The notes under the pieces: model-generated
Database searches by the model: none
Told to the model about the DNA's origin: nothing
The model's input: the letters and a program-made list of their open reading frames with translations, nothing else
Shown: positions 1 through 41,727 of the stretch, one piece after another
Position numbering within the stretch: position 1 is the stretch's first letter
Layout: each line of letters starts with the position of its first letter
Program-made: the position numbers and the translations under genes
Assembly (NCBI RefSeq): GCF_000158175.1
Contig: NZ_DS999411.1
Location: forward strand, 1,484,702 to 1,526,428
Direction: 5' to 3'
DNA: 41,727 nt
Source of the DNA: Luminiphilus syltensis NOR5-1B
GTDB taxonomy: Bacteria > Pseudomonadota > Gammaproteobacteria > Pseudomonadales > Halieaceae

Positions 1-847
1 GTGCCATGGCAACACCGGTTCCCAGCATGCAGCCCACCATAAGTCTGAAACCGCTACCTTTGGCGGCGTTGGCAAGCGACAAGGCCTCGGTGAGGCCGCC
101 GGTTTTGTCCAGTTTGATATTGATGTACTGATAACGTTCTTTTAAAAGAGGCAGGTCGCTGCGATCGTGACAGGACTCATCGGCACACAACGCGACGGGT
201 CCTGTATAGGCGTCTAGTTCTTCATCACGGCCTATGGCCAGAGGTTGCTCAATCATAAACACACCCAACTGATGTAACTGGGGTGAAAGTTCATTGAGTT
301 GCTGCAGATTCCAACCGCAATTGACGTCTACAAATAAAGGCGTGTCTGGCAGTGTGTCTCGAACTGCTCGTACGCAGCCCAGGTCATCTTCGCCACCCAG
401 TTTTAATTTGATGCAACTTGCACCGCGCAAGTCTATGGCCTTTGCAGTAGTTTCAGCAGGTGTTCCAATGCCGATGGAAACATCAGAATCCAAACGCGCT
501 TTAGGTGAAACATTCGCCAATTCCCAGACCGACTTGCCGCTGCGTTTGGCCTCTAAATCCCACAGCGCACAGTCAATAGCGTTGCGTGCGGCTTTCGCGG
601 GGAGTAGGTTCTGAAGAGACTCTCGGCTGTAGTTATCTGCCTCCAGTAGAGGGATAACCGCCTTGATTTCGGCCAATGTCTGGTCTGCATGCTGGCCATA
701 GATCCCCATTGGGCAACATTCCCCTCGACCGACATGCTCACCATCTCGTATTTCAACCGCGACGATGTCCAGCCCGTTCAAGGTGCCAAAGGCCACCCGA
801 AACGACCCATTCAGTTCTATAAATCGCTTCTCAGCGGAAAGTTTCAC
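1..847 (-). CDS. Dipeptide epimerase, enolase superfamily (3' end outside window)
   Basis: Reading the minus strand from a GTG at 847 gives about 282 residues that run off the left edge. The protein looks like an L-Ala-D/L-Glu-type dipeptide epimerase: after an N-terminal capping domain (WDLEAKRSGK near residues 95-105) come the barrel motifs KLKLGG (KxK, catalytic Lys), VDVNCGW (metal Asp), IEQPL (metal Glu), ADES (metal Asp) and NIKLDKTGG (KxD, second catalytic Lys), then GCMLGTGVAMA near the edge. Family knowledge: such enzymes epimerise the alpha carbon of dipeptides, often from murein. The GTG was chosen because VKLSAEKRF matches the usual family start and a GGGAG lies 9 nt upstream; the frame closes at a TGA about 75 bp further upstream. 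It is the third gene of the operon, 92 bp after the regulator. Exact substrate is unknown. Confidence 0.9.
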   Translation of the reverse strand, partial: MKLSAEKRFIELNGSFRVAFGTLNGLDIVAVEIRDGEHVGRGECCPMGIYGQHADQTLAEIKAVIPLLEADNYSRESLQNLLPAKAARNAIDCALWDLEAKRSGKSVWELANVSPKARLDSDVSIGIGTPAETTAKAIDLRGASCIKLKLGGEDDLGCVRAVRDTLPDTPLFVDVNCGWNLQQLNELSPQLHQLGVFMIEQPLAIGRDEELDAYTGPVALCADESCHDRSDLPLLKERYQYINIKLDKTGGLTEALSLANAAKGSGFRLMVGCMLGTGVAMA

Positions 848-939
848 CTTATCTGGCTCCCACCATAAATCTTTGTTTGTGACTACTGCTGCACTTATAG
901 CAAGCAATTTGCTAATACCGAAAAATTTTCAGAGCCGGG

Positions 940-1638
940 TTAGGCGTTCAACTCGGACCATTCATCGGCGGTAAAACGCCGGGATTCGAAATCACCGGAG
1001 TTGGCTCCAGCGGCAGTCGGAGGTAACCCGTTTGGGCTGTAAACCGTGAACACCCTGGCAGGCTTACTATTTGCAGCAACCGTTGAATGCCAGATATGTC
1101 CGTCCATAAACAGGCTATCACCCGACTCTAACAACACCGGAGAACGCCCCTGAATGTAGATGAGCAAATCGCCTTCGATGACATAGAGAACTTTTTCTCC
1201 CGGATGGGACACGAACTCTGACTCCCAAATGGACACTGGATCAATCTCAAAGACAATGCAGTCCAACTTACTGTCGTGAATATCGGGGAACAGAAACTGT
1301 TGCGATAATTCTGCTTCTCGAATGGAGTCTCGGCTTCGGTGCCTATCAATGCTTAGCCGCGGCTCGCCAACTGGCTTTACCGGCAAAGTTGTCGAAAGCT
1401 TCGAGCCTAAAAAAACCTCTGCCGCAACATCCAGAGCCTCCGCCAACGTATGGATTTTTTCCACATTCAACGATAGCCGGGTGTTTTCAATTCTGGACAA
1501 GGATGAAATGGAAATTCCTGACTTCTCTGACAGCGCTTCCAGGGTAAGTTTGCGTTGCTTGCGCAGTTCACGTAATCGCTCGCCGACAGAGTGGCTCGGT
1601 GTGGTTGTGCTTCCCTGCTTCTTTGATCGCTTGCTCAC
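940..1638 (-). CDS. XRE-family regulator with C-terminal cupin domain
   Basis: 232 residues starting at GTG 1638. Residues about 15-72 form an XRE/HTH_3 DNA-binding domain (ERLRELRKQRKLTLEALSEK, then SGISISSLSRIEN as the recognition region). Residues about 140-210 form a cupin (HPGEKVLYVIEGDLLIYI ... LLESGDSLFMDGHIWHS), probably a ligand sensor. The stop codon of the upstream hydrolase (TAG, 1639-1641) directly abuts the GTG, so translation is probably coupled. Regulators of this build commonly control amino-acid or small-molecule catabolism; here it sits between a peptide-acting hydrolase and a dipeptide epimerase, so I infer it controls this operon, possibly by a peptide-derived ligand. The palindrome at 3231-3249 is its candidate operator. 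Confidence 0.9.
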   Translation of the reverse strand: MSKRSKKQGSTTTPSHSVGERLRELRKQRKLTLEALSEKSGISISSLSRIENTRLSLNVEKIHTLAEALDVAAEVFLGSKLSTTLPVKPVGEPRLSIDRHRSRDSIREAELSQQFLFPDIHDSKLDCIVFEIDPVSIWESEFVSHPGEKVLYVIEGDLLIYIQGRSPVLLESGDSLFMDGHIWHSTVAANSKPARVFTVYSPNGLPPTAAGANSGDFESRRFTADEWSELNA

Positions 1639-3186
1639 CTACTTCTCGACTCGTATCAACTTCAAATCATGGAAGTTAAATGAGGGGTCTGTAGCTGCAG
1701 ACACCGCTTTCATAGTGGCGGACGCGACACCGCCGGTAGCGCTCTGCTGAAAATTAATATAGGCATCCGCCTGTAGTCCACGATTGGCCCAGTGGACTAA
1801 AAATCGATCGCCGCTGATATGTTCCACGGGGCCCGACAGATCGTTTGAACCAAGATTTAGATGCAACTGTCCCTCGCGTAAGGTGACAACAACGTCCCCA
1901 AACCAGGCATCTCGATAAACACCGACATATTCCTCTAGCGCCTGTGCTGGGCGCACTCCCTCAGTCTTTTTCTTTGAAGTAGTGCCTCCTTGTACCTCCG
2001 TTTGATGCGTGTCCTCGGGAGCGGGAGCCAATGCCGTAATGATGTCTCTGGGTTTGGCTGAAAATGCCTCTTCAGCCAGCTGCCTACCAATGGCTCTGGC
2101 AGCGCCTGAACCGCGGTTCGTCATCACCATAATGCCCAGACCCTGTTCCGGGAACACGCTTATATAGCTCACCATACCGGGCAGGCCCCCACCGTGCTGT
2201 GCCTGTAATGCGCCATAGCTATCTTGCAAAAACCAGCCAAGCCCATAGGCCGAAAAACTGCTGTTTCCGTAGCGAATGTTGTCAGGACTGACAGTCATGG
2301 GGGTGATTGGCTCTCTCAATGACTGAATACCATCCTCGCTCAGCAGTGATTCTTGCGCCTTCTTATTCATTCCCAAATTGAACTGCAGCCACTGGCTCAT
2401 GCCCACGGCATCACAATAGATACCACCAGCGGCTTGGATCACTTCGGGCAGTGGCAGGTCAACAAGCTGCATTTTGCCGTCGGCCACCGCATGGGCACGG
2501 GCTACCTCGGCGCTGGCCGGAATATCCGCATGGGACGGTGCGCATGCCTCCATATTGAGCGCGGAGAAAATATGCTGGTCGATATAATCTCCCCAGCTTT
2601 TACCCGAAAGCGTCTCAATTAAATCGCCGGCCACGACATACAACAAATTGTCGTAAGCAAAATCTGTGCGAAAACTGGTAGCAGCTGGCAAATTGGCCAA
2701 TGCTTTGTAGATGTTCTCGCGGTTGGATTTGGTTTCGGTGAGAATCACGAGATCACCGGCATAAGGCGCCAGACCGGAGCGGTGGGTCAGCAAGTCACGC
2801 ACCTGAAACTCGCGTGTTACCCAGGGGTCTGCCATTCGAAAGTTGGGAAGGTGGTCTATTACGCTATCGCGCCAGTCTAATTTGCCTTGGGCGACCAGTT
2901 GAGCCAATGCGGTGCCGGTAAAGGCCTTGGAAATAGAACCGATACCAAACAGTGTGCTCTCATCCACTGGTTTTGTTCGATCGAAGCGTTGCACCCCGTA
3001 ACCCATGGTATAGGCGTCTTCTGTGGGCTGTACCACAGCAATAGCCACGCCCGGAATCCCATACTGCTGCAGTGTTTGCTCAGCTATCTCATCGATACGC
3101 TCAGTACTGATAGGCGTGATGGTTACACCGGCAAAAACCGGTAAACAGCTGATACAAAGTAGGCAGGTGACTACAATTCGCTTCAT
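1639..3186 (-). CDS. Exported serine hydrolase, beta-lactamase/class C family
   Basis: 515 residues. Signal peptide at residues 1-19 (hydrophobic, ending VFA-G). The beta-lactamase-family fold carries the catalytic SxxK (SISK, residues 84-87), YxN (YDN, 178-180) and an HxG-type motif (HGG, 331-333). Residues about 405-510 (EEYVGVYRDAWFGDVVV...) look like the C-terminal lipocalin-like extension (DUF3471) of many penicillin-binding-protein-like esterases and peptidases. Start: ATG at 3186 with AAGGAGAG upstream. It heads an operon with an XRE-cupin regulator and a dipeptide epimerase, which suggests a periplasmic D-aminopeptidase or peptidase role feeding dipeptides to the epimerase; that is inference. 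A beta-lactamase acting on antibiotics is less likely given the context. Confidence 0.9.
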   Translation of the reverse strand: MKRIVVTCLLCISCLPVFAGVTITPISTERIDEIAEQTLQQYGIPGVAIAVVQPTEDAYTMGYGVQRFDRTKPVDESTLFGIGSISKAFTGTALAQLVAQGKLDWRDSVIDHLPNFRMADPWVTREFQVRDLLTHRSGLAPYAGDLVILTETKSNRENIYKALANLPAATSFRTDFAYDNLLYVVAGDLIETLSGKSWGDYIDQHIFSALNMEACAPSHADIPASAEVARAHAVADGKMQLVDLPLPEVIQAAGGIYCDAVGMSQWLQFNLGMNKKAQESLLSEDGIQSLREPITPMTVSPDNIRYGNSSFSAYGLGWFLQDSYGALQAQHGGGLPGMVSYISVFPEQGLGIMVMTNRGSGAARAIGRQLAEEAFSAKPRDIITALAPAPEDTHQTEVQGGTTSKKKTEGVRPAQALEEYVGVYRDAWFGDVVVTLREGQLHLNLGSNDLSGPVEHISGDRFLVHWANRGLQADAYINFQQSATGGVASATMKAVSAATDPSFNFHDLKLIRVEK

Positions 3187-3209
3187 GGTTGGACTCTCCT
3201 TTCAAACGG

Positions 3210-3249
3210 ATTATTGCCAGCTGACGCATATTTTGCAATAACTGCAAAA
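3210..3249 (-). promoter_or_regulatory. Candidate promoter and operator of the hydrolase-regulator-epimerase operon
   Basis: On the minus strand a -35 element TTGCAA (3233-3238) and a -10 element AATAAT (3210-3215) are separated by exactly 17 bp, about 24 bp upstream of the ATG at 3186. A perfect inverted repeat TTTTGCA-N5-TGCAAAA (3231-3249) overlaps the -35 element, a position suited to repression. The XRE-cupin protein in the same operon is the likely binder (inference). Confidence 0.5.
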
Positions 3250-3281
3250 ACTAACTCTGAGTGTCAGAAAGCTGCACCAGG

Positions 3282-3338
3282 GGTATTGCCAAATTAACCG
3301 GGCCGGGTTGGTAGAATCGGCTGATGACTACCTATAAA
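3282..3338 (+). repeat. Left-end remnant of an older IS6-family copy (locus A)
   Basis: This 57-bp stretch starts with GGTATTGCCAAATTAAC, a diverged version of the left inverted repeat of the IS6-family copies in this window. It carries the same upstream region and a start codon followed by codons for M-T-T-Y-K, the start of the transposase. It stops exactly where a second left end (GGTACTGGCAAG...) begins. Confidence 0.7.
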
Positions 3339-3380
3339 GGTACTGGCAAGTTAACTGACCCTGTTCGGTAGGCTCCGCGC

Positions 3381-3775
3381 ATGGATACTTATAAACGCCA
3401 CCGATTCCCACCCGAAATTATCAGTTATGCAGTTTGGCTCTACTACCGCTTCAATCTAAGCCACCGGGATATTGAAGATCTCTTGGCTGAGCGCGGCATC
3501 ACTGTCAGCCGCGAAGCGATTCGCCTTTGGTACCCAAAGCACTCGCTACGCTCATGGGGTAGGCCCTGCATCAAGTTCGGCACTATTTATGCGCGGAGAT
3601 TGAGACGAAAACACCGAGGCTATGGGGACACCTTCTACTTCGATGAAGTATTCGTAAAGATCAACGATAAGCAGCACTACCTGTGGCGAGCAGTGGATCA
3701 GGATGGTGAGGTGGTGGATGTGTATCTACAAGCGAAGCGTGGCGGCGCTGCTGCTAAACGCTTCTTCAAACGCCT
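3381..3775 (+). pseudogene. IS6-family transposase, 3'-truncated (copy A)
   Basis: The ATG at 3381 begins M-D-T-Y-K-R-H, followed by the N-terminal helix-turn-helix region (NLSHRDIEDLLAERGI) and the first DDE aspartate, here YFDEVFVKI where the other copies have YIDEVF. The match ends after FFKRL at about 3775; an unrelated stop follows at 3786-3788. The second catalytic Asp and the Glu are missing, so it cannot be active. A 12-residue in-frame insert (YPKHSLRSWGRP) separates the helix-turn-helix region from the catalytic domain. Confidence 0.85.
3531..3566 (+). repeat. 36-bp in-frame insert in IS6-family transposase (copy A)
   Basis: Compared with copies B and D, 36 bp are inserted between the codons for Leu-Trp and Cys/Arg-Ile-Lys-Phe-Gly. 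The insert begins TACCC and carries GGGTA near its end, so the ends can pair. The same 36 bp sit at the same place in copy C (18269-18304). Confidence 0.8.
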
Positions 3776-3942
3776 ATGCTTCGGATAATGATGGACCATC
3801 GTTGCGGTGCGCATGTGTCTGACTTTTGAGGCGTGTGCTATTTTGCGGTATAAGGTTTCGGGCGATTACGATGCAATACTTGCGTAAACATAAATCGCAC
3901 ACAGGTGGTCTGTTGAAATCTGTCGTGTAATGGTGTGAAACG

Positions 3943-6900
3943 ATGGCTATACGTGTCTTTCTGGTCCTGCTCTTGGTTTTTTCTGCCGGGGCCCACGCGA
4001 ATCGTTTCGCGTCAGAACCACTCCCTCCACCAGGTCTCCGCCTAACTGCTATCGATCCTGGGTCGGCAACCGCGAGTGGAAACCTTGAGTACTACCTGAC
4101 ATTTCGGGAGGTGGGGAGCGCCTGCCCGCAGGCTACTCTGATGCTTGATCTCCCGAGTGGAGTTACCGACGTTGTAGCGCCGACTGGCCAAGTCACGGGT
4201 AGCAGGGTGACCTGGAGTTTGGGGAGCGTTCCGCCAAACAGAATCGTGAAGAAAAAGGTTACAGTTCGGATCAGTGCTGGTACACCTCCTTCCAGCCTGC
4301 TTGTCGCGGCGGCAAGTATTAGAAGCGGCAACCGAAATAAGTCGTGTACCAGCCCTGTAAAAACGCCTCCTGTGGAGGTAGAAGTTGATCCGCCCGTTCC
4401 TCTCCCTGCGCTCACCCTGGAGAAATCCGCCTCGATTGACGTTGTGGAGCCGGGAGAAGTCTTCACTTATACGATTAACTATGCGAACGATGGTGCTGTT
4501 GACGCAACGGGGGTGGTGATCACCGACACTCTGGATGGCCGGTTGAACCCCGTCTCTGCAACGGGCGGCGGCATCACGGCGGGTCAGGTTGTGACTTGGA
4601 ATATCGGAACTGTCAGACCAAACACCGGTGGTTCTTTGGTAGTGGAGGTTGAAGTGGGCTCGGTGTCGGATGGTGTCCTTCTGCCGAATGGCGCCCGCCT
4701 TACTAGCAACGAGGTGGCGGACGTCGCCGCGGAACCTGTCGGGGTAACGGTAACCACCAATCCGCTTCTGAATCTTCAAATGGCTGCGGCTGAGGCGTTT
4801 GTGGACGCTGGGGCGTACGCGGTATTCACGATTAGCTATGAAAATATCGGGACGGGGGTGGCGACGGGAGTGAAGCTCCAAAATACCCTCCCTGCTGGAC
4901 TCACGCTGGTCAGCGACAGTGGTAACGGGCAGGTATCGGGGTCCTTAGTGACGTGGAACTTGCCTGATCTTGCGGCGGGGCAAAGTGGGTCTGTCTCGCT
5001 CAACGCCTCGGTGGACACGCCAGTAGCCGACGGTACGGAACTTATCAATGAAGCGGCTATCACCTTTGATCAGCAGGCCCCTTCTCCAATCGTCGCTGAT
5101 GCCGTTGCCACAGTGGTTAGCGGCCCAGCTCTCGAGATCGTGAAGACGGCATCGGCCAACGTCGTCGAAGCCGGTGAGACCCTCACCTACACACTCACGT
5201 ATCGCAACACGGGGTTTGACGTCGCTACCCCTTTGGTCATCGTGGATGACCTTCCCTACCAAGCCCAGATCGTCTCGGCATCTCCCGCGCCAGCGTCGGT
5301 GTCCAACGGGCTCGCCTTCTGGGATCTTGGAGAGCTGCCCGCGGGGGGGGAGGGGTCGATAAAGGTCACCGTCGCCGTCGACAGTCCATTGCCCAACGGC
5401 ACGGCGCTCCTCAACGCGGCTTATGCGCTTGCAAATGGCGTCGATGCAGTCAGCGACGCTGTGTTCACCCTCGTGGCCAGCGAGCCCGTACTGGAGATCA
5501 GTAAGCAGGCATCGGCCCTTGATGTGCAGCCCGGGGACACGCTTACCTACAAGATTAGCTACGGTAACTCGGGCACCGACATCGCCCCCAACGCCGTGAT
5601 CTTCGACATCCTCCCCGGCGACGTGACCTTTGTCACCGCCTCGGGCAATGGCAACTACGTCCAGTCATCCAACAGCGTCGGGTGGAGTCTCGGTGATCTG
5701 GCGGCGGGCGCTCAGGGTTCGCAGACGGTAAAGGTCCAGGTCAATGGGCTCCTGCCTGATGGTACTAAGTTGGTAAACACCTCGGCGATTCTTGCCAAAG
5801 GCACTCAAAGCCAAACCGCGCAGTCGACGGCCAATGTCAGCAGTAATCCTGATCTGGCACTCACTGTATCCAGTAACCCGGAGCGCGTCGTATTAGCTGG
5901 ACAAACTGTGGGCTACTCACTTCAGCTTGCCAACCGGGGCAGTGATGTGGCGCGAAATACCAGGGTAATCGATCAGTTATCGCCTGGTAGTGCACCATCG
6001 GTGATCGGCCAAGGGGGGCGATATGATGCTGCTAAAGGCACGATCACCTGGAACGTCGTGAGCCTGGCGCCCGGAGCTACCCAAGTCTTCGATTATAGCG
6101 TCCCTGTGGCAGTAGGCATCCCCAACGGTACCGAGCTGATCAATACGGCTTCGGCAGTGGCGGACAACGCGGCGAATGTTTCTGCTGTGTCGGTGGTTGA
6201 GGTCAGCAGTAGCCCTCGACTCGCGTTGTCCCTGAATGGACCGGCAGGCGCCTCGCCCGGAGACACCCTCGTTTACACCCTGTCCTACTCGAACACGGGA
6301 AATGCGGTTGCGGCGGATGTTTCGCTGACGAGCCCTGTGACCTCACCTCTGGACTTTGTATCTGCCTCTGACGGTGGGAGTGAAACGGGTGCAGTGGTAA
6401 CCTGGGATCTCGGCGACATTCCGGTCGGAGGATCGGGTTTCGTTGAGCTGTTACTGCAGGTGCCCGTTGGCACGCCTGGAGATACGAGCGTGATTGCCAA
6501 GGCGAGCATTGGGGCTTCGGGCACCGCGCCGGTCAGTGATTCTCTCGTGACCAAACTGAAGAGTCAGGCTGAGCTTGAGGTCCGCATTCAGGCGACGCCC
6601 GACCCGGTGCCGGCCGGCGGCGGCGCCGTCTTCGAGGTAACGCTGTCGAACTCAGGCAACGCCGACGCCACCTCAGTACAGCTTGCGGCTTCCGTGCCGC
6701 CCTCCTCAAGCTTTGTCCTCGCCAGCGATGGCGGCGCGTATGACAACACCACGGAATTTGTGGGATGGGCCATCGGCACCCTCGCAGCGGGCGACACGCT
6801 GACCCGCTCTTTCACCGTAACCGCCCCGAACATAGCATTCAATGGTGCGACCCTGTCGAGCCTCGTCGGCCTCGATGCAGACAACGCGGCGGCGGTGTCC

Positions 6901-8160
6901 GATGCGACCGGAGTCCGGGTCTCAAGCAGCCCGCTGCTGATCGGCGGCATCGGCTCCCCGGCCTCCGAAGCGCTCCTTGGTGAGATCGTGGCGTTCGATG
7001 TCGAACTGGCGAATGTTGGCAGCGCGCCCGCGACCAGTCTAGCGGTGGTTGAACAGTTGCCCAACAACGTGGATATCCTTACGGCAAATTCCGGCGGGAT
7101 TATCGATGCAGGCGCTAGAACGGTTAGCTGGGATCTGGGCGATTTTTCCCCTTCAGACGGGGTGGCATCTCTGGTCGTTGAGGTTAGAACCCTCTCGCTT
7201 ACGCCCACGATAGAGGCGGTCGCGACGGTCACCTATGATCCTTCAGAGAGCGCAGACATTAGTGCCTCGTTGCCGGTGCGGGCCCCGGCGCCGGGCAATG
7301 TTCCGGAGCTTACGATAGGCGCCAGCGTTCTCGACTTCGGCGATGTGGAAAGCGGCGGCCGCAGTACGGTCAAGACGGTCATTCTGTCAAACACGGGCAT
7401 TGCGCCGCTGGATATCGCCGGCATCACGTCTGCCAATGCGCCCTTCGCGCTCACGGGAGGAAGCTGCGGATCCGTACCATTCACCCTGGCTTCGAGTTCA
7501 AACTGCTCTCTCGCCTACACCTTCAGCCCCGCTGTAACGGGATCAGCCAGCCAGGTCATTAATATCAGCACCAATGCCGCGGGCAGCCCGGTCACGCTTT
7601 CGCTGCAGGGGGCTGGCGTTGATCTGATCCGCAGTTTCAGCGGACCGCTGCCGTCGGGTACAACGGGAACCCTTAGCTTCATTACTCAGGATCCGCGCTG
7701 TGCGTTTGTCGGTACGCCCCAGTTTATTCCGGCAAGCGCGGCCGCGGGGGCACCAGCCAGCCTGGAGTTGCTCGACGGCCTGACGCGGTTCACCATCGGG
7801 GGCTGCCAGCCTGGCGCGTCCGTAAGCGTGACTATCGACTATGGCGTGCCCGTGCCGGATGGCACACAGGTCTGGAAGGTCGGAGCGCCCTGGCGTGCCC
7901 TGGCGACATCACTTGGTGCTACATCTGTAAGCTACTCCCTCACCGACGGTGGCGCTGACGATGAGGATGGGACGGTTGACGGAACCATTGTCGACCCCGC
8001 GGGTGCCGGGCGTCTTGTAGGCGTCAGCCATCCTCCGGAATCTATTCCGGCCTTGCCTGTATGGGCGTTCCTGCTGCTTGTTGGTTTATTGCCCTGGCTG
8101 GCACATGTGGGGGTTAGGCTCTTCATCTCTAAAGGGCGACACCAGCATTCATCAAACTGA
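3943..8160 (+). CDS. Giant secreted DUF11-repeat protein with choice-of-anchor D and U domains and IPTL-like tail
   Basis: 1405 residues. Signal peptide at 1-19 (VFLVLLLVFSAGAHA). Residues about 155-1110 hold about eight repeats of around 118 residues of the DUF11/conserved-repeat type, each opening like LEIVKTASANVVEAGETLTY and continuing with a WxLGxLxxG segment; a diverged unit precedes them. About 1115-1228 is a choice-of-anchor D (ASH-like) domain (LDFGDVESGGRS...). About 1229-1345 is a choice-of-anchor U-type domain (FSGPLPSGTTGTLSF ... YSLTDGGADDEDG). The end (IPALPVWAFLLLVGLL, then a basic tail) is an IPTL-CTERM-like sorting signal, whose family is processed by exosortase-type enzymes at the cell envelope. 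No sorting enzyme is in the window. Likely an adhesin-like surface filament. The last 15 or so codons lie inside the dispersed repeat at 8117-8187, so the present stop may be acquired. Confidence 0.9.
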   Translation: MAIRVFLVLLLVFSAGAHANRFASEPLPPPGLRLTAIDPGSATASGNLEYYLTFREVGSACPQATLMLDLPSGVTDVVAPTGQVTGSRVTWSLGSVPPNRIVKKKVTVRISAGTPPSSLLVAAASIRSGNRNKSCTSPVKTPPVEVEVDPPVPLPALTLEKSASIDVVEPGEVFTYTINYANDGAVDATGVVITDTLDGRLNPVSATGGGITAGQVVTWNIGTVRPNTGGSLVVEVEVGSVSDGVLLPNGARLTSNEVADVAAEPVGVTVTTNPLLNLQMAAAEAFVDAGAYAVFTISYENIGTGVATGVKLQNTLPAGLTLVSDSGNGQVSGSLVTWNLPDLAAGQSGSVSLNASVDTPVADGTELINEAAITFDQQAPSPIVADAVATVVSGPALEIVKTASANVVEAGETLTYTLTYRNTGFDVATPLVIVDDLPYQAQIVSASPAPASVSNGLAFWDLGELPAGGEGSIKVTVAVDSPLPNGTALLNAAYALANGVDAVSDAVFTLVASEPVLEISKQASALDVQPGDTLTYKISYGNSGTDIAPNAVIFDILPGDVTFVTASGNGNYVQSSNSVGWSLGDLAAGAQGSQTVKVQVNGLLPDGTKLVNTSAILAKGTQSQTAQSTANVSSNPDLALTVSSNPERVVLAGQTVGYSLQLANRGSDVARNTRVIDQLSPGSAPSVIGQGGRYDAAKGTITWNVVSLAPGATQVFDYSVPVAVGIPNGTELINTASAVADNAANVSAVSVVEVSSSPRLALSLNGPAGASPGDTLVYTLSYSNTGNAVAADVSLTSPVTSPLDFVSASDGGSETGAVVTWDLGDIPVGGSGFVELLLQVPVGTPGDTSVIAKASIGASGTAPVSDSLVTKLKSQAELEVRIQATPDPVPAGGGAVFEVTLSNSGNADATSVQLAASVPPSSSFVLASDGGAYDNTTEFVGWAIGTLAAGDTLTRSFTVTAPNIAFNGATLSSLVGLDADNAAAVSDATGVRVSSSPLLIGGIGSPASEALLGEIVAFDVELANVGSAPATSLAVVEQLPNNVDILTANSGGIIDAGARTVSWDLGDFSPSDGVASLVVEVRTLSLTPTIEAVATVTYDPSESADISASLPVRAPAPGNVPELTIGASVLDFGDVESGGRSTVKTVILSNTGIAPLDIAGITSANAPFALTGGSCGSVPFTLASSSNCSLAYTFSPAVTGSASQVINISTNAAGSPVTLSLQGAGVDLIRSFSGPLPSGTTGTLSFITQDPRCAFVGTPQFIPASAAAGAPASLELLDGLTRFTIGGCQPGASVSVTIDYGVPVPDGTQVWKVGAPWRALATSLGATSVSYSLTDGGADDEDGTVDGTIVDPAGAGRLVGVSHPPESIPALPVWAFLLLVGLLPWLAHVGVRLFISKGRHQHSSN

Positions 8161-8187
8161 TTTTGCGGAAACGGCTTAAGGTCGAAC
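8117..8187 (+). repeat. Dispersed repeat R, copy 1 (partial)
   Basis: This matches the repeats at 14353-14443, 16498-16588 and 24275-24365: a GGCTCTTCATC start, then a GACACCAGCATTCAT block and a TTTGCGGAA block. The right third is missing, where an IS6-family left end starts. It encodes the last residues of the giant surface protein, so the repeat overlaps the gene's 3' end. Confidence 0.65.
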
Positions 8188-8188
8188 A

Positions 8189-8296
8189 GGTACTGACAAG
8201 TTAACAGCCCGAAATTGATAAAATCGGCTCATGAATACGTATAAACGACACCGATTCCCTGCAGCCGTCATCAGTTACGCCGTCTGGCTTTACTAT
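8189..8296 (+). repeat. Left-end remnant of an older IS6-family copy (locus B)
   Basis: This 108-bp stretch holds a left inverted repeat (GGTACTGACAAGTTAAC), the usual leader, an ATG at 8231 and codons for M-N-T-Y-K-R-H-R-F-P through S-Y-A-V-W-L-Y-Y. It is cut where a second left end (GATACTGCCAAG) begins at 8297. Confidence 0.8.
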
Positions 8297-8338
8297 GATA
8301 CTGCCAAGTAAAGTAACCGTAATTGGTAGAATCCGTAG

Positions 8339-9045
8339 ATGAATACCTACAAGCGCCACAGATTCCCGCCTGACATCATCAGCTACGCCGTCTGGCTGTA
8401 CTTTCGTTTCAATCTAAGCCACCGCGATATTGAAGACCTTCTGGCTGAGCGAGGAATCATCGTCAGCCGCGAGGCGATCCGACTGTGGCGCATTAAGTTT
8501 GGGGCCATTTATACCCGCCGGCTGAAACGAAATCACACAGGATACGGCGACACTTTCTACATTGATGAAGTCTTCGTGAAAATCAACGGTAAGCAGCACT
8601 TCCTGTGGCGAGCTGTAGACCAAGATGGCGAGGTCGTTGATGTGTATCTTCAAGCGAAGCGTGATGGGGTGGCAGCCAAACGCTTCTTTAAGCGCCTGTT
8701 ACGAAGCCACGGAACAGAGCCAAGAAAAATAGTGACAGACAAACTACGCAGCTATGGCGTTGCCCATCGAGAACTGATTCCTGACACGATCCATAGCACC
8801 GAGCAGTATGAGAATAACCGGGCTGAGCAATCACAGGGTCTGCCCCGCTTCATGGGTATGAGGCGACCAGGGTGAGGGAGCGGGGGATGCGTAACTTCAA
8901 GTCGGTAAGGCAGGCTCAGAGATTTCTCGGTGTCCATGCTGCCGTGTCTAATCTATTCAATTTGGGAAGGCACTTGGTCAAGGCAAAGCATTATCGGGAT
9001 CTGAGGATCAGTGCATTCAATGAATGGAGTAGGGCGGTTGCTTGA
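8339..9045 (+). pseudogene. IS6-family transposase with 23-bp frameshifting insert (copy B)
   Basis: From ATG 8339, 178 residues read correctly through the helix-turn-helix region, YIDEVFVKI (first Asp), VTDKLRSYG (second Asp) and ENNRAEQS. A 23-bp insert at 8836-8858 then shifts the frame and translation ends at a TGA at 8873-8875, before the catalytic Glu. The missing part is still present in another frame (RERGMRNFKSVRQAQRF ... EWSRAVA) to the TGA at 9043-9045. Unless the ribosome skips or shifts, the product lacks the DDE glutamate. Confidence 0.85.
8836..8858 (+). repeat. 23-bp hairpin insert, copy 1
   Basis: Inserted between ...TCACA and TGAGG of the transposase gene. It starts GGGTC and holds GCCC and GGGT, which can pair around an 8-nt CGCTTCAT segment. 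Close relatives are at 18631-18653 and 24999-25021. Confidence 0.8.
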
Positions 9046-9129
9046 CTCTGGAGGCCAATAACTGCTGGTCTGGAAAAGTTAACTTGTCTGAACCGAAAAA
9101 AGCCAAGCTTCCTTGGTGCGACTTCGATA

Positions 9130-10623
9130 TTACTCACACTTTACGATTCCGTTATCGTAATCGAGTCGGCTCAGTTCATTTGTTTCTGGCGATCGCAGCC
9201 CAAACAACAGCCGAGTTCTTGCCTCAATGCTGCCTAGGAGGGCATTGCCAAGCGCCAATGCAGAGCTGGCGGCTTTATCAGAGTATTCAGTGAGATACTT
9301 AAGTGCCAATTCCTCGTGTCCGCTGTCGAAAAGAGCATTTGAAGTCTGTTCCACAGAGACCGTATCTGCGATGAGCTGATCTTCAAATGCAGTGAGTGCC
9401 TCAGTCACTTCCGGAAGGAATTTTTCAGGGTGGTCACAAGTAAAGTACATGAGGCGTTTGAAGGAGCGCCCGGCAAATTCCGTTGCTTCCTGAATTTGCC
9501 AATCGGGCGTTACAAATCGAGTGGCTTCGCCTTTGGTCAGATATCGATGCTTACCAAACTCCATGGGAATGCTCTGAACGCCAATTCGGTAGGGAACGAA
9601 GGGAGTGGTTATCGACCCAGTCGCCGCCACCCAAAGGGTTCGATTCTCTGGTCGCACGCCCGCACGAAGATGCGCAACCTGACCGTAACCTGTTGTGTCT
9701 TTTGAGAGGCGCGGATCGCGTACCGCATCTAACATTTGCCTTAGACTGATTGGGGCGGACTGCCTAAGTTCCTGCTCCAACTCGTCCCTCGGATATTGTG
9801 CAAAATCCTCTCCGTAGACCGCCGTTACATTGAATGGCTCTCCCGCATCAGGATCGAACCAGCCTTGCTCAACGGCGAATTCAATGAAATTTTGAGATCC
9901 CATGTAGTTGGGGTCTTCTTGAAAGTTCAGTGGGATGTTTCCTATGTCACCGGGGTATGAAACGCGGATTTCATCTGGCCCAAGTCGTTGTGCGATCCAT
10001 AATCCCTTCCCCCCTGCAAAATTAATCAGGACCCAGCCTTCATTTTCATCTGCAAACATGTGGGAATTGCCGCCATACGTTGAGTACCCATACTCATCAA
10101 TCAGCTTACCCACGATCTCAACTGCCTCGCGAGCGGAGCGGGCGCGCTCCATCGCAATGCGAGACAAATCGCTGTAGCTCGGCCCTGTCTGGGGGTTTGG
10201 CGTCATCGCAATGAGCTCTGGGCGTGAAGGCGACCAGACGTCACGACCAGCAACGTTGTTTTCGTTCAATCCTCCATTGGTTATGGGAGGAGGAAAGCCC
10301 TCATAGTCCGAATAATTCATCGTGAGGTAGCGAAAGGTCCGCAACGCTTGAGGAATCTGAATATATTTCCCCGGCATATTTGCGGTCTCGTCGACCCCAA
10401 CCTTTATTGTGGTACCCGCCGGAAAGCGATCGGCCGGAACAACCTCAAGCCAGTGACTCGATACCTCGTCTCCCGATCCGCCTATAAGCACACTGCCATC
10501 ATCTGTAAGGTTTTTGCCGACATAGATCGCATAGCTCGCGTGCGAAATGGTAGGAGTTAGTGTTAGTAGTGCTAAAAACACGACGACAACGGCAGATTTG
10601 TGCGCTAACTTTTTGCTCGCCAT
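9130..10623 (-). CDS. Secreted C69-family (Ntn) dipeptidase homologue lacking the usual Cys
   Basis: 497 residues from ATG 10623, chosen because AAGAAGGG lies 8 nt upstream; a longer frame reaches 10692 without such a site. Signal peptide at residues 1-29 (AVVVVFLALLTLTPTISHA). The body resembles peptidase family C69/PF03577: YVGKNLTDDGSVLIGGSGDEVSSHW, then GGNSHMFADENEGWVLINFAGGKGLWIAQRL and the conserved GDIGNIPL and GYGQVAHLR regions. In that family the mature protein starts with a catalytic Cys; here the first residue after the predicted cleavage site is Ser30 (A-S-Y-A-I-Y). It may be inactive, use Ser as nucleophile, or form a binding subgroup. The gene ends 36 bp from IS copy B; no operon partner is evident. 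Confidence 0.8.
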   Translation of the reverse strand: MASKKLAHKSAVVVVFLALLTLTPTISHASYAIYVGKNLTDDGSVLIGGSGDEVSSHWLEVVPADRFPAGTTIKVGVDETANMPGKYIQIPQALRTFRYLTMNYSDYEGFPPPITNGGLNENNVAGRDVWSPSRPELIAMTPNPQTGPSYSDLSRIAMERARSAREAVEIVGKLIDEYGYSTYGGNSHMFADENEGWVLINFAGGKGLWIAQRLGPDEIRVSYPGDIGNIPLNFQEDPNYMGSQNFIEFAVEQGWFDPDAGEPFNVTAVYGEDFAQYPRDELEQELRQSAPISLRQMLDAVRDPRLSKDTTGYGQVAHLRAGVRPENRTLWVAATGSITTPFVPYRIGVQSIPMEFGKHRYLTKGEATRFVTPDWQIQEATEFAGRSFKRLMYFTCDHPEKFLPEVTEALTAFEDQLIADTVSVEQTSNALFDSGHEELALKYLTEYSDKAASSALALGNALLGSIEARTRLLFGLRSPETNELSRLDYDNGIVKCE

Positions 10624-10857
10624 TTTTGTAACCCTTCTTAATGATCGATAGTTAATGAACAACGGCTTAGGTTCATGAAGCCGTGCGATCAAATATTTAT
10701 TACAGCTTGACCGTCTCTTGCGTAACGCCGCACAAAGGACACTTTTTACCGCAACGAACCCGGCACATTGTGCCGCAGTAAAGGCTAGCGAAGAGCCGGT
10801 GGATGACCCTGAAAACGCCAGGCTGGTAGCAACACCGTGTCTTAGCGCTTCGCAAAT

Positions 10858-12735
10858 TTAGCCGAGGACTTCATTCACCGAACGTAAAGCGGCATCAATC
10901 GCAGCGTGAACGTAGGCATAAGCTTCCGAGTCGGAATTGGCGATACTGATTCGACCAATAGGTCTCCGGCCAATTTCGTGGGGTGCCTGCCCTGGCTCCC
11001 ACTTGGGATCGTGTAGATCCAGATACTCATAGGCGTAACCATGCGACCAGCGATTGACTGTTATCGCCGCAATGTCGGTGTTGGCGTTAAAGCCGAATTG
11101 GCCGAACATCCCATCGAGTTGAGCGCGTATTTCTGACTCGTAGTCGGAGAACGGTGTGGCGAGAATCCGATGCCTGCCGAGCCGGTAAAGCTCTCTCGCC
11201 GACTGCCCCGGATCTCCCTCGGGTGTTGGCACATGACCCATAAAACACACCATAGGTTCTTCCTGGTCGTCGGGTGGCTGGTAATCGCCGAGCGTCACCG
11301 GAGGGGCGTGGGATACAAGCTCGAAGAAACTACCGGGGCACTGGTAAACGGAGGCACCGCCCTGCCTGATGGCAGCGCCTGACTTCAGCAAAACGTTGGC
11401 CCAAATGAAGGGCGCCTTCACGCCGTAGGTGAGATTCCCCTTTTGCACTTCGGGTAGTTCGGGGCACAGGTGGGGAATCATTCCGTTGTAACCCGCTAGA
11501 ATACAACGCCTGCCTCGCACTGTATAAGCCTTGCCCTCCGTTACGTACGAGACATCCACCACGTCCCCATCGACATTGACAGCATGTACAGCGGTGCTGT
11601 TCAGGCGAATACGCACAAGGGACGTGTCGGCATCAAGTTGCGAGTAGTCGAATTTCGCCGCGGCAATATCGGTCATGGAATCACCCGATGCGATGGAGGG
11701 GATCAGTTTTCTTACCAGCAATCGGGCGACTGAGGCATTGCCATCAGGAAACATTGGGTTGCGGGCGGCGTTTTCGCTCTCGGGATCATCGGGCGCTACC
11801 ATCGAGTCAGGCAGCCCCACCGAATAAAGCCCGGGTGCTCCCAGCTTCAGTGCTTCGCTGACGGACACTGCCTCGATACCGACGCCAAAAATAGCTCGAA
11901 TGATCGGTTCATAAAGCCTGGCGCCCAGTGGCGATAGTCCAACCTTTTCCGTAAGAAATTGAGCGTAGCTCGTCTGATGCAGATAATGGTCCAACTCCGC
12001 TATATCCAGACCGGGAAGAAAATTTGAGTCCCCCGAGATTAAACTGACCAGCGCCGGTTTGTCGCTGGCGGGAATATTCAGGGATTCAATCGCCGCGGTG
12101 ACATCACCTTCGTCCAATAGTGCTTTTGCCCAGGCCTCGTTTATCAGCTGCGGTTTTCCGTACTGCGCCTCGCTGAGGTATAGGCCGTAGGGCGCGGTAC
12201 CATTACTGAGTAAATAGTTGTCAGGGCCTGCGTGCTGAAGCGCCTCAAAATCAATACCAATCTCCTCCAGCAGTCCATGAGCGGCCTCACTCATTGCGGC
12301 CTCTTCAAGATTGATACTGCCACCAAAGCTCAGGAGCATTCGCCCCTTGATATGAAACTCGTTGCGCTTGGCGTGACCGCCGAAATCATCGTGATTGTCG
12401 AGCACCAGGATTTTCGCACCGGTCCCCGCTCGCTTTCCGTAAGCGTACGCGGCAGCGAGGCCGCTGATACCGGCGCCAACAACCACGAGATCGAATTCCT
12501 CGTCGATGCGCTGGTAGGCTACTGGGCGCTTGCCTTCTCTCGCCAGCGCATGCGCGACTTCATAGGAACCATCATGGCTGCCGCGCATACCGGTGAGTAT
12601 CGGCGGGTAGTATGCGGCGGTGCCCGGTCTTACTGTTGAAGTTTGTGCCCGTGATGCAAAAGGGGCGAGCGCGGCACCGGCTACTGACAGCGCGATGCCG
12701 TCGAGGAAGTCACGTCTCGTTATTTTATTACTCAT
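10858..12735 (-). CDS. Tat-exported FAD-dependent oxidoreductase, spermidine-dehydrogenase-like
   Basis: 625 residues. Twin-arginine signal RRDFLDG at residues 7-13, followed by a hydrophobic stretch ending near residue 30. FAD-binding Rossmann motif VVVGAGISGLAAAYAYG at 84-100, followed by LVLDNHDDFGGHAKRNEF (acidic end of beta-2 plus the GGH loop). The C-terminal end (RISIANSDSEAYAYVHAAIDAALRSV) is the usual second FAD contact. The overall look, including the RRDFLDG start and the early QRIDEEFDLVVVGAG, resembles Pseudomonas spermidine dehydrogenase SpdH; substrate assignment is tentative, and a general amine oxidase-like flavoprotein is the alternative. Start ATG 12735 has GAGGAG 9 nt upstream. 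It acts in the periplasm if Tat export is correct. Probably monocistronic; 234 bp separate it from the next gene. Confidence 0.8.
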   Translation of the reverse strand: MSNKITRRDFLDGIALSVAGAALAPFASRAQTSTVRPGTAAYYPPILTGMRGSHDGSYEVAHALAREGKRPVAYQRIDEEFDLVVVGAGISGLAAAYAYGKRAGTGAKILVLDNHDDFGGHAKRNEFHIKGRMLLSFGGSINLEEAAMSEAAHGLLEEIGIDFEALQHAGPDNYLLSNGTAPYGLYLSEAQYGKPQLINEAWAKALLDEGDVTAAIESLNIPASDKPALVSLISGDSNFLPGLDIAELDHYLHQTSYAQFLTEKVGLSPLGARLYEPIIRAIFGVGIEAVSVSEALKLGAPGLYSVGLPDSMVAPDDPESENAARNPMFPDGNASVARLLVRKLIPSIASGDSMTDIAAAKFDYSQLDADTSLVRIRLNSTAVHAVNVDGDVVDVSYVTEGKAYTVRGRRCILAGYNGMIPHLCPELPEVQKGNLTYGVKAPFIWANVLLKSGAAIRQGGASVYQCPGSFFELVSHAPPVTLGDYQPPDDQEEPMVCFMGHVPTPEGDPGQSARELYRLGRHRILATPFSDYESEIRAQLDGMFGQFGFNANTDIAAITVNRWSHGYAYEYLDLHDPKWEPGQAPHEIGRRPIGRISIANSDSEAYAYVHAAIDAALRSVNEVLG

Positions 12736-13071
12736 TGATGATTACTCCTCTGCGCCTACTCAGGCGTTTTTCCACAACAATCAATTCGCGATAGAACGGT
12801 ATGTGCCAGCTTTTGGTGCTGCCCCAACGCTCCATGAAGCGATTAAACCTGAAATATCGAGATTGCAATCAAGAACCGAAGCAGCGCACTGAGGCCTGCG
12901 TCTATATCGATATCTTACAGTGTTGCCCGGCCTCTATGAGGTTTGCTCACCTTTTATCAGTTAATGCTTGCGCAGAGGGGTTCGGCGAGTCTCTTGCATT
13001 TCGATGTGTCGACTAAATGTCCTTCGCGTAGTGCTTTATGTTCAACCGTTCTTCTTTTCTTGCTTTAGCAA
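12736..13071. other. Intergenic, 336 bp, no gene seen
   Basis: This lies between the flavoprotein start and the integrase remnant. I see only the ribosome-binding site of the flavoprotein gene (GAGGAG near 12750) and no convincing reading frame, terminator or repeat. Confidence 0.4.
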
Positions 13072-14352
13072 CTATTCCTTTATTGGAGCGCTACTCCCAA
13101 TAAGCTTATATGTTTCCGTGCCGCGAAGCTGCTTTCTCGCATTTAGTACTTTTAAGTGGCTGCAGTGTTTTTCAATCATTATGACGCTTGTCCCCATTTG
13201 TACAGCCAATGTATGCACAGGCACTTTGTCGTATGTCAGAGCAAATGTCGCATATGTGTGTCGTAAGCTGTATAGCACACGCTTTTGGTTTGTAATCGGA
13301 AAAATTCGTAATTCCATAAATTAAAGTAGCGAATCGAATAGCTTTGCAAATGACGTTGGTTCGATACCAGTCTTGGTTCGAATTACATAATGTTCATTGT
13401 CCGCGCGAATCACGTGCGACAAGGGGTGTAGAACACGACCTTTTCCAGAAAAGTTCCTACGAGCGATGCGTGTCAAAGCTTTGATACTTCGTTTGTTCGC
13501 TATGATTGTCCGCCTCCCCGTTTTCCCGCTAACGTTTATTTCGAGGTGCGCATTGATGTCGTGTTGTTGTTTTTGCGCATTGTCATATTCGTCGCTGCTA
13601 AGAGCGTCTACACCTTCTTCGCCTAGCTCGGCGGCTGTATATGCATCACTAGTTTTTTCGGTTTCTGGTGCTATGTGGTACTTAATCTGATTCCATTTAA
13701 GCTGCATTAGCTCGACACCTGGTCTTGCGCCTGTGTCTAGCAGTAACTCGATATAATCCCCTAGCAGCTGTCGTAGCTCGAGGCTTTTCTCTTTCGTAGC
13801 CGCAGCGATCCATTCCTCTATCCCTTCGAGTAAGAGGTTGATTTCTTCCAATGAAAAGTCTGGTCGCCTTTTCCTTGTTACACCAACAGCTTTCAGTGGA
13901 GGTCGATTTGAGCTCGTCAAAAAGCCCCTTATCACGGCTTCGTCAAAAACTTTATTCAGAGCGGCGTTATGAGAGGCGATAGTGCTGCGAGTAGGTGCTT
14001 TTTGCATGATTGCCGCACGTTTCGCGTTAAGCTCTTGAAGTGCTTGTTCGTCGATACTCGTGATCTTTTGGTGTTTGAAGGTCGGTATTAGATATAGGTT
14101 GATTGCTTGTATGTACTCCGAGTAACTGTTTTTGCCGTTCCCTAGTGCGATCTCATCGTTCATGCGCTTGATGGCGAGTTTCGCGATATCGCTAAAGCGC
14201 CGTGTGATAGTCGGGAGGTTATCGCGCTGCCGTATCTTCGCCTCGAGGTATAACTCCTTCGCACTTTCAATGGCTTCATCACGATTGCGTTTCTTCGTAG
14301 AGACTCGCTGCCATGTGCCGTCAATGCCGTACCTGCATTGCCAAATTGTGCT
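13072..14352 (-). pseudogene. Tyrosine recombinase/integrase, inactivated
   Basis: The minus-strand frame runs from about 14350 (IWQCRYGIDGTWQRVSTKKR..., an N-terminal arm-binding-like region) through a core-binding region (YSEYIQAINLYLIPTFKHQKI) and the catalytic domain with GARPG (first Arg) and LRHTYAT (second HxxR-type motif). Three defects are visible. The 5' end is cut by dispersed repeat R copy 2. An in-frame TAA (13321-13323) sits between FDSLL and FMELRIF, with the frame unchanged on either side. The expected catalytic Tyr motif HYSHL reads HCSHL, so the nucleophile is Cys. Known relatives are integrases of genomic islands and prophages. An independent reading of the two halves as functional proteins is unlikely. 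Confidence 0.85.
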
Positions 14353-14443
14353 GGCTCTCCATCATTAAAAGGGACACCGGCATTCATTAAACTGAATTTG
14401 CGAAGTTCGTTTAATGGAGAGAACACCCGATGTCCCACGCAGG
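14353..14443 (+). repeat. Dispersed repeat R, copy 2
   Basis: Full-length copy of about 91 bp: GGCTCTCCATC start, GGGACACCGGCATTCAT block, GAATTTGCGAAG block, CGTTTAATGGA block, and GATGTCCCACGCAGG at the end. It lies exactly where the integrase remnant loses its 5' end and about 140 bp 3' of the glycine-rich secreted protein gene. Confidence 0.7.
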
Positions 14444-14583
14444 TTTGACACGGTACCTTCCCGAACTGGAGGTTGACCCCTAAACGCTGGCAAGCAACAG
14501 ATCGGCTATCTCATCAGGCGCCCAGATAGCCCCTTTGACGCCCTTCGCGGACCATGGGGTATCCGCCAGCCAGGCGCCAGAAG

Positions 14584-16422
14584 TCAGCGAAAAACATTCC
14601 GTTGCCTACGAAAACGAAACGCCAGTAAAAGCATTGACATTGCCAAAATCATGTACGCCCACACAGGGAGTGCTGGAATCGGTGTGGAAAAGGGGACTAC
14701 TGCCGTCACCGGATCCGTAATTGAGTCATTGACGATTCCGTCCGAGTCCAGGGGGCCGCCATCTTCGATGGAGTAGGTGATCGTATCGCCACTGACAACA
14801 GCACCCGGTATCGCGGTCCATACACCCGCCGCACTTCGCTTGTAGGCAACGCTTCCCGCTGGCAACGGATTTCCAAATTTCGCTGAGATCTGTACCGGGC
14901 TACCGCACCCATCAATTTGGAAGGCGAGCTGCGTTGGGAATGGAACGCCAGGAGCACCAACGGTCGAGACTGCTGACCCAGTAACGGGACCATTGAATGC
15001 GCAAGTGCGGTCTACGCCACTCAATACAATTCCGACACCACTACCCCCGGCATCGCCATTATCCCCAATACCGTCGCCATCACTATCGACGCTTTCAACT
15101 GGATCTTCTGGGAACTCATCTACCGAATCAAAGACGCCATCACCATCAGAATCCGGATCTGGAGGAGAGGGAATAACTATTGGCGTTGGATCATTCTCGC
15201 CAGCTTCATCTGGGTTGCCATTTCCGTTCGGATCGGGGTCCACACCATCGTCAGAGGTGTCGTTGGTTGTGTTGGATGGGCCTTCGGCGCTGGCTTCCGC
15301 TTGATTGGAAAATGGTCCCGACAGGCCATTAGGTGAGAACTGTACCGTAAAAGAAACCTGCGCGAACGCACCAATTGCCAGGCTTGAAGACCCGGCCATC
15401 AAAAGATTAGTGTCGCCATCCCCATCAAAACCCGCATTGGTGGTCAAGGTTCCGGTCGCGATCGGACCAGACGACACGGTAAAGGTTGCAGGAGCGGGGA
15501 ATGTCGTGGAGAGAACATCGGCAACCTGCACATTGCTCAGCGCCACATCACCAAGATTTTCAACAATCAGGGTGATGTCTGTTTGATAAACCCCGCTTCC
15601 AACACTGCTTACCGCACCCGCTTGCTTGGCGAGCCCTATTACGGGTGAGGATGCCGAGGCGGTATAGGTGATCTGAATTTCGCCATTTCCTGCTCTGACG
15701 CCTGCAGTAGTGGAGCCATTGGCCAGACCCTGTATGTAGGACGATCCGCCGCCACCGCCACGACAGTTACCACTGCCGCCTCCGCCATACCAGCCGCCGC
15801 CGCCGCCATAGCCTTCACAGCCGCAACCGACGCCTGCTGTAGTACCTCCAAAACCAAAACCGCCTGCCACAATTGGGTTGTTCAAAGAGCGACAAGTACC
15901 ATTCGCACTAGCCGTTTGGGTTCCACCGCCACCTCCAGGGTTAAACGATAGTCTGGATCCATCTCCTCCAGTCAACCCACCGCCAACGCCTCCGATGACA
16001 TTTTGCCCATTCCACTCACCGCCGCCACCGCCGCCACCGGCTACAATTACACGGTCGCTAAGGGTATTGCCGGCAGTTCGCACATCAGACGCACCACCCC
16101 CACCGGCCCCAAGGCTATCGCCGGCCCCGCCCCCATTGAACCCGCCCTGCTCGCCAGAGGGCTGTCCACCAACATAAATATTTAGAACATCCCCCGGTGA
16201 AACGGAGAGATCACCCTTGGCATAGCCGCCAAGGTTGTCTGTAACAGGGTCACTCATACCTCCCTGGGCACCCCATGCCTCAATAGTGACGGAGGTAACA
16301 CCTGTAGGAACGACGAAGGTTTCTGCCGCTCCCGTATAAGTGTAAGTATCAGTGACGCCGAAAGCAGAACCAGCGCACAGCGCTAAACCTGTCAGGAAAT
16401 ATCTTGCCTTTGACATACCCAT
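14584..16422 (-). CDS. Secreted glycine-rich, DUF11, choice-of-anchor U protein with IPTL-like tail
   Basis: About 612 residues from ATG 16422 (GGAG 7 nt upstream; a GTG directly before it is possible). Signal peptide within residues 1-23. About 24-255 is a glycine-rich domain (FVVPTGVTSVTIEAWGAQGG opening, then many GGGG runs with scattered Cys), of the type seen in bacterial Gly_rich proteins. About 262-390 is a DUF11-like unit (LIVENLGDVALSNVQVADVL). About 415-465 holds acidic DSDGDG repeats that probably bind calcium. About 468-575 is a choice-of-anchor U-type domain (CAFNGPV ... YSIEDGGPLDSDG). The end, PIPALPVWAYMILAMSMLLLAF plus RFRRQRN, is an IPTL-like sorting tail. A shared architecture with the proteins at 3943 and 32294 points to a surface-protein family sorted by a common enzyme. 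Confidence 0.85.
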   Translation of the reverse strand: MGMSKARYFLTGLALCAGSAFGVTDTYTYTGAAETFVVPTGVTSVTIEAWGAQGGMSDPVTDNLGGYAKGDLSVSPGDVLNIYVGGQPSGEQGGFNGGGAGDSLGAGGGGASDVRTAGNTLSDRVIVAGGGGGGGEWNGQNVIGGVGGGLTGGDGSRLSFNPGGGGGTQTASANGTCRSLNNPIVAGGFGFGGTTAGVGCGCEGYGGGGGWYGGGGSGNCRGGGGGSSYIQGLANGSTTAGVRAGNGEIQITYTASASSPVIGLAKQAGAVSSVGSGVYQTDITLIVENLGDVALSNVQVADVLSTTFPAPATFTVSSGPIATGTLTTNAGFDGDGDTNLLMAGSSSLAIGAFAQVSFTVQFSPNGLSGPFSNQAEASAEGPSNTTNDTSDDGVDPDPNGNGNPDEAGENDPTPIVIPSPPDPDSDGDGVFDSVDEFPEDPVESVDSDGDGIGDNGDAGGSGVGIVLSGVDRTCAFNGPVTGSAVSTVGAPGVPFPTQLAFQIDGCGSPVQISAKFGNPLPAGSVAYKRSAAGVWTAIPGAVVSGDTITYSIEDGGPLDSDGIVNDSITDPVTAVVPFSTPIPALPVWAYMILAMSMLLLAFRFRRQRNVFR

Positions 16423-16497
16423 CACTTGACTCCGCCCAACGTTATTTCATTTCTGAGTAGCGAAGCAGGTTGTCACACCACTTGTCAACGACTGGCC

Positions 16498-16588
16498 GGC
16501 TCTTCATCATAAACGGGGCACACTGGCAGCCATTGCACCGAATTTGCGAAGGTCGTTTAATGGATAGAACACCGATGTCCCACGCAGG
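16498..16588 (+). repeat. Dispersed repeat R, copy 3
   Basis: Same order of blocks as copy 2, with the middle block diverged (CACTGGCAGCCATTGCACC) but GAATTTGCGAAG, CGTTTAATGGATAGAAC and GATGTCCCACGCAGG well kept. It lies between two secreted-protein genes, 3' of the one that starts at 17906. Confidence 0.7.
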
Positions 16589-16656
16589 CACCCACCGACC
16601 CGCAGTCGGCTGTTAAAACCTATGTGGCAGGAAGGGACACAGCGCTCCCCTGAAAA

Positions 16657-16691
16657 GAAAAAGCCCAACAGGGTCACTGCTGGGCTCTCGG
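16657..16691 (-). terminator. Rho-independent terminator of the 16707-17906 gene
   Basis: On the minus strand GCCCAGCAG pairs with CTGTTGGGC around a short loop and is followed by TTTTTCTTTT. It lies just 3' of the stop codon at 16707. Confidence 0.8.
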
Positions 16692-16706
16692 ATTCTGCCG
16701 GTGCCG

Positions 16707-17906
16707 TTACGCCTTAAGTTGGCGTATTCCGAACAGACCCAGCAGGCCGCCTAGGGCCAGTAGGCCGAAGAAGGGCATACTGGGGACTGGCGTTGCAGTC
16801 CAAGTGACCGATACAAATAAATCTGGGTTGAAGGTTGCACGGAATTCCACCTCCTGAGCGACGCTACTGGCCACGGTGAATAGGGCTTCGCCACTAGCAT
16901 CAGTGTCAGTTGGACTTGTGGTGATACTGACTAGGGAGGCGTCTATGGACGCATTCTCAACGGCCAGTGTGACGGGGAGTCCAGACACTGGATCTCCAGC
17001 GGTGTCCCGAACGGCTACGGTCAGTGCTGCCTCACTACCGGCGACTACTGATGACGTACTCGCCGTGAAGGTAGAGAGGGCCTCAGATACTTCTACCACT
17101 GTGATGGTGACCGTGGTTGTAGCACTGCCACTCGTGGCACCTGTGCCGGTAATGATGTGGTCAGTGGACGCCTGGGTGGCGGTTGGTGTGCCGGATATGA
17201 CACCGGTGGTGGTGTCGAGTGACAAGCCAGCAGGTAATGCTGGACTCACTGCGTAGGTGACATCGCCGGCGAAGTTAGTGGCCGTCAAAGTGGTCGAGGC
17301 TGTGATGGCGGTACCCACGATGCCGTTGATGGTTTGCGTTGTCGGTGCCGCTACCGGCGCGGCAGGTCTCGACCAGTTAGCTGCTAGAACATTGTTGGCA
17401 GCATTCGTCATACCTGCTCGGTCGCCGTCTAAATTGTAATAAACTGGATTGTCGCCATTAATAAAAAAAGCTCCCGGAGTAGCCGGATCATTGGTTGACG
17501 CTACCGTGGAAAATCCAGGAACGGCAAGACCGCCAGGATCGACATCTTGCAGCTCGGGCAACGCCGTCAAAACGCCCCCTGCGTCGGTCACAAACGATCC
17601 GGTAGGGGAATTACTGAACACTACAGGAGAATATACTGTGGTGATGACGTTTGGTGCGTCATTCATGATGAAAGAAATGGCCACTACTTCAGCAGGTGTC
17701 CAAGTTTGGGAAATTGCCGTGGTTCCGCCGTTATCCAGGACAATTGAGATCGTAAACTGTTCGCCCTGATTAAAGGGACCCACCGACTCCGACCCTAAGA
17801 TAGTGCTTGTATATGTCGTTGTAAACGGCGCTGCGAGAACGAAGCTTGAGAGGGTCATAAAACCCAATAAAAATACGAGCTTGCTTAAGGTTCTACGACT
17901 GGCCAT
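16707..17906 (-). CDS. Secreted Ig-like/Big-1-type protein with PEP-CTERM-like tail
   Basis: 399 residues from ATG 17906, preferred because GGAG lies 9 nt upstream; the frame is open to 17939. Signal peptide at about 1-25 (LVFLLGFMTLSSFVLA). Residues about 26-185 are an unassigned beta-rich domain with a WSRP end. About 190-270 is a putative Ig (He_PIG) unit (AVSPALPAGLSLDTTTGVISGTPT). About 280-370 is a Big_1/invasin-like unit (FTASTSSVVAGSEAALTVAVRDTAGDPVSG). The end is VPSMPFFGLLALGGLLGLFGIRQLKA, which I read as a sorting signal: a Pro-containing motif, a hydrophobic helix and a basic end. It differs from the IPALPVW tails of the neighbours and may be served by a different sorting enzyme. 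It has its own terminator at 16657-16691. Confidence 0.8.
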   Translation of the reverse strand: MASRRTLSKLVFLLGFMTLSSFVLAAPFTTTYTSTILGSESVGPFNQGEQFTISIVLDNGGTTAISQTWTPAEVVAISFIMNDAPNVITTVYSPVVFSNSPTGSFVTDAGGVLTALPELQDVDPGGLAVPGFSTVASTNDPATPGAFFINGDNPVYYNLDGDRAGMTNAANNVLAANWSRPAAPVAAPTTQTINGIVGTAITASTTLTATNFAGDVTYAVSPALPAGLSLDTTTGVISGTPTATQASTDHIITGTGATSGSATTTVTITVVEVSEALSTFTASTSSVVAGSEAALTVAVRDTAGDPVSGLPVTLAVENASIDASLVSITTSPTDTDASGEALFTVASSVAQEVEFRATFNPDLFVSVTWTATPVPSMPFFGLLALGGLLGLFGIRQLKA

Positions 17907-18019
17907 CGACTGCATCTCCAAAAAATTTGATGCTAGCATACAAGCCGCTGTTCGCTAGCGCTTTCGCCCTGGTTTGTCGAGATTTCTAGCCTACTCCTAG
18001 AGCAGCCAGCGATTGCCCC

Positions 18020-18076
18020 GGTACTGACAGGTTAACCCACTGAAATGAGATCATTCGGTGATGAATGCTCATAAAC
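18020..18076 (+). repeat. Left-end remnant of an older IS6-family copy (locus C)
   Basis: 57 bp: left inverted repeat GGTACTGACAGGTTAAC, leader, ATG at 18061 and codons M-N-A-H-K. It is cut exactly where the left end of copy C starts. It has the same length and cut position as the remnant at 3282-3338 but a diverged sequence. Confidence 0.75.
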
Positions 18077-18268
18077 GATACTGGCAAGTCAACTGACCCT
18101 GTTCGGTAGACTCCGCGCATGGATACTTATAAACGCCACCGATTTCCACCCGAAATTATCAGTTATGCAGTTTGGCTCTACTACCGCTTCAATCTAAGCC
18201 ACCGGGATATTGAAGATCTCTTGGCTGAGCGCGGCATCACTGTCAGCCGCGAAGCGATTCGCCTTTGG

Positions 18269-18304
18269 TACCCAAAGCACTCGCTACGCTCATGGGGTAG
18301 GCCC
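18269..18304 (+). repeat. 36-bp in-frame insert in IS6-family transposase (copy C)
   Basis: Identical in position and sequence to the insert at 3531-3566, adding 12 residues between the helix-turn-helix region and the catalytic domain. Confidence 0.8.
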
Positions 18305-18630
18305 TGCATCAAGTTCGGCACTATTTATGCGCGGAGATTGAGACGAAAACACCGTGGCTACGGCGATACCTTCTACATTGATGAAGTCTTCGTGGGGATC
18401 AACGGTAAGCAGCATTATCTTTGGCGGGCAGTTGATCAGGACGGCGAAGTCGTTGACGGGTATCTACAAGCTAAGCGCTTCTTCAAACGCCTGTTGCGAA
18501 GCTACGGAGGAGCGCCCAGGAAAATCATTACAGACAAACTGCGTAGTTATGGTGTTGCTCATCGAGAACTGATTCCTGACACGATCCATAGCACCGAGCA
18601 GTATGAGAATAACCGGGCTGAGCAATCACA

Positions 18631-18653
18631 GAGTCTGCCCCGCTTTATGGGCA
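18631..18653 (+). repeat. 23-bp hairpin insert, copy 2
   Basis: Inserted between ...TCACA and TGAGG. It starts GAGTC and contains TGCCC and GGGCA, a perfect 5-bp stem around an 8-nt loop (CGCTTTAT). It differs from copy 1 at three positions. Confidence 0.8.
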
Positions 18654-18941
18654 TGAGGCGACCAGGTTGAGGGAGCGAGCAATGCGGCGATTCAAGTCGA
18701 TGAAGCAGGCGCAGCGATTTGTTACTGCCCACGCTGCTGTGTCTAATCTCTTCAATCTGGGCAGACACCTTCTGCGAGCTCAGCATTATCGAGATCTCAG
18801 GACAAGTGCGTTTGAAGAATGGAATAGAGCGGTTACTTGAGATGAACGAGCGGATTTCTGCATTCTGCCTGAGTTAACTTGGCAGAACCGAGCCGAGCTG
18901 TGGCTTCAGGTAGTGGACTAGATTTTCATCGAATTAGCGAA

Positions 18942-18958
18942 GTTAATTTGCCAATACC
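18942..18958 (+). repeat. Candidate right-end remnant of an older IS6-family copy
   Basis: GTTAATTTGCCAATACC is the reverse complement of GGTATTGGCAAATTAAC, close to the IS6-family inverted repeats seen here. With the left remnant at 18020-18076 it may mark the outer, older element into which copy C was placed. Confidence 0.45.
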
Positions 18959-18976
18959 CTTTTGTGGCCTATCTTG

Positions 18977-19255
18977 TTAATCGTCTTCTTTTTGTTCTTT
19001 GTCGTCGTTATCGTCTTTGTCATTGCCGAGACGTTTGCCCTGTTTGCCGCGGACCCCGTCGCGAACTTCCTCTTGCTTGCAGTCGCGCTTGTCTTTGCCA
19101 ACTCGGCCTTCATCTTGCCGACAGTCACGCCGGTCTTGTCTTTCATCGGAACGGCCGCGTTCCTCACGTCGCTCTTGCCGGTCATCTCCATTTGCGTAGG
19201 CTGGGACCTGAGCGAAGCTGAGTAGCATTAACGCGGCAATTATCTTTTTATTCAT
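18977..19255 (-). CDS. Small secreted, highly charged protein
   Basis: About 92 residues from ATG 19255, with GGAG about 10 nt upstream. A short signal peptide (residues about 1-21, IIAALMLLSFAQVPAYA) is followed by a mature part made almost wholly of Arg, Lys, Asp, Glu and Gln (DDRQERREERGRSDERQD..., ending DKEQKEDD). I do not recognise a family. The alternating charge suggests a disordered, perhaps metal- or polyanion-binding protein. The opposite strand also stays open and reads as a very hydrophobic peptide, but it has no good start site; the signal peptide plus ribosome-binding site favour this strand. It is divergent from the DUF1254 gene at 19582. Confidence 0.6.
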   Translation of the reverse strand: MNKKIIAALMLLSFAQVPAYANGDDRQERREERGRSDERQDRRDCRQDEGRVGKDKRDCKQEEVRDGVRGKQGKRLGNDKDDNDDKEQKEDD

Positions 19256-19258
19256 CAC

Positions 19259-19581
19259 TGTTTATCTCCAATACAAAAGTTCGCTTCCATTGTTACGCAG
19301 CGAGTAGCGCTTAGTTCGAACCCTGCTTTCTAGGAAGCGACAAAGCGTTCTCTAAGGCCAGCAGCTACTAAAGGTCCACATTACAATGTAAACTTCGTGC
19401 AGTCTATTAACAGGTTTGGTTTCTGCCGATCAGTGCCGAAACCTCAGTAGGAGTTCATTTGCAGAATGGATCACGGTGGTAGCCGTAACTCCGGCAAAAT
19501 GGCTTTTGGCTTTGAAAAATGTAATTTCGCAGCAGTTCTGCCCTTCAGAAAAAGTGATGTTTGTCCGAGGAGAGTCCACTG
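19259..19581. other. Divergent intergenic region, 323 bp
   Basis: It separates the charged secreted protein (minus) from the DUF1254 row (plus) and must hold both promoters. I see a small inverted repeat TTAC-AAT-GTAA at 19381-19391, a possible regulator site, and GAGGAGAG at 19566-19573 as the ribosome-binding site for 19582. No further gene is seen. Confidence 0.4.
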
Positions 19582-21081
19582 ATGATACGCCTAACCGCTA
19601 TAACGGTAATAGCATTAGCCGCCGCCGTCGCCCCTGCGTATGGGGAGGTAACGTCTAATCAGCTCGAGGCGATCTCCATCCCCGACAAGGTTCAGACCGC
19701 GATCGGTACGCTGGAATTCTTTGACGGGGTTCCGACCGACGACACCGTCGCTACCGTCTATGACAATCTCGACCGCATGCGCGGCATGCAGGTATTCCTC
19801 GACAATATCGGTGCTGTGTCTATGTACACCGTGCGCGAGGGCCTGGCCGATGCCGGCGCCAGGGGCGCGAACCGGATCGCCCTTTTTGCGGAGTTGATGG
19901 ATTCCCAGACCCTCGTGGTCACGGCCAACACGTCGACGCTCTACGCCTATACCTATACCGATCTTGCCGAGGATGGCCCAACTGTAATCGAGGTCCCGCC
20001 CGGGATGCTGGGTTTTCTCAACGACGCCTGGCAGCGGTTTGTCGGCAACATGGGCGTCACCGGGCCGGATCGGGGCAAGGGTGGCAAATACCTTGTCGTG
20101 CCTCCGGGCTATACTGGCGACATACCTGACGGGTATTTCCTGCTCAAACCCCCGACTAACCGGAACTTCCTATTCCTGCGTGGCTCGATCGCGAAGGGGC
20201 TTGATCCTGCCGTCAAGAACATCACCGCCAACCTCAAGGTCTATCCGCTGAAAGATGATGCAAGCCCGGTCGAAACCGCATTTCAAAACGTATCGAAAAA
20301 GGCATTCAATACCGTTTTCCCCAGTGACTACAGCTATTTCGAGATTCTGAACCAGATCATTCAGGAAGAACCGATCGATGCGATCGACCCCGAAGTGCGC
20401 GGCTCGATTGCGGCAATAGGGATCGCCAAAGGTCAGCCATTTGCCCCCGATGAGCGCATGAAAAAGCTGCTGACCGAGGCTGCGACACTGGCCAATGCCA
20501 CAGCACGTGCCATCACTTACCAACCCCGTATCGACGGCGTGCGGATATATCCGGACAATCCAGAAAGCGTCTGGTCCACCGCCTTTGCCAACAAGAATAC
20601 GAGCTTCGAGGCGGACGGAACGATGAATCTCGATGCACGGGTAGTCTATTACTTCAATGCAGGTGGCGTGACGCCGGCGATGGCTACCACGAAGGCCGGC
20701 GCGGGTTCGGATTACGCCCTGGCCTTTCTTGACGCCAACCAGCAGGCGTTCGACGGTGCGAAGACCTACAAGCTCACTCTACCCAAGGATGTTCCGGTCA
20801 AGGACTTCTGGGCGGTCACGCTGTACGACACCCAGACTCGCTCGCAGCTCCAGACCGGGCAGCCATATCCGACCATCGGCAGTCAGACCAACGGCATGAC
20901 CGCGAATGCCGACGGCTCCTATGACATCTACTTCGGTCCGAAGGCGCCGGAAGGCAAAGAAGGCAATTGGCTCCAGAGTGTTCCGGGCAAGAGCTGGTTC
21001 ACGATCCTGCGCATGTACGGCCCGCTCGAGTCCTGGATCGACCAGAGCTGGCGCCCCGGCGAGATCGAGTTGGTCAAATAA
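19582..21081 (+). CDS. Exported DUF1254/DUF1214 protein, first of three
   Basis: 499 residues from ATG 19582; GAGGAGAG upstream decides this start over a TTG at 19561. Signal peptide at about 1-21 (ITVIALAAAVAPAYG). The N-terminal half is DUF1254 (NTSTLYAYTYTDLAEDGPTVIEVPPGMLGFLNDAWQR, GKGGKYLVVPPGY). The C-terminal half is DUF1214 (NTSFEADGTMNLDARVVYYFNAGGVTPAM, DFWAVTLYDTQTRS, GSYDIYFGPKAPEGKEGNWLQSVPGKSWFTILRMYGP). The family is widespread and periplasmic; I know of no settled enzymatic role. Its paralogue follows 31 bp downstream and shares a 72-bp identical 3' tract. Confidence 0.9.
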   Translation: MIRLTAITVIALAAAVAPAYGEVTSNQLEAISIPDKVQTAIGTLEFFDGVPTDDTVATVYDNLDRMRGMQVFLDNIGAVSMYTVREGLADAGARGANRIALFAELMDSQTLVVTANTSTLYAYTYTDLAEDGPTVIEVPPGMLGFLNDAWQRFVGNMGVTGPDRGKGGKYLVVPPGYTGDIPDGYFLLKPPTNRNFLFLRGSIAKGLDPAVKNITANLKVYPLKDDASPVETAFQNVSKKAFNTVFPSDYSYFEILNQIIQEEPIDAIDPEVRGSIAAIGIAKGQPFAPDERMKKLLTEAATLANATARAITYQPRIDGVRIYPDNPESVWSTAFANKNTSFEADGTMNLDARVVYYFNAGGVTPAMATTKAGAGSDYALAFLDANQQAFDGAKTYKLTLPKDVPVKDFWAVTLYDTQTRSQLQTGQPYPTIGSQTNGMTANADGSYDIYFGPKAPEGKEGNWLQSVPGKSWFTILRMYGPLESWIDQSWRPGEIELVK

Positions 21082-21112
21082 TCATGCAGCGTCATATTTC
21101 AGGGGAAGGGTC

Positions 21113-22615
21113 ATGATTTGCCGGTTGTTTTTCGTAACTGCATTTCTTGCATTTTTTGCTGGAGTTGCGGCGTCTGCACAGGTCTCAGACGCCGAACTGG
21201 ACGCGATCTCGATTCCCGCAAAGGTCGAGACAAGCATCGGCACGCTAGAATTTTTCGACGGCGTGCCGACCGATGCCACGATCAACAAGCTATACGACAA
21301 TCTCGACCGGATGCGGGGCGTCGAGGTTTATCTGAACAACCATGGAGCCGCATCACTCAACGCCATGCGTATCGGCAATGCCGGCATAGGTGCCGATGCA
21401 TCCAACAAGGTCACCATTACCGAACAGCTCCTGAAGCCTGCATCGCTCTATCTGACCGGCAACACGTCGACCCTGTATGCGCTTACCTACCTGGACCTGA
21501 AAACCGATGGACCGCTGGTTGTCGAACTGCCTCCCGGCATGTTGGGATTCCTGGATGATGCCTGGTTCCGCTTCATCGCCAACCTCGGCGTGATCGGCCC
21601 GGACATGGGCAAGGGGGGCAAGTATCTGTTGCTTCCTCCGGGCTACAGCGGTGAGGAGCCTGAGGGATACTTTACCGTCAAGCTCCCCACCTACAACAAT
21701 CTGATGTTCCTGCGCGGCTCCATCGCCAACGGGCTGGAGCCCGCGGTTGCGAACATCAAGTCGAAGCTCCGAATCTACCCGCTCGCCAAAGCAGGCGACC
21801 CTCCTGCCACCGAGTTCATTAATATTTCCGGCAAGAGCTACAGCACCATCGTCACCCGTGACATTAGCTTTTTCGAGGATCTCAGCGAGCTGGTCCAGGT
21901 CGAACCGATCGATGCGATCGGTCCCGAAATGCGCGGACAACTGGCCGCAATCGGCATCGTCAAAGGCAAACCGTTCAACCCCGATGCCCGCATGAAAAAG
22001 CTGCTGAACGAAGCGGCGACAATTGGGAACGCCACCGCTCGCGCCATTACCTACCAGCCGCGAATCGATGGTGTCTTCATCTATCCCGACACGAACAGCG
22101 CCTGGACGATGGCTTACGCCAACAAGAACACGTCCTTTGAAGCAGATGGAGCGATGGGCATGGACGCGCGACCGCTGTTCTACTTCAACGCGACTGGCGT
22201 TACACCTGCCATGGCGACGACGACCCCGGGAGCAGGCTCCGACTACGCCCTGGCCTATCTGGATGCGGACATGAAGCCCTTGGACGGCGCGAAGACCTAC
22301 AGACTTCGGCTGCCGTCCAATGTGCCAGTCAACAACTTCTGGGCGGTCACGCTCTACGACACCCAGACGCGCTCACTGCTGCAAACCAGTCAGACGTTTC
22401 CCACCGTCGGCAGCCAGGACGAAGGTATCCGAAAAAATCCGGATGGCTCCTATGATCTCTACTTTGCGCCAGAGCCGCCCGAAGGCAAGGAGGGCAATTG
22501 GCTCCAGACTGGTCCGGGCAAGAGCTGGTTCACGATCCTGCGCATGTACGGCCCGCTCGAGTCCTGGATCGACCAGAGCTGGCGACCCGGCGAAATCGAG
22601 TTGGTGACCGACTGA
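21113..22615 (+). CDS. Exported DUF1254/DUF1214 protein, second of three
   Basis: 500 residues from ATG 21113 (AGGGGAAGGG just upstream); a longer open frame back to 20906 only overlaps the previous gene. Signal peptide at about 1-21 (FFVTAFLAFFAGVAASA). Domain order and motifs match the preceding gene nearly residue for residue (ELDAISIPAKVETSIGTLEFFDGVPTD, then GKGGKYLLLPPGYSG, then NTSFEADGAMGMDARPLFYFNATGVTPAM), so the two are tandem duplicates. Positions 22513-22584 are identical to 20982-21053, a sign of recent gene conversion in otherwise diverged genes. Likely one transcript with 19582. Confidence 0.9.
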   Translation: MICRLFFVTAFLAFFAGVAASAQVSDAELDAISIPAKVETSIGTLEFFDGVPTDATINKLYDNLDRMRGVEVYLNNHGAASLNAMRIGNAGIGADASNKVTITEQLLKPASLYLTGNTSTLYALTYLDLKTDGPLVVELPPGMLGFLDDAWFRFIANLGVIGPDMGKGGKYLLLPPGYSGEEPEGYFTVKLPTYNNLMFLRGSIANGLEPAVANIKSKLRIYPLAKAGDPPATEFINISGKSYSTIVTRDISFFEDLSELVQVEPIDAIGPEMRGQLAAIGIVKGKPFNPDARMKKLLNEAATIGNATARAITYQPRIDGVFIYPDTNSAWTMAYANKNTSFEADGAMGMDARPLFYFNATGVTPAMATTTPGAGSDYALAYLDADMKPLDGAKTYRLRLPSNVPVNNFWAVTLYDTQTRSLLQTSQTFPTVGSQDEGIRKNPDGSYDLYFAPEPPEGKEGNWLQTGPGKSWFTILRMYGPLESWIDQSWRPGEIELVTD

Positions 22616-22689
22616 ACCAACCCGATAGAAATTAACCACACCAAAATCACTATGAAAATCAACCTGTCAATTATCAAAGGGACGAACTC

Positions 22690-24246
22690 ATGAAACAGTC
22701 GGATAACCCGGACGTCGTTGCAAGCGCCAGCATTCTTGGTGGCCTCGGAACACCTCGTAAGTGGGTGCTGATGCAATCGGCGAAAAGAATGATTGTCAAT
22801 CTGGCTGTTGCCACTTCGTTTATAGGTGTCGCGGTCAGCGCGCAGAGCGCCCAAGCGCCATCGCTTAAAGAGGCCGAAGCCGTGGCCGAGCAGGCCTATA
22901 TCTATGGCCTGCAACAGGCGATTTATTATGGTCAGCGCTGGACATACACCCAGAATGATACCGAGGACAACATCGTCTATGCAGGCCTGAACCAGTTTTC
23001 CTGGGTGCGTAAGCAGATCACGCCCGACTACCCAGTGGTAACGCCGAACGCGACCACGCTTTATGGCGCCGGTTTTCTTGATCTACGCGCGGGTCCAGTC
23101 GTTATCGAAGTGCCCGAGATCACCGACCGTTATTTCAGTGTCCAGATCATGGATCAGTACGGCATTTTCCGGATGATCGTCGGCTCGCCCTTCAATGGTA
23201 CCCAGGCGCGCAAATATATTCTGGTGCCGCCAGGTTTTACCGGTAATGTCCCCGCCGATTTCCCGACCACCGACATCGTGCAATGGCCGGCCTTCACCGC
23301 TTATGGTGTTGTGCGGATGGCCAACAAAACCGGGACCGATGCTGAGATTAATATCATCAACGGATATCAGGATCAGGTGACCATCACGCCACTAGCCGAC
23401 TGGCTGGCCAATGGCAAAAAGGGTATCCCTCAGGCCGACAGAAAAATCGTCAAGGGCGATTTCCTCATTCCCGATGGTTTGCCTGAATATCAGTTCGGCC
23501 AGGTCGACAAACAGACCGCCGAGCAATATTTCACCCTGCTCAGTGTCATCCTGAACGATCCGACCATGCCAACGTTGAAGGATTCGGTCATGGAGGCCGA
23601 CATGCTCAAGCAGCTTGAGACATTCAACATCGGCAAGGGCCTGAGCTTTGACTGGGCCGAACTGACAGCCGACCAGCAAACTGCAATCGAGGCCGGGTTC
23701 AAGGCCGGGTTTGAAAACGTCCGCAAGACGCTAAAGACCAACATGATCAATATGAATGGCTGGGGAGTTGTGCGCAATGATGGTGGCTTTGAAACCCGCT
23801 GGATGGACCGCGCGATCATTGCCGATGCAGCCTGGGCGGCACCAGACAAGAACATCTCACATGGTGGTGCGTTCCTGTTCACCGATTCCGAAGGCAAGCC
23901 GCTGTCTGGCGCGAACAAATACACCTTAACCTTCGACATGAACGATCTACCGCCTGTCACGCAGTTCTGGTCTATCCCAATCTACAGCTCCGACGGGTAT
24001 TTCGTGGCTAATGAGATCAACCGCTACACTATCAACAGCTTCATGTTGGAATCGGGTGAACTCACGGCCAAGGATGGCGAGTTGGTGATCTATATCCAGA
24101 ACGATAAGCCATCTGATCCGGAAAAGGCCAAGAACTGGCTTCCGGCGGCGGCCAAAGGGTTTCGCTTTACCGCGCGCTTTTATGGCCCATACGCTCCGAT
24201 CGTGGACGGAACGTATGACATGCCCAAAGTGGTTGAGGTGGAATAA
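22690..24246 (+). CDS. DUF1254/DUF1214 protein, third of three, diverged
   Basis: Up to 518 residues from ATG 22690 (GGGACG upstream). The signal-like segment (MIVNLAVATSFIGVAVSAQSAQA) only begins near residue 33, so a downstream start, for example Met28, is possible. The DUF1254 part (QAYIYGLQQAIYYGQRW ... TPNATTLYGAGFLDLRAGPVVIEVPEITDRYFSVQIMDQYG) and the DUF1214 part (FLFTDSEGKPLSGANKYTLTFD, TQFWSIPIYSSDGYFV, NWLPAAAKGFRFTARFYGP) are the classic form of the family; it is only distantly related to the two upstream genes. It ends 12 bp before an IS6-family inverted-repeat remnant. Confidence 0.9.
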   Translation: MKQSDNPDVVASASILGGLGTPRKWVLMQSAKRMIVNLAVATSFIGVAVSAQSAQAPSLKEAEAVAEQAYIYGLQQAIYYGQRWTYTQNDTEDNIVYAGLNQFSWVRKQITPDYPVVTPNATTLYGAGFLDLRAGPVVIEVPEITDRYFSVQIMDQYGIFRMIVGSPFNGTQARKYILVPPGFTGNVPADFPTTDIVQWPAFTAYGVVRMANKTGTDAEINIINGYQDQVTITPLADWLANGKKGIPQADRKIVKGDFLIPDGLPEYQFGQVDKQTAEQYFTLLSVILNDPTMPTLKDSVMEADMLKQLETFNIGKGLSFDWAELTADQQTAIEAGFKAGFENVRKTLKTNMINMNGWGVVRNDGGFETRWMDRAIIADAAWAAPDKNISHGGAFLFTDSEGKPLSGANKYTLTFDMNDLPPVTQFWSIPIYSSDGYFVANEINRYTINSFMLESGELTAKDGELVIYIQNDKPSDPEKAKNWLPAAAKGFRFTARFYGPYAPIVDGTYDMPKVVEVE

Positions 24247-24257
24247 GTCTCCGGCAA

Positions 24258-24274
24258 GGTATTACCAAGTAAAG
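24258..24274 (+). repeat. IS6-family inverted-repeat remnant
   Basis: GGTATTACCAAGTAAAG resembles the left end of copy B (GATACTGCCAAGTAAAG). No transposase follows; dispersed repeat R copy 4 begins directly after it. Confidence 0.45.
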
Positions 24275-24365
24275 GGTTCTTCATCATAAACGGGGGACAC
24301 CGGCATTCATTAACCTGAATTTGCGAAGCCCGTTTAAAGGAAAGAACAAAAATATCCCACGCAGG
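24275..24365 (+). repeat. Dispersed repeat R, copy 4
   Basis: Full-length copy of about 91 bp: GGTTCTTCATCATAAACGG start, GGACACCGGCATTCATTAAC, GAATTTGCGAAG, CGTTTAAAGGA and a TCCCACGCAGG end. It lies 28 bp 3' of the third DUF1254 gene. Confidence 0.7.
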
Positions 24366-24401
24366 ATTACTACTGCGGCGGGTTCTCCAAAAGGGACGGT
24401 C

Positions 24402-24746
24402 TCACGCAATCTCGTCATCCAGTAACGGGCCATCGACACAATCCTGAATGAGACTGTGCAGGCGGAAGTCGCACCAATTCTTGAAAAGTTCCAATGACCG
24501 GTCTTGCGGCCAGAGAGTCGGATCGACGTACCACTCGTGGAGAAGGTTCTCGAACACTGGGAGGTAGCACAACTCCAGCCATTCCTCAAAGTGCTCACTG
24601 GCGCAGTCGTGAATCAAGTAGGCCGGCGAGTCTTCGTTCGCGCTGTCCAGGGTCACCAGGAGCCCATCCGAGTCAGGATCGGCTTCGTTGACCCAGTCGA
24701 CGAAGGGCTTCTTGTACCGGATGATAAGCAGATCGCGATTCAGCAT
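24402..24746 (-). CDS. Conserved small hypothetical protein
   Basis: 114 residues from ATG 24746 with GAGGT 6 nt upstream. The protein opens MLNRDLLIIRYKKPFVDWVNEADP and is acidic and rich in Trp, Asp and Glu (EEWLELCYLPVFENLLHEWYVDPTLWPQDRSLELFKNWCDF). I believe close relatives occur as hypothetical proteins in other proteobacteria, but I know no function. No signal peptide or membrane segment, so cytoplasmic. It stands alone between a dispersed repeat and the IS481-type element. Confidence 0.75.
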   Translation of the reverse strand: MLNRDLLIIRYKKPFVDWVNEADPDSDGLLVTLDSANEDSPAYLIHDCASEHFEEWLELCYLPVFENLLHEWYVDPTLWPQDRSLELFKNWCDFRLHSLIQDCVDGPLLDDEIA

Positions 24747-24969
24747 GGCGTGACCTCGATGGGTGCCCCCGGAGTGGTCGATGTAACGATGTTATCTTAT
24801 CCGCGCTGGAAACAATTCACCTACCGACTCAAGTCTATGAGTCAGCGCTCGGAGTCGGCTGGCGAACCTTATAGAAAACCTATAAAAATCATGTGAGTAG
24901 CGAGACATAGGCTACACAATATACCGGAGACATGGTTTACACATTAAGGCATTTGGAGGAGGACTCCCG

Positions 24970-26165
24970 ATGCCGTGGAAGGAGTGTAAACCGATGGAGG
25001 GCCTGCCCCTGTTTATGGGCATGAACGACTCAGGTTCGTAGCTCGTCTTCTTGATGGCGAGCAGATGTCAGCCCTTTGCAAGGAGTTTGGAATTTCCAGA
25101 CCCACGGGCTACAAGATCTACAATCGATACAAGGAGCTAGGCCCCAAGGGACTCGAGGATCGGAGCCGAAGGCCCTACAGGCATGCTAATAAACTACCGT
25201 TTCAGATCGAGCGAGCAATTCTCGCGATCAAGCGGGAGTACCCGTCCTGGGGCGCGCCCAAGATCCGAGAGAAGCTGATCAAGCAATTTCCGATGGTGAA
25301 TCCGCCGGCCAAGAGCACGGTGCACGCCATTCTCGATCGTAATGGTCTGGTAAAGCGCCAGAAGCGTCGGCGCCGAAAAGCGCAGGGCACAGCGCTGAGT
25401 GAAGCTACCGTACCGAACGGGCTGTGGTGTGCGGATTATAAGGGTGAGTTTCTACTGGGTAACCGTCAGTACTGTTACCCACTGACGATCACTGACTATC
25501 GCTCACGATATCTCCTAGCCTGCGAAGGCCTCGACTCCACCAAGTCGGCACTTGCCTTCAATGTCTTCGAACACGCCTTCAAGGAGTATGGTTTGCCGCA
25601 GGCCATTCGGACCGACAACGGCATCCCGTTTGCCTCGCCCAACGCATTCTTCGGACTGAGCCGGCTGTCAATCTGGTGGCTTAAGCTAGGCATTAACATT
25701 GAGCGCATCAAGCCAGGCCACCCAGAGCAAAACGGGCGTCATGAGCGTATGCATCTGACACTGAAGAAAGAAGCAACGAAGCCTGCTTCCTTCAATTTCT
25801 TACAACAGCAGGGTCGCTTCGACAGATTTATAGAGGTTTACAACAACGAGAGGCCCCATCAGGCACTTGGCGGGCAATATCCTGCAGAAGTATTTACACC
25901 TTCTGTGCGGGAATACCGGCCTGCCGAAGAGCCCCTGTACCCATTCCACGACAAAGCTGTGAAGGTCACCAAGTGCGGACGCATTTGCATGGGCCACCGT
26001 AAGATCAACCTCAGCATCGTGTTCAGCGGTCAGGTCGTGGGGGTACGCGAAGTTGCTGACAAAATTTGGCTGGTCAGCTTTATGGATTTTGATCTAGGAT
26101 TCTTTGACGAGGATTGTGGAAGGGTCGAGCCCGCCACCAATCCCTTTTTACCGGCAACGGTGTAA
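24970..26165 (+). pseudogene. IS481-type transposase with 23-bp insert near its start
   Basis: The native start is ATG 24970 (MPWKECKPM, GGAGGAGG upstream). A 23-bp insert (24999-25021) breaks the frame after nine codons. Beyond it the frame resumes as ERLRFVARLLDGEQMSALCKEFGISRPTGYK and runs intact to 26165. From the next in-frame ATG (25065), 366 residues remain: a helix-turn-helix (GISRPTGYKIYNRY), a second DNA-binding segment with the basic run KRQKRRRRKAQG, and the rve-type DDE core with WCADYKGEF (Asp), IRTDNGIPFAS (Asp) and HPEQNGRHERMH (Glu). The ATG at 25065 has only a weak ribosome-binding site, so activity depends on this shortened start or on frame recovery. Confidence 0.8.
24999..25021 (+). 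repeat. 23-bp hairpin insert, copy 3
   Basis: Inserted between ATGGA and TGAACGA of the IS481-type transposase gene. It contains TGCCC and GGGCA, a perfect 5-bp stem around CTGTTTAT. It clearly resembles the two inserts in IS6-family copies although the host gene is unrelated. Confidence 0.75.
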
Positions 26166-26221
26166 ACCATGTGCCCGGTATCAGATGTAAACCATGTCTG
26201 CGGTATACACCATCAATAAGA

Positions 26222-26266
26222 TGGTGGGCCCGGTAGGACTTGAACCTACGACCAATCGATTATGAG
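26222..26266 (-). other. 3' fragment of a CAU-anticodon tRNA gene, candidate attachment site
   Basis: Read on the minus strand, this starts CTCATAATCG (anticodon CAU in its loop), continues through the variable and T-arm (GGTTCAAGTCC) and ends with the 3' acceptor strand GGGCCCACCA. The 5' half is absent: the sequence diverges right after the anticodon loop. It resembles tRNA-Ile2 or tRNA-Met genes. Such 45-nt 3' fragments are typical scars where a tyrosine integrase has inserted an island into a tRNA gene; by geometry the island would extend to the right. Confidence 0.85.
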
Positions 26267-26749
26267 GATGGGGGAGAGGTCGCGTCGAGTGCGGCAAGGG
26301 CAAGAAATGTAAGGGATTTTCTGCTCACGCTATTCCTTCAGCACCGATACCGAACTAGGACCGAACCGATCCGAGGTCGGTCTGTGGGTATCGCGGCCGT
26401 AAGCCGAAGATTGCTAACGGGTTTCCGCAAACCGAACACCGAACCAGAGCCGAACGGGTGGCTGCAGTGTTGCTCGTCCCCGAAAGCGGACATTCATCGG
26501 GTGGGTACTGACAGGCAGAAAACGGCCAGAAGCCGCTGTCGTTGCACCGATGACTGGAGCCCGGGCAGATAGTGAACGAGCTGCCCAACCAGTGCCGCGA
26601 CTTGCTAGCAATAAACCCCTAACTGTCAGTTGTCGGTACGGATGGCCTCAATCAAAAGTTGCAATAACTCTGTCTTTGGTGCATCGCGTTAGTCTGCCTA
26701 GATCCCTATACTTAGGAGCACCTTAGCTAACAATGGGGGGTTAAAACGA
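26267..26749. other. Island-edge intergenic region, 483 bp
   Basis: It holds the 59-bp direct repeat 26396-26454 and otherwise no convincing gene. Short frames on both strands lack ribosome-binding sites and family resemblance. Confidence 0.4.
26396..26454 (+). repeat. 59-bp direct repeat, copy 1
   Basis: It matches 32226-32284 in the same orientation with three mismatches over 59 bp. The two copies bracket the lipoprotein genes, the EcsC operon and IS copy D. Confidence 0.85.
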
Positions 26750-27565
26750 ATGCATCCCTGCATTTTTATATTGCTCCTGCGACGTCTTACTTCTGCAGTT
26801 CTTATATTCCTCTTATGCGGTTGTGCGACGACGCTTGATTCTACTGTACGGTACAAAGACATAAGCCAAGAATTTAGCAGTGGGCAACTCCGACTCAAAT
26901 GCGAAACTTCTTGCTCAGGGGCCTGGGGCTATAGTAGATCCACCAGCAAAAATCTCTACGCACAACGGCGTTGGGAAGACTTGGTCGCAAATGTAGCTAG
27001 AGTAGGCTTTGAGGCAGATTTGGCCTATTTCTACCTAGGGAGAGCAGCGGAGGAATTGGGATATACAGACGCCGCGAGTATCTATTATCGCCTATCTAGG
27101 ACGGCCTATAAATGCGATGGTTTTATCAATAACTGCGACGGCCTTGAGGTTGAGAAAGAGGTTTCGTCCGCGCTGACTAGAGTGGGCTATAGCCAAGCCG
27201 AACCAGTAACTGTCACCCACGCTTCGGAGGATACAAGTTCCAAAAATCCAGAGGCGCTCGCCTTGGTAGCGGAGCAGGAGTCACCAAAAAGAGATGAAGA
27301 GTGGCGAAAGCAATCTTGGATGAACAAGGGAAAGGACGCGGTCAGGGCCAAGCTTAAGGACCCCAAGTCGGCAGAATTTCGCAACGTCTATTTCAACAGG
27401 GGGTCAGATGGCACGCCGATGACATGTGGTGAGGTGAACGCGAAAAACAGCTTTTCGGGCTACTCGGGATGGCAAAAGTTCATTTCAGCGGGTTCAGCTG
27501 AGCTCACGTTCTTGGAGGAGGAGGTAGCTGACTTTTGGCAGGTTTGGAACATCTACTGTACTTGA
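26750..27565 (+). CDS. Lipoprotein of unknown function
   Basis: 271 residues from ATG 26750 (GGGGGG upstream). Residues about 13-25 form a lipoprotein signal with the lipobox LLCGC, the lipidated Cys being residue 25. The middle (WEDLVANVARVGFEADLAYFYLGRAAEELGYTDAASIYYRLSR, about 75-120) looks like one or two helical TPR/Sel1-like units, followed by a linker. The C-terminal part (KDAVRAKLKDPKSAEFRNVYFN ... CGEVNAKNSFSGYSGWQKFI) is a small domain I have seen attached to many bacterial hypothetical proteins. It is the first gene to the right of the tRNA scar. Outer- or inner-membrane anchored; partner unknown. Confidence 0.75.
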   Translation: MHPCIFILLLRRLTSAVLIFLLCGCATTLDSTVRYKDISQEFSSGQLRLKCETSCSGAWGYSRSTSKNLYAQRRWEDLVANVARVGFEADLAYFYLGRAAEELGYTDAASIYYRLSRTAYKCDGFINNCDGLEVEKEVSSALTRVGYSQAEPVTVTHASEDTSSKNPEALALVAEQESPKRDEEWRKQSWMNKGKDAVRAKLKDPKSAEFRNVYFNRGSDGTPMTCGEVNAKNSFSGYSGWQKFISAGSAELTFLEEEVADFWQVWNIYCT

Positions 27566-28007
27566 GCAATCGATGCGTAGACTGCGCTAACATTTCTTTG
27601 TGTGAGCGCTGACTCAACAAAGGGGGAAAGTTGGCTTGGCTGCATCCTTCGCAGGATAATCAGAGCGCACGCGACTGAATTTGATTGGAAGTCGATCTTG
27701 GTATAAATCAGCGCCAATTGGGGCGGAAGCCTAAATGTTCGCTCCCGTAGCGTGCAAAAAACAAGCTGGCTCTCAAGGTTGCCGACCGTCCGGAGTGGGT
27801 CGTTAGCGGACATCCGCCAAAGCGACCTCATATGTCCGCTATCGGCTAGGAGCGGAAATTTGAGGCTCTCCGAATCAGCTGCTACTGTCACCTCATAAGG
27901 GACATTCGCACTCGTAAATCTCCGGCACTAAAAAGCCCTCACTGGGAGGGCTTATTGTGGCTGCCGCTTGGCAACCCATGATGTAACAACTTCGGTGGTA
28001 CTTAGTA
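27566..28007. other. Convergent intergenic region, 442 bp
   Basis: Between convergent lipoprotein genes. A minus-strand frame at 27553-27891 is not convincing. The only clear feature is the terminator at 27930-27952. Confidence 0.4.
27930..27952 (-). terminator. Rho-independent terminator of the 28723-28008 operon
   Basis: AGCCCTC and GAGGGCT form a 7-bp stem with a 5-nt loop. On the minus strand the stem is followed by TTTTTA, matching the two lipoprotein genes upstream. A weak T-rich tail on the plus strand may let it act in both directions. Confidence 0.7.
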
Positions 28008-28352
28008 TTACTCGGTGTCGTAGTGTATCGCGACACCAGTGGCCCAACGGGTCATTCCACCCCAGCCATCAGGAGTCATTCCCTCGCCAGTGAGAACAAC
28101 AGCATCAGCGCCGAGCGGAGCTGCCTCAGCCCTTACTGCGTTATGCATTTTCGCTACATCACCACTCTTGAACCCGGTGACTGTTACGGTTCCTAGTTCA
28201 ACATAACTCTTTTCTGGCACTGTCTTGAGTATCTGAACGACGGATGCCTTGGTAGGCTCATAGTAACCCTTCCCCGTTTTAGTCACATCTACCTTTGCTG
28301 ATGCACAACCAACCAGGAAAGCAATACCTAGTACTATAGCTAAGTTTTTCAT
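28008..28352 (-). CDS. Small lipoprotein, second of a related pair
   Basis: 114 residues from ATG 28352. Signal peptide with lipobox LVGCA (Cys16). The mature part has a small alpha/beta look: YVELGTVTVTGFKSGDVAKMHNAVRAEAAPLGADAVVLTGEGM. The pattern 'x-LG-x-V ... A-GADAV' recurs in the neighbour 28358-28723, so they are diverged paralogues. The build recalls DUF4156/YbjQ-like lipoproteins, but I cannot assign it firmly. Five bp separate the two genes; a terminator follows at 27930-27952. Confidence 0.75.
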   Translation of the reverse strand: MKNLAIVLGIAFLVGCASAKVDVTKTGKGYYEPTKASVVQILKTVPEKSYVELGTVTVTGFKSGDVAKMHNAVRAEAAPLGADAVVLTGEGMTPDGWGGMTRWATGVAIHYDTE

Positions 28353-28357
28353 CTTCT

Positions 28358-28723
28358 CTATTTCTCCTCATAGAATTTAATAGCAACACCCACGATACGT
28401 GAGAACGTTTTATCCATATCCCGACCATCTTGAGTCCATTCAGCGGTCAAGCTGTGATTCCCACCGAAAAGAGTAATGATCACCGCATCAGCACCGATTT
28501 CGGCAGCTTTACGCTGAACATCTGCCGGTTGCTCCCTCCTCGACTGAAACTCTGCAATAACTTCGTAAGGAATATCCGGATTCTCTGTCAGAACTTGTAC
28601 TTGCTCTGGTGACACTGCAGGGTAACGCTCGTCCGCATAGTAACGGTTAGCAACGTCGCTCGGACCGGCACAGCCAGCCAGAACTACAAAACAGACTAAA
28701 AATAAATACCTAATGTACGCCAC
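28358..28723 (-). CDS. Small lipoprotein, first of a related pair
   Basis: 121 residues from ATG 28723. Signal peptide with lipobox VLAGCA (Cys18). The mature part (SPEQVQVLTENPDIPYEVIAEFQSRREQPADVQRKAAEIGADAVIITLFGG ... FSRIVGVAIKFYEEK) follows the same plan as the downstream gene: a 'PYEVIAEF' strand, a helix, then GADAVI and a closing 'GVAIKF' strand. Probably membrane-anchored in the periplasm. Function unknown. Confidence 0.75.
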   Translation of the reverse strand: MAYIRYLFLVCFVVLAGCAGPSDVANRYYADERYPAVSPEQVQVLTENPDIPYEVIAEFQSRREQPADVQRKAAEIGADAVIITLFGGNHSLTAEWTQDGRDMDKTFSRIVGVAIKFYEEK

Positions 28724-29077
28724 TCTAAATCCCCCTCTCTAAATGTACTAGTTTTTTGACCAACCGCGCGGACTGACTCATCTATGAAAATCAGAGCTCC
28801 TCAACTCCACGCCATCTATGCAATCTTGAGTAGCACAGGATATTAGAAAAATTTCGGGTGCAAAACACCATTCACGCCAAAAGCATGACTTATTGCGTCA
28901 AACAAGGTTTTTCTAACGACGCCGCTGCGAGACGAAAGCAGGTCGCAGATTATTTTCGTCTAATGTCCCTTGATAGGCGACAGCCGACTCCAGCAACGCC
29001 AACCCGACCGGCAGAAGTGGGTCGAAAGCGGAAGCCCGTGCGTCGCCCCGCCAACGTCCGCTTTCCGGCAGCCCGGC
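28724..29077. other. Intergenic region, 354 bp
   Basis: It contains the upstream region of the lipoprotein pair on the left and the 3' flank of the small-protein operon on the right. Frames here are antisense shadows of the neighbouring gene. No terminator, repeat or promoter stands out. Confidence 0.35.
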
Positions 29078-29272
29078 TCACTCCCCATACCGCTCCCGAC
29101 ACTGCCCCACGATCGCCTGCACCCCGCGCTTCGTCCGGGGCTCTAGGGCCTCCACCAGCGCCTCGACACACTCCCGCTGTTGCTCGGAGGCGTCGGGTCC
29201 CAGCAGCGCTATAGCAACCGCCGTGGCTCCCGCGGACAGCACGATAGCGCCAAGGAGCGTCAAGGCGGGCAT
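29078..29272 (-). CDS. Small membrane-anchored protein
   Basis: 64 residues from ATG 29272, whose first base overlaps the TGA of the upstream gene (TGATG), a translational-coupling arrangement. Residues about 3-24 are a single hydrophobic helix (LTLLGAIVLSAGATAVAIALLG); the rest is a charged helix (SEQQRECVEALVEALEPRTKRGVQAIVGQCRERYGE). No family recognised. A fragment of a similar coding sequence (VQDIVGQCRERYGE) lies at 35167-35208. It is the last gene of the EcsC operon. Confidence 0.6.
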   Translation of the reverse strand: MPALTLLGAIVLSAGATAVAIALLGPDASEQQRECVEALVEALEPRTKRGVQAIVGQCRERYGE

Positions 29273-29568
29273 CAGACATCCTCCGCGATGCAGTGGAGAG
29301 CGCCGTGGTAGGTCGTGCATCGTTCAGCCGGGGCTGCGGGGCTATCCCCGGCGCCCTCGGTAGCTTCCTGGATGCAGTACAGCGCGCCGTTGAAGGTCGA
29401 GCATTTCTCGATGTGAGTCGGAGTTGAGCTGATAATGACCTCGGTCGCCGAAGAGCCCCGCAGGTCCCGGGGGAGGGCAGCGATGCCCTCAGCGCCGAAG
29501 GGGATCAGGTACGATGGCGCAACATTGGAATCAGGGTTCCGGGCGAGCCGGCAAGCGAAAATAGGCAT
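29272..29568 (-). CDS. Small protein with a repeated Cys-Thr/Ser-Phe/Tyr motif
   Basis: Read from ATG 29568 this gives 98 residues, but the start is uncertain; other Met codons lie at 29589 and 29679 and the frame overlaps the end of the EcsC gene. The C-terminal half shows an internal duplication, CSTFNGALYCI and CTTYHGALHCI, separated by an Ala/Pro/Glu linker. This repeat at protein level argues that the frame is coding. The paired Cys residues suggest disulphides or metal binding. No family recognised. It sits between the EcsC gene and the 64-residue membrane protein. Confidence 0.45.
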   Translation of the reverse strand: MPIFACRLARNPDSNVAPSYLIPFGAEGIAALPRDLRGSSATEVIISSTPTHIEKCSTFNGALYCIQEATEGAGDSPAAPAERCTTYHGALHCIAEDV

Positions 29569-30331
29569 CCTCAATACGCTCTGGCCCATAGATTCGTTCC
29601 AGTCTCCTAACCGCAAAGTGGCCCCTTGCCATATCTTGGAAATGATCGATGAAAACAGTGTTAATGATCGCTCCACCAAAAGCGCCTATCGCTGGGACCG
29701 CCTGAGCCGCTATCTTCTGCGAAACTTGCACGCCGAAATATTGAGAAACGCGGGCAATAAGCCTGACCAGTGCGGGACTGCCGGTTTGAGTTACTCCTGC
29801 ACGCGATAGATGTTGCGCTGCCTCGGAAACGGCTTTGGCCAGGGCCGCTCGTACTGCGTAATAACCAAGCTCTGTTCCATCGTCCTGTTTGGATGTGCCC
29901 CCGAGGGCGAAAACCTCAATACAAGCAATTTTTGTCGCTAAGTTATCGACAGATTCTCCTTCGCTTCTCGCGATGTCTGCCATTGAACGAAGCATGATGG
30001 TGGTCGATATCGGCAATTCGACTGCTATAGCCGCAAGCCCAAAAAACCCGCCGACACCACCACTGGCCGCAACGCCAAACTTGTGCCAATTGTTTGAGGA
30101 TGCAACGCCCGGGGTATCCTCGATCGTGAAAATGGCTGCATCAGCGGCACTGTGCAATGCGGTCTCTACAACATCCTGTAAGCCCTCGTTCCAGCTCACT
30201 GGGAGCTGGTCTAAACCCAATTCAATAGGAGCGCCAATATAGTTTGATATTTTTGAGGCAACCCCGGGATTCTCAAGCAGCAACTTTGCTTCTTGGAGTT
30301 GTTTCTGATGTTCATTTGAAAGGGTCGGCAT
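29531..30331 (-). CDS. EcsC-family protein
   Basis: 266 residues from ATG 30331, just after the stop of the upstream gene (TGAGATG); an alternative TTG start at 30343 is less likely. The fold signature of EcsC is clear: a helical N-terminus, ALHSAADAAIFTIED, then a glycine-rich hydrophobic stretch (GVAASGGVGGFFGLAAIAVELPISTTIMLRSMADIA, about residues 90-126), YYAVRAALAKAVSEAAQ and a C-terminal AVPAIGAFGGAIINTVFIDHFQDMARGHFAVRRLE. EcsC was named from a Bacillus ABC-transporter operon, but the function of the family is not settled. Here the partner is a coiled-coil membrane protein rather than a transporter, and the operon lies in a likely mobile island. Confidence 0.85.
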   Translation of the reverse strand: MPTLSNEHQKQLQEAKLLLENPGVASKISNYIGAPIELGLDQLPVSWNEGLQDVVETALHSAADAAIFTIEDTPGVASSNNWHKFGVAASGGVGGFFGLAAIAVELPISTTIMLRSMADIARSEGESVDNLATKIACIEVFALGGTSKQDDGTELGYYAVRAALAKAVSEAAQHLSRAGVTQTGSPALVRLIARVSQYFGVQVSQKIAAQAVPAIGAFGGAIINTVFIDHFQDMARGHFAVRRLERIYGPERIEDAYFRLPARPEP

Positions 30332-30332
30332 C

Positions 30333-31094
30333 TCAATTACCAAGCCAATTGAAAAGTTTGTTGCTCCAATAACGCTCCCTTACCTTTGCTTGATCATTAA
30401 GTGACCGTGTGAGGGAGTCAGTGATTATGTTGTACTGCGTTGCCAGGAGACTAACCGTAAACTCAGCCGGAGCTTCACAAAATGTCCCAGAGTAAAGGGT
30501 TATCGGCATCCCAAACTCAGTCGCGGCGACCTCAAGTTCCTTGAACATCCGGCACATCTCGACGGTTCCAGCGACAGCGAATCCCATGCTTGCAACATCA
30601 CCGACGACCGGTACCCAAGCCATAACCTCTCCAGCCGCGGTCTTAATTGCGACCTTGGTCATTCGGACATTATGTTGTCGAGTAATCGCCTGGGCTTTAG
30701 TCTTGAAGCCAGTAATGCCTGTCTCCTTCTGCTTGAGCTTCGCCTTCGTTGAGTCGAGTTCTGCGGTCACCTGTTGAAGCTTTCTGCTTTCAAGATTCAG
30801 CTTAGACTTCACATCCATGAGTTCTGAATTTGCTATGTTGGCTGAGTTTGTCAGGACTTGAGCAACGGTACTGATTCCGAAATATTGCGCCGCGTTGCTG
30901 AAATGCTCTTGTGCAGCCCCTGAGAACTGAAGAGATGTCATGAGTGCGCTGCACAAGAGTGCGAGCAGCAGGATCATTGACAGCAGAGGGTGGCGGACTG
31001 CCCACCAGAGCATCCTAAGTGGGGCTGAAAGCAGGCTGAAGAATTTATTGTCAATTTTGGCAGCGGGTCCTGCGTTTTTTGCTTCAGTGATCAT
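30333..31094 (-). CDS. Membrane protein with coiled coil, EcsC partner
   Basis: 253 residues from ATG 31094. A transmembrane helix at about 38-58 (LLSMILLLALLCSALMTSL) is followed by a coiled coil at about 90-130 (LMDVKSKLNLESRKLQQVTAELDSTKAKLKQKE). A domain follows (RMTKVAIKTAAGEVMAWVPVVGDVASMGFAVAGTVEMCRMFKELEVAATEFGM). That last domain has a plan very like the protein at 36447-36989 (VRTKRVATRSVAAIPAEAIPYLGIAALIGGTAYELYEACQSIKDLDELYGELGL), so the two are probably distant paralogues. The stop codon lies one base before the EcsC ATG. Function unknown; a membrane-associated sensor or effector is one possibility. Confidence 0.75.
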   Translation of the reverse strand: MITEAKNAGPAAKIDNKFFSLLSAPLRMLWWAVRHPLLSMILLLALLCSALMTSLQFSGAAQEHFSNAAQYFGISTVAQVLTNSANIANSELMDVKSKLNLESRKLQQVTAELDSTKAKLKQKETGITGFKTKAQAITRQHNVRMTKVAIKTAAGEVMAWVPVVGDVASMGFAVAGTVEMCRMFKELEVAATEFGMPITLYSGTFCEAPAEFTVSLLATQYNIITDSLTRSLNDQAKVRERYWSNKLFNWLGN

Positions 31095-31298
31095 TTAAAA
31101 ATTAGCGTCCTTTGGGGTTTCTAAAAGATGATTTTTTAGGCTTTCTCTCGGGCAGTCCCGTTCCGCATTAGGTGCTTTGTTTGGGAAAATCTATCCTGCT
31201 GAAGTAGAGGACCGGCTTCGACACTGTTAATAATGCGTGAGGTCTGAGAGAGATTGAATGACGAAGCGCGTCAATCGGATTACCTGATACGCCAATGA

Positions 31299-32073
31299 GG
31301 TACTGCCAAGTTAACTGACCGATTTCGGTAGACTCGGCGCATGAATACCTACAAGCGCTACCGATTTCCACCCGGCATCATTTCCTACGCTGTCTGGCTC
31401 TATTACCGCTTCAACCTCAGCCATCGTGACATCGAAGATCTTCTGGCGGGGCGAGGCATCGCAGTCACTCGCGAATCAGTCCGCCTCTGGTGCATCAAAT
31501 TTGGCGCTCTGTATGCGCGGAGATTGAAACGAAAACACCGAGGCTATGGCGACACCTTCTATATCGATGAAGTCTTCGTCAAGATCAATGGCAAGCAACA
31601 CTACCTGTGGCGAGCAGTCGATCAGGACGGTGAGGTGGTTGATGTATTTCTACAGGCAAAGCGGGATGGTGCTGCTGCAAGGCGCTTCTTCAAAAGGTTG
31701 CTACGCAGTCACGGCGGTGAGCCCAGGAAGATCGTCACTGATAAGTTACGAAGCTATGGAGTTGCTCACCGAGAGTTGATTCCCGAGACGGTGCACAGCA
31801 CCCAGCAGTACGAGAATAATCGGGCTGAACAATCACACGAGGCGACCCGGGCACGGGAGCGAGCAATGCGGCGATTCAAGTCGATGAAGCAGGCGCAGCA
31901 ATTTGTTACTGCCCACGCTGCTGTGTCTAATCTCTTCAATCTAAGCAGACACCTTGTGCGAGCTCAGCATTATCGCGATCTCAGGACAAGTGCGTTTGAA
32001 GAATGGAATAGAGCGGTTACTTGAGATGAACGAGCGGATTTCTGCATTCTGCCTGAGTTAACTTGGCAGAACC
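31299..32073 (+). mobile_element. Intact IS6-family insertion sequence, copy D (775 bp)
   Basis: Left end GGTACTGCCAAGTTAACT; the right end in reverse complement is GGTTCTGCCAAGTTAACT, so 17 of the first 18 bases match. It is the only copy with neither insert nor truncation and serves as the 775-bp reference. No 8-bp target duplication is visible, as often after replicative transposition with adjacent deletion. Confidence 0.9.
31341..32024 (+). CDS. IS6-family transposase, apparently intact (copy D)
   Basis: 227 residues from ATG 31341, the usual family size. The N-terminal helix-turn-helix region (NLSHRDIEDLLAGRGIAVTRESVRLW) is followed by the DDE catalytic core: YIDEVFVKI (Asp), VTDKLRSYG (Asp) and RARERAMRRFKS (Glu), then a C-terminal helix ending EEWNRAVT. 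This is the only transposase of the family here with all three acidic residues in frame, so it could move the broken copies in trans. It lies between the EcsC operon and the 791-residue surface protein. Confidence 0.92.
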   Translation: MNTYKRYRFPPGIISYAVWLYYRFNLSHRDIEDLLAGRGIAVTRESVRLWCIKFGALYARRLKRKHRGYGDTFYIDEVFVKINGKQHYLWRAVDQDGEVVDVFLQAKRDGAAARRFFKRLLRSHGGEPRKIVTDKLRSYGVAHRELIPETVHSTQQYENNRAEQSHEATRARERAMRRFKSMKQAQQFVTAHAAVSNLFNLSRHLVRAQHYRDLRTSAFEEWNRAVT

Positions 32074-32127
32074 AAGTCAACCACTGGTCGTCACACCGCC
32101 TTCATTAGGCATCATAGCCTCCCGCCC

Positions 32128-32209
32128 GCGCGATCCGGTACCCGCGGGCCCTGTTGCTATGGAAGGGGCTCTAGGGGGATATACATGGGGCCCCATTACA
32201 GGGCCCTGG
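32128..32209 (+). repeat. GC-rich palindromic repeat, copy 1
   Basis: It shares GCGCGATCCGGTACCCGCGG, then GGGCCCTG, an ATGGGGCCCCAT palindrome and a closing CAGGGCCC with 37046-37126; the 20-30 bp between differ. GGGCCCTG (32146) and CAGGGCCC (32199) pair around the inner palindrome, giving a nested hairpin. Confidence 0.8.
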
Positions 32210-32225
32210 CTCTGCAGCTGCCGCT

Positions 32226-32284
32226 GCCGTAAGCCGAAGATTGCTAACGGATTTCTGCAAACCGAACACCGAACCATAGCCGAA
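32226..32284 (+). repeat. 59-bp direct repeat, copy 2
   Basis: It matches 26396-26454 with three mismatches, same orientation. It begins about 20 bp after the GC-rich repeat and ends 10 bp before the stop codon of the surface-protein gene at 32294. Confidence 0.85.
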
Positions 32285-32293
32285 AGCCCGTCT

Positions 32294-34669
32294 TCAGCGG
32301 GAGTGAATGCGTACCGGCTGCCGTAATAACCCACTTGCCAAAAGTATGACCATAATCGCCAAGAGTGACACCTGACTGCGACTCATCACTGCGATGGCCT
32401 GAGGCCCTTGCGACGGCCCGCCGGGAGCACTGCTGGCGGGCTGTAACGCGCCGCTGGGGTCGACGATCTCGCCATTGACAAGGCCGTCCTCATCGAAGGG
32501 TCCACCGTCGGTGATGCTGAAGCTCACCACGCTATCGGAAACAGTGGCCGGGATCTGCTGCCACGGGCTGTCTGCCTTCCAGTAACCAACTCCAGACGGC
32601 AGAGGGTTGCCGTAGTCGAATCGTATATCGACAGTCACGCCTGGGGCACAGTCGCTTATTCTGAAATCAACGATGCCGTCCACTGGCGTAAAGCTATCAG
32701 GTGGCTGTGGAGCGCTGCCCTCCGTCAGGAACGTAGGGTCTTGGTTAAAGGCACACGCAGGGTCAGAAGTAGTGAAACTAATGGTCCCAACTGCCCCGCT
32801 GGGTAAAGGACCGGAAAAGGTTCGGCGCGGTAGATAGCCATCTCCCACAAGGGCAACGACGTCAGGGCTGCCGCTGGCATCACTCAGAATGCGCAACTCT
32901 TGCGCGACTTGTCCCGCAGATCCAGGGTTAAAGACAACCTGTATTGTGCACGCCGCGGAAGCAGGGAGCGATGAAGGTAGTGCGCCAAGCCCACAGTCCT
33001 CGTTGATGATTGAAAAGTTTGACCCGATTATTACCTCGGAAATCGTCAAATCGACTGAGCTGACGTTTCGGATATCGACTGATTGCGGGTCCGAAGATTG
33101 GCCGACCACTATTCGGTCGAAGTCTAGTAAGCCGGGAGAGAGTGCCGCTCCAGCCGTAACGCCCTTTCCGGAAAGCGGGATTAGTGTCTGTCCCGTGGGA
33201 TCGTCGCTAATGATCGCGATGTTTGCATTAAAAGCGCCTGAGTTCGGCGGCGTGAAGTCGTAAGTCAACTCACATTCTTCGCCAGGTTGGAGCGCGAAGG
33301 GAGGCGCAGCGCAGGTGCCGCCCGTGAATGTGAACTCGTCTGCAGATGTAGAAATACTTTGCACGTTAAGCGTGGCGCTGCCAGCGGAGCGAAGAGCTAG
33401 TAGTTCGGAGTCGCTGGTATCACCGACTTTGACCTCCCCAAAGTCTATATTGTCTGCGGCCGGATCCAGCGATGACACTACGCCGTTGCCTATGAGTAGC
33501 AGCGTATCTGGGCTGTCAGGCGAGTTGCTGACGAGCAACGACCCCCTCGCCACCGGGCCCTCAACTGAAGGAGCGAAGGTAATGCCAACGCTGCAGCTAG
33601 TGCCTGGAGCCAGGTTCAGGCTTGGCGCACAAGTAGTTGAGCCGGAATCGATCGAAAACTCTGGGAAGCGATCAAAGCCTGTCAGCGTGAGCGTAGTCGT
33701 TCCGACATTCGTTAAATCTGCGACTTGTAGACTACTCGTTTCGCCTAGGCGAACCTCGCCGAAATTGAGTACTTCTGGAGCAAGGGCTAGGCCAGCGGAG
33801 ACCCCGGCGCCAAGAAGTTGCACTGTATCCGGGCTTGTAGGGCTGTCGCTCACTATCTCAATGGTGGATTGAAAATCCCCATTTTGGATAGGCCGAAAAA
33901 TGTAAGCGAGTGTACAGCTAGAGCCGGATGGTAGAAGAGTCGGCGGTGAGCCGCAGGAGCTGGAAGCTAGTGTGAATCCGTCTATTGGGTCATTGACTGA
34001 GATTATGTTTGCATCGAGAAGTCCGTGAGAGGTGACGGTAACCAAAAGCTCATTGCTGGTTGCGCCAAGCTCAATCTCACCAAAGTCTAGAAAGCTTGGC
34101 TCGATACTAACGCTAGGCGTAGGCGCAGACACTATCGGATCACCGATGGGCAAGTATACGTACCGCACGCCCCCGCAAGCATTTATCGTGCAAGGCTTTT
34201 GTCTCTTGTAGCCCATGCGAGGAACGGTCCTCTCGTCCAGTAGGAAAATCCACTCGGCTCCGCCTCCTGCAACCGGCGTACAAGTCACTCCTAGATCAAA
34301 ACAGTCGCTTTCCGCAATGCGTAAACGGATGGAATCCCTCTCAAACGAAGTGTCAGCGAAAGTGAACTCGGAGTCAGCAACGCCGGTTGTGCCTGTGGGC
34401 GTTTGGGTGAAACTGCTTGGAAGAAGCCTTGCATATACGTCGACTACGTCACCGGTTGCCGTATCCTCCGTGTATCTGAACACGTTGCCCGTGTGAACCT
34501 CGTAACGAGGGCCGCTAAGACTGCTTCGCACAAAGGTTGCATCAAACCGGTACTCCCTAGTCAGAAGTTCAGCGTGGCTAACGATTGGCAGTAAAATGAT
34601 GATCGACGTTCCGAGGTTGGCGATTAGGCGAAAAAATGACCCGAAAGCAAGCATTCGTTGTGTCTTCAT
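32294..34669 (-). CDS. Secreted protein with four choice-of-anchor D units and a choice-of-anchor U domain
   Basis: 791 residues from ATG 34669; a GTG at 34693 is possible. Signal peptide at about 15-33 (IANLGTSIIILLPIVSHA). Residues about 34-185 are an unassigned beta-rich domain with several Cys. About 186-610 holds four choice-of-anchor D (ASH-like) units, each opening like LDFGEIELGATS / LNFGEVRLGETS / IDFGEVKVGDTS / LDFDRIVVGQSS. About 612-735 is a choice-of-anchor U-type domain (FSGPLPSGAVGTISF ... FSITDGGPFDEDG), closely similar to the one in the protein at 3943. The C-terminus is a hydrophobic helix (SLLAIMVILLASGLL) and basic tail without the IPALPVW box. Likely surface-exposed; related to the proteins at 3943 and 14584. 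Confidence 0.85.
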   Translation of the reverse strand: MKTQRMLAFGSFFRLIANLGTSIIILLPIVSHAELLTREYRFDATFVRSSLSGPRYEVHTGNVFRYTEDTATGDVVDVYARLLPSSFTQTPTGTTGVADSEFTFADTSFERDSIRLRIAESDCFDLGVTCTPVAGGGAEWIFLLDERTVPRMGYKRQKPCTINACGGVRYVYLPIGDPIVSAPTPSVSIEPSFLDFGEIELGATSNELLVTVTSHGLLDANIISVNDPIDGFTLASSSCGSPPTLLPSGSSCTLAYIFRPIQNGDFQSTIEIVSDSPTSPDTVQLLGAGVSAGLALAPEVLNFGEVRLGETSSLQVADLTNVGTTTLTLTGFDRFPEFSIDSGSTTCAPSLNLAPGTSCSVGITFAPSVEGPVARGSLLVSNSPDSPDTLLLIGNGVVSSLDPAADNIDFGEVKVGDTSDSELLALRSAGSATLNVQSISTSADEFTFTGGTCAAPPFALQPGEECELTYDFTPPNSGAFNANIAIISDDPTGQTLIPLSGKGVTAGAALSPGLLDFDRIVVGQSSDPQSVDIRNVSSVDLTISEVIIGSNFSIINEDCGLGALPSSLPASAACTIQVVFNPGSAGQVAQELRILSDASGSPDVVALVGDGYLPRRTFSGPLPSGAVGTISFTTSDPACAFNQDPTFLTEGSAPQPPDSFTPVDGIVDFRISDCAPGVTVDIRFDYGNPLPSGVGYWKADSPWQQIPATVSDSVVSFSITDGGPFDEDGLVNGEIVDPSGALQPASSAPGGPSQGPQAIAVMSRSQVSLLAIMVILLASGLLRQPVRIHSR

Positions 34670-34750
34670 TTTTGCAGATCCCAAAATAAACACCGGCCCA
34701 CCCGACGTGTGATTGTAGGCGAGCGATAGAAGAGTCCGAAAGTTGTTTGA

Positions 34751-34885
34751 GCACTCTCGGGAGTTTTTTCGCCTACAACTAAGCGCTACCGGGTTTCCTG
34801 ATCGCTTTTAAAACCATCGCCAACAGAAGCGCTGGCAGAAACTGTTATTTCGATCAGGCCGACGCATAAATATCTTGAAAACATA
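34751..34885 (-). pseudogene. Broken duplicate of the BamE-like lipoprotein gene
   Basis: The minus strand reads M-F-S-R-Y-L-C-V-G-L-I-E-I-T-V-S-A-S-A-S-V-G-D-G-F and on to FKSDQETR, then a stop, closely matching the first 35 residues of the lipoprotein at 35269-35640. The lipobox Cys has changed (TGCASV to SASASV). DNA similarity continues a little past the stop to about 34751. Confidence 0.75.
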
Positions 34886-35268
34886 CTCGGGAATGCTGTG
34901 GTTGTGAGTCTCATTTCGGCGGACCTCTCCCAATGCGGCTTATCATCAGCAAGGCTCAAAGCTGTAGTATTCACGGTGCCAAACCTGTAAGCAAGAAATT
35001 GCACGCATTGGTCCGCTGTGGAGTTTCCTTACCTGCTTCTCTTGTGGTTCCAGTCTGGCCATTTCTGCTGCTCTCTCCGGCTAGTGTCGGTACTTGAACA
35101 GCGGTTCGGTATGCGAGTCGACTCGGCGGTCGCTACATCCAGCCGTCCCGGATGCAGCTCACCTCCCTCCCCGTACCGCTCCCGACACTGCCCCACGATG
35201 TCCTGCACCCTACACTCGGTCGGTCGCTCGCAGCCTCCATTCTTATGACCGGCGATATATCTCTCCGG
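34886..35268. other. Gene-poor mosaic region, 383 bp
   Basis: It lies between the broken and the intact lipoprotein copies. It contains the fragment 35167-35208 and no complete gene. Frames in both directions are short and have no supporting ribosome-binding sites. Confidence 0.4.
35167..35208 (-). pseudogene. Fragment of the 64-residue membrane protein gene
   Basis: Encodes VQDIVGQCRERYGE, matching the C-terminus (VQAIVGQCRERYGE) of the protein at 29078-29272; the DNA also matches closely. The stop codon and the upstream part are not conserved. Confidence 0.6.
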
Positions 35269-35640
35269 TCATTGAACAAGCGTTCCAAAAGGCATATCCG
35301 GTGGCAATTCAATGTTTTGTGCGCTAAGCACTTTTTCAAAGCGCCAGGGCGCATCCGTAGATCCCCGCGTAAAGCGTAGGACTAAACTGCGGTTGTCAGT
35401 GACGCCCACGTAAACAACACTTATATGCTGCCAATGCAAGGCAAGCGATCCATCGGGCAAGTTCTGTCGAATGTATGGGTCGGTTCCCAAAAGTCTTATC
35501 GCCTCCTCGGGAGTTGTCTCGCCTACAACTAATCGCGACAAGGTCTCCTGATCGCTTTTGAAACCATCGCCAACAGAAGCACATCCAGTAACCAGCATTG
35601 CGATCAGACCGACGTACAAGAATCCTGTGAATCTATTCAT
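35269..35640 (-). CDS. BamE/SmpA-like small lipoprotein
   Basis: 123 residues from ATG 35640. Signal peptide with lipobox VTGCA (Cys20). The mature part (LSRLVVGETTPEEAIRLLGTDPYIRQNLPDGSLALHWQHISVVYVG) has the 'hydrophobic-x-x-G-x-T-x-x-x-hydrophobic, LG-x-P' pattern and following strands of the BamE/SmpA fold. True BamE belongs to the outer-membrane assembly complex; this accessory version may do something else, since it lies in a mobile island beside a broken duplicate of its 5' end. Not obviously in an operon. Confidence 0.75.
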   Translation of the reverse strand: MNRFTGFLYVGLIAMLVTGCASVGDGFKSDQETLSRLVVGETTPEEAIRLLGTDPYIRQNLPDGSLALHWQHISVVYVGVTDNRSLVLRFTRGSTDAPWRFEKVLSAQNIELPPDMPFGTLVQ

Positions 35641-36007
35641 TGTATTGTGGTTTCCTCCCTCATTTCAGTACTCAGGTCATAGTGCGGTCTCTCGTTATTA
35701 ACGTCAAATATGAATGGCGAAACGATTGAACGCTAAATTCATAGTGTTGTATTACTACAAAGGGGAAAGGCGGCCAGGCAGAGGAGTGCCGGGGAGAGCG
35801 CTTATGTGGTTTTATTTGGGATACCCGACTTGGGCGAGGAAGATTTTGCCTCAGGCTCTGGCCTCCCGCCCGCGATACGCCCCTGTCGCCCGAACTGTAG
35901 CTATGTGATGCGGTCCAGGAGGAAGGTAGGGGACGTTGCTGGGCCGTACCGACCGTTACTTGCTACGCCATTACAGCCTTTATCGAGTCGCCTGCACTGT
36001 TAAAGTA
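35641..36007. other. Intergenic region, 367 bp
   Basis: Between the BamE-like lipoprotein and the YegP-like gene, both on the minus strand, so it should hold the lipoprotein promoter. No gene, terminator or repeat stands out; short plus-strand frames look like chance. Confidence 0.35.
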
Positions 36008-36340
36008 TTAAGTGTTATCGGCAACCTCAGCAGACGGTCCATTCTTTTTGACAGACTCAATACCGTTCTCCATGCCAGAGCTGCCAGAATACATCTCGCT
36101 CTTGCCAATCACCTGTCCATTTGTGGCCTTCAGAACAAAATAAGGCTCGCCCCTTTTGGACTCCTTTCGCTCATAACGGGAATCATCACCGGCATTCTTC
36201 TGAACCGATGTAATGCCGTTCTCGGCGGCCGACTTACTTTCATAGAGTTCACTCGTGAGGATGATTTGGCCATTCCCCGCCTTGAGATTGAACATGTACT
36301 TTCCGCTCGGACTTTTCTTCAGATCAAACTTTCCTGCCAT
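36008..36340 (-). CDS. YegP-like DUF1508 protein
   Basis: 110 residues, the usual YegP length, from ATG 36340; GGGAG lies 7 nt upstream, and the longer open frame to 36655 only shadows the neighbouring gene. There are two tandem DUF1508 units: GKFDLKKSPSGKYMFNLKAGNGQIILTSELYESKSAAENGI (about 3-45) and RYERKESKRGEPYFVLKATNGQVIGKSEMYSGSSGMENGI (about 55-95). The family is widespread and cytoplasmic with no agreed biochemical role. It lies about 100 bp downstream of the 36447-36989 gene. Confidence 0.9.
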   Translation of the reverse strand: MAGKFDLKKSPSGKYMFNLKAGNGQIILTSELYESKSAAENGITSVQKNAGDDSRYERKESKRGEPYFVLKATNGQVIGKSEMYSGSSGMENGIESVKKNGPSAEVADNT

Positions 36341-36446
36341 TATTTTTCTCCCTCGATTCCAGGTAGGCAAAGCGCCTGACAGTAGTGTAGACCAAGCGAT
36401 ATAAATTAGGCGATAGCGGGCACAGGAGATGGAGCGAAAATTGTTG

Positions 36447-36989
36447 CTATCCCTGCTCAGCAGCGCTTTCAAGCCAAGTATCCGTGTTCCCCTTGACGCT
36501 CTCCCACACCGCCGTCGGGTTGGGTAGCTGCGGATTGCAGGCGGCTGCGATGGCGCCCTCAGAAGCGGCCTCATCCAGACCAAGCTCGCCATACAGTTCA
36601 TCCAGATCTTTGATGCTCTGACAGGCCTCATAAAGTTCATAGGCGGTCCCTCCAATCAGCGCTGCAATGCCCAGATAGGGGATGGCCTCGGCGGGTATTG
36701 CCGCAACGCTGCGGGTAGCCACTCGCTTCGTACGAACACTGAGGCGGGTGCCGAACTTCCTGACGGCTGCGGTGCGTTTAACAGCCGCACTCTTCTGTTG
36801 CTTTATGACCTTGTCTTTGCCAGTCAGGCGCTGGCTCATCACGTCCGCCACCGTTTGAACGCCTGCGGCAGTGCTGATCACGCCCGACAGAGCGGCGTTG
36901 AATGCAACGCTGGTGAGCGTCAGTAGATTGGTGATGAGGAGAGACAGTATTACGCCCGTGAGGAACAGGCGGCGGGTCCAGGTAAGCAT
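36447..36989 (-). CDS. Membrane protein resembling the EcsC-operon membrane protein
   Basis: 180 residues from ATG 36989 (GGAG 8 nt upstream). One or two hydrophobic segments at the N-terminus (LFLTGVILSLLITNLLTLTSVAF), a basic, probably coiled-coil linker (about 55-90), then RTKRVATRSVAAIPAEAIPYLGIAALIGGTAYELYEACQSIKDLDELYGELGL. That last block lines up with the C-terminal block of the protein at 30333-31094, suggesting a shared domain with a second hydrophobic hairpin. It neighbours the YegP-like gene and the integrase. Function unknown; it may be island cargo. Confidence 0.7.
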   Translation of the reverse strand: MLTWTRRLFLTGVILSLLITNLLTLTSVAFNAALSGVISTAAGVQTVADVMSQRLTGKDKVIKQQKSAAVKRTAAVRKFGTRLSVRTKRVATRSVAAIPAEAIPYLGIAALIGGTAYELYEACQSIKDLDELYGELGLDEAASEGAIAAACNPQLPNPTAVWESVKGNTDTWLESAAEQG

Positions 36990-37045
36990 GGGCAGGTCTC
37001 CGAATTGCTGTGGTTAGGCTATCAGGTGTTGAGGGCCTCGCGAGC

Positions 37046-37126
37046 GCGCGATCCGGTACCCGCGGGCCCTGGACGTATGCGATAAGGCCTCGGGGATGTG
37101 CATGGGGCCCCATTGCAGGGCCCCGG
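37046..37126 (+). repeat. GC-rich palindromic repeat, copy 2 (next to integrase)
   Basis: Same blocks as 32128-32209, ending 5 bp from the integrase stop codon. GGGCCCTG (37064) and CAGGGCCC (37116) enclose ATGGGGCCCCAT. It may serve as a strong terminator, an integrase-associated site, or both. Confidence 0.8.
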
Positions 37127-37131
37127 CACAC

Positions 37132-38301
37132 TTACTCAGCCATCGCCGCCTTGATGCGATCACCGGCACTGTTGGCAGCGCCTTGCAGGCTCTCCTTGGA
37201 CAGATGACTGTACCTCATTGTCACTTTAGGGTCGCTGTGACCAAGCGCCTGCTGCACTTCGTAGAGCGAGTGCCCGCTATTCACAAGCATCGAGGCATAG
37301 TTATGCCTCAGATCATGCAAACGCAGTCCCTGAAGATCCGCCTCCTCACAGATGCGCTCCCAGTTCTTGCTGAGATACTTGTAGGGGCCACGCTTGCCAA
37401 CAAACAGGTGGCCAGAAGTACATCCCGAAGCCCGTATCTCCTGAAGCACTGACCGAGCGATGTCGTTCAGGGGCACTGCCCGCCGCTTCTTGGACTTGGA
37501 GTGCTCCGAGCGGATGGTCCAGACCGTTTGATCCCGAGCGATATCGTCCCAGGTTGCAGCTTTCGCCTCGCCGGACCGGGCGCCCGTAGCCAGCAGCCAC
37601 AAAACAATGCAAGCCATGGGCCGGTTCTCGTGATCCCGCAATACACGCATTAGTCGCTTGAACTCCTCATCGCTTAGGTAACGCTCGACCAGATTCTCGG
37701 AGTTGAACTGCTTCACCTTGGCAGCGGGGTTTACTTGGAGCATCCCCCAATCAACCGCCAAGTTCAGAGCGTGCCGGAGTAGCTTGAGGTGATGATCAGC
37801 TGTAGCTGGGGCCAGTCCGTCCTCGCGCAGCTCATTGTGGAACTGCTGCACCTCCTGCCGGGTGATGCGGTTTATCGGCGTTGCACCGAACCGGGGGCCG
37901 AGGCGAAGCCGGTGCATGTCCGCATCGTTCTTCCAGGTGCGCTTGGCCTGCTTGGCATGCGGTAGGTAGCTCTCGGTGAAGAACGCGTTCCAGGTCGGGA
38001 CAGCCTTGCGCTGCCGGGCGTCTGCTTGGGGGTCGGCACCGAGGGCAATCGCAGCCTTCAGCTGCCGAGCTTTTGTACGCGCCTCTTTCAGCGTTAGGTC
38101 GAGGGTTGTCCCGAGCTTGGTGTGTGCGGTCTTATTGCTGCCGTTGCGATGGCGCAGGTAGACCGAGGCCCAGTCGGGGCAGCCGGCGCGTACCTCCACG
38201 TACACCCCAGGCACGACGGTATCGCATAGTTCTTCTCTGCTTTTACCGGGGGAGCAGGGCCGCGGGCGGTCGAAGTGTTTCTGGGTCAATCGTAGTTTCA
38301 T
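37132..38301 (-). CDS. Tyrosine recombinase (integrase)
   Basis: 389 residues from ATG 38301 (GGAG 8 nt upstream). The N-terminal arm-binding region (about 1-90, with SREELCDTVVPGVYVEVR and TLKEARTKARQLKAAIALGADP) and the SAM-like core-binding region (about 100-200) are those of island and phage integrases. The catalytic residues are all present: Arg242 (TGARSGE), a Lys around 271, His329 and Arg332 (LHDLRHNYAS), His355 (LGHSDPKV) and Tyr364 (MRYSHLS). The enzyme should therefore be active, unlike the remnant at 13072. It is likely responsible for integration at the CAU tRNA whose 3' scar lies at 26222-26266 (inference). Downstream is the GC-rich palindrome; upstream the primase-helicase gene. 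Confidence 0.95.
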   Translation of the reverse strand: MKLRLTQKHFDRPRPCSPGKSREELCDTVVPGVYVEVRAGCPDWASVYLRHRNGSNKTAHTKLGTTLDLTLKEARTKARQLKAAIALGADPQADARQRKAVPTWNAFFTESYLPHAKQAKRTWKNDADMHRLRLGPRFGATPINRITRQEVQQFHNELREDGLAPATADHHLKLLRHALNLAVDWGMLQVNPAAKVKQFNSENLVERYLSDEEFKRLMRVLRDHENRPMACIVLWLLATGARSGEAKAATWDDIARDQTVWTIRSEHSKSKKRRAVPLNDIARSVLQEIRASGCTSGHLFVGKRGPYKYLSKNWERICEEADLQGLRLHDLRHNYASMLVNSGHSLYEVQQALGHSDPKVTMRYSHLSKESLQGAANSAGDRIKAAMAE

Positions 38302-38369
38302 AGTCGTTCTCCTGTGTTGCCGGTGATTGAAAGGATTGGTTGTTTAAGAAGAGGGGTTTTGGGGAAGCC

Positions 38370-38449
38370 GGGGTTTCTGTCGGTCGCGCAGGGAAGCGGT
38401 ACGCGGCCCAGACCGCGTGACTGTCCCCGAAGCAACCGACAAGAACCCC
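38370..38449. repeat. Nested inverted repeat between integrase and primase-helicase genes
   Basis: Outer arms 38370-38384 (GGGGTTTCTGTCGGT) and 38435-38449 (ACCGACAAGAACCCC) pair with a two-base mismatch. Inner arms ACGCGG (38401-38406) and CCGCGT (38413-38418) pair perfectly. G-tracts lie to the left (38352-38373), and C-tracts to the right (38446-38468). It may be a terminator for the primase-helicase gene or an origin. Confidence 0.65.
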
Positions 38450-38471
38450 AGATACCCCGATACCCCCGGTG

Positions 38472-41111
38472 TTAGGAGTCGTCCTCCCGTAGGGTGGCCG
38501 CCGGCGACGGAGCGCCAGAGACAGTCGCGACGCGGTATTCGTGTGCGTGTTTACCCTTGCGTCCCTGCCGGCCCCTGCGTTCCAGCTTGTAGCCATCCGC
38601 GATGCGACCCTCGTTGCGCGAGAGGTACCAGCCCAGCAGCTTGTTCTCGATCCGACGGCTTTTTCCGGCAACCTCAAGGAGGGCGTCGTGGAGGGTATGG
38701 TCCTTTGCGGTGCCACTGTTGTTGTAGCTGCCTTCCGGCGTATTGACGAGGGTGCTGACAGTCACCCAATCCGAGGAATGGACGGTGTGCCAGGCATGCA
38801 GCAGTGCCGCCAGGTTCTCTGCGTCCGGGTCTGAGGCACGCAGGCGTGCCTGCGAGGCAACCGGTGATGGTAGGCCCAGCCACTGGATGGGATGGCAGAC
38901 CTTTTCACTCCAGGTTTCAAAGCGGCCGAGCCGGTCATCGGTGAAATTCGTGCAGCGTGACTCCTGGTAGCCCTTTAAAATGGTGAACAGGGCCTTCAGC
39001 AGACTGCCGCGGTGTTCCCGCACATAGCCGGGGAGGTCCTTGACCGAGAACGAGCGCCTTTCCGGGTGTTCGACGCCGGCATTGAGCTTGATCACAAGGC
39101 TCCGGCGCACCATATCGCCGCGAACAGTGAGGTTGTTGCCGGTCGCCGCGAGCGTACAGCACACGGGCAGCTTGACGATGGTATTGCTGCCGAGCTGCCG
39201 GTCCGTCCACTCGTTCGTCGTCAGGAGCGCATTTAGACTATCGCCCGCGATCGGCTTTGAGTAGTTGTCCAGGTTCAGACTGGTCAGCCCTTGTAGGACC
39301 ATCGACGTGATGCGCTTCCGCATCTCGTCCTCGCTTTCCCGACCGGAGACGGGTGGCATCAGCGCAGCATCGACCCCGCGGACCAAGATATTCGACACTT
39401 CCACCAGAAGCCCCTTGCCGGTGCCGGGCGCGTTCGCTGAGACGCACGTCAGCGGCGCTGTTGGCAGCAAGGGACGCAGGAGCAGTGTTAGCAAGTACGC
39501 CAGGAGCACCGCGCGGTCGAGGTCACGATCCTCAAAGGGGAATTCCGCGAAAACCGCGAATACCTCTTCCGCTGCTGCCTGGGCATCGGCAAGCGAAACC
39601 TTCTTGGGAACGGCTATGTCCTCACTCAAGCCTTCGACATACAGCTGCGTTTCGCTGTCGTAGCCCGGAGTGGCGTGCAGGGACCCATCGGAACGCAGGA
39701 GCGGACATTCGGAGATGCCGCGGAGTTTTGGGATGTCGCCCCAAAGCCCGTATCCATCCAATAGGGTGGCCACCACCTTCTGGCAGGCATCACACGGCCC
39801 CCAACCGCGGTTTTCGGTCCACTTTTCCCACGCAATTTCTCGGCTCAGGACAAGAGCGAGCGTCGTCTGCTTATAGGGGATTATCGCAGCGGTACCAGCC
39901 GGGACCTGGATACCGTCCTCCGTGGTTGCGCTTTCCGTGTGAGCGACCCGCACCAAGGCGTTTCCGCGGGCGAAGGTAATGGGTGGATTGATGTCCGCCA
40001 GAAGTGCAACTGCGGAGCTCACGTTAATATCAAGTCGACCGCCGCTGATCCGCAAGCGAGGGCGGTCATCCAGAGCCCGGCGGGCTGCGGCTATGGCAGC
40101 CTTTGCGTCGCCACCATGTTCCAGTTGCGTGAATACGCTGAAGACGTCGTGGGCGCGAGGGCTCTTGCCGCCCGCGTTGAGGGGGTCCGATCCGTGGTGC
40201 GAATGCACGAGCCATGCTCCGTCTTCGTGGCGGAACAGCACCGTGCCCGCAGTGCCGCTGGTCGATCCCTGGCAGAGGAACCGGTAGCTCGGGTCGCCAT
40301 TAATCTCCTCCACGCCCCAGAGTTCATATCCGTGCTTTTGCAACAAGTCGATCTGCGCCCGGGCGTCGGGATGGGCCTCGGTATAGAGAGCGGCTACCGA
40401 GTCAGGATCCTTCGGTCCTTTGGAATTGGTCTTATCGACTCCGGCCGGTGGCGACACCGACGAGACTGCCTTCGTCAGAGCCCCAGCGGCCGGTGCCCAC
40501 GGTGCGCCGTCGAGGTGACTGAGGAATACGTATTCCTGATTTGCATGGGCGCGGCGCGGCAGGTACCAAGGCTGCGACATCACGCCGTTCTCCCGGACAT
40601 TGCACAGATGCACGCTCTGGGAGGCGAGTTGCTCGCAGACGTACTGGGCCGCCAGCGGCACCTCCTCAGCCGTCATGGGTGATGTTGGAATCACTACGCG
40701 GTGGCGATTGCCCTTTTCCTCGCTGCCATGGGAGTGCGTGGTGAAGAGGACGTGCGGGATGCCAAGAACACGCAGGGCGTCGTGGGTTTCCTGCGGGGGC
40801 GGAGCGCCCTCATGAATCTCTCCGATGGTGGGGTCGAAACGACGGTCACCGTCAAGGATGAGTAGCTCGGAGTGAGCGATGTTTGCGTCGCTGCGGGTTG
40901 TGCAACCGTCTTTGAGGGGGCCGCGGACAAAGTAGGGCCCGTCCTTGGGTCCAACCGCAGGGGGCTGCGAAAGTGCTTCTTGAAAGGCCCCCAGCGTCGG
41001 GGTGACGGTCTGCAGTGCGGTATGTGTGATGCCACCCTCGCTGCGAGCGTAGCTGATCCTGTGGTGAACCCCGCGAGGGGTGTTGTTTTCGGTGTTGCTG
41101 TCGGTCTCCAT
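38472..41111 (-). CDS. Primase-helicase-like replication protein of an integrative element
   Basis: 879 residues from ATG 41111 with AGGAGG 7 nt upstream. The N-terminal third resembles an archaeo-eukaryotic-type primase or relaxase-like region: LLILDGDRRFDP (residues about 83-94, with the D-x-D pair) and VLFTTHSHGSEEKGNRHRVVIP (about 121-142, containing a conserved His). The C-terminal half holds an AAA+/P-loop unit: Walker A SANAPGTGKGLLVEV (about residues 555-570), Walker B-like LTSLNLDNYS (about 612), and NEWTDRQLGSN plus LAATGNN, typical sensor positions. This arrangement fits replication proteins of phage satellites and integrative plasmids. Its neighbours (integrase, tRNA scar) agree. 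Precise family not assigned. Confidence 0.75.
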   Translation of the reverse strand: METDSNTENNTPRGVHHRISYARSEGGITHTALQTVTPTLGAFQEALSQPPAVGPKDGPYFVRGPLKDGCTTRSDANIAHSELLILDGDRRFDPTIGEIHEGAPPPQETHDALRVLGIPHVLFTTHSHGSEEKGNRHRVVIPTSPMTAEEVPLAAQYVCEQLASQSVHLCNVRENGVMSQPWYLPRRAHANQEYVFLSHLDGAPWAPAAGALTKAVSSVSPPAGVDKTNSKGPKDPDSVAALYTEAHPDARAQIDLLQKHGYELWGVEEINGDPSYRFLCQGSTSGTAGTVLFRHEDGAWLVHSHHGSDPLNAGGKSPRAHDVFSVFTQLEHGGDAKAAIAAARRALDDRPRLRISGGRLDINVSSAVALLADINPPITFARGNALVRVAHTESATTEDGIQVPAGTAAIIPYKQTTLALVLSREIAWEKWTENRGWGPCDACQKVVATLLDGYGLWGDIPKLRGISECPLLRSDGSLHATPGYDSETQLYVEGLSEDIAVPKKVSLADAQAAAEEVFAVFAEFPFEDRDLDRAVLLAYLLTLLLRPLLPTAPLTCVSANAPGTGKGLLVEVSNILVRGVDAALMPPVSGRESEDEMRKRITSMVLQGLTSLNLDNYSKPIAGDSLNALLTTNEWTDRQLGSNTIVKLPVCCTLAATGNNLTVRGDMVRRSLVIKLNAGVEHPERRSFSVKDLPGYVREHRGSLLKALFTILKGYQESRCTNFTDDRLGRFETWSEKVCHPIQWLGLPSPVASQARLRASDPDAENLAALLHAWHTVHSSDWVTVSTLVNTPEGSYNNSGTAKDHTLHDALLEVAGKSRRIENKLLGWYLSRNEGRIADGYKLERRGRQGRKGKHAHEYRVATVSGAPSPAATLREDDS

Positions 41112-41200
41112 TTTGGCGCCTCCTTTTCGGCATATCGAATGGAGACGGGATTAGATGGCGGTAAACGGCCTCAGATCTCAAACTGAGGAAACGTCAGATT

Positions 41201-41727
41201 TCACTTTTTCGTAGTGCTGTGATCCTTGCGTGTTCTCAGGCTTTCACTAAGGACCCTTTCGATAGTGGAGAGAGCGGGCTTACCGTTGGATACTCCGCGC
41301 TGATCCAGCGCTTTACTCGCCGCCCGCGTGATTTCCGCTACGTTGGGGTCTTCCATCGACCCGCTTACGGGGCCTGGCTTTTCGCCGAAGAATAGGTCAA
41401 CCAGGGCGGCTATCACTAGCTGATGGTTGCGTTTTTGATCTGCACGCATCTTCTTTTCATCTGGAACTTCTTGAACGTTGGGTGGTGCCCAATCGTGGAT
41501 TTCAAGACTAAATGTAGTTTTGAGCCAAAAATATGCTGATCGCTTTGTGAAAAGCCCAGCTTCGGGAATAGAGGGACGGTTTACCATAACAAGATCGCTG
41601 GCTTGATTGGCTTGGATGGACTCGGTTTCCAAGAGTAGTTCGTTATAAATTTTTGCGGCGAGAGCATCGATCTCCGACAGCTCAGCCTTTTTCGCTTCTA
41701 ACTCCTCGGGAGTTCTCAGAAACGACC
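41201..41727 (-). CDS. Unknown protein, 5' end outside window
   Basis: The minus-strand frame is open to the right edge, so the true start lies beyond it; about 175 residues are visible. It begins with a helical, charged stretch (FLRTPEELEAKKAELSEIDALAAKIYNELLLE) and continues with VMVNRPSIPEAGLFTKRSAYFWLKTTFSLEIHDWAPP, then RNHQLVIAALVDLFFGEKPG. No family recognised. It is probably cotranscribed with the primase-helicase gene 89 bp downstream and could be a small regulator or replication accessory protein. Confidence 0.55.
   Translation of the reverse strand, partial: SFLRTPEELEAKKAELSEIDALAAKIYNELLLETESIQANQASDLVMVNRPSIPEAGLFTKRSAYFWLKTTFSLEIHDWAPPNVQEVPDEKKMRADQKRNHQLVIAALVDLFFGEKPGPVSGSMEDPNVAEITRAASKALDQRGVSNGKPALSTIERVLSESLRTRKDHSTTKK

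What the first reader, a model, noticed from the sequence alone, without database searches (positions are those of the whole stretch)
8836..25021. A 23-bp hairpin-forming insert found in transposase genes of two unrelated families
Seen directly: inserts at 8836-8858 and 18631-18653 (IS6-family copies B and C) and 24999-25021 (IS481-type). All three are 23 bp, start with a purine-rich GRG, contain a CTGCCC block, can form a 5-bp stem (TGCCC/GGGCA; 4 bp plus one G-T-type pair in copy 1) around an 8-nt loop, and sit just before a TGA of the host gene (A|TGAGG or A|TGAACGA). IS lengths confirm the size exactly: intact copy D is 775 bp, copy B 798 (775+23), copy C 813 (775+36+23-21). Each insert shifts the reading frame near a critical point, removing the DDE glutamate or the N-terminus. 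Established knowledge: small palindromic elements inserting in genes are known (for example Rickettsia palindromic elements), and hairpin inserts bypassed by ribosomes are known in phage T4 gene 60 and some yeast mitochondria. Inference: this may be a tiny mobile element or a scar left by one, possibly tuned to silence transposases.
Basis: partly seen in the sequence, partly recalled or inferred. Interest (0 to 1): 0.8.

Follow-up and report, generated by a model that had tools for sequence, protein, structure and literature searches.

The report
Tiny hairpin elements nesting in hairpins
The three 23-letter inserts are real copies of a very small hairpin-shaped mobile repeat found in one family of marine bacteria, which lands at a short preferred site, often inside older hairpin repeats, and seems to ride along in transposon genes rather than being aimed at them.

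Summary
All three 23-bp inserts are at the stated coordinates, and uninterrupted relatives show the empty sites (IS481 GGA^TGA; IS6 CA^YGA). They are not chance: a model of the insert finds copies in 42 of 140 genomes of the host family (inferred to be Halieaceae), up to 26 per genome; at order level a stricter pattern hits 7 of 18 family genomes and 1 of 372 others. There are 23-, 24- and 36-bp forms with the same ends; the 36-bp insert in copies A and C is the same element reversed. The preferred target is GGA^YG. Outside the transposase genes tested, 12 of 39 independent sites lie in the loop of an older hairpin (control 44 of 1609), including loops of GTAG-type repeats. Of 128 filled sites sampled, 40 are in those transposase genes, so "tuned to silence transposases" is not supported, although all 9 copies found in this genome sit in IS genes or remnants. 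Recombination between IS6 copies and transposition of an interrupted IS481 explain the window. Best reading: a non-autonomous, REP-like micro-element. Single-strand mobilisation by a Y1 (RAYT-type) enzyme is inferred, not shown: this genome had no Y1 match, and no full-length copy was found beside 43 Y1 genes.

The parts
8836..8858 (+). 23-bp element in IS6 copy B, between CACA and TGAGG
   Evidence: exact sequence; model R1 35.4 bits; empty site in copy D and other IS6 copies
18631..18653 (+). 23-bp element in IS6 copy C, same site as in B
   Evidence: R1 38.2 bits; flanking 60 nt 98% identical to B, so the same event by recombination
24999..25021 (+). 23-bp element in the N-terminal part of the IS481 transposase gene, between ATGGA and TGAACG
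   Evidence: R1 38.6 bits; empty site in 19 loci with relatives, two of which overlap
3531..3566 (-). 36-bp form of the element in truncated IS6 copy A
   Evidence: pattern search, exact position
18269..18304 (-). 36-bp form of the element in IS6 copy C
   Evidence: pattern search, alignment insert of 36 nt, exact position
8339..9042 (+). IS6 copy B transposase gene, interrupted by the 23-mer, no other stop or frameshift
   Evidence: DDE_Tnp_IS240 on the piece before the insert
18119..18837 (+). IS6 copy C transposase gene, mosaic, carries a 36-mer and a 23-mer
31341..32021 (+). IS6 copy D, uninterrupted transposase gene used as reference
24892..26211 (+). IS481 element carrying the 23-mer; a second copy elsewhere in the genome shares this block with one mismatch
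   Evidence: rve and LZ_Tnp_IS481

Best explanation
The inserts are copies of a non-autonomous, REP-like micro-element: tag GRGYC, a 5-bp stem TGCCC/GGGYA and a variable loop that gives 23-, 24- and 36-bp forms. Shown: clean insertion at A^Y sites (preferred GGA^YG) without target duplication; scattered occurrence across one bacterial family with forms that recur within a genome; and, outside transposase genes, enrichment in the apical loops of older hairpins, including GTAG-type repeats. Shown for this window: one insert moved between IS6 copies by recombination, and the interrupted IS481 transposed after insertion. Inferred: it moves as folded single-stranded DNA, cut and joined after an A at both ends by an HUH Y1 (RAYT-type) enzyme acting in trans; in this genome it is only a passenger of IS elements.
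For: Empty and filled sites. Spread: 21 of 140 family genomes with a reversed-pattern control of 0; 42 of 140 by model; 12 of 140 for the 36-bp form, 44 of 140 together. Target: A at -1 in 48 of 55 sites, Y at +1 in 51, G at +2 in 33. Loops: 12 of 39 sites outside transposase genes against 44 of 1609 controls. Mosaic copy C, duplicated IS481. Y1 genes: outside the home genus in 22 of 38 element-positive and 11 of 45 element-negative genomes, p 0.003, with no such link for the Y2_Tnp control, p 0.83.
Against: No Y1_Tnp match in this genome and none in several carriers (G012, G013, G047, G052). In 43 of 45 Y1 neighbourhoods the only model matches were one partial of 19.1 bits (about 170 nt upstream of a Y1 match) and one of 13 bits. 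The Y1 link falls to z 2.2 with genome size in the model and is not corrected for kinship. No guide-like match between tag and target is evident. None of the 16 sites in transposase genes is in a loop of a 6-bp stem. Base-pair covariation is weak. Constant insert type at a given IS site fits inheritance, so the number of independent insertions is uncertain.
Confidence: 0.55

Rival explanations
1. The same mobile hairpin family, but moved by something other than a Y1 enzyme: an unknown recombinase, or polymerase template switching between folded single strands.
For: No copy of full length found beside Y1 genes; carriers without a Y1 match; preference for hairpin loops.
Against: Y1 association outside the home genus; a sharp target preference and fixed ends suit an enzyme better than random template switching.
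Confidence: 0.32
2. The insert is skipped during translation (like T4 gene 60 or yeast mitochondrial byp elements, both recalled), so host transposases stay functional.
For: An IS481 with the frame-shifting insert transposed recently, and no insert-free copy was found in the genome at E 1e-40. Copies B and C have no other lesion.
Against: 11 of 15 insert-bearing IS6 copies have other lesions against 21 of 66 without (the comparison is biased because the uninserted set comes largely from a search that favours intact copies). Most sampled sites are outside the transposase genes tested. An internal ATG at 25065 opens 366 aa, and transposition in trans is possible.
Confidence: 0.06
3. The insert is an adaptation that silences transposases.
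For: All 9 copies found in this genome lie in IS genes or remnants.
Against: 88 of 128 sampled sites do not match those genes; an interrupted IS481 has moved; three IS91 genes stay open with the 23-mer in frame.
Confidence: 0.03
4. The 23 bp is a native, variable segment of these IS lineages or a chance match.
For: At IS6 nt 494 the insert type is nearly constant among copies, as descent would give.
Against: Empty sites in relatives; the same sequence in unrelated transposases and between genes; reversed-pattern control 0 in 140 genomes.
Confidence: 0.02

Closest known systems
REP elements of RAYT/TnpA-REP systems (GTAG and CGTC families)
   Same: 20-40 bp, unpaired tag at one end plus short stem-loop, many copies, mostly between genes but also inside genes (PMC3733652: abstract, outline and Results parts 1 and 3 read). 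A Marinomonas REP has a 5-bp stem, a TTTA loop and cutting at CT and CA (PMC8266576: passages read).
   Different: Tag is GRGYC, not GTAG or CGTC; no full-length copy found beside Y1 genes; sits inside loops of GTAG-type repeats; few dimers seen, tandem pairs in G119.
GC clusters of yeast mitochondria
   Same: Very small palindromic mobile DNA, exchange by recombination, merging of palindromes (PMC4478555: abstract and outline read).
   Different: Bacterial, other sequence, target GGA^YG.
Insertion sequences that target REPs
   Same: REPs act as insertion sites (PMC1525189: abstract and outline read).
   Different: Here the inserted piece is 23-36 bp and encodes nothing.
Rickettsia and Wolbachia palindromic elements
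   Same: Palindromic inserts inside genes (PMC3733652 Results part 3 names RPE; otherwise recalled).
   Different: Other hosts and sequence; I did not compare sequences.
Bypassed inserts (T4 gene 60, byp elements; recalled)
   Same: Short hairpin-bearing insert in a coding gene.
   Different: No sign of bypass here; insert-bearing IS6 copies are mostly decayed.

Membership tests
REP (GTAG or CGTC families) | GTAG or CGTC tag next to the stem | tested here: not met
   tag is GRGYC in nearly all of 35 distinct 23-mers; columns 1, 3 and 5 invariant G, G, C
REP (GTAG or CGTC families) | short palindrome of 20-40 bp in many copies per genome | tested here: met
   23-36 bp, up to 26 model matches in a genome; fewer than the over 100 copies usual for REPs (abstract start of PMC2817692)
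REP mobilised by RAYT | copies flanking a RAYT gene | tested here: not met
   43 of 45 Y1 matches examined: one partial match of 19.1 bits and one of 13 bits
REP mobilised by RAYT | single-strand cutting by the cognate Y1 enzyme | not testable with these tools
   needs purified protein
REP mobilised by RAYT | carriers have a Y1 gene | tested here: inconclusive
   22 of 42 model-positive genomes have a Y1 match, 11 of 98 others; this genome has none
MITE of a DDE transposon | terminal inverted repeats and target-site duplication | tested here: not met
   only an internal 5-bp stem; empty and filled sites show no duplication
Bypassed (byp-like) insert | host gene otherwise intact and under selection on both sides | tested here: inconclusive
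   IS6 11 of 15 with other lesions; IS481 intact otherwise and transposed
Described RNA family (Rfam) | match above a curated threshold | tested here: not met
   0 matches in the window

The most novel reading that the evidence does not exclude
A distinct class of micro-transposon: a 23-36 nt single-stranded DNA hairpin, cut after an A at both ends by an unidentified enzyme, that prefers to enter the apical loops of other folded repeats, so that hairpins grow by nesting (the 36-bp form may itself be a shorter one with an inner hairpin); and the interrupted IS481 is still expressed across or past its insert.
Probability: 0.15. Interest if true: 0.75.

Novelty: new variant of a known kind. Interest (0 to 1): 0.5.

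Why it matters
It would be among the smallest mobile DNA in bacteria, with borders, target and subfamilies readable from sequence alone. The loop preference offers a simple, testable route by which hairpin repeats gain variable inner hairpins, a feature described for some REP families (PMC3733652, Results part 1). It also warns that a frame-breaking hairpin in an IS gene can be a passenger and need not be regulation.

Tried and rejected
Rejected: chance (reversed-pattern control 0 in 140 genomes); a native IS segment. Not accepted as proof: the IS6 tree, on which inserted copies are scattered, because copies are mosaics. Led nowhere: Rfam (no match); viral contigs with two exact patterns (no match); base-by-base cross-tables of tag against target (nothing evident by eye). 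Literature: seven searches; their listings showed no description of this family, and six 17-mers of it are in no held paper; only open-licence papers are held. PMC12306157 was seen in passages only.

Not done: search for a longer parent element with the same ends; comparison of strains of one species; replication-strand bias; annotation of non-transposase host genes; correction for kinship.

The 128 filled sites are those in loci that I fetched, chosen mostly among the best matches, and are no census; the 55 independent sites come from my own clustering rule. The transposase count is a lower bound: for example L099 (G013) has a 23-mer at the same position in a short IS481-like remnant, so that position was filled in a second genus, and the test did not count it. 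The Y1 test counted two genomes with only the 36-bp form (G046, G054, both with Y1 matches) as negative; moving them gives p 0.0003.
Full report
OBSERVATION. Copy B is 704 nt against 681 nt for the ORF of copy D, and copy C is 719 nt. A covariance model (R1) built from 35 distinct 23-mers, these three among them, scores them 38.6, 38.2 and 35.4 bits; the next window match has 13.9 bits. The stem pairs are formed in 97.7% of cells, but covariation is weak: one double change in one pair.

EMPTY SITES. In IS481, 2 loci carry the insert and 19 (two of them overlapping) do not, of 30 fetched; the other 9 do not cover the site or failed my test pattern. A same-genus copy (G071), 88.6% identical over 1,216 bp, reads ATGGAT-GAACGA where the window reads ATGGA-[23]-TGAACGA. 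A Rhizobium plasmid copy is also uninterrupted. One IS481-like remnant of another genus (L099, G013) is filled at the same position. In IS6, 10 of 91 aligned copies have the 23-mer at nt 494; five have a 36-mer at nt 150 (reverse strand); two have a 36-mer and one a 28-mer at nt 286; one has a 23-mer at nt 52. In genome G119 an intergenic repeat occurs with and without the element: CACATGGA^TGTGCGC. There the element's last base is G, pairing with C at position 6, so the final A seen elsewhere belongs to the element and is not a target duplication.

THE FAMILY. Pattern search: 21 of 140 genomes of the family, 0 with the reversed pattern. Model search: 42 of 140 genomes, 18 of 28 genera, up to 26 matches per genome. 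Order-level sample of 390 genomes with a stricter pattern: 8 with a match, 7 of them among 18 genomes of the family and one, with a mismatch, among 372 others; the reversed pattern matched once in one genome. The 36-bp form: 12 of 140 genomes, 18 copies in the single-contig genome G054; 44 of 140 genomes hold one form or another. Particular forms recur within genomes: 36-mers in G054, TTTTCGGG or TTTTTCGGG loops in G036, TCT and TGT loops in G119. Two exact patterns found nothing in viral contigs.

TARGET. Over 55 independent filled sites: A at -1 in 48, Y at +1 in 51, G at +2 in 33, G at -2 in 32, G at -3 in 33. With flanks joined to show the empty site, the junction lies in or at the edge of the loop of a perfect stem of at least 6 bp in 12 of 55 sites, against 60 of 3300 A^Y controls. 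Split by host: 12 of 39 outside the transposase genes tested (control GA^YG in the same loci 44 of 1609) and 0 of 16 inside them. Examples: GCGCAT(gg)ATGCGC, GTGGCGAC(acgac)GTCGCCAC, GGCCGA(gttcat)TCGGCC. The last has GTAG before its stem, and 13 TGTAGGG copies lie around a Y1 gene of the same genome, G036, that scores 106.5 bits against the REP-associated transposase model (cut-off 80). So GTAG-type REPs appear to exist there, and this element is a different one nested in their loops.

HOSTS. Of 128 distinct filled sites in the loci that I fetched, 40 lie in or within 60 nt of IS6 (20), IS91 (16), IS3 (3) or IS481 (1) transposase genes; 88 do not match them. Pfam confirms DDE_Tnp_IS240, rve with LZ_Tnp_IS481, Zn_Tnp_IS91 with Y2_Tnp, and HTH_Tnp_1; the piece that I took for IS3 OrfB gave no match, so that label is mine. 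In this genome all seven 23-mers and both 36-mers are in IS genes or remnants: IS481 twice, IS6 B and C, two IS6 N-terminal remnants, one IS3 OrfA, 36-mers in IS6 A and C. So here the element arrived, or survives, as a passenger. The insert can be tolerated: of eight IS91 copies with the N-terminal 23-mer that my test could read (of nine tried), five have it in frame with the upstream ATG, and three of these have open frames of 509-515 aa.

SPREAD INSIDE THE WINDOW. Copy C is a mosaic. Over nt 421-480, next to the insert site, it is 98% identical to B; in the other eleven windows 67-85%. From nt 541 on it is 93-100% identical to D. The inserts in B and C are therefore most simply one event moved by recombination. 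The two IS481 copies share 1,320 bp with one synonymous mismatch and have different flanks; no uninterrupted copy was found in the genome at E 1e-40. So the interrupted IS481 transposed after the insertion, by its own product (perhaps from the ATG at 25065, 366 aa) or in trans.

FUNCTION OF INTERRUPTED GENES. 11 of 15 IS6 copies with inserts of this family have other stops or frameshifts, against 21 of 66 without inserts; ten copies with only other small inserts (5 affected) are counted apart. The uninserted copies come largely from a search that favours intact ones, so this contrast is biased. Pooled pN/pS upstream of the insert is 0.36 among ten inserted and 0.09 among twelve chosen intact copies; downstream 0.24 and 0.20; pS is near saturation. 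The downstream values alone would fit continued selection, but most of that divergence probably predates the inserts. Nothing here shows bypass in IS6; the IS481 remains open.

MECHANISM. An unpaired 5' tag, a short stem-loop and clean insertion after an A fit what TnpA-REP enzymes act on; PMC8266576 (passages) describes a Marinomonas REP with a 5-bp stem, a TTTA loop and cutting at CT and CA. Y1_Tnp matches occur in 33 of 140 genomes. Outside the home genus they are in 22 of 38 element-positive and 11 of 45 element-negative genomes (p 0.003), while the Y2_Tnp control shows no link (p 0.83); with genome size in the model z is 2.2. The four genomes with most matches (G033, G119, G053, G036) have Y1 genes; G047, G052, G012, G013 and this genome have no match. 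G054, rich in 36-mers, has only a weak partial Y1 match. Of 45 Y1 matches, 43 neighbourhoods were searched, and the only model matches were a partial one of 19.1 bits and one of 13 bits. I hold the Y1 route as likely but unproven, and do not file the element as a GTAG or CGTC REP.

VERDICT. A real family of hairpin micro-elements of a known kind, not described in what my seven literature searches listed, with a notable nesting habit. The transposase link of the finding is largely a passenger effect.

Noticed in passing
IS6 copies L231, L236, L237, L181, L255, L260, L204, L190, L207, L168, L182: A second class of 12-16-bp inserts recurs at nt 21, 77, 242 and 530 of the IS6 gene (and one near 494) in several lineages; those at 242 and 530 share TGYCGGACCAT in opposite orientation.
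   Followed up: partly
loci of G054, G119 and G052: An intergenic multi-hairpin repeat with CATGGATG loops (around GAGCCCCCATGGATGGGTTCACGGCGTGTC) serves as host for many elements.
   Followed up: partly
L060, L021: Short head-to-tail arrays of the element, each unit directly next to the other.
   Followed up: no
window 19561-24246: Three neighbouring genes with DUF1254 and DUF1214 domains.
   Followed up: no
window 26226-26300: Just after the IS481 lies a stretch that by eye resembles part of a reversed tRNA; ARAGORN reports no tRNA in the window.
   Followed up: partly
L017, left of the second IS481 copy: The second IS481 copy seems to lie beside a tRNA-like sequence (by eye).
   Followed up: no
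window 14587-16425 minus: A protein with a match to the ALK/LTK glycine-rich domain, unusual for a bacterium.
   Followed up: no
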